Source: a virus
Length of the DNA: 28,029 nucleotides
Virus record (IMG/VR): IMGVR_UViG_3300029977_000008
Location: 1-28,029 of that record
Reading direction: 5' to 3' (one strand)
Shown here: positions 1-28,029 of the stretch, in pieces
Layout: the number at the start of each line of letters is the position of its first letter
How positions within the stretch are numbered: the first letter of the stretch is position 1
The notes under the pieces: model-generated
Database searches by the model: none
Seen by the model: only the letters and a program-made list of their open reading frames with translations
What the model was told of the DNA's origin: nothing
Position numbers and translations under genes: made by a program

Positions 1-127
1 TCTTTGATGTTCTAATGCCTCATGAACCCTTTTTTGCTCTATAACCTTGTCTCCTTGCGAAATTAAACGAACTAACTCTTTTTTTGCTTTCTCATCATAA
101 TTTTTATTGGCCAAAATCTCTCTTAAT
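1..127. repeat. Left copy of 127-bp terminal direct repeat (circular-closure overlap)
   Basis: These 127 bases recur without a mismatch at the right end of the window. A length of exactly 127 equals a common maximum assembly k-mer, so the simplest reading is a circular or circularly permuted molecule whose contig ends overlap. The repeat lies inside the portal coding frame and joining the copies restores one open frame, which a true phage terminal repeat need not do. Confidence 0.95.
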
Positions 128-699
128 GTCTTAAAAATATGGATATGAATAATATATCTGGCCGTTTCCAAATCATAAGGAATGGTTAAAGGGTCAACTA
201 AAATATCATAAGGGTCAATAATGTCGCAAACAAAATCATTGTTGATGAAATTTAATTTTTTAAATGAACGTCCTTGTAAAAAAACAATTTTTTTGTCAAC
301 TTTATCCAAAATTTCTAATTGATTTTTATCAAAATAATATCGCCACAATTCATTGATAATCGCTTCTTTAACCATTTTTTCCCTATCTATCCTTTTACTT
401 TTTCCCATTCCCAATATTTCAAAAACAATATCTGGCGTTTCATCAATTTTTGAAAGCCAGGTTTTCATTGTTTCCTTCATTATCGGAATATTCACTGGTT
501 GTCTTTGGGTCAATCTATTTGTTTCTACAAAATCCCGATAAAGCAAATAGTTTTCTTTCCAATGATTATGTTTTCTTTTCTGAAAATTAAAAGCAACTTG
601 TTTTTGTCTATTTAAACGCTCTACTAAAGGGTCAATTTTGATTTCCTTTGTATCTTGTTGGCGATAAAAAATTGGGCTTAAGGGGTCTGAAATTGCCAT
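1..699 (-). CDS. Portal protein, N-terminal part (continues at the right end of the window)
   Basis: The frame opens at ATG 699 (protein begins MAISDPLSPIFYRQ) and runs off the left edge. Through the 127-bp overlap it continues in the same frame to the stop at 26775, giving 608 aa. This part carries the helical N-terminal arm (residues about 1-60, with LNRQKQVAFNFQKRK) and a segment around VCDIIDPYDILVDPL, a motif typical of podovirus-type portals. The portal is the dodecameric ring at the capsid vertex through which terminase pumps DNA. Its position after the terminase and before scaffold and coat supports the call. There is no Shine-Dalgarno before ATG 699; the leader is A/T only, and the sigma-like gene lies downstream at 741. 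The family call rests on motif plus context; that this is one gene is seen directly. Confidence 0.85.
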   Translation of the reverse strand, partial: MAISDPLSPIFYRQQDTKEIKIDPLVERLNRQKQVAFNFQKRKHNHWKENYLLYRDFVETNRLTQRQPVNIPIMKETMKTWLSKIDETPDIVFEILGMGKSKRIDREKMVKEAIINELWRYYFDKNQLEILDKVDKKIVFLQGRSFKKLNFINNDFVCDIIDPYDILVDPLTIPYDLETARYIIHIHIFKTLREILANKNYDEKAKKELVRLISQGDKVIEQKRVHEALEHQR

Positions 700-740
700 A
701 AAATTTAATTATTTTCCCATTTAACAATATACACTTTTTA

Positions 741-1043
741 TCACCATTTTTTATTAATTTTCTTTCTTTCGTCCAAATCCACTCCCCAAAAAATAGCCCT
801 ATTTAATGGCTTTTTTTTGTTGTTTCGATAAAGATTTTTTAAAAAATTGTCCATTATATGGACGCAAAATGTTCTTATTCCGCCTCTTTTTTTATCATAT
901 TTATCAAGTTTTTTCCATAAAAAAAGATATAATTCCTGCTTTATATCTTCAAAATCAAAACCATCAATTTTCCAATGTTTTGCCTTTTTATCAATATCAT
1001 TCTCCATTATTTTCAATATCCTCATTTTTTCTTGTCTTTCCAT
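741..1043 (-). CDS. Sigma-70 region-2-like small protein
   Basis: This 100-aa protein has a core reading DFEDIKQELYLFLWKKL at residues 30-46, then KYDKKRGGIRTF and a helix with MDNFLKNLYR. This matches the pattern of sigma-70/ECF region 2 (D-x-EDI-x-QE, W/L repeats, YD, G-x-x-TF, N...R), which binds the RNA polymerase clamp and the -10 element. No region 4 helix-turn-helix follows, so it is only about half a minimal sigma factor. Its start overlaps the end of the glycosyltransferase gene by 47 bp and it directly precedes the portal and virion genes. It could be a late transcription factor, an anti-sigma-like competitor, or a DNA-binding protein reusing the fold. The region-2 resemblance is seen; the role is inferred. 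Confidence 0.6.
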   Translation of the reverse strand: MERQEKMRILKIMENDIDKKAKHWKIDGFDFEDIKQELYLFLWKKLDKYDKKRGGIRTFCVHIMDNFLKNLYRNNKKKPLNRAIFWGVDLDERKKINKKW

Positions 1044-2145
1044 AAAGACTTAAATAAGCATTTTCCCATATTTTTACGACTTTTTTGATATTATAATTTT
1101 TTTTGACATAATCATAGCATTTAATGGCTAATTCTTGCCTTATTTCTGGCTTTTCCAATTGAGAAATGGCCTTTAACCAATCTTCTTTTTTCTCGGCCTT
1201 TAAAACTAAATTTTTATCAATAAATTCTTGATATTCCAACATCGGCGAAACAATGCAAGGAATTTTAAAGGCAGACATCTCTAAAATCTTTAAATTTGAT
1301 TTTGCTTTATTGAAATCATGATTTCCTCTCGGAATTAAAGCAATGTCAGCATCAATTTTAATCAATGTCTCATAATATCTGCCAAAAGGCACGTTTGGAA
1401 TTTTTTCTGCTCCCTTTATTTGTTCTATTGTCTCTAAAAAATTTCTGATTTTATAATAAAATTCCCGATTTTCCTTTCTTAAATCCTTTAAACTTTCTTC
1501 ATCAACCAAGGGCACACCAAACAAAATCAATTGATATTTTTTATCTTTGGCGATTTCATTAAGTGTCTCAATTAAAGAATGGGATAAATTCTCTTGATAA
1601 AGGCAACTCCCACTCACCAAGATTTTTAATCTTTTATTTGGCGAATAATCCTTTTTGACTTCTTTAATATAATCAAAATCAAGAGCATTTGGGAGAACAA
1701 CCACATTTTTATTTTTGTTTTTCCATTGCTCGGCTAAAAATTTCGTTGAGACTGAAAGCATATCGCAATTTTTGATAATTTCATCAAAAATCTCTATTCT
1801 TTCTTTATTGAAAAATAAACTGCCTAAATTGTCTTTATAAATTTTTTCAACCAAATCATCGCAATCAAAGACAACTTTTCTCGGCTTTATTCTTCTTAAT
1901 CCATCAATAAAAAAAATGACTGACAAAGAAGCCAATCGTTGTAAAGAAATAATATCTGCTTGCTCTAAAAATTTAATTGTCTTTGGGTCTTTTTTTAATT
2001 CTGGCTGATAATTATCAAAATTTTCTACGCTTCGGCAAACTTTAAACCTTTTAAAATGTCTTGATGGCACAAAAACCCGATACCAATTACAGCCATCATT
2101 TTGAGAAGACATGAAAAAAATCTTCTTTTTTTTGAAAAAAAACAT
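997..2145 (-). CDS. GT-B fold glycosyltransferase (GT4-like)
   Basis: This 382-aa protein starts with a basic stretch leading into the first beta strand and the loop SSQNDGCNWYRVFVP, the opening typical of phage glycosyltransferases with a GT-B fold. The second Rossmann domain begins near KRLKILVSGSCLYQ, and the donor-site region reads KSNLKILEMSAFKIPCIVS (GT4-type). It presumably transfers a sugar from a nucleotide donor, but the acceptor (virion protein, phage DNA or host surface) cannot be read from sequence. I prefer ATG 2145 to the internal ATG at 2112, because the residues between them form the first beta strand and the start follows the terminase stop closely, as elsewhere in this genome. 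Its place between large terminase and portal is unusual, since those genes normally adjoin. Confidence 0.75.
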   Translation of the reverse strand: MFFFKKKKIFFMSSQNDGCNWYRVFVPSRHFKRFKVCRSVENFDNYQPELKKDPKTIKFLEQADIISLQRLASLSVIFFIDGLRRIKPRKVVFDCDDLVEKIYKDNLGSLFFNKERIEIFDEIIKNCDMLSVSTKFLAEQWKNKNKNVVVLPNALDFDYIKEVKKDYSPNKRLKILVSGSCLYQENLSHSLIETLNEIAKDKKYQLILFGVPLVDEESLKDLRKENREFYYKIRNFLETIEQIKGAEKIPNVPFGRYYETLIKIDADIALIPRGNHDFNKAKSNLKILEMSAFKIPCIVSPMLEYQEFIDKNLVLKAEKKEDWLKAISQLEKPEIRQELAIKCYDYVKKNYNIKKVVKIWENAYLSLYGKTRKNEDIENNGE

Positions 2146-2147
2146 AT

Positions 2148-3539
2148 TTAAGCATTAAAAAGATTATAAAATGAATCAATTCCGCCAGATTGAACTGGAA
2201 TACCAGGTGATTTTTGAGCTTCTGCAAAAGTATAAGATAAAGCATCGGCTAAACTTGGACTTCTTTTTCCTCTAGCTCTTAAATCCTCCTTACTTTCAAG
2301 CGTTAATCTTCCCAAACTATCATAACTATATTTCAAATTACACATCTCATACCACGTCTCATTTCTTGTCAACTGCCCTATTTTTAGCCACTCTCTCATT
2401 TTTGCCCACAATTCTACTCTTAAATTTTTAAATCTCCCATCTTTTGGTTTATTTGCTCCATTAATGCCGTTAACTATCCATCCCTGCTCTCTTAATCTAT
2501 CATAAATTCCAGCCCCCAAACCGACAATATCAATGAAAATATTATTTGGTTTTATTTTCTCTTCTTTGGCAATTTTGAGAATTAAACCGCAAACTTCCAT
2601 TGTATCTTTTTGATAAAATAATTCTGCCCTAATAACCTTTTTATCTTGCCTAATAACAATAGCGGTGGCATCTTGCCCATATCTGGCTGGGTCAACTCCC
2701 ATTTTTTTCTCAAAAATCAAATTTTCTTCTGGTATTAGCCTTTCAATAGCATCAGAAACCAAACTAACAGGAATGAAACAATCGCTTTCTTCTTTTGGAA
2801 ATTCGCCTAAAACCATTATCCGATAATAATCACTATCTTCGCCATAAATTCTCTTAATATTTTCTATATCCGCCCAAGTAATTAAACCTGGTATAACAAT
2901 ATCATTTTTTTTGATGTTTGGCGTATCAAAAGCGGAAATATGGATTTTAGCGGTTATTGGGTCTTTAAAGGCTTCGGCAAATCTTCCCTTATTTCTTAAA
3001 GGATTACCAAGCATTAAAATTTTACTTGGATGCAAACTATAAATAGCCCGAAAAATCTCATCAGAAACACCAGATGCCTCATCAATAATAACGAATAAAT
3101 TAGGAGAATGAAAGCCTTGAAATTGGTCTACTCTATCGGTGGCTAAACCTAAAGCAAAATGTTTAGGTGAAATATCAATTTTTAATTCTAAAACTCTATC
3201 TGGCGGATAATAGTTTTCAAATGGAATAGTTGCTTTTATTTCTCGCCATAAAACCTCCTTAACTTGCCTATTAGTCGGAGCGGTTGTTATCACAATACTA
3301 TCAGGAAAAGCGGTTAAAAACCAATGAACCAAACAAGCACTAACAAAAGTTTTTCCTGCTCCATGGCAACTTCTAACTGCCACTTCCCGATTCTTCTTTA
3401 CTGCCATCACTATTTCTATCTGCTTCTCCCAAAGGTTCCGTCTCAAAATCTGCTTCACAAACCAAATAGGATTCTCCCTGATTTTCTTCGCTACTTCCAC
3501 TATCTTTGATTTGTTTATTATTGAGTGATTGATAAGCAT
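2148..3539 (-). CDS. terL: Terminase large subunit (ATPase and nuclease)
   Basis: This 463-aa packaging motor is read from clear motifs. Walker A is SCHGAGKT (residues 57-64), preceded by the adenine-binding LWEKQIEIV. Walker B is LFVIIDEAS (148-156), and the coupling region includes MLGNP. The C-terminal RNase H-like nuclease shows MGVDPARYGQDAT (Asp283), IFIDIVGLGAGIYDRL (Asp337) and a final acidic residue in SLADALSYTF (Asp432). It binds the portal, translocates DNA into the procapsid and cuts the genome. Length is normal for the family. Start ATG 3539 lies inside the upstream DUF5681 gene with a 167-bp out-of-frame overlap. The conserved N-terminal motif WFVKQILRRNLWEKQ begins near residue 27, so a much later start is unlikely. 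No Shine-Dalgarno is visible. Confidence 0.96.
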   Translation of the reverse strand: MLINHSIINKSKIVEVAKKIRENPIWFVKQILRRNLWEKQIEIVMAVKKNREVAVRSCHGAGKTFVSACLVHWFLTAFPDSIVITTAPTNRQVKEVLWREIKATIPFENYYPPDRVLELKIDISPKHFALGLATDRVDQFQGFHSPNLFVIIDEASGVSDEIFRAIYSLHPSKILMLGNPLRNKGRFAEAFKDPITAKIHISAFDTPNIKKNDIVIPGLITWADIENIKRIYGEDSDYYRIMVLGEFPKEESDCFIPVSLVSDAIERLIPEENLIFEKKMGVDPARYGQDATAIVIRQDKKVIRAELFYQKDTMEVCGLILKIAKEEKIKPNNIFIDIVGLGAGIYDRLREQGWIVNGINGANKPKDGRFKNLRVELWAKMREWLKIGQLTRNETWYEMCNLKYSYDSLGRLTLESKEDLRARGKRSPSLADALSYTFAEAQKSPGIPVQSGGIDSFYNLFNA

Positions 3540-3885
3540 CTTTGATAATATTTATAAAAAAATTATAAGTTGTTTCACTGCTTCTTAAATCTATATTTTC
3601 TGTTGGCTTCCCGTACAATCTATCAAAAATGTCTTTATAAAATGGATATTTGCCATCTAAAGCCTCTTTTATTCCTCTTTTTATTATTTCAATTTCAACG
3701 CTGTCTGGGTCTTCTCCAAGCTTTAATTTTTTAGCCATCTCTTTTACAGCCTTTCTAAATAAAGTGCTAAAATTCTGGCTTCCTGGTGGACGGCCAGCAG
3801 GATTACCAGAAACACCAGGAAGCCATCTTCCTTTCTTATCTCTTCCCTGCTTAAATCGTGTATTTTCAAGATTTTTTTCTTCCAT
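3373..3885 (-). CDS. DUF5681-type protein, probable terminase small subunit
   Basis: This 170-aa protein has the DUF5681 signature GRWLPGVSGNPAGRPPGSQN at residues 19-38. A helical part follows (KAVKEMAKKLK, IIKRGIKEAL), and then YGKPTENIDL. Such proteins commonly lie just upstream of the large terminase and are taken as small terminase subunits, which recognise the DNA to be packaged. The last roughly 55 residues are Ser/Glu-rich without obvious fold and come from the 167-bp overlap with the terminase large gene, so the tail composition is partly dictated by the other frame. The family assignment is fairly sure; the packaging role is inferred from position. Confidence 0.7.
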   Translation of the reverse strand: MEEKNLENTRFKQGRDKKGRWLPGVSGNPAGRPPGSQNFSTLFRKAVKEMAKKLKLGEDPDSVEIEIIKRGIKEALDGKYPFYKDIFDRLYGKPTENIDLRSSETTYNFFINIIKDAYQSLNNKQIKDSGSSEENQGESYLVCEADFETEPLGEADRNSDGSKEESGSGS

Positions 3886-3902
3886 ATTTTTTATCCAAAA
3901 TT

Positions 3903-4106
3903 TTATTTCTTCTTTTCTTCTTTTGGCTCTTTTTTCTTCAATTCTTCCTCAATAATCCTATTAATTTCATTCAATTCATTTTCAATCTCTTTTCTTTCCT
4001 GATAATAATCTTCAATAGCCAAAAGAAGCCGACGTTGAACTTTTTCTTGAAATTTTCTAATTAAATTTTGTTTTTTGTTTTGATAATAGTTTAAATCAAA
4101 GGCCAT
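3903..4106 (-). CDS. Small charged coiled-coil protein
   Basis: This 67-aa protein is almost wholly alpha-helical, with a heptad-like run from about residue 13 to 56 (LIRKFQEKVQRRL, then EIENELNEINRIIEEEL) and a Lys/Glu tail ending KEEKKK. No family is recognised. It sits 17 bp upstream of the DUF5681 gene. An oligomerising partner of the terminase is conceivable but unsupported. It starts at ATG 4106 with an A/T leader and no Shine-Dalgarno. Confidence 0.65.
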   Translation of the reverse strand: MAFDLNYYQNKKQNLIRKFQEKVQRRLLLAIEDYYQERKEIENELNEINRIIEEELKKKEPKEEKKK

Positions 4107-4124
4107 AAATTTAAAATTAATAAA

Positions 4125-4499
4125 CTAAATATCTTTATAACGATAATATTCATTAACAAAGAGATAATACCATTTATGAGAACTTTTCTTTTTATCTCTA
4201 ATCCGAACCGCAATCACATAAGTTAACCATTTTGGCAACTCTTTTTTTAAAATAGCCTCATAAATCTTTTTCATTGCTTCTAAAATATCTTTTTTAGGAT
4301 AGCCATCTTTATTAAAGGCATCTTCATACTTTCTTCTGCTTTTAACCTGAATTCCAACCATTTCTCCATCAAAATCAACTAATAAATCAATAGGCGACTT
4401 ACTGGCTGGAATTCTCATTACCCAATAATTATTTTTTTTAAATTCAAGAACTAACTCCCTTTCATAACGATAGCCAAGTTTGTAATTTGAAGTTTTCAT
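4125..4499 (-). CDS. Hjc-type Holliday junction resolvase / PD-(D/E)XK nuclease
   Basis: This 124-aa protein follows the archaeal-type Hjc layout. GYRYERELVLEF (Glu13) is the first acidic residue, then RIPASKSPIDLLV with Asp38, then GIQVKSRR with Gln51 and Lys53 standing for the (D/E)XK motif. Members cut four-way junctions, and in phages they resolve replicative or recombination branches before packaging, which fits its place just before the terminase genes. Gln in the third acidic position occurs in some relatives. The length is typical of Hjc (about 120-140 aa). The nuclease fold is fairly sure; junction specificity is inferred. Confidence 0.8.
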   Translation of the reverse strand: MKTSNYKLGYRYERELVLEFKKNNYWVMRIPASKSPIDLLVDFDGEMVGIQVKSRRKYEDAFNKDGYPKKDILEAMKKIYEAILKKELPKWLTYVIAVRIRDKKKSSHKWYYLFVNEYYRYKDI

Positions 4500-4516
4500 T
4501 TGATTTAGGAACTAAA

Positions 4517-4765
4517 TTAATCTTGATAAAATTCGTCTGGCAAATTAACGCCATTTAAGATTGTCCTTAATTTTTTAGCTTCTTGTTCTGAAAGATAAAT
4601 CACCGGCAATCCGACGTCGGCGTGTTTACCCTTATAACTTCTATCTATTCTCCACGCTAAAGCGTAGTCACCCTTCATTTTATCATCTGATTGAACAATA
4701 AAAAATTCATCGTGATTAAATTCTATTATTGCTTTTTTGTTTATTTCGTCTATTAAAAGTTTCAT
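4517..4765 (-). CDS. Hypothetical 82-aa protein
   Basis: A short soluble protein with alternating strands and a C-terminal helix (LSEQEAKKLRTIL). No motif or membrane segment is recognised. It lies between the 3D-domain protein and the Hjc-type nuclease in a head-to-tail row. Its leader has only a weak GAGA before ATG 4765. The roughly 100-bp gap upstream (4766-4865) is AT-rich and holds nothing I can name beyond a 20-codon open frame that I did not call. Confidence 0.65.
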   Translation of the reverse strand: MKLLIDEINKKAIIEFNHDEFFIVQSDDKMKGDYALAWRIDRSYKGKHADVGLPVIYLSEQEAKKLRTILNGVNLPDEFYQD

Positions 4766-4865
4766 ATTTCTCTTTTTTCGTGGGTTTAATTTAATTCTTT
4801 TTTAAATAGTTTTTAAATTCATTTATTAAGTTTGCCGACCTTTTATTTTTCATTTTTTAATTTAT

Positions 4866-5342
4866 TTATTCAATTATTTCTACCCACATCTTTTTTCTAC
4901 CCCATTTCAAAGCTTCTTTTTTAGTCCAGAAGAAAATATCAAAATTTTCACAACCATATCGTTTATTCATTCTATCCCAAACCTCATAAATCCTATCACC
5001 AATTTTAACCTTTGTGCCAAATGGAAGGCAATTGTTAGCCACCAAACCATCGAAAACTCTTCTATTAGAGGCAGTAATAAATGGGCTATCATCAGTTTCA
5101 TCTTTTGATGGACTATAAGCAGTGACTTCTGCCAAAACTTTTGGATTTTCTTGAATAATTTCAACTTTAAAATCTGGCTCTTTAATGGCTTCCGTTTTTT
5201 TAAAAAATAGAAAAAGGAAAATGCCAATTGTTAAACCAAGCAGAAGAAACATAAAAAGCAATAAATAGTTTCCCTGACGATACTTTTTAATTTTAACTGG
5301 CAAATAAATTTCGTCAATTTTTTTAATTTTAATTTTTTTCAT
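4866..5342 (-). CDS. Membrane-anchored 3D-domain (RlpA-like fold) cell-wall protein
   Basis: This 158-aa protein has a basic cytoplasmic start, one transmembrane helix at about residues 26-47 (LLLFMFLLLGLTIGIFLF), a linker, and then a 3D domain. The domain runs from EVTAYSPSKDETDDSPF through ITASNRRVFDG, NCLPFGTKVKIGDRIYEVWDRM and the closing NFDIFFWTKKEALKWG. 3D domains are double-psi beta barrels with conserved aspartates, found in lytic transglycosylase-like proteins. It probably acts on peptidoglycan outside the membrane. The type-II orientation puts the catalytic domain outside. It overlaps the preceding gene by ATGA and sits among replication genes, not the late lysis block. Roles in lysis, entry or host-wall remodelling are possible. 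Confidence 0.82.
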   Translation of the reverse strand: MKKIKIKKIDEIYLPVKIKKYRQGNYLLLFMFLLLGLTIGIFLFLFFKKTEAIKEPDFKVEIIQENPKVLAEVTAYSPSKDETDDSPFITASNRRVFDGLVANNCLPFGTKVKIGDRIYEVWDRMNKRYGCENFDIFFWTKKEALKWGRKKMWVEIIE

Positions 5343-5695
5343 AATTTTTTAATAAATTCTAAAACCTCTTCCCAATAATCTATCATTTTTGCCATTATTT
5401 CATCATAATTTTCGCCTGCATTCCAAATAATATTTCTCCATTTTTTAGACCAACTTTCTCCTTTTGCTTTAGCAAATATTTTCTCTCCTTTATCACTTTC
5501 AATAACAATTTCTCCAGTTGGCTTGGCTTTAAATAAAATTGAATAAGTTCCATCTTGATTGCTTCTTTTTTCAGCTGAATAAACATTAATTGTTAAGCCA
5601 ATGACAAAATCATGGTCTACTCTCAATGGTTCTGGCAAAGAAACTAACCCTGTAATTCTTAAAATGTATTCTTTAATTTTGAGATTGTTTTCCAT
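5339..5695 (-). CDS. Hypothetical 118-aa protein after a hairpin leader
   Basis: A soluble protein of mixed strands ending in helices (GENYDEIMAKMIDYWEEV). No family is recognised. A single-strand DNA-binding or nuclease-accessory role would fit its neighbours but nothing in the sequence proves it. ATG 5695 follows GAGGGG at about 9 nt, one of the few Shine-Dalgarno-like sites here, and that G-run is close to a strong hairpin (5701-5784). Its stop overlaps the start of the 3D-domain gene, suggesting translational coupling. Confidence 0.7.
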   Translation of the reverse strand: MENNLKIKEYILRITGLVSLPEPLRVDHDFVIGLTINVYSAEKRSNQDGTYSILFKAKPTGEIVIESDKGEKIFAKAKGESWSKKWRNIIWNAGENYDEIMAKMIDYWEEVLEFIKKL

Positions 5696-5700
5696 ATTTT

Positions 5701-5784
5701 TAGCCCCTCATTTCTCCCCCCGACTCCTTTTTATTAGGGCTTGGGCCACTACGCCAAGCATATCGGGGGGAGAATCAGTGGCTA
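5701..5784 (-). other. GC-rich nested hairpin between genes
   Basis: Three stems nest here. The outer pair is TAGCC at 5701-5705 with GGCTA at 5780-5784, which includes the upstream gene's TAG stop. A perfect 11-bp stem joins 5713-5723 (TCTCCCCCCGA) to 5763-5773. An inner stem joins 5739-5744 (GCTTGG) to 5754-5759. There is no U-run after it on the minus strand, so it is not a simple terminator. It fills the gap before the 118-aa gene and may control translation or mRNA processing. Confidence 0.75.
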
Positions 5785-6120
5785 AATTTTTTCAATTTCT
5801 GGTAATTCTTCTTGATTTTCTAATTTGTCTTTTTGATATTTTTCCCATTTTTTCCAGAAAAATCCAGTGCCAGTTGGTTGATATTCTCCTAATGTTGAAG
5901 TTGCTCCACAATCCAAGCAAAATCTTTTGATATAAACAAATTCGCCTTTTTCTCCTTTTACTTTATTTTGCTTCCAAATAATATTTTTACTTTTACATAA
6001 TCCGCAATAATCAGGTTCAGTAAAAACCAATGCTTTTGCTAATGCTGTTTTTTCGTCTCTTTCGTCAATATCAATTTCTATAACCGCATTGCCAATTTTC
6101 TTTTTAATTGTGATTTTCAT
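5782..6120 (-). CDS. Zinc-ribbon protein (CxxC...CxxC)
   Basis: This 112-aa protein opens with a beta strand pair (MKITIKKKIGNAVIEIDID) followed by a helix, then a four-cysteine zinc ribbon: YCGLCKSKNI at residues 38-47 and FCLDCGATSTLG near residues 67-78. The conserved-looking GTGFFWKKWEKYQ and an acidic tail follow. I recognise the general pattern from phage replication clusters but cannot assign a proven function. An accessory role in DNA binding next to the Cas4/RecB-type nuclease is plausible. It starts 5 bp after the nuclease stop and ends with TAG inside the hairpin that follows. Confidence 0.75.
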   Translation of the reverse strand: MKITIKKKIGNAVIEIDIDERDEKTALAKALVFTEPDYCGLCKSKNIIWKQNKVKGEKGEFVYIKRFCLDCGATSTLGEYQPTGTGFFWKKWEKYQKDKLENQEELPEIEKI

Positions 6121-6125
6121 AGGAT

Positions 6126-6935
6126 TTAGTTTTTACTTTTTTCTGTATTTTCTTCTTTCAAAGTCAGATAAAGAGGATAATCTTTTTGCTGTGGTTCAAC
6201 TCCTTCGCATTCATTCTGCCAAATCTTATAAGTGGCTAAAAACAAATCAAATTTATCTGATATTTCAGTAAACTTCCAACCATTATTATTTCGGCGATAA
6301 CCTAATTGAAGAATTGCCAATTTTCTTTTATCCCATTCTTCTTTACTAATCTTTAATTCCTCTAAATTCAAATTTAAATGAGAATAAGCAGAAATCTGTA
6401 ATTCGTGTTCTGGCCAAATCGTTTGCGAAGTCTTTATATCAACAATATAAATCTGGCCATCAATTCGGCAAATAATATCAATTGTTCCAGCAAAAGTCTC
6501 ATCTTGACTAAAGGCTGTAATCTCATTAGCTAATATCTCTGGTTTCGTTTCTTTAAACCATTCAACAAATTTCATCACGCACTCATATTCCTCAACTTTC
6601 AATTCTTCCATTTCTCCAGTTTCAATATTCATCATATAATCTCCCATTTTGACCTCCTTGCCATTAAGCAAAATAGTAATTGCCTGATGAACCTTTGAAC
6701 CTTTATCACCAGCCATTTCTTTAATTGCCTCTGCTTCGTCCCATCCTTTATTTGCCAACCATTTATAAAATCCAATACCTTTAGGATAATAACTGGCAAT
6801 CCAGGTAACTGACGGCACGAATTTATAAACTGGCAAACCAGTTTTTTCGTCTATACTTGGCTTGGCATACCATCTCTCATCATAAGTTGTGATTTGAACG
6901 ATTCCATTTTTGATTTCTCTAATTTCTTTTTTCAT
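6126..6935 (-). CDS. Cas4/RecB-type PD-(D/E)XK nuclease
   Basis: This 269-aa protein has the motif order of the RecB/Cas4-like exonuclease family: GSKVHQAI (His83), NEITAFSQ (Glu138), the metal-binding GTIDIICRIDG (Asp153), YIVDIKTSQ (Asp166, Lys168), and the QISAYSHL helix (Gln180) that closes the site. The first hundred residues include VTWIASYYPKGIGF, a start often seen in phage versions. Such enzymes degrade or trim DNA ends in recombination. The cysteines of a Cas4 iron-sulfur cluster are not visible, so it is RecB-like and not a true Cas4. It follows the initiator and a small gene in the replication block. Confidence 0.85.
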   Translation of the reverse strand: MKKEIREIKNGIVQITTYDERWYAKPSIDEKTGLPVYKFVPSVTWIASYYPKGIGFYKWLANKGWDEAEAIKEMAGDKGSKVHQAITILLNGKEVKMGDYMMNIETGEMEELKVEEYECVMKFVEWFKETKPEILANEITAFSQDETFAGTIDIICRIDGQIYIVDIKTSQTIWPEHELQISAYSHLNLNLEELKISKEEWDKRKLAILQLGYRRNNNGWKFTEISDKFDLFLATYKIWQNECEGVEPQQKDYPLYLTLKEENTEKSKN

Positions 6936-6939
6936 AAGT

Positions 6940-7131
6940 TTAAAATTTTAAATTTAATCTACTTTCATAATCTTCATCTTCTTTCTTTTCAATCATTTTC
7001 CAACCATTTTCATCAATTTCTTCTTTATTTTCTTTCTTTATTTTTTCTCTTAATCTTTTCTGTAATCTCTGATTAAATTCTTTAATAATTTCCTCAATTG
7101 TTTTTCCTTTCATAAGACCATTAATTTTCAT
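6940..7131 (-). CDS. Small highly charged helical protein
   Basis: A 63-aa protein beginning MKINGLMKGKTIEEII if ATG 7131 is used, or 57 aa from ATG 7113. ATG 7131 overlaps the end of the initiator gene by 11 bp, favouring coupled translation. Longer frames upstream would read through the hairpin at 7151-7170 and are unlikely to be coding. The protein is Lys/Glu-rich and helical (LQKRLREKIKKENKEEI). No family is recognised. Confidence 0.6.
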   Translation of the reverse strand: MKINGLMKGKTIEEIIKEFNQRLQKRLREKIKKENKEEIDENGWKMIEKKEDEDYESRLNLKF

Positions 7132-8059
7132 TAAAGGTAGTTTTTGTTGACTGGGAGATTTCGCTCCCAGCGACCTTTGATATATCATAAATTGGTTTCA
7201 TCATTTCTACGTCATTTTTAATAACTCGCTCCCATTTAATAATTTTTCCTTTTTTTTCTTTATTTTCCATAGCCACAATATCGTCAATAAATTTATAAAC
7301 CGTTTCAAGCGAAAATTTTGTTAAATAATCTGTTTCTTTTAAAATCTTTATTGTTTTGATAATCATTTCATTTGAATAACCTTCTAAAAGTTTTGCTGGC
7401 CTGAGATTTCGCTTAATAATGCTTTGAAGTTGCTCTTTATTTTGCGGATTTAACGGCTTTTCTTTAATCCAAAGGCCAATAATTTGAATATGCCTTCTTT
7501 TATCGTTAAGCATTTTTTCAATTTCGGTGTTTAAGGAAAAGTCCGTCAAAACTTGTTTTGACATACTTTTATTATTTATATTATTACTAAGGAATTTATT
7601 ATTATTACTTAATAATAATTGTGGTTCCCGTTTCCACCCTCTGGATTCGGGAACCTCTGGACTAGGAACCTCTGGACTTTTTATCTGATTGATGATATTT
7701 TCCGCATTAAATAAAGGTTTTATCTTAACAAACCACCTTTTAATCACTTTTTTATTGCTATTTTTTGCCTTTTCTTTATAAGGAATGGTTTCAATTATAC
7801 CCCATTCAGTTAATTGTTTTTTTGCCTTTAAAAGGTCTTGTTTTCTCATTTTAAGGTTTTGTCTGACAAAATCATTAGAGGCCCAAATTTTTTTATGATT
7901 TTTTTGTAGTTTAGAACAATAGCAATAAAAAATAAATAAATAAATTTCATCTTTTGCCTTTTGTTTTATCAAAAATTCTAATGTTGGTTTGTGAATAATT
8001 ACTGAATCTTCTAAAATGTTTTTTAAACTTTCTTCCCAATTGTTGGTTATTTGTTCCAT
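7121..8059 (-). CDS. Replication initiator, lambda-O-like layout
   Basis: This 312-aa protein has three parts. Residues about 20-110 are a helical winged-helix region (ASNDFVRQNLKMRKQDLL, then KKQLTEWGIIETIPY and a basic strand). A low-complexity linker (residues 127-167, SPEVPSPEVP and then Asn-rich) follows. The C-terminal domain (residues about 185-270, with GYSNEMIIKTIKILKETDY and FSLETVYKFIDDIVAM) is of the type found at the end of phage replication proteins that recruit helicase. The linker is encoded by iteron-like repeats and an AT-rich tract, as in the lambda O gene, where the origin lies in the middle of the initiator gene. No polymerase or helicase is present in the genome, so host enzymes must be recruited. 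Function is inferred from layout; the wHTH is moderately clear. Confidence 0.7.
   Translation of the reverse strand: MEQITNNWEESLKNILEDSVIIHKPTLEFLIKQKAKDEIYLFIFYCYCSKLQKNHKKIWASNDFVRQNLKMRKQDLLKAKKQLTEWGIIETIPYKEKAKNSNKKVIKRWFVKIKPLFNAENIINQIKSPEVPSPEVPESRGWKREPQLLLSNNNKFLSNNINNKSMSKQVLTDFSLNTEIEKMLNDKRRHIQIIGLWIKEKPLNPQNKEQLQSIIKRNLRPAKLLEGYSNEMIIKTIKILKETDYLTKFSLETVYKFIDDIVAMENKEKKGKIIKWERVIKNDVEMMKPIYDISKVAGSEISQSTKTTFNEN
7151..7170 (-). other. GC-rich hairpin at the end of the initiator gene
   Basis: CTGGGAG at 7151-7157 pairs with CTCCCAG at 7164-7170, leaving a six-base loop, in the last codons of the initiator gene. The flanking 10-mer AGCGACCTTT (7169-7178, plus strand) recurs exactly upstream of the coat gene at 25329-25338. 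There is no U-run on either side, so an intrinsic terminator is unlikely. Confidence 0.6.
7565..7680 (-). other. Candidate replication origin inside the initiator gene
   Basis: Reading the minus strand from 7680, there are two 15-bp repeats of the form AGTCCAGAGGTTCC and a third degenerate copy (AATCCAGAGGG). An 8-bp inverted repeat overlaps them (GGTTCCCG at 7623-7630 with CGGGAACC at 7648-7655). A tract at 7565-7620 made almost only of A and T follows, itself with repeated TAGTAATAAT/TAAGTAATAAT units. Iterons beside an easily melted tract within the initiator gene is the lambda ori design. Direct evidence is repeats plus base composition; origin function is inferred. Confidence 0.55.
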
Positions 8060-8060
8060 A

Positions 8061-8480
8061 TTATTTTAAATAATCCCAAGCATTAATAAATTGAGAATAA
8101 TATTTCCAATTTTTAGTGTTAGAAAATGGATAAATTGCGATTGCTTTTTCTCCTTTAATTTTTTCTGCTGGAATAACTAAAAAAATAGTTTTGTTTTTTG
8201 TTCGACCAATGCAAATTAAAACATCAAATTTTCCTTTTTCTTTTGTATAATCAAAAGTCCAACGACCATATTTATATTTTGGAGAAATTTTAGAATAATT
8301 TTCATTGGCACATTTAACTTCAACTCTTTTTCCATTAACGATAAAATCAAAATCATGAGAATTATCTTTTTCAACATTACATTGAAATTTGAAACCTAAA
8401 TCATTAAATTTATTAATGGCTAAATATTCTCCTAATTTTCCAGTGGTAAAATTTTTTCCGAATAAATTTGTTTGCTTCAT
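8061..8480 (-). CDS. PD-(D/E)XK endonuclease-like protein (first gene after the early promoter)
   Basis: A 139-aa protein from ATG 8480 (MKQTNLFGKNFTTGKLGEYL). Motifs are GKLGEYLA (Glu18), SHDFDFIVNGKRVEVKCAN with Asp45, Glu54 and Lys56, and a later basic strand pair. This is the compact restriction-endonuclease fold shared by Holliday-junction and restriction-type nucleases. Being first in the operon it may attack host DNA or act in phage recombination; sequence does not decide. An in-frame TTG at 8549 would add 23 residues but has no ribosome site. ATG 8480 lies about 7 nt after a TATAAT, so a leaderless transcript is likely. Confidence 0.75.
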   Translation of the reverse strand: MKQTNLFGKNFTTGKLGEYLAINKFNDLGFKFQCNVEKDNSHDFDFIVNGKRVEVKCANENYSKISPKYKYGRWTFDYTKEKGKFDVLICIGRTKNKTIFLVIPAEKIKGEKAIAIYPFSNTKNWKYYSQFINAWDYLK

Positions 8481-8487
8481 ATATTTT

Positions 8488-8515
8488 ATTATAACTCTTT
8501 TCAAAGTTATGACAA
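8488..8515 (-). promoter_or_regulatory. Second promoter, probably giving a leaderless mRNA
   Basis: On the minus strand TTGTCA (8515-8510) and TATAAT (8493-8488) are 16 bp apart. Only seven bases separate the -10 from ATG 8480, so transcription would start at or next to the start codon. Confidence 0.6.
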
Positions 8516-8521
8516 CATTAC

Positions 8522-8530
8522 TTATCCACA
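8522..8530 (+). promoter_or_regulatory. Perfect DnaA box (TTATCCACA)
   Basis: The nine bases match the consensus DnaA box exactly and lie between the two promoters, just upstream of the replication block. It could load host DnaA for replication or tie early transcription to the host cell cycle. I saw no second perfect box nearby; a one-mismatch copy at about 21084-21092 is inside a fibre gene. Confidence 0.65.
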
Positions 8531-8598
8531 GGCCCAGAAAAATTTTCAATGTTTCCGACTTTTACGAAATTTGCTGATAAAATCTATACTTTTAAGAC

Positions 8599-8626
8599 AT
8601 TATAACATAAAAAAAAATCTTGTCAA
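8599..8626 (-). promoter_or_regulatory. Strong sigma-70 promoter for the rightmost operon start
   Basis: TTGACA (8626-8621) and TATAAT (8604-8599) both match consensus with a 16-bp spacer, and TGT precedes the -10, giving an extended -10. Transcription would start near 8592 and run with all genes. It is the best promoter in the genome and stands in the only substantial gap between genes. Confidence 0.88.
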
Positions 8627-8640
8627 ATTATTTTTCTCTT

Positions 8641-8690
8641 AATTTTTTTAAAAAATAAAAAACCCATCTCAATTTAATTGAGAAAAATTT
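8641..8690 (-). terminator. Weak hairpin terminator after the lysis block
   Basis: The palindrome at 8667-8683 (TCTCAATT...AATTGAGA) is followed on the minus strand by GGG and a run of T. The stem is AT-rich and short, so efficiency may be modest. It lies after the last late gene and directly before the strong promoter, where a terminator would be expected. The opposite strand also has T after the stem. Confidence 0.5.
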
Positions 8691-8714
8691 TTTTAAATTT
8701 AATCTAAACATTTT

Positions 8715-8894
8715 CTAAAAATTTTTTGGCAATGCTTTTTCAATTGCTAACAAAACTCCAGTCAAAAGAGAAACATAAACAGCATCTAAATTGAATTCTG
8801 GTAAAACTTTAACAGCATAAAGAATGCCAGCAGAAAGCATTGTTCCAATCAATCCTTTGAGAAATCTTTTTAAGATTAAAGGGAATGGTGTCAT
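8715..8894 (-). CDS. Small holin-like membrane protein
   Basis: A 59-aa protein from ATG 8894 to TAG 8717. It has two hydrophobic stretches: GLIGTMLSAGILYAVKVL at about residues 14-31 and VYVSLLTGVLLAIEKAL at about 40-56, separated by a short polar turn. Small two-helix membrane proteins ending a late operon beside a wall-degrading enzyme are typical holins, which open the inner membrane for lysis. It begins 10 bp after the protease stop and is the last gene before the terminator. The reading frame is clear; holin function is inferred from size, topology and place. Confidence 0.65.
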   Translation of the reverse strand: MTPFPLILKRFLKGLIGTMLSAGILYAVKVLPEFNLDAVYVSLLTGVLLAIEKALPKNF

Positions 8895-8904
8895 AGGTGT
8901 TATT

Positions 8905-9861
8905 TTATATCAATTTCTTTTCTTTAGCCTCTGGTTTGGTATAGTGAAGCCAAATATCGCCATTTTTATTTTTAAAAACAGTTTCAAAATCCCATCTCCC
9001 AGCAGTTAATCCATAAAATTCTCTTTTGGTGGGATTTCTTTTAATCTGATTTAAAATATAAAGCCAATCTCTCCAACTTAATATCTTAAACATCAAATCA
9101 AAATCATCTGTCTTGTCGCCATATTTTTCGTCAACTCTAAATTTTGTTGACCCTTTTTTTGTAATATTGTATTTCATAGCAATTGTTATTTTTTTAATAT
9201 CATATAAATAAGTTGGTTTGTTGTAATATAAATAACTATCATAAATTTTGGCTTTATTCCCTTCATATCCATAACACATGACGGCGTGAGTTCCGTTATT
9301 AATAACCACTTGTAAAGGACCATATTTTAACGCTTCTTTAATTGCTTCCTCGGTGGTATCAATCCATCTATAAGTAATTTCCCATTCATTTAATCTTGAT
9401 TTGGCTCTATCAAGCAATTCTTGTGGAATAGGGATGTAATATTCTTCGCAACTTCTTATTTCTGTTGGATTTGGAAATTCTTCTTCATAAAGAAAACCAG
9501 TAGTTCGCCAATCATTAGCCACTCGATGTAAATAATTTCCCCTATAGCATTGCGTGCCAGAAGTAATGGCTGATTTTCTATCCGACAAATTACATTTAAT
9601 TCCATATTTTCTTCTTAATAAGGTTTCTAAACAATTAGCCGAACTAAAATTGGTGCAAGCATAAGTTTCGGCCCATTTTAAAAATTGTGGCTCAAATTCT
9701 GGTAAATAATCATCCCATTGCCCATCAGGACATAAAACTTCTTCATCTGCTCCAATTCCAACCCAATCAAATTTTTTCTCTTCATCACTTCTTGGGTCTG
9801 GAATAACACCATGATTTTTAAATTTGTTTTTTTTGAACAAATTTTTAAGTAAATTAAACAT
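8905..9861 (-). CDS. Papain-like cysteine protease, candidate endolysin or virion peptidase
   Basis: A 318-aa protein from ATG 9861 (MFNLLKNLFKKNKF). TYACTNFSSANCLE at residues 67-80 mirrors the papain CWAFS helix with nucleophile Cys69. GTHAVMCYGYEG supplies His192, and IYDSYLYY supplies Asp208 in place of the usual Asn. No Gln is seen six residues before the cysteine, so the oxyanion residue is uncertain. The C-terminal 80 residues are extra. A longer frame from ATG 10032 would overlap the upstream zinc gene and read through a hairpin, so I rejected it. Between a coiled-coil membrane protein and a holin-like gene, a role in cutting peptidoglycan crosslinks is plausible; protein processing is the alternative. 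Confidence 0.75.
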   Translation of the reverse strand: MFNLLKNLFKKNKFKNHGVIPDPRSDEEKKFDWVGIGADEEVLCPDGQWDDYLPEFEPQFLKWAETYACTNFSSANCLETLLRRKYGIKCNLSDRKSAITSGTQCYRGNYLHRVANDWRTTGFLYEEEFPNPTEIRSCEEYYIPIPQELLDRAKSRLNEWEITYRWIDTTEEAIKEALKYGPLQVVINNGTHAVMCYGYEGNKAKIYDSYLYYNKPTYLYDIKKITIAMKYNITKKGSTKFRVDEKYGDKTDDFDLMFKILSWRDWLYILNQIKRNPTKREFYGLTAGRWDFETVFKNKNGDIWLHYTKPEAKEKKLI

Positions 9862-9880
9862 AGTTTTTCTTTTTGAAGAT

Positions 9881-9960
9881 GGGCGGGGGGTATCAGTGGT
9901 GATGGCCCATTGACCTTTGGCTTTAAAAAGCCCATTTTGATACCTCCCCGCCCAGGGAGG
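9881..9960 (-). promoter_or_regulatory. Structured leader with two competing stems
   Basis: One long stem pairs 9881-9895 (GGGCGGGG...TATCA) with 9938-9953, with one bulge. A different perfect 6-bp GC stem pairs CCTCCC (9943-9948) with GGGAGG (9955-9960). The two share bases and cannot coexist. A third small stem is at 9919-9932 (GGCTTT/AAAGCC). On the mRNA the short stem forms first and the long one later, the geometry of an attenuator or switch, though no T-run follows. It fills the gap between the zinc gene and the protease gene. Confidence 0.65.
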
Positions 9961-9967
9961 CAAGATT

Positions 9968-10141
9968 TTAATCCCAAGGCCTTTCTTCTTCTTCTTCTGG
10001 TTTTTCAAATTCAATAACGAGAACTCTTTCATCTAAACATTCATTACAAACAAAAATCAGAATTAGAGTGTTATTTTCGTAATCGTAATCTTTAATGACA
10101 TAATTGCCTACTTTGCATTTTAAACAAGTTAAATATGCCAT
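9968..10141 (-). CDS. Tiny zinc-binding protein
   Basis: A 57-aa protein, MAYLTCLKCKVGNYVI followed by VCNECLDERV and an acidic tail with a run of Glu ending RPWD. The two CxxC pairs form a probable zinc ribbon. It is preceded by the best Shine-Dalgarno in the genome, so it is surely translated and probably made in quantity. No family is recognised. It lies between the DEDDy exonuclease and the papain-like protease. Confidence 0.8.
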   Translation of the reverse strand: MAYLTCLKCKVGNYVIKDYDYENNTLILIFVCNECLDERVLVIEFEKPEEEEERPWD

Positions 10142-10145
10142 CTTA

Positions 10146-10155
10146 CACCTCCTTT
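10146..10155 (-). promoter_or_regulatory. Perfect Shine-Dalgarno AAAGGAGGTG
   Basis: AAAGGAGGTG ends 4 nt before ATG 10141. Other genes here have A/T-only leaders, so this site is an exception and fixes the start of the 57-aa gene. A second AAGGAGG lies further upstream in the same roughly 80-bp gap, followed by two GGCATTTAA repeats but by no obvious start codon. Confidence 0.85.
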
Positions 10156-10220
10156 AAAATACCTTGTTTTTTGCGTTTAAATGCCCTTAAATGCCTCCTT
10201 TTTTATTTATAGGTATAAAA

Positions 10221-11003
10221 CTATTTAATGATATCATCTTTATCAATATACCTTACAAACCAATTACTAATTGACCATTTACCACATTTTTTACATTTAA
10301 ATCGCTGTCTTTTGATTCCTGTGCTTAAATAACTCCATCCCTTACATATTATATCACGTGAACCGCAATAAGGACAAGTATCTTTTTTCACATAAATGGC
10401 TGGATGTTTGGTGGCGTATGGTCTAAATTTCAAATAAATTTTTTCTAATAAAGCCACATCCCTTTTGTTATACCTTCTTAAAGTTTCCCAATCTTTTTCG
10501 CTGGCTGTCCTTTCAGTTAATCTAACCCATAATCTATTTTTTTCAGTTATTTTTTCTTTCCGACCTAAACCTAAATATTCACATAAATCTTCTAATGAGT
10601 TGGAATTAAAGCCAAATTTATAATAAGCAAATTTTTTGGTGTCAAAAATTTTAAATGGCGGTGGTGGTGGCAAATTATATTTGAGAAAAAAAGTATTGAT
10701 TTTTCTAATATCAAATTTTTCAGCATTATGAGCAACAATGATATCTGCTTTTTCAATAACTTTATAAAGTTCATTAACCAATTTTTGATTATTAAATTTG
10801 AAATCTTTTTCAGTAAAACAGGTTATATTTTTTGTTCCAAGCCATTTATAGGCAAAAGATAATAATCTGCTTTCTTGCTCATAGATAAATATATCCTGCT
10901 GGTATTTGCCAAAACAATAGCCTTTGTTATATGAGGTTTCAATATCAAAGAGCAAAACTCTAAATTCTTTTTCTTCTGGAACAATTTCTTTTATTCCAGA
11001 CAT
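10221..11003 (-). CDS. DEDDy 3'-5' exonuclease with C-terminal zinc ribbon
   Basis: A 260-aa protein. ExoI is LLFDIETSYN (Asp20, Glu22), ExoII is VAHNAEKFDIRKI (Asp98), and ExoIII is YNKRDVALLEKIY (Tyr178, Asp182), so the four acidic residues and the DEDDy tyrosine are present. This resembles the exonuclease half of family-B polymerases or the YprB RNase H-like group, but no polymerase domain follows. Instead a zinc ribbon with CPYCGS (Cys210, Cys213) and KCKKCGKW (Cys237, Cys240) ends the protein. It may trim or degrade nucleic acid, binding it through the ribbon. Its place among late genes, away from the replication block, is odd. It ends with TAG. Confidence 0.82.
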   Translation of the reverse strand: MSGIKEIVPEEKEFRVLLFDIETSYNKGYCFGKYQQDIFIYEQESRLLSFAYKWLGTKNITCFTEKDFKFNNQKLVNELYKVIEKADIIVAHNAEKFDIRKINTFFLKYNLPPPPPFKIFDTKKFAYYKFGFNSNSLEDLCEYLGLGRKEKITEKNRLWVRLTERTASEKDWETLRRYNKRDVALLEKIYLKFRPYATKHPAIYVKKDTCPYCGSRDIICKGWSYLSTGIKRQRFKCKKCGKWSISNWFVRYIDKDDIIK

Positions 11004-11006
11004 AAA

Positions 11007-11219
11007 TTATTTTTTATAATTATTTTTTTTCATTACAATCAATTGCCAAATTTGGCTGACAACCAAACCAATAAAAGCAACCATCACTGCCTTAAAATAC
11101 CATAATAATTCAGCCATTTGAGCTTTCAAAACAGCCACATCCATTGCCAATTGGGTGTAATCATCATTTAGAGTTTTTAGGTGTTGTAAAATTTCTTGAA
11201 TAATTTGGTCATAATTCAT
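11007..11219 (-). CDS. Small coiled-coil membrane protein (XhlA/holin-like)
   Basis: A 70-aa protein with an N-terminal heptad coiled coil (IIQEILQHLKTLNDDYTQL, VAVLKAQMAELL) followed by one transmembrane helix at about residues 44-62 (VMVAFIGLVVSQIWQLIVM) and a basic tail. The pattern of short coiled coil, single helix and positive tail resembles the XhlA-type lysis accessory proteins. It follows the tail fibre and opens the lysis block. A two-part lysis membrane system with the 59-aa protein is a reasonable guess. Confidence 0.65.
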   Translation of the reverse strand: MNYDQIIQEILQHLKTLNDDYTQLAMDVAVLKAQMAELLWYFKAVMVAFIGLVVSQIWQLIVMKKNNYKK

Positions 11220-11225
11220 ATGCGT

Positions 11226-13784
11226 TTATCTTATTAAGGTCCTATCTTTAAACCAAATCGCCATCCAATCAATGTTTATTAGATTGGTAGCGGTTGTGCC
11301 AGAATTGGTAGCCACCACTCCAGCCCCAGTTTCTCTACCAGAAGCAGTTGGAATATTAGTTGTTAAATAATCAGTCCAAAGTAAGTTTCCAGCATCATCA
11401 TAAAGATAGAAATCAACTCTTGTTGCGTTTGAATTAACCACTAATTTTGCCCGATACCAAGTATTGATAGTTAATGTATAAGAAGTTGAGGTTGTGCTTC
11501 TGGCTGAATTGTTTGCTGTTTTTCCGACAATGTTTAATGAATTGGCTGGGATTTCAAAATAAACACCATCAGTTGCATCAGAACTGCTTGTTGTATCTAA
11601 ATAGCCAAACCTTAAAGTTGTATTAGTTCCACTGGCAACTAAATGCTGGAAAATAATCTCAAAAACTTCTCCTCCACCAATTCTGAAAGCAGTTGTATCT
11701 GTTTGAATTCTACCTCCTGAATTAGCGGTTGTAGATGAAGTCAATCTTAAAATTCCTGGATGATGTTGGTCTGATGCTACTTTTGCTTGCGTTCCTGAAT
11801 TGATTGCTACATAATCAAAAGGATAACATGCTTCAACGGTTGCTCCAGTAGCAATTCCTAAAAAGTCAGTATAGTAAAATGGTTTAACTCTGGTATAAGC
11901 CAGCAATGTATCAATATCAGTAATTCCGCCTCCACCGCCACCAGTTGATGAAATTGTTAATTTAACTTCTTCATTAGCATTATCATCTTCAACATTTATA
12001 CTGATACCTGAACCTTCAATAAAGTTTAATCTCCTTCTTGTGCCGATATTTGAGCCAGAATTTTTTCTGATAGTTATTCTGGCATTAGCATCTAAATTTC
12101 CAGTTATGGGGTCAGAACCATTAGATTGATGAGTTGAAGCATGCAAAGGTAAAGGAAAATCTGATTTTGAGACGATATACCAATTGCTTCTTCCATCTGA
12201 ACGAATAACTACATAATCGTATCTTTTTGAAAGAACATATGAATTTTGCCCGTCAATGTATTGATTAAGTCCTCCTTGAGAATAAGGATAAATAACAACA
12301 CTTCCAGAACCAATATTTTTAATCTCATATTCTCTACCAGGAATTGATGTTAAATCTGGTAAATAAACATTCAAAAAAACAAAAGGACTGGCATAAATGG
12401 TATGATGAGTTTCATTTAAAATAATATCACTACTAACAATATCTATCTTTTTAGCAACTGAACCGCCGATATCTAAATAACTATTAGGTGAGGATTTTTT
12501 AATACCAATTTTGCCTGTGCCCGTGATATCAAAGTTCAAGTTATAATTTCTTAAAGCAATCGTGGTATTTTCAATTAAACTTCCGCCTAATTTTACTTGA
12601 TTTCCACTTAAAGTAAGACCATTAACAAAATCATAATTTGATAAGTCAAAAAGAAGTTGCCATTCATAAATATCGCTATGCCATTTATAAACATTATTTT
12701 CATCATTAACTGCTACTATCCAAGTTGATTGTGGTGTATAACCATTCCAAGAACTACCATTCCATTCAGCAATTTTATAAACTCCAATTTGAGAAAAAGC
12801 AGTATTAGTTGTTGCGTTATAAATTGTCCCACCAGCAACAGGATTAGGAATACCTTCTTGAACTACAATTCTTGTATTATTTGGGGGTTGAAATTCTACA
12901 ACTTGGATTGTATACCAACCATTATTGCCCACAGAATTTCTAACTAAAATTTTATCCTGTGGTGAATAATAAGGAATTCTATTACCAGAAATTATAAAAG
13001 TATCAGGTAGTTGTATTTCAACAATATTATCAGAAACCGCATAATTGATAATATATCTATCGCCAATAGCGGGGTTTGCTGGTGGTTGTGATAAATCTTT
13101 ATCTTTAACTGCCTTTTGCCATTCAATAGCCAAAGTAGCAAGTTCATCTACATATTTTTTATGAACCGCTTGATAATCAGAGGTTGGATTTGAGGAGGGT
13201 AAAATTGGAAAAGAACTAAAGGTTTTAATTCCATCTATAGTTTGGTCGCCAGTTAAATTAACTTTATTATCTAAGGCATTTTGTAAATCTGTTTGGTCTG
13301 ATAATGTACCAGTAATGTTGCCCCAAGAAATATCAGAAGTTAAAGCAAAGGTGCCAGATTTATCGGGAAAAGTAAAGGTTTGATGAGCAGTTAGTAAAGC
13401 AGCATCAAGAGTAGCACTAAAACCAGAATCCTGGTCTATAATTTTTATTTTAGTTGCCCAATTCAAAGAGGAAATACCATTATTGGATGTAAGATTTCTA
13501 TTTTGTAGGTCTATTGCTTCATAATCATCAAAATTAGAAAATAAGGATTCAGCTTTAATTATAGAAGCATTTAATAAATCATACCCTCCCAAATCCACAT
13601 TTTGAGTCGCTCCTGTATAAGGAACATAATTTTCCAAATCAGTATAGTTAGCCTTAGCATCTAATGCTTCCTGTAAATCTGTCTGGTCTGATAATGTTCC
13701 GCCAATATCTCCCCATTTTACATCTTTTGCACCTCCTCCCTTTTCGTAATAATCAAGTTTTTTTTGTCGTGGTCTGTAAGGCAT
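11226..13784 (-). CDS. Tail fibre / host-binding protein
   Basis: An 852-aa fibre. The N-terminal region carries two copies of a TLSDQTDLQ-ALD module (near residues 30 and 160) and a unit reading QTIDGIKTFSSFPILP with AVHKKYVD, a repeat also found in the other fibre gene. A DUF2793-like segment follows (about residues 225-385, with PPANPAIGDRYII and WNGSSWNGYTPQSTW). Strand-rich shaft follows, then a Gly-rich hinge (GGGGGG) and a C-terminal lectin-like beta sandwich ending INIDWMAIWF. It probably binds the host surface as a trimer. It starts 4 bp after the stop of the 1443-aa gene. Confidence 0.82.
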   Translation of the reverse strand: MPYRPRQKKLDYYEKGGGAKDVKWGDIGGTLSDQTDLQEALDAKANYTDLENYVPYTGATQNVDLGGYDLLNASIIKAESLFSNFDDYEAIDLQNRNLTSNNGISSLNWATKIKIIDQDSGFSATLDAALLTAHQTFTFPDKSGTFALTSDISWGNITGTLSDQTDLQNALDNKVNLTGDQTIDGIKTFSSFPILPSSNPTSDYQAVHKKYVDELATLAIEWQKAVKDKDLSQPPANPAIGDRYIINYAVSDNIVEIQLPDTFIISGNRIPYYSPQDKILVRNSVGNNGWYTIQVVEFQPPNNTRIVVQEGIPNPVAGGTIYNATTNTAFSQIGVYKIAEWNGSSWNGYTPQSTWIVAVNDENNVYKWHSDIYEWQLLFDLSNYDFVNGLTLSGNQVKLGGSLIENTTIALRNYNLNFDITGTGKIGIKKSSPNSYLDIGGSVAKKIDIVSSDIILNETHHTIYASPFVFLNVYLPDLTSIPGREYEIKNIGSGSVVIYPYSQGGLNQYIDGQNSYVLSKRYDYVVIRSDGRSNWYIVSKSDFPLPLHASTHQSNGSDPITGNLDANARITIRKNSGSNIGTRRRLNFIEGSGISINVEDDNANEEVKLTISSTGGGGGGITDIDTLLAYTRVKPFYYTDFLGIATGATVEACYPFDYVAINSGTQAKVASDQHHPGILRLTSSTTANSGGRIQTDTTAFRIGGGEVFEIIFQHLVASGTNTTLRFGYLDTTSSSDATDGVYFEIPANSLNIVGKTANNSARSTTSTSYTLTINTWYRAKLVVNSNATRVDFYLYDDAGNLLWTDYLTTNIPTASGRETGAGVVATNSGTTATNLINIDWMAIWFKDRTLIR

Positions 13785-13788
13785 ATTT

Positions 13789-16700
13789 TTATTTATTTAA
13801 TTGTTTAATATCAAGTTGTTTTTCAATTGAAAATCTTTTTAACAATTCTTCAAGCAACTGATTTTTTTCTAATGTGGCTAAATTCTTTAAATCGTAAGTA
13901 TATCTATTAAGCAATCTTTGTTTATTTGCTTCATTCAATTTTTTTTGAGTAATTTCTTCTATCCTTTCAACCATCATCGGAAACATTTTAACAAAAAGAT
14001 TATTCCATTCTTTGATTAAATAAAGAACTTTTACCGCATCTCTCTGTTTAATTGCCTCTTTTATCTGTTTATTTCTCGCTTCTTTTTCATCATTTAAAAT
14101 TTTGATAAACTGCGATAAATTTCTAGCCTTTGTTAATCTTAATGGTGTAAAACCAAGTCCATAAGCTACCCTTTCAGCCAAAGTAAATTTTGCCTGCGGA
14201 ATTTCTGTATACCAATTCATTTTTACTCCTTCTTCCATAAAGAACAATGCTTCTACCATTCTAGCTATATTTGGAGAAATGGTTGAAAGAATATTTACTC
14301 CTTCTTTCCATTTACCTTCTCTAAATTTCTTTAAAGCGGTTAATCCTTTTTTAGCATCACTAATATTTACTCCCAAATTGCCGAGTAAAGTATCTTTTTC
14401 TAAAACTTGGAATGGTTCAGTAGAAAAGCCAGAACTTAAATCTACGCCAATTAAGGAGAATAAACCAGCAGCTAATTTAGGATATTTATTGTAAAAGTAA
14501 TTTAAAAGCAAAACTCCCAATCCACCACCTAAAATACCTAAAAATATTTTTAAAAGAGGTTCAATTAATTTTAAGCCAGATAAAAGAATATTTATTGTCC
14601 AAAATCTTGATAAGCGAGCAAATTTTTCAGCAGTAGTTAATGGTTGTGCTTTATAGAAAATTTCTGTTCCAGCAGTTGGTTTTCCCAAAGTTACTCTTAA
14701 TGCTTTATCAAGCCAAACTAATCTAATAAATTGAAATTGAAAAGCCAAACTGCCTAATGGATGCAAAAAAGCACGAGGTAAATCAGTATAATTATACATT
14801 CCCATTGAACCAGCCACTTCTCTAATTGCATAATCTATTGCCATATCTTCTTTACTTGCATAAGGCTCTAATCCATATTTTTTTCTAAATTCATTTTGAA
14901 TATTTAAATCAAACCTATTTAAAGCATATTGATAGTAACCCAAAAATGCTACACTTCTTGTAAACTTTTCTGCTTCAGTGAAAAGGCCCAATGGATGATA
15001 AATTTTTACATCTTTTATCGGTTTAAATTCGCCTCCTTCATATCTGATGGCATAATTAGTTAAAATATTGCTCTTTTTTAAAATTCTTTCTGCTTCTGGA
15101 GTTTTTAAATTTTTTATTGCTTGCACAATATTTTTATAGCCAAGTTCTGGAGAAAAGGTTATAAACTGAATTGAATTGATGCCTGCTTGTCTTAAACCAT
15201 AACCAAGTTTAAATGTTGCTTGCCATTTTTTAATTTTACCAGTTATTTTTCTCAATCCATAATAATGATAATCAAGCAAGCCTTGTGTTTCTATCGTGTT
15301 GATATATTCTTCCATTGCTTTTCTATAGCCAGGCGGAAGTTCTGGCAAAATCTTTCTTAAATCTTTACTCATTTCTTCAATATAATTTTTTCTCAAAAGT
15401 TTGCTAATGAGAATTTTTTGAACAACTAAGGGGTCTTTCAAATAACCACCTAAATTTGCTATTCTTGGCAATAATGCTCCGACAAAAACTTTTTTTCTTT
15501 TAATTTTTGCCACTCCTTTTAAAATTTCACTTTCCATTAATTCTTTTGTTGAAATTGATAAAGCATCAGAAACTTGAATTAAAAACCTAATAAATGCTTT
15601 TTGAGATAAAGGAGTGGCAGTAGAAGGCCATTGAAATCCTCTTTTTCTAATAACAGCATCAGTATTTGGATGTTGAGAAAGATATTTTTCAAAGAAATCT
15701 ATTGCATCTTTATATTTGCCAATGAATAATCTTTTCTTTTGCGATGGACTATAAACTTCAAAATTTCCGACAAAGAAATGATGAAGATAATTAGTAATGT
15801 CAAATCTGAAATGTTCTGGTTTGCCACCAACCCTTCTAACTAATTCTAAAATAATTTCTGCATTTTTCCGATAATCCTTAATCACGCTTTTATATGGTTC
15901 TGGCAATTTATCAACTTGTTCATCTGTTAATCCCATCTCAATATAATCAGCCAATTTTTCTTTTTGTTCTGGTGTTAATTTATATTTTTCAATCTGTTTA
16001 TTAATCCGACTCAATAAAACACTTTTTTCTGCCTCAAAAGCCAAGTTTTTAGTTATGATATCAGCCACTTTTTCTGAAGCGAGAGGATTACCAGCAAAAA
16101 TAACTCTGGCTGGTAAAAAACTTCTAAATAAATAAGTTAAAGCGGGGATGTCTTTTGGTGTTTGCTCTAAAATTTCTCTACCAATTGATTTTTCTAATCT
16201 TTTTATTTTTTGAGATGGGAAAAAACGTTCCCAAATTTCTCTAAACCAATTGATTTTATAATTGTTTATATCTTCGGGAGTAATCATGCCACCAAGTGCT
16301 TTTTTGCCAATTTCACCTGCTGGTTTTGATTTTGCTTTTTTTTCAACTGCTTCTAATGCCTGCCATTTTGCCTCCTTATAAGGAATGCCTTCTGCCCTTA
16401 ATTTAGCTAATTTATTTTTATAATAACCCATTAATGGACCAAGAGCCTTTAATCTTTCGCCAAAATTAGTGCGTTCTGGTTTGACTTCTGGTTTAACTTC
16501 TGGTTCAACTTCTGGCTTGACTTCTGGTTTGGCTTCTGGTTTGGCTTCTGGTTTGGCTTCTGATTTGGCTTCTGGCTTGACTTCTGATTTGGCTTCTGGT
16601 TTGACTTCTGGTTTGACTTCTGACTTTGATAATCCCCCTTGAGGAATTTCTGGCTTAATTCCCTTAACTACATTCCAAAATTCCCCTAAATTTTTAAATC

Positions 16701-18120
16701 CTGCCCTTTCTAAAGCATCACCTATTTCTTTTGCTTTTCCGCTATCAATTATGATATCTTTTAAATCTTCTGGAGTTTCTACTAATTTTGCCTGTTCTGC
16801 TAATGGTTTAAGTTCTGGAGGGATTTTTGGCTTGACTTCTGGTTTAACCTCCTCTATAGGAGCTTTAATCGCTTCTGAAGTGATTTTTGGAGTGGAAGTT
16901 GGGGTAATTGTGGTTGGCGAAGTTGGAATGATTGGTGGTTGGGCACTTGGAACTGGTTTTACTTCACGAGCCACAGAAGGAATAATATCTTTAGCAAAGT
17001 TAATATCAATTGGTTTAGAAACAATTTCTTTTGGCGTTGCCTTAATGTTAAATAATTTTTTCAAACTTTCTATAAACGCATTACCGCTAATGTTATAAGC
17101 CCGATAAGTTAATTTTGTGCCATCAAAAATTTCTTGAATATAGGTATTAGTTGGAATTGGCTCACCTGGAATTTGTATGGATTGTAAAGTTTCAGGGTCA
17201 ATAACTGTTTTAGGAGCACCTGGTTTAAATAATTGAAACCATCTTGAAATTGGTTCTTTTTTTAGAAATGGAGAAATTTCGTTAGGTTTGGTTGGTTTAA
17301 TTTCTATAACATATTCATAATAAACCCCACCAGGAAGTATTTTTGGCTTTGCTACTCCTTCTGGTGTAACTTCATAACCAAAAGTAGGTTCCATTACTTT
17401 CAATGGAACTTTTTTAACTGCTGGGGCAGTTAATCCTTGATAAAGCATTTCTAAAAATTTTGAAGCAATAGCCACATCAAGAATAGTTGATAATCCTCCA
17501 GCCACATATTTCCAATTAGATTTTTTTGCTTCTTCAGCCGTTATTGGTTGATATTTTTCTGGTTGAATAGCCGAAGCAATTTCACTGATTAATGGTGCTA
17601 ATTCCATCGCTTCTTCACCTTTGGTAATTATTCTTTTTGTCAATGGTTCATAAATTTTCTTTGGTATTTTTTCTGGTGTTTTTAAGTTTTCTAAATTAAT
17701 TTTAATTGCTCTTATTGGGTCAAAAGTTTTAACAATATCAAAAAGCGTTTTTCCCATTCCCGTAAAAAAATCAATAACCCCTTTGCCAATTTCACCAGCA
17801 AATTTTCCCGTTTCTTTTAAAGCATATAAAGCACTTTCGCCAATTGTTGGCTTTGTTTTTATCTTTGGTGCTTGCGATAAATAAGAAAACATTGGGGCTT
17901 CTGATAAATAAGAAACCGCTGGTTGTTCAGCGGGCATTTTTGGTTCTTCCCAATTATATTTTGTTTTTAATTTTTCATATTCAGTCTTTAAATCTCCTAA
18001 TGGAGATGGTTGAATAGATAAAGATGGCTGAATAGAAATAGAAAGTGGTTTCAACAAATCGCTATCTTTATATTTTTCCATCAATCTTTCATATTCTTTT
18101 TTTATATCTTCAAGTGGCAT
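13789..18120 (-). CDS. Giant internal virion / ejection protein candidate
   Basis: A 1443-aa protein, the largest in the genome. An Ala/Gly-rich helical N-terminus with possible amphipathic helices (GKFAGEIGKGVIDFFTGMG) is followed by a Pro/Lys/Glu/Val repeat tract (about residues 495-550). A long helical middle and a hydrophobic segment (ILLSGLKLIEPLLKIFLGIL, then GGGLGVLLLNYFY) precede a charged helical C-terminus. Large proteins with membrane segments encoded near the tail genes of podoviruses are usually packaged internal proteins that form an ejection channel. The C-terminal half (LPARVIFAGNP, YGLRQAGINSIQF) resembles large polyvalent-protein-associated domains, but I cannot name one safely. 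No enzyme motif is seen. Confidence 0.65.
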   Translation of the reverse strand: MPLEDIKKEYERLMEKYKDSDLLKPLSISIQPSLSIQPSPLGDLKTEYEKLKTKYNWEEPKMPAEQPAVSYLSEAPMFSYLSQAPKIKTKPTIGESALYALKETGKFAGEIGKGVIDFFTGMGKTLFDIVKTFDPIRAIKINLENLKTPEKIPKKIYEPLTKRIITKGEEAMELAPLISEIASAIQPEKYQPITAEEAKKSNWKYVAGGLSTILDVAIASKFLEMLYQGLTAPAVKKVPLKVMEPTFGYEVTPEGVAKPKILPGGVYYEYVIEIKPTKPNEISPFLKKEPISRWFQLFKPGAPKTVIDPETLQSIQIPGEPIPTNTYIQEIFDGTKLTYRAYNISGNAFIESLKKLFNIKATPKEIVSKPIDINFAKDIIPSVAREVKPVPSAQPPIIPTSPTTITPTSTPKITSEAIKAPIEEVKPEVKPKIPPELKPLAEQAKLVETPEDLKDIIIDSGKAKEIGDALERAGFKNLGEFWNVVKGIKPEIPQGGLSKSEVKPEVKPEAKSEVKPEAKSEAKPEAKPEAKPEVKPEVEPEVKPEVKPERTNFGERLKALGPLMGYYKNKLAKLRAEGIPYKEAKWQALEAVEKKAKSKPAGEIGKKALGGMITPEDINNYKINWFREIWERFFPSQKIKRLEKSIGREILEQTPKDIPALTYLFRSFLPARVIFAGNPLASEKVADIITKNLAFEAEKSVLLSRINKQIEKYKLTPEQKEKLADYIEMGLTDEQVDKLPEPYKSVIKDYRKNAEIILELVRRVGGKPEHFRFDITNYLHHFFVGNFEVYSPSQKKRLFIGKYKDAIDFFEKYLSQHPNTDAVIRKRGFQWPSTATPLSQKAFIRFLIQVSDALSISTKELMESEILKGVAKIKRKKVFVGALLPRIANLGGYLKDPLVVQKILISKLLRKNYIEEMSKDLRKILPELPPGYRKAMEEYINTIETQGLLDYHYYGLRKITGKIKKWQATFKLGYGLRQAGINSIQFITFSPELGYKNIVQAIKNLKTPEAERILKKSNILTNYAIRYEGGEFKPIKDVKIYHPLGLFTEAEKFTRSVAFLGYYQYALNRFDLNIQNEFRKKYGLEPYASKEDMAIDYAIREVAGSMGMYNYTDLPRAFLHPLGSLAFQFQFIRLVWLDKALRVTLGKPTAGTEIFYKAQPLTTAEKFARLSRFWTINILLSGLKLIEPLLKIFLGILGGGLGVLLLNYFYNKYPKLAAGLFSLIGVDLSSGFSTEPFQVLEKDTLLGNLGVNISDAKKGLTALKKFREGKWKEGVNILSTISPNIARMVEALFFMEEGVKMNWYTEIPQAKFTLAERVAYGLGFTPLRLTKARNLSQFIKILNDEKEARNKQIKEAIKQRDAVKVLYLIKEWNNLFVKMFPMMVERIEEITQKKLNEANKQRLLNRYTYDLKNLATLEKNQLLEELLKRFSIEKQLDIKQLNK
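16473..16630 (-). repeat. In-gene PEVK-like repeat tract
   Basis: Imperfect 12-bp units (about CCAGAAGTCAAA or CCAGAAGCCAAA on the minus strand) encode KPEVKPEAKSEVKPEAKSEA and similar. The near-identity of units points to slippage or unequal crossover, so copy number is likely to vary. Confidence 0.85.
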
Positions 18121-18128
18121 ATTTTTAA

Positions 18129-20225
18129 TTATTCAAAAAGGTCTAAAATTCTTTCATACCAACTTTTTCCTTTTTCCTTCTCTTCAGTTTTGGATAATGT
18201 TTCTTTCAAAGCAGGTGAGGAAATTCCTAAAATATCTAATGATGTGGCTGAACCCCTTGGTTTAAAGTATGGAGCCAAAGCAGGAAATTCAATTTGTGCT
18301 TTTTCAATACTCATTTCTCCAGTATTTATTTTCTCTTGAACTCTATTAATAAATGCTTGAATGTCAGGAGGTAATAATTTGGCTGGTGGAATGGTGTATC
18401 CTTGTAATTTGATTTTTGCCTCTTCCCATTTTTTCTTAACATATGGAGAAGTCGGTAAATAAGAGACGCCCTCTTCTTGACTTAATCTTTGAGCAAACCA
18501 GAGAGGTGGATTTTTTAAATTCTGAATATCAGCAATTTCTTTTGGAGATAAACCATAAACACCTTTTTCTAATGCCCATTCAGTAGTTGTTGGTTTACTA
18601 GCCATGCCTGTTGTACCTACCGTATTTGAAATGGCTTTAACCTGCAATTTTAATTTTAAAATTTTTAAATCTTGTTCTTCTTTCTTTGTATCAGTTAAAA
18701 TTGGTAAAACATTTTCAAGTAATTGAGTTTGATATTGAGTAGAAGCATAATTAAACCAATCTTTAATATAATCAGCAGTATAGGCTTTTGCTTCTTTTAT
18801 TGCTGTCCTTTGAGTATCAATGTATTTATCAATCCATTTAGAAACTAAAGAACTTTTCTTTTCTATTATTTTTGTTTCTAAATCAAATAGTTTTTCAGCG
18901 ATTTCTTGCTCTGTTTTTGAAACATCAGAACTAATTTTTGCTTTAGCTTCTTCTAATTTTTCATCTAATCTTCTCAATTGTTGAAGATAAGTTAATTCTT
19001 TTTGTTGAAGCATCAAATTATATTTTGTTTTTACATCACTAATTTGCCTATCGTATTTAGCATTTAAAGTAGCAATAGCATTAATTGCTTGTCCGCTGGT
19101 ATTTAGTGCTCCAAGTTTAGCCAAATAACCAGTCAAATATCTTTGAGCCCCTGTTTTCTGTTCTTCTAATGTGGCTAATTGTCTATCTAAATCTGCTTGT
19201 AAATATTGTTTTGAAAGGTCAAAGAAATTTTTTAAATCTGTTTTTTCATTTTCAATCTGTTCTTCTAATTGCTTCTTTTTTAATTCTGCTTCTTCTTTTA
19301 ATTGCTGAATATATCCTTTTTTATCTTCTCCGCCATAATAATATTCTTTCCAAAGTTGAGGAATTTGCTCCAATGCTTTCCTTTGTTCTTCAACAAATTT
19401 TGTTAGTGGTTCAAGAGTTTCCATGTATTGCTTTTCATAAATTGGCTGTAAATAGCGAGTAGCAAATTGTTTAATGTATGATTGATAAGGTATTAATGCT
19501 TGTTGGGTGATTTTTGTAGCAATTTTGTTTATTTCATCATAACTAAAACCAGCCCTTGCCATATCTTGTAATTGTTTTTGAATTTGTGGGCTGGCTTCTG
19601 GAAAAGCAGTTAAAAATTGAGTAGAAGTATCAACAATTAAATCGCCATATTTCTTATTGATTTTTTCTTGTTCCTCATTTTTTTGGTCTTCTGTTAGCCA
19701 AGGATTTTCAGAAATTCTTTTAATCTCTGCTTGCCAAGCTTTAATTGTTTTTTCCAATTCATCTTGTGTCTGCTCCCACTTACTTTTATATTCTTCTGCT
19801 TTTGCCTGTGCTCGTGTTAATGCTTCCTGTAAAATATCAATCGGTGTTTTTTCTGGAACTGCTGGGGTTGTTGTGGCTATTGGGGTTAAAGAAGGTGATA
19901 ATTGCGGTTGGCTTTCTTTCAAAATATCAGCAAAAGTTTGAGAACCAATAATTGGCTGATTTAATGGAGTAGAACCAAAAGGAATTGATGAGGTAGTGGT
20001 TGATTGCGGTTTTGTAATTTCTCCGCCAATTTTTGCTCCACTGGTTTTTAAAAAATCTTCTAATGAAACATTTTTAAAATGAGTAATTCCACCCCAATTG
20101 CTAAATCCTGTATATTTTTCCCAATCAGAAGCATTCCAAGAACCAACGAATGGTTTTAATTCTTTGGTTGCTTCATCATATTGATAAACGGTTGGTGAAG
20201 TTCCAAATTTAAGATATTGAGGCAT
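18129..20225 (-). CDS. Coiled-coil virion protein, internal protein candidate
   Basis: A 698-aa protein. The N-terminus (MPQYLKFGTSPTVYQYD, then NWGGITHF) looks like a small folded unit, followed by a Thr/Pro-rich linker (about residues 70-125). A very long charged coiled coil covers about residues 130-530, with LEEQIENEKTDLKNFFDL and LRRLDEKLEEAKAKI as typical stretches. A Pro-rich tail includes PPAKLLPPDIQAF. It is next to the 1443-aa protein, and the pair recalls the internal virion proteins of T7-like and P22-like phages. No tape-measure or enzyme signature is visible. Confidence 0.65.
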   Translation of the reverse strand: MPQYLKFGTSPTVYQYDEATKELKPFVGSWNASDWEKYTGFSNWGGITHFKNVSLEDFLKTSGAKIGGEITKPQSTTTSSIPFGSTPLNQPIIGSQTFADILKESQPQLSPSLTPIATTTPAVPEKTPIDILQEALTRAQAKAEEYKSKWEQTQDELEKTIKAWQAEIKRISENPWLTEDQKNEEQEKINKKYGDLIVDTSTQFLTAFPEASPQIQKQLQDMARAGFSYDEINKIATKITQQALIPYQSYIKQFATRYLQPIYEKQYMETLEPLTKFVEEQRKALEQIPQLWKEYYYGGEDKKGYIQQLKEEAELKKKQLEEQIENEKTDLKNFFDLSKQYLQADLDRQLATLEEQKTGAQRYLTGYLAKLGALNTSGQAINAIATLNAKYDRQISDVKTKYNLMLQQKELTYLQQLRRLDEKLEEAKAKISSDVSKTEQEIAEKLFDLETKIIEKKSSLVSKWIDKYIDTQRTAIKEAKAYTADYIKDWFNYASTQYQTQLLENVLPILTDTKKEEQDLKILKLKLQVKAISNTVGTTGMASKPTTTEWALEKGVYGLSPKEIADIQNLKNPPLWFAQRLSQEEGVSYLPTSPYVKKKWEEAKIKLQGYTIPPAKLLPPDIQAFINRVQEKINTGEMSIEKAQIEFPALAPYFKPRGSATSLDILGISSPALKETLSKTEEKEKGKSWYERILDLFE

Positions 20226-20237
20226 ATGATTAAGAGG

Positions 20238-21395
20238 TTATGATGGTTTAGCAAAAAGCATTAAAGATAATCCTTTCCAATTAAAAGTATTAGTAAGAGC
20301 AGAAGTTCTTCCTTCAATACTTATTGTTACAAAACCTGCAGGAAGAGAACTAATATCAAACCATTCGGTTCCATCTCTCCACGCATAACTATCAGAGGAA
20401 AAACTAAACTGAACACTTGTTCCAACATTAGGAACATTAAGTCTAATATCAGTCGTTGCTCCTACTGCAGCCTTACAATACATAGTTAATCTTAAAAATT
20501 TTTGTCCATCAGGAAGATAAACTCTAATTCCTGTTATTCTCAGCCAAACACCAGAAGCAGTAAAAGAAAAGCTTTTTTCATTATCATTTTCTGAAGAACC
20601 ATCAATAACCAGATAAGGAATTTTATCTACATAACTTTTTCTTGTTGCCTGATTATCGTTTGTCGGGTCTAAATTTGGCAAAACAGGAATTGAAGTAAAT
20701 GTTTTAACTCCTCCAATTGTTTGATTGCCCGTTAATTTTACTACTTCGCTATTACTCGGCACATCTAAATTAATTCTTGCCTCTAATGTTGTCGTTGCTC
20801 CTGTTCCTCCTTGACTTACTGGCACTGGCAAACTTGATGGTATTTTTTCCAGTATTGGGTCATTACTTCCAACAGCAATTGGATTATTTGGGTCTTCTGG
20901 GTCAACACTCAATTTAGTAATTCCTTTAGTCGTTGAAGAAGCATTTGGTGCTCCAGCCGTCATCGCGTCATCTACATATTTTTTATGAACTGCTTGATTA
21001 TCTTCAGTTGGAGTATCATCTGGTAAAATTGGAAAAGAAGAAAATGTCTTTACTCCAGCAATCGTTTCATTACCAGTTTTTTTAACTGAATTATCCACTT
21101 CTTCTTTCATTTCATTCCAATGTTCAGCCGTTAAATTTCCTCTTATTGGCTCACCAATAGAATGAGGTTGAGCATTTGTTCCCCCTAATCCTCTTTGAGT
21201 AACATTAATATAATTACCAATTTCATCAGTTCCTTTGCCATTATAAGCAATAATTTCTCTTTTAGTGCTAACAGATGGAGAAATAACTAAATAACCTTCA
21301 TCTAATTGAGGCAAAACATCAACATAAATTTTGCCCGTTGAATTGCCACAAGCCACTGTTAATGAAGCCCGATAAAAATTTTCTAATTGTTTCAT
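20238..21395 (-). CDS. Second tail fibre / tail appendage protein
   Basis: A 385-aa protein from ATG 21395 (MKQLENFYRASLTVACG), four bases after the nozzle stop; an upstream in-frame start would overlap that gene by 83 bp. Two copies of the fibre repeat are visible: ETIAGVKTFSSFPILPDD with AVHKKYVDD, and QTIGGVKTFTSIPVLPN with ATRKSYVDK. A Ser/Thr/Gly shaft piece (SQGGTGATTTLEARINL) joins them. The N-terminal 100 residues hold VDVLPQLDEGYLVISPS and RGLGGTNAQPHSIG, a module often seen near the phage baseplate or nozzle. The C-terminal strand-rich domain is probably the receptor-binding head. Confidence 0.78.
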   Translation of the reverse strand: MKQLENFYRASLTVACGNSTGKIYVDVLPQLDEGYLVISPSVSTKREIIAYNGKGTDEIGNYINVTQRGLGGTNAQPHSIGEPIRGNLTAEHWNEMKEEVDNSVKKTGNETIAGVKTFSSFPILPDDTPTEDNQAVHKKYVDDAMTAGAPNASSTTKGITKLSVDPEDPNNPIAVGSNDPILEKIPSSLPVPVSQGGTGATTTLEARINLDVPSNSEVVKLTGNQTIGGVKTFTSIPVLPNLDPTNDNQATRKSYVDKIPYLVIDGSSENDNEKSFSFTASGVWLRITGIRVYLPDGQKFLRLTMYCKAAVGATTDIRLNVPNVGTSVQFSFSSDSYAWRDGTEWFDISSLPAGFVTISIEGRTSALTNTFNWKGLSLMLFAKPS

Positions 21396-21399
21396 ATGT

Positions 21400-22941
21400 T
21401 TAAGAAATGTTAAATGTCTTGCTTGGCTGAATATATCGCCTATCTCTGGCTTTATATTCAAGGCCAAGACGAGAGATAACAAAATTTTTTAAACTATTAT
21501 TACCGACCTTTATTTTTAAAGTATTTCCTTTATCAAGAAAATATATTCTGCGTTTAACATATTCAGTTGGTTCTATTTCTTCCCCATAACCATCTCCCAC
21601 AAAAATTTGTCCAACAACTACTTCACCAATTGTATTTTCCATCCCATCATTTTCAACAACAATTGAAAATGATTTTGTTTTTTTCCACCTTTCGTCAAAA
21701 TCATCAATGATTAATTCAACATCGCAAATTGTTTCTATATTCTTAAATTCCAAATCTAAAGATTTAAAGATTAATGTTTTTAGAAAATCCTGTTCGCCAA
21801 TTTGCTTAAAAACCGCATAAGATTTAATCGGCTCTCCATTATCATTATACCCATCAGTCCATTTATAAATCTTCCCTTTTTCAGTCAAAGTTGAGAAATA
21901 AACTTTATCTTGATAAATTGTGACACAATACATTCTTGCCTTTACCCTATCAACTAATTTCGTCCAGTTATTTTTGTAAAGAATATGACAAATATAGGTG
22001 GTATTGTTTACTTCATCTGCCCCTAATGGTACAGATAAATAGAACCTGTTTTGATGATAGAAAGCAACTGCTCTATCAGCGAAATTTTCATTTATTTTTG
22101 CTAAACCATCTTTAATTTGATTTGATAAAGATATAGGGTCAAAACCAACCACCCCACCACCAAACATACTTGTCAACCAAGCAATCCTTCTTACTTCTTT
22201 GCCAGTAAAAAACCAAACATCATTTTCAACCCAACAATAGCCTTTTTTTGATACACAACCATAATTGCTTGAAATAACATCTATTTTTGGAATATAAAGT
22301 TGAGAATTTGGCTCGTAAACAAATTGAAGTCGCCAAGTTGATTTTTCTTTAAAAATTATCAAATAATTGTAATATTTAACTAAACCAGTAATTTTATCAG
22401 TGCCTGGTGGCTTAACCACATTGGCTGTTGGAAAATTTAATGGCTCTCCTGGCTCTGAATAATAAAGAGATAAAGGATAAGTTTCATTGCCAGCAATAAA
22501 TAATCTATCTTCAAAAATTTCTAAAATATTGCCAGTTGGTTTACCAGTATGAACTTGAACATTCCCACTTCCATCCCAACTCATTAACGCATCTACTCCA
22601 TTAGCCATATAAAGAACATCATCATAAACTTTATAACCCATCATTTTTCCATCTGTTAAATTTTCTTTTAAATCTGTCCAATTTCCATTGTTATAATACT
22701 GCAATTTTGTTCCAATTGTCCTTAAAAGAAATTCATTGCCATTTTGCTTTTTATAACTGAATAAACTTGTGATTATATCATCTCCATTTTCGTTAAATAA
22801 TTCACAGCCAGTATCTTTTTGAATTTCATTTGCCCCAGTATAAATGCAATTAACTGGCACCTCCTTTTTTCCACTCACTCCTTCATCAATATCAACAATA
22901 TCTAATAAATTTGAAACAACTAATTTTTTGGTGGCTTCCAT
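21400..22941 (-). CDS. Beta-rich tail nozzle / tail-tube B-like protein
   Basis: A 513-aa protein made of repeating strand motifs with Trp/Tyr and Gly turns, such as GYKVYDDVLYMANGVDALMSW, LEIFEDRLFIAGN, YYNYLIIFKEKSTWRLQF and WVENDVWFFTGKEVRRI. This resembles the beta-propeller-containing nozzle proteins that close the podovirus tail (T7 gp12 and P22 gp10 type). It follows the adaptor gene and precedes a fibre, the usual order. The fold is inferred from pattern and neighbours. The start, ATG 22941, lies 4 bp after the adaptor stop and has no Shine-Dalgarno. Confidence 0.75.
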   Translation of the reverse strand: MEATKKLVVSNLLDIVDIDEGVSGKKEVPVNCIYTGANEIQKDTGCELFNENGDDIITSLFSYKKQNGNEFLLRTIGTKLQYYNNGNWTDLKENLTDGKMMGYKVYDDVLYMANGVDALMSWDGSGNVQVHTGKPTGNILEIFEDRLFIAGNETYPLSLYYSEPGEPLNFPTANVVKPPGTDKITGLVKYYNYLIIFKEKSTWRLQFVYEPNSQLYIPKIDVISSNYGCVSKKGYCWVENDVWFFTGKEVRRIAWLTSMFGGGVVGFDPISLSNQIKDGLAKINENFADRAVAFYHQNRFYLSVPLGADEVNNTTYICHILYKNNWTKLVDRVKARMYCVTIYQDKVYFSTLTEKGKIYKWTDGYNDNGEPIKSYAVFKQIGEQDFLKTLIFKSLDLEFKNIETICDVELIIDDFDERWKKTKSFSIVVENDGMENTIGEVVVGQIFVGDGYGEEIEPTEYVKRRIYFLDKGNTLKIKVGNNSLKNFVISRLGLEYKARDRRYIQPSKTFNIS

Positions 22942-22945
22942 AAGA

Positions 22946-23545
22946 TTAAATTAACTTCGTATATTCAAATAATGATTTTCCTTCTTGCCCACTCTCCTCT
23001 CTTTTTCTCAAAAGTTTTGTCCTTTCATCTTTTAAAAGAATGTATTTTTGCTGATAAACATTAGCTAATTCATTTTCTTGCATATCTTCAAAACAACGAT
23101 AAACTGCTCCCAAAATTAAAACTTCGTGAAATAATGGGTCAATGTCTGGCTCTTCATTAAGTTTTTCAGAAGTAATTTCTGTTGGTTTGCGATAATAATA
23201 TAAATCAAGAGAAGTGGTTGTATCTGGTTTAACAAGAATTTTATTTTCTAAAATAGTCAAACAATAATTTTCGTCTCCTTCCAAAAAGTTTTCTATCGGC
23301 CTTAAAGAAAACTCTTTTGCTCCATCAGTAGCATAATAAAAACTCAAATAATCTGCTGGCAAATCGGCTTTACCATCAGTAAAAGTAAGAGTAGTTTTTT
23401 TAATTCTGCTTTGAAGATTCAAATTAGAAGAAATTTCCAATAAAATATTGTTTAATACTCTAATAATATCGCTATCAGTAAAAATACCCACATTATGCTC
23501 CAAAATTTTTTTTCTTATTGCTTGAATTATTTCCCTTGAAGTCAT
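22946..23545 (-). CDS. Head-tail adaptor (T7 gp11-like)
   Basis: A 199-aa protein with a helical start (SREIIQAIRKKILEHN, then DIIRVLNNILLEISSNLNLQ), a central strand hairpin (TLTFTDGKADLPADYLSFYY), and a second helical half (PLFHEVLILGAVYRCFEDM, ANVYQQKYILLKDERTKLL). This helix-sheet-helix layout is typical of podovirus gatekeeper or adaptor proteins, which form a ring under the portal. Size and position, after the coat and before the nozzle, agree. The assignment is by pattern, not by a diagnostic motif. Confidence 0.75.
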   Translation of the reverse strand: MTSREIIQAIRKKILEHNVGIFTDSDIIRVLNNILLEISSNLNLQSRIKKTTLTFTDGKADLPADYLSFYYATDGAKEFSLRPIENFLEGDENYCLTILENKILVKPDTTTSLDLYYYRKPTEITSEKLNEEPDIDPLFHEVLILGAVYRCFEDMQENELANVYQQKYILLKDERTKLLRKREESGQEGKSLFEYTKLI

Positions 23546-23549
23546 AAGT

Positions 23550-24332
23550 TTATATTTCGTTGATATATTTATAATCTAAATTTTCCCGATTTTGCCATGC
23601 CTGCTGATAATTTTCTCTCCCTTTAATATATCGCCAAGTTCCATTCACTATATCGTGTTTTGTTATTTTCCAAGCACCATCGGGATTTAAAAAACCAAAA
23701 TATTCAACATCTTCTCTAATATCTTCATCTGATGGCTCATAAGAAACATATCTATCATCAGAAATAATTGCTCCACCACCGCCACCAATAACAACCGCTT
23801 GCTTAATATCTTTATAATCCCAAACTTCACTTTCATCAGCAGAAATCAATTGTGCTTTTATTTTTTCTGGCATTTCAACCTTAATAGATTGAACCGCTTC
23901 CTTTATTTCTTTAACCAATTTTTCATTTTCTTTTTTTATTTCTTTAACTAATTTACTAAAATCAGGTAATTCAAATTTAAATTTTGATGATTTTAGTTCT
24001 GACAAAACTTTTTCTATTTTTTTCAAATCAACTTCCACATTTACTTCTGGCTTTGGAACTTCAATTGGTGGAACTTCAATTTTTGAGATTTCAACTTTAA
24101 CATTTGGTGGTGGAATTTTGATTTGAGAAGCATCAATTGGTGGAACTTTTAAATCTTTGGCTTTGATTTCTGGAATATCAACTTTAATTTCTGGCTTAAT
24201 ATCAACCTTAACTTCTGGCTTAATTTGTGGCATCTCCACAACCTTAACTTTAAAAACCGCATCGGTGATTTTTTTGCTCAATAAAAGAATTTCATTTTTA
24301 ATGATTTCTAAAATTTTAAGTAGTTTATCCAT
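23550..24332 (-). CDS. PEVK-rich virion structural protein
   Basis: A 260-aa protein from ATG 24332. A helical start is followed by a long alternating run of Pro, Glu, Val, Ile and Lys (IKPEVKVDIKPEIKVDIPEI and similar, about residues 35-115), a coiled-coil segment (LVKEIKKENEKLVKEIKEAV), a Gly-rich loop (VVIGGGGGAI), and a C-terminal block YFGFLNPDGAWKITKHD with WRYIKGRENYQQAWQNRE. I have seen comparable C-terminal blocks in phage head or tail proteins but cannot name the function. Head fibre, decoration or adaptor roles are open. A longer reading from 24383 uses TTG and passes through the hairpin, so I rejected it. Confidence 0.65.
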   Translation of the reverse strand: MDKLLKILEIIKNEILLLSKKITDAVFKVKVVEMPQIKPEVKVDIKPEIKVDIPEIKAKDLKVPPIDASQIKIPPPNVKVEISKIEVPPIEVPKPEVNVEVDLKKIEKVLSELKSSKFKFELPDFSKLVKEIKKENEKLVKEIKEAVQSIKVEMPEKIKAQLISADESEVWDYKDIKQAVVIGGGGGAIISDDRYVSYEPSDEDIREDVEYFGFLNPDGAWKITKHDIVNGTWRYIKGRENYQQAWQNRENLDYKYINEI

Positions 24333-24345
24333 AAGATTTGATTTC

Positions 24346-24391
24346 CTGATATTTGGGTGGGAACCTTTATCGCTCCCACCCAATATATCAG
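24346..24391 (-). other. Large GC-rich hairpin after the coat gene
   Basis: A stem of 17 bp with one bulge pairs 24346-24362 with 24374-24391; the loop is 24363-24373 and contains ACCTTTATCGC. It begins about 10 bp after the coat stop and ends 13 bp before the next ATG. No U-run follows on the minus strand. It may protect the 3' end of the abundant coat message or mark an RNase processing site. Confidence 0.8.
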
Positions 24392-24400
24392 AAAACCAGA

Positions 24401-25276
24401 TTATGACACAGAGAATTTAGCGAAAAGATAACCAAGTGCTTTCTTTCTTTCAGTTGGAACTTTCGCACCATAAACAACCAAACCCTTGCAAGTATTGAGG
24501 AAGGAATTCGGGTCAGAAGATGATGGAACAACGCTAACATCAAGGATTTGAACCGCCATACAGATGGCTGATTTATGGCCGTAGAGACAATAATAACCAT
24601 TGGTATTATTGCCAGAAACGCCATTGTTAATATAAATCTTGAAGCCAGCAACAGTTCCAACCAAACCCTTCAAAACCACTTCTTCATAAGCAACAGCAAC
24701 CGCTGGAGTTAAAGCACCGCTATTTAAGAGGGCTAATTGAGCATCTGGCGGGAAAACGAAAAATCTATCAGTTAAAGGAATTTCTTTCTTATCAAGATTA
24801 ATTTTTGCTTGAACAATGTATCTGTAAATTGTGTCTTTATTGACGGCAATAGCAGAACCACTATTGGTGATTTTATTATCATCATGGACCTCGTCATAAA
24901 GGCTTAACACATATCTATTAATGGTGGCATCAATAGATTTTCTGGCTTCTTCGACATATTCATTGATAACATTGATATCACTCTGAAATTTATCAATATC
25001 ATCAACAACAAATTTGAAGTATTTCTGTTGGTCAACAACCAATGCTTCCTTTGCCGGAGCAAGGTCTTGAGGAGTCAAAGATGTTTGCCCCTTGGTATAG
25101 TTCTCTAAATTAATAACATCAGCAACAGTCCTGATATAAACCTGGTCGCCCCCTTGCTTAATTTCTCCCTCATAATCGGTATTGGCAATATCTCTCCAAA
25201 TAGTAGTTTCCCAGAATCTCTTGATTAACTTGGTAGAAAACTTTACTGGAATGAGGTTAGATAAGTTGTAAGCCAT
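24401..25276 (-). CDS. Major capsid protein (P22/HK97 fold)
   Basis: A 291-aa protein beginning MAYNLSNLIPVKFSTKLIKR. The pattern of FWETTIWRDIANTDYEGEI, then GGDQVYIRTVADV, a spine-helix-like region (INEYVEEARKSIDATINRYV) and the late strand block RFFVFPPDAQLALL fits P22-coat-like HK97-fold proteins. It is encoded immediately after a scaffold-type gene. Base use is visibly less AT-rich than in neighbours (more GCA, GTC, ACC), consistent with strong expression. Its leader has no Shine-Dalgarno. Confidence 0.88.
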   Translation of the reverse strand: MAYNLSNLIPVKFSTKLIKRFWETTIWRDIANTDYEGEIKQGGDQVYIRTVADVINLENYTKGQTSLTPQDLAPAKEALVVDQQKYFKFVVDDIDKFQSDINVINEYVEEARKSIDATINRYVLSLYDEVHDDNKITNSGSAIAVNKDTIYRYIVQAKINLDKKEIPLTDRFFVFPPDAQLALLNSGALTPAVAVAYEEVVLKGLVGTVAGFKIYINNGVSGNNTNGYYCLYGHKSAICMAVQILDVSVVPSSSDPNSFLNTCKGLVVYGAKVPTERKKALGYLFAKFSVS

Positions 25277-25328
25277 ATATTTAAGTTTAATTATTTTTTA
25301 AGCATTCACCTCCAACGATGAGCACGGG

Positions 25329-25346
25329 AGCGACCTTTAAATTATA
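25329..25346 (-). promoter_or_regulatory. TATAAT plus AAAGGTCGCT motif ahead of the coat gene
   Basis: On the minus strand TATAAT (25346-25341) is followed by AAAGGTCGCT (25338-25329), which also occurs exactly next to the hairpin at 7151-7170. A bulged stem CGCTCC/GGAGGTG follows. There is no good -35 at normal spacing, so promoter activity is doubtful. The shared motif may be a regulatory or processing element. Confidence 0.35.
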
Positions 25347-25351
25347 TTATT

Positions 25352-26152
25352 TTATTTTTCTTCTTGCTTTCTCAACCACGCCTCAAATTCTTTTCCTCTT
25401 TTCAAGAATTCAGATGGATTTTTTTGAGCCAATCGCAACCAATCTTCTCCCGTCATCGTTGGGGTAGTTGAAACCCGCTCACCGCCACTTGGTCTTTCTA
25501 GACCAACTTTTGGCTGTTGAGGTTCTGATTTGTAAGTGAGATTTTTATTCCTGAATAGGAATGCCTCGGCGAGAACAGAAAGGGGAATTGTCCTATTTTC
25601 TGGTTGGTAAGAAAATTCTTTAAATTCCTCTTTTTTATCTTTAAGTTCTGGATATTCTTTAACAACCTCTGAAAATTGCTTTTCCCAGTTATACTGCTCA
25701 TAAAGCTCTTCAACCAGTTTAAATTCTTGCGAAGACCTCGTAGCATTAATCGCTTGCTTGGTAGCCAGCTCAAAAAGCTTAATCAGAAGTTTTTTCTGTT
25801 CTTCGTCGTAAATTTCCCATTCAGGAATTTCAGATTTCAGAACCTCTTCAGCGGGTATACTGAATTGGTTTTTTTGAACCAATTCAGCGATTTGAGCCTT
25901 TAATCTTTTGTTTTCGTCCAAAATTTTTTGGACGCCTCTGGCTGAAGCGGAAAGTTTTTTCTTTAATTCTTCAATTTCCCGCTTCAACCTTTCAACTTCA
26001 TCAGAAGACGGCTCATTTTCCTCTGATGAAGGAGTTTTATTAGGAGTTTGGCTTTCTCCTTTCGTCTCCTCTGAAGAGGTTTCATTGGTTTGGGTTTCCC
26101 CGCCAATTACTTCCTCATCAGAAGAGGTTTGAAGCTTTTTTTTGTCTAACAT
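25352..26152 (-). CDS. Scaffolding protein
   Basis: A 266-aa protein from ATG 26152, which has GAGGA at about 9 nt upstream and so is preferred to ATG 26167 or TTG 26173. It has an acidic Ser/Glu/Thr-rich N-terminus (SSEETKGESQTPNKTPSSEE), a coiled coil (DEVERLKREIEELKKKLSA, LDENKRLKAQIAELVQKN), and a charged C-terminal helical segment (EDWLRLAQKNPSEFLKRGKE). Acidic, coiled-coil proteins directly before the coat gene are internal scaffolds that drive procapsid assembly and leave before DNA enters. The basic C-terminal helix is the part that usually binds coat. No protease domain is seen. Confidence 0.82.
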   Translation of the reverse strand: MLDKKKLQTSSDEEVIGGETQTNETSSEETKGESQTPNKTPSSEENEPSSDEVERLKREIEELKKKLSASARGVQKILDENKRLKAQIAELVQKNQFSIPAEEVLKSEIPEWEIYDEEQKKLLIKLFELATKQAINATRSSQEFKLVEELYEQYNWEKQFSEVVKEYPELKDKKEEFKEFSYQPENRTIPLSVLAEAFLFRNKNLTYKSEPQQPKVGLERPSGGERVSTTPTMTGEDWLRLAQKNPSEFLKRGKEFEAWLRKQEEK

Positions 26153-26167
26153 AGGTTTTTTCCTCAT

Positions 26168-26209
26168 TGGCAAGGTTAGATTAAATCAAATGATTTAATC
26201 GTCTTGCCA
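26168..26209 (-). other. AT-rich hairpin upstream of scaffold
   Basis: A perfect 10-bp stem (26179-26188 with 26191-26200, loop AA) is extended by TGGCAAG (26168-26174) paired with CTTGCCA (26203-26209) across a small internal bulge. It ends one base before ATG 26167, a competing start whose codon abuts the stem. It could favour use of the downstream ATG 26152. Confidence 0.6.
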
Positions 26210-26234
26210 TTAAAATATTTAAAAGATTAATGAA

Positions 26235-26453
26235 CTATCTTTTTCTTAAAACTTTGAGATTTTTTAAGGCTGGTTTGGGAAGTTTGGTTGGTTTCCATCC
26301 ATGCTCTATGGCATTGAGAAAACGAGCAACTTTTTCGGCCGATTTTTTTGTCTTAAACTTCACAATTTTTCCTGTTTTTGACCGATGATAACCACCAGTT
26401 TTCTTTGGCAAAACCCAACCACCCTTAACTTTTTTTGGCTTTTTGTAAGGCAT
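26235..26453 (-). CDS. Small very basic protein
   Basis: A 72-aa protein with many Lys and Arg, Gly/Trp turns early (KKVKGGWVLPKKTGGYHR) and a helix (KSAEKVARFLNAIEHGW). It probably binds nucleic acid or an acidic protein such as the scaffold. No family is recognised. It lies between two structural genes, so it may be a minor virion protein packaged with DNA. Confidence 0.7.
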   Translation of the reverse strand: MPYKKPKKVKGGWVLPKKTGGYHRSKTGKIVKFKTKKSAEKVARFLNAIEHGWKPTKLPKPALKNLKVLRKR

Positions 26454-26458
26454 AGATT

Positions 26459-26770
26459 TTATTTTAATTGTTTAACAATTTCTTCTTCTACCTTTTTTTC
26501 ACTCTCTAAATAATTCAAAAGCATTTTAAAATTTCTCAATCTGGCTTTCAAATAAATATCTTTTTTGTAAGAATTGTCTGGATTGCATAAATCATCCTCA
26601 ATTAAACTAATTTGAACTTTTAACCATTCCTTGACTTTTTCGTCAGTAATTTTGCTTTCAGCCAAAATTTTTTCTAAATTTCTGATATATTCTCTTTCAG
26701 CCTCGTTTAATTCATCATAACTATTGATTTTTAATTTTTCCTGGATTAATTTTAAAAGATTAATAGCCAT
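26459..26770 (-). CDS. Helical protein between portal and scaffold
   Basis: A 103-aa all-helical protein (DELNEAEREYIRNLEKILAE, DIYLKARLRNFKMLLNYLES). Proteins of this type, with a KARL...LLNYLE helix, are often found just after portal genes in podovirus-like phages, with no proven role. It starts 4 bp after the portal stop with an A/T leader. Confidence 0.7.
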   Translation of the reverse strand: MAINLLKLIQEKLKINSYDELNEAEREYIRNLEKILAESKITDEKVKEWLKVQISLIEDDLCNPDNSYKKDIYLKARLRNFKMLLNYLESEKKVEEEIVKQLK

Positions 26771-26774
26771 ATTT

Positions 26775-28029
26775 TTAAATTTCTTCTAAAATATTTGCTT
26801 TTTTTAAAGCCTTTTTTTGTTTTTGCAAAATCAAATCGTATTCGTCTGGTAATGTTTGAGAAGCTAAAGATAATGTTTCTGGATTAACCAAAATGTTGCC
26901 AATCTTTTTTTCATTCTCTTTTTCTTTTTGCCTTTCCTCTTCTAAAATATTATTTATTTCTTCAGAGGAAAAATTGCAAATCTCCAAAACTCTTTTTCTA
27001 AATGCTTCATTAAACGATTTGTTATCAACAAATTGTTCTTTCGCAAACATTAATTTTTGCAAAGAGGCCAATCTGTCATTTTCTTGCTCACTCGAACTTC
27101 TGACAATTATTTGATAACCATTTTCATCAATCCAATCTGAAGGATAAACAACCTTTTCCCACCATCTCCCTTTATAATTTCTCTTAAACAATTTAACCGC
27201 ATCAGTTTTATTTTCTTTCATAATCTCATACCATTTCATCGCAAACTCTTTCCAAGCCCGCCGATAATTTTTAGCAATTTCAATGGCTCTTTCCGCTGAT
27301 TTAGAAGCAAGAATTTGAACCTCCCCTAAAGTTATTTGTTTTTTCTCGCTTACTCCTTTATCCAATGCCACCACCCCTGATGCTCTCTCTATAAATTTTG
27401 TTACATATTCCATTTCATTGATGGTGTCGGTTAATGGCGGAATTTGAATATATTGGAACATTTCAGACAAACTTCTACCTTCTGGCACTGGAATTCCATA
27501 CATCCCAAATGGTTTTGGCTCAAAAGTTGGTGGTGTAATCAATGAAGAATTGTAAAACATCATTCCGAAGTTTCTGTAAGTTCTATTTTCCAATAATTGA
27601 GAAAACCAAATATTCAAAATTTTGTTTGGTGTTCTAATCAAATCAGCGAGGCTATCAGACCAAAAATCATTTAAATCTACATCATCAGACCAAGTAACAA
27701 AAGGATAAAATTCCACTCCCAAAACTTCCTTTAATGGCTTTTTTAACAAAATCACGCTATCCATTGCCGTGACAATCAGATATTTAACCCACCTTTTTTC
27801 TTTCTCATCAAACAATTTCGTATAATATTCATTCAATTCAATAATAGTATCACCAGCGGAAATTTCATGAAAACTTGAATAACCTAAAGCGGATAATCTT
27901 TCTCTTTGATGTTCTAATGCCTCATGAACCCTTTTTTGCTCTATAACCTTGTCTCCTTGCGAAATTAAACGAACTAACTCTTTTTTTGCTTTCTCATCAT
28001 AATTTTTATTGGCCAAAATCTCTCTTAAT
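26775..28029 (-). CDS. Portal protein, C-terminal part (starts at 1-699)
   Basis: Residues about 192-608 of the portal. Reading in from the right edge the frame is REILANKNYDEKAKKEL, identical to the left-end copy, so the internal Met used when the window is read alone is not the real start. Recognisable portal features are YPFVTWSDDVDLNDFWSDSL, LADLIRTPNKILNIWFSQL, the long helices (LGEVQILASKSAERAIEIAK) that form the channel stem and wing, and a charged C-terminal helix with ILEEERQKEKENEKKI. Size is in the T7-P22 range. It ends 4 bp before the 103-aa gene. Confidence 0.9.
   Translation of the reverse strand, partial: LREILANKNYDEKAKKELVRLISQGDKVIEQKRVHEALEHQRERLSALGYSSFHEISAGDTIIELNEYYTKLFDEKEKRWVKYLIVTAMDSVILLKKPLKEVLGVEFYPFVTWSDDVDLNDFWSDSLADLIRTPNKILNIWFSQLLENRTYRNFGMMFYNSSLITPPTFEPKPFGMYGIPVPEGRSLSEMFQYIQIPPLTDTINEMEYVTKFIERASGVVALDKGVSEKKQITLGEVQILASKSAERAIEIAKNYRRAWKEFAMKWYEIMKENKTDAVKLFKRNYKGRWWEKVVYPSDWIDENGYQIIVRSSSEQENDRLASLQKLMFAKEQFVDNKSFNEAFRKRVLEICNFSSEEINNILEEERQKEKENEKKIGNILVNPETLSLASQTLPDEYDLILQKQKKALKKANILEEI
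27903..28029. repeat. Right copy of 127-bp terminal direct repeat
   Basis: Identical to 1-127. Removing one copy gives a 27,902-bp circle with an unbroken portal gene. Confidence 0.95.

Follow-up and report, generated by a model that had tools for sequence, protein, structure and literature searches.

Background

Phages express capsid, portal, scaffold and tail proteins from one long message, yet the capsid protein is needed in far larger amounts than the others. In T7 a terminator follows gene 10, and a drop in expression behind the capsid gene is common in phages. Downstream of Mu-like major head genes lies the Mu-gpT-DE RNA motif. In E. coli, stable hairpins that lack a uridine tract occur inside operons, where they shield the RNA upstream of them from 3'-to-5' exonucleases; of 34 operon segments whose upstream gene is protected, 26 were found to end just after such a hairpin, and the protected genes often encode subunits needed in excess (PMC5927463). 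Intrinsic terminators require a hairpin and a U-rich sequence with bacterial as well as with phage polymerases (PMC11347151), and some bacterial transcript ends are unlike canonical intrinsic terminators (PMC13289151). The gene 43 RNA operators of phages T4 and RB69 have identical top 10 bases (PMC3014915).

The structures described here follow the major capsid protein (MCP) gene in a lineage of uncultivated phages. With T7-type intrinsic terminators they share the hairpin and the position behind the capsid gene, but they differ by the lack of a U-tract in 41 of 41 stems. With the Mu-gpT-DE motif they share the placement of a structured RNA 3' of a major head gene; no Rfam model matched them, and it is by this Rfam search that the two are set apart. 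The closest parallel is offered by the operon decay boundaries of the malE type in E. coli (PMC5927463), which are likewise stable in-operon hairpins without a U-tract, placed after a gene that has to be expressed in excess. Unlike these, the post-MCP structures are phage-borne, are fixed to the capsid gene, include a class with a covarying loop-bulge helix and are known from sequence alone. The gene 43 operators (PMC3014915) are similar in being hairpins with a conserved tip and a less conserved lower stem, but in contrast to the element of the phage studied here (E4) they precede the gene under their control and have a known protein ligand.

The phage and its lineage

The window analysed is an IMG/VR virus record of 28,029 nt. 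Because it has a terminal direct repeat of 127 nt, it very likely represents a closed circular genome of approximately 27.9 kb from an uncultivated tailed phage. The G+C content is 31%, and the main genes are carried by the minus strand (Table 1). No relative of the portal was found among 50,697 deposited phage records, and the nearest relatives of the phage are about 40% identical at the protein level.

Relatives of the exonuclease are present in Staskawiczbacteria and Moraniibacteriota contigs, and also in MAGs assigned to other phyla, assignments in which binning may err. The terminase has a relative pointing to Patescibacteria. A 149-kb contig of a Patescibacteria genome (locus L323, G559:C1) contains, at 9689-15267, relatives of the portal, scaffold and MCP genes in a block that is likely a provirus of the same lineage. 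Apart from the MAGs of other phyla, these matches point to Patescibacteria as the host of at least part of the lineage. A small protein encoded at 741-1043 matches sigma-70 region 2 and is possibly a phage sigma factor, and a perfect sigma-70-type promoter (TTGACA-16-TATAAT with an extended -10 TG) is located at 8599-8626 on the minus strand, in the largest intergenic gap.

Table 1. Genes and structured elements of the window
Feature	Position	Strand	Description
Terminase gene	2148-3539		
E1	5699-5786	-	Long T-less hairpin with branched top, between genes 5782-6120 and 5339-5695; MFE -47.2, z -6.3
Exonuclease-like protein gene	6126-6935		
E2	7133-7178	-	Weak hairpin in the last codons of gene 7121-8059; z -3.1 alone, 0.0 in wider context
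E3	9880-9954	-	Long T-less hairpin with branched top, between genes 9968-10141 and 8905-9861; MFE -44.5, z -4.0
Gene after E4	23550-24332	-	Likely start ATG at 24332
E4	24339-24398	-	Long U-less plain hairpin, tip CGAUAAAGG; MFE -39.7, z -9.3
MCP gene	24401-25276	-	PHROG 267 major head protein (E 6e-40); Pfam Phage_capsid_4
E5	25304-25330	-	3' arm of a long-range stem, ahead of the MCP gene
5' arm of the E5 long-range stem	25447-25465	-	Within the scaffold gene
Scaffold-like protein gene	25352-26173		Synteny with relatives
E6	26167-26209	-	Hairpin GGCAAG...CUUGCC ahead of the scaffold gene; MFE -20.8, z -5.4
Portal gene	26775-28016		Synteny with relatives

Structured elements between genes

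A sequence-only reading of the window had described five GC-rich structured elements in gaps between genes, here called E1 to E5, and had regarded them as one set. All five places exist, and three of them are exceptional: E1, E3 and E4 fold far better than shuffled sequences, are the top three local folds of the genome by folding energy, rank second, ninth and first, respectively, in a z scan of 932 windows, and sit in real gaps between consecutive genes. The description did not hold for the other two. E2 is weak, lies in coding sequence and is left out of the system. For E5 no local fold was obtained (z 0.16); its sequence CUCCCGUGCUCAUCGUUGG pairs, with a 3-nt bulge, with CCAACGAUGACGGGAG in the scaffold gene approximately 130 nt upstream (-48.1, z -3.0), and this stem includes a 10-nt perfect inverted repeat (25312-25321 / 25453-25462). 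A further hairpin, E6, was missing from the original list.

The grouping of the five elements into one set had to be abandoned. They could not be aligned and have no common sequence or fold, BLASTN among them detected no similarity and no family, and E2 and E5 are different things. The hexamer AAAGGT, which had been taken for a common signal, occurs at chance level (31 occurrences against 26.7 expected), and nothing supported its proposed role as a cleavage site. The exact 10-mer noticed in two elements is real, since AAAGGTCGCT was found exactly twice in the genome, in E2 and in E5, but the surroundings of the two copies are otherwise unlike. Another motif, GGGAGCGA, occurs four times against 0.19 expected, a figure qualified by the post hoc choice of the motif.

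As had been stated before, no T-run follows any of the elements on the mRNA strand, and a terminator scan of that strand made no terminator-like call at E1 to E5; E1, E3 and E4 have the GC-rich hairpin of an intrinsic terminator but not the U-rich tract directly 3' of the stem. Processing of the late message by RNase III, as in T7, is another role that could be imagined for such structures, especially for the ones behind the MCP gene. The stems are long and near-perfect, and a 9-mer of E2 and E5, AAGGTCGCT, is also present at two intergenic hairpins of T7, which we take to be RNase III sites. This likeness was rejected: the occurrence of the 9-mer is at about chance level between two such sequence sets, it is paired differently in E2 and E5, where the pairing with the partner arm is not found, and E4 does not contain it at all. 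Cleavage by RNase III therefore appears quite improbable.

It had also been suggested that the elements could be small dispersed repeats. Palindromes in gaps might indeed be mobile, or serve as DNA signals in cruciform formation, packaging or replication, and a short block, CCACTGAT..CCCCCCG, can be recognized by eye in both E1 and E3. However, BLASTN found no extra copies of the elements in the genome, whereas a dispersed repeat of the REP or MITE kind should be present in several similar copies, and none was detectable in deposited phages, against which E1 yielded a single 18-nt match at E=10 and E3 none. A likeness by eye between E1 and a hairpin in another locus (L102) was not recovered by BLASTN.

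In the contig L091 (38.8 kb; found by the exonuclease search, with a homologous exonuclease, 55%, and a homologue of gene 5782-6120, 40%), an unlike GC-rich, T-less hairpin lies in the gap after the latter homologue, i.e. in the place of E1; this is a single case. Probably E1 and E3, like E4, belong to one general kind of RNA structure between cistrons and, judging by fold and place alone, they may act like E4 at other junctions. Together with E5 they are kept separate from the case of E4.

RNA structure behind the MCP gene in relatives

E4 starts 2 nt 3' of the MCP stop codon. Alignment of the portal identified 329 relatives, from which 80 loci were kept; with an MCP profile the capsid gene was found in 52 of 88 loci examined, giving 42 distinct post-MCP stretches, the window included. 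In 35 of these the post-MCP stretch is the most stable gene end of its contig, against 3.8 expected. Mean folding energy was -22.5 kcal/mol, compared with -8.1 at 481 other gene ends (the ends were called mechanically), and the difference was also seen when composition was controlled by dinucleotide shuffling, with median z values of -4.35 and, at 220 other gene ends, -0.36; since the contigs are related to each other, p-values for these comparisons overstate independence. No clear structure was seen in a few relatives, L275, L254 and the prophage-like block of L323, which has no strong structure 3' of its MCP gene. Almost every relative thus has a strong RNA structure just 3' of the MCP gene, without a normal terminator signal, and the conserved feature is the position behind that gene.

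In 37 of the 42 stretches the fold of the mRNA strand is more stable than that of the complement, which is expected of an RNA with G-U pairs and not of a DNA signal. This bias and the fixed position next to the MCP gene speak further against mobile palindromes or DNA signals; such an explanation is very improbable for the structures in general and largely excluded for E4.

There is a modest chance that the post-MCP structures are unusual U-less terminators or attenuators, which would let fewer transcripts reach the downstream genes. Many phages are built so that expression falls behind the capsid gene, and one hairpin that shares its tip with E4, in L087, is followed by TTTTTCTTTTT. Non-canonical transcript ends do exist in bacteria (PMC13289151). 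On the other hand, a U-rich tail, needed by intrinsic terminators (PMC11347151), followed none of the 41 post-MCP stems, and the terminator scan was blank at the sites on the mRNA strand.

A covarying loop-bulge class

In about 15 of the 42 post-MCP stretches the loop of the hairpin complements a bulge at its base. The geometry is a 7-nt loop complementary to a 9-nt bulge located about one helical turn below, as exemplified by L297: GGCUCGUUC-GCUUGGGGAG-cua-CCUGACG-gaaa-CUCCCCAAGC-aa-CGUCAGG-GAAUGAGCC. High-scoring pairing of this type was present in 15 of the 42 stretches; at other gene ends it was seen once in 480, and in random windows 6 times in 3000. A covariance model built from two sequences (R2) had 12 matches in 0.95 Mb, every one right after an MCP gene, and 10 distinct relatives matched R2 or a further model, R3. 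In the alignment derived from the R2 matches 95.8% of the cells were paired and 21 of 27 pairs displayed compensatory change; none of 500 shuffles was as good, and sliding the partners destroyed the signal. The loop-bulge helix itself (91% pairing, four covarying pairs) had been left out of the model, and its pairing is therefore independent evidence. Covariation is claimed for this class alone, the simple-hairpin class having aligned poorly in MAFFT.

No gathering-level Rfam match was obtained in the window or in the relatives, and the representatives L297 and L064 had no match at E<=2 and E<=5, respectively. R3 found no match in 380 genomes of the Patescibacteria phylum. The loop-bulge RNA is a new class without an Rfam match. 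With stems of approximately 10-12 bp and linkers of 0-2 nt, there is little room for both helices in one molecule, so the loop-bulge helix may belong to an alternative fold or link separate molecules.

Downstream of the loop-bulge class lies one type of gene; behind the simple hairpins it is mostly another. In L261, L264, L272, L297, L299, L305, L310, L313, L315 and L064 the gene behind the loop-bulge RNA is conserved, and its product has an N-terminus like MxxLKRLFxK..PADMxMVxYWKT...GEKYPFPGFPRGHLLFG.

E4 and its tip

E4 was matched by neither of the loop-bulge models (R2, R3). As it fails the covariance model of the class, it is regarded as the positional counterpart of the loop-bulge RNA and is not filed as a member. 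A search with covariance models had been put forward as a check on the whole set. The model made from E4 and the corresponding hairpin of L091 matched only those two in 0.86 Mb, and the loop-bulge model matched only after MCP genes. Model R1 had no match in 188 genomes of one Patescibacteria class.

The strongest hairpin of L091 also lies directly after the MCP gene and lacks a T-run. Its tip, CGAUAAAGGUU, is that of E4 but stands on an entirely different stem, where both partners differ in 7 of the 12 pairs. The same nine bases (CGATAAAGG) also top a further long stem in L087, a third phage that has the exonuclease; here T-rich sequence follows. In a set of 377 distinct long hairpins from 2.2 Mb, the GATAAAG tip was carried only by these three. 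A second tip, CGTGCACGG, likewise recurs on hairpins in the loci examined, so recurrence of a tip is not unique to E4, and for this reason the shared tip is suggestive, but no proof, of a common binding partner. In IMG/VR the 15-mer of E4 was found in 15 stretches, never within a comparable hairpin, and the pattern GGNNCGATAAAGGTNCC in 110 stretches; in the 80 that were examined the longest stems were in coding sequence, which indicates that the E4 tip is rare. At L088 15780 (+) and L219 6957 (-), T-tailed hairpins have a common tip, CCGTGCACGGCGG, on different outer stems; recurrence of a tip is possible on phage terminator stems that are otherwise unrelated.

A tip that is kept on the unrelated stems of E4, L091 and L087, as in the gene 43 operators of T4 and RB69, would fit a role in control of the downstream gene, whose translation would be set either by a phage or host protein bound to the structure or by a switch that responds to ribosomes as they leave the MCP gene. 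Such control is conceivable because the covarying loop-bulge helix exceeds what a block to exonucleases needs and because this class, tied to one downstream gene type, has a different gene behind it; moreover, loop helix and hairpin stem would be sterically hard to accommodate together and could give alternative folds. Against this, the downstream genes vary among relatives while the structure stays behind the MCP gene, and where the tip follows an MCP gene, in two of its three carriers, these MCP genes belong to different groups and have different neighbours. Taking both sides into account, we consider downstream control unlikely. Another reading, in which the lineage has evolved a special-purpose RNA device behind its capsid gene that may work as a switch or through kissing pairs between two mRNAs, with E4 and its kept tip as the protein-read form, is doubtful.

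A possible role in protecting the MCP message

Of the earlier suggestion that the elements are RNA control, processing or stability elements, the part concerning E4 gained support from the position and structure kept in relatives, the mRNA-strand bias and the missing U-tract. E4 is a stable hairpin at a gene boundary without a U-tract, as expected of a protective 3' structure. The MCP gene is an obvious case of a subunit needed in excess, and we therefore propose, tentatively and with somewhat less than even confidence, that E4 is this phage's version of a U-less post-MCP hairpin kept throughout the lineage, which would work as a protective 3' structure in a polycistronic late mRNA. The proposal starts from the observed position, strength, U-less tail, mRNA-strand bias and conservation of the structures and from the compensatory changes of one class. 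Ribonucleases would cut the late message downstream of the structure, and 3'-to-5' exonucleases would then stall at it. In this way the structure would define where a long-lived MCP message ends; the MCP segment would outlive the segments for minor proteins, and the capsid protein could accumulate above its neighbours.

A structure at the end of the capsid gene throughout an uncultivated lineage is a concrete candidate for raising capsid output. The covarying class of post-MCP RNA matches nothing in Rfam, and the portal of the same lineage is without a match in deposited phages.

Other repeats in the window

Inside gene 7121-8059, at 7623-7678, three direct repeats (GGAACCTCTGGACT) with a spacing of 15-16 nt lie beside an inverted repeat and are followed by AT-rich sequence. 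The arrangement looks like an iteron-type replication origin within an initiator gene, and the gene possibly encodes the replication initiator. Tandem 12-nt repeats at 16474-16641 correspond to a PEVK/PEAK-like repeat in a protein of 1443 amino acids.
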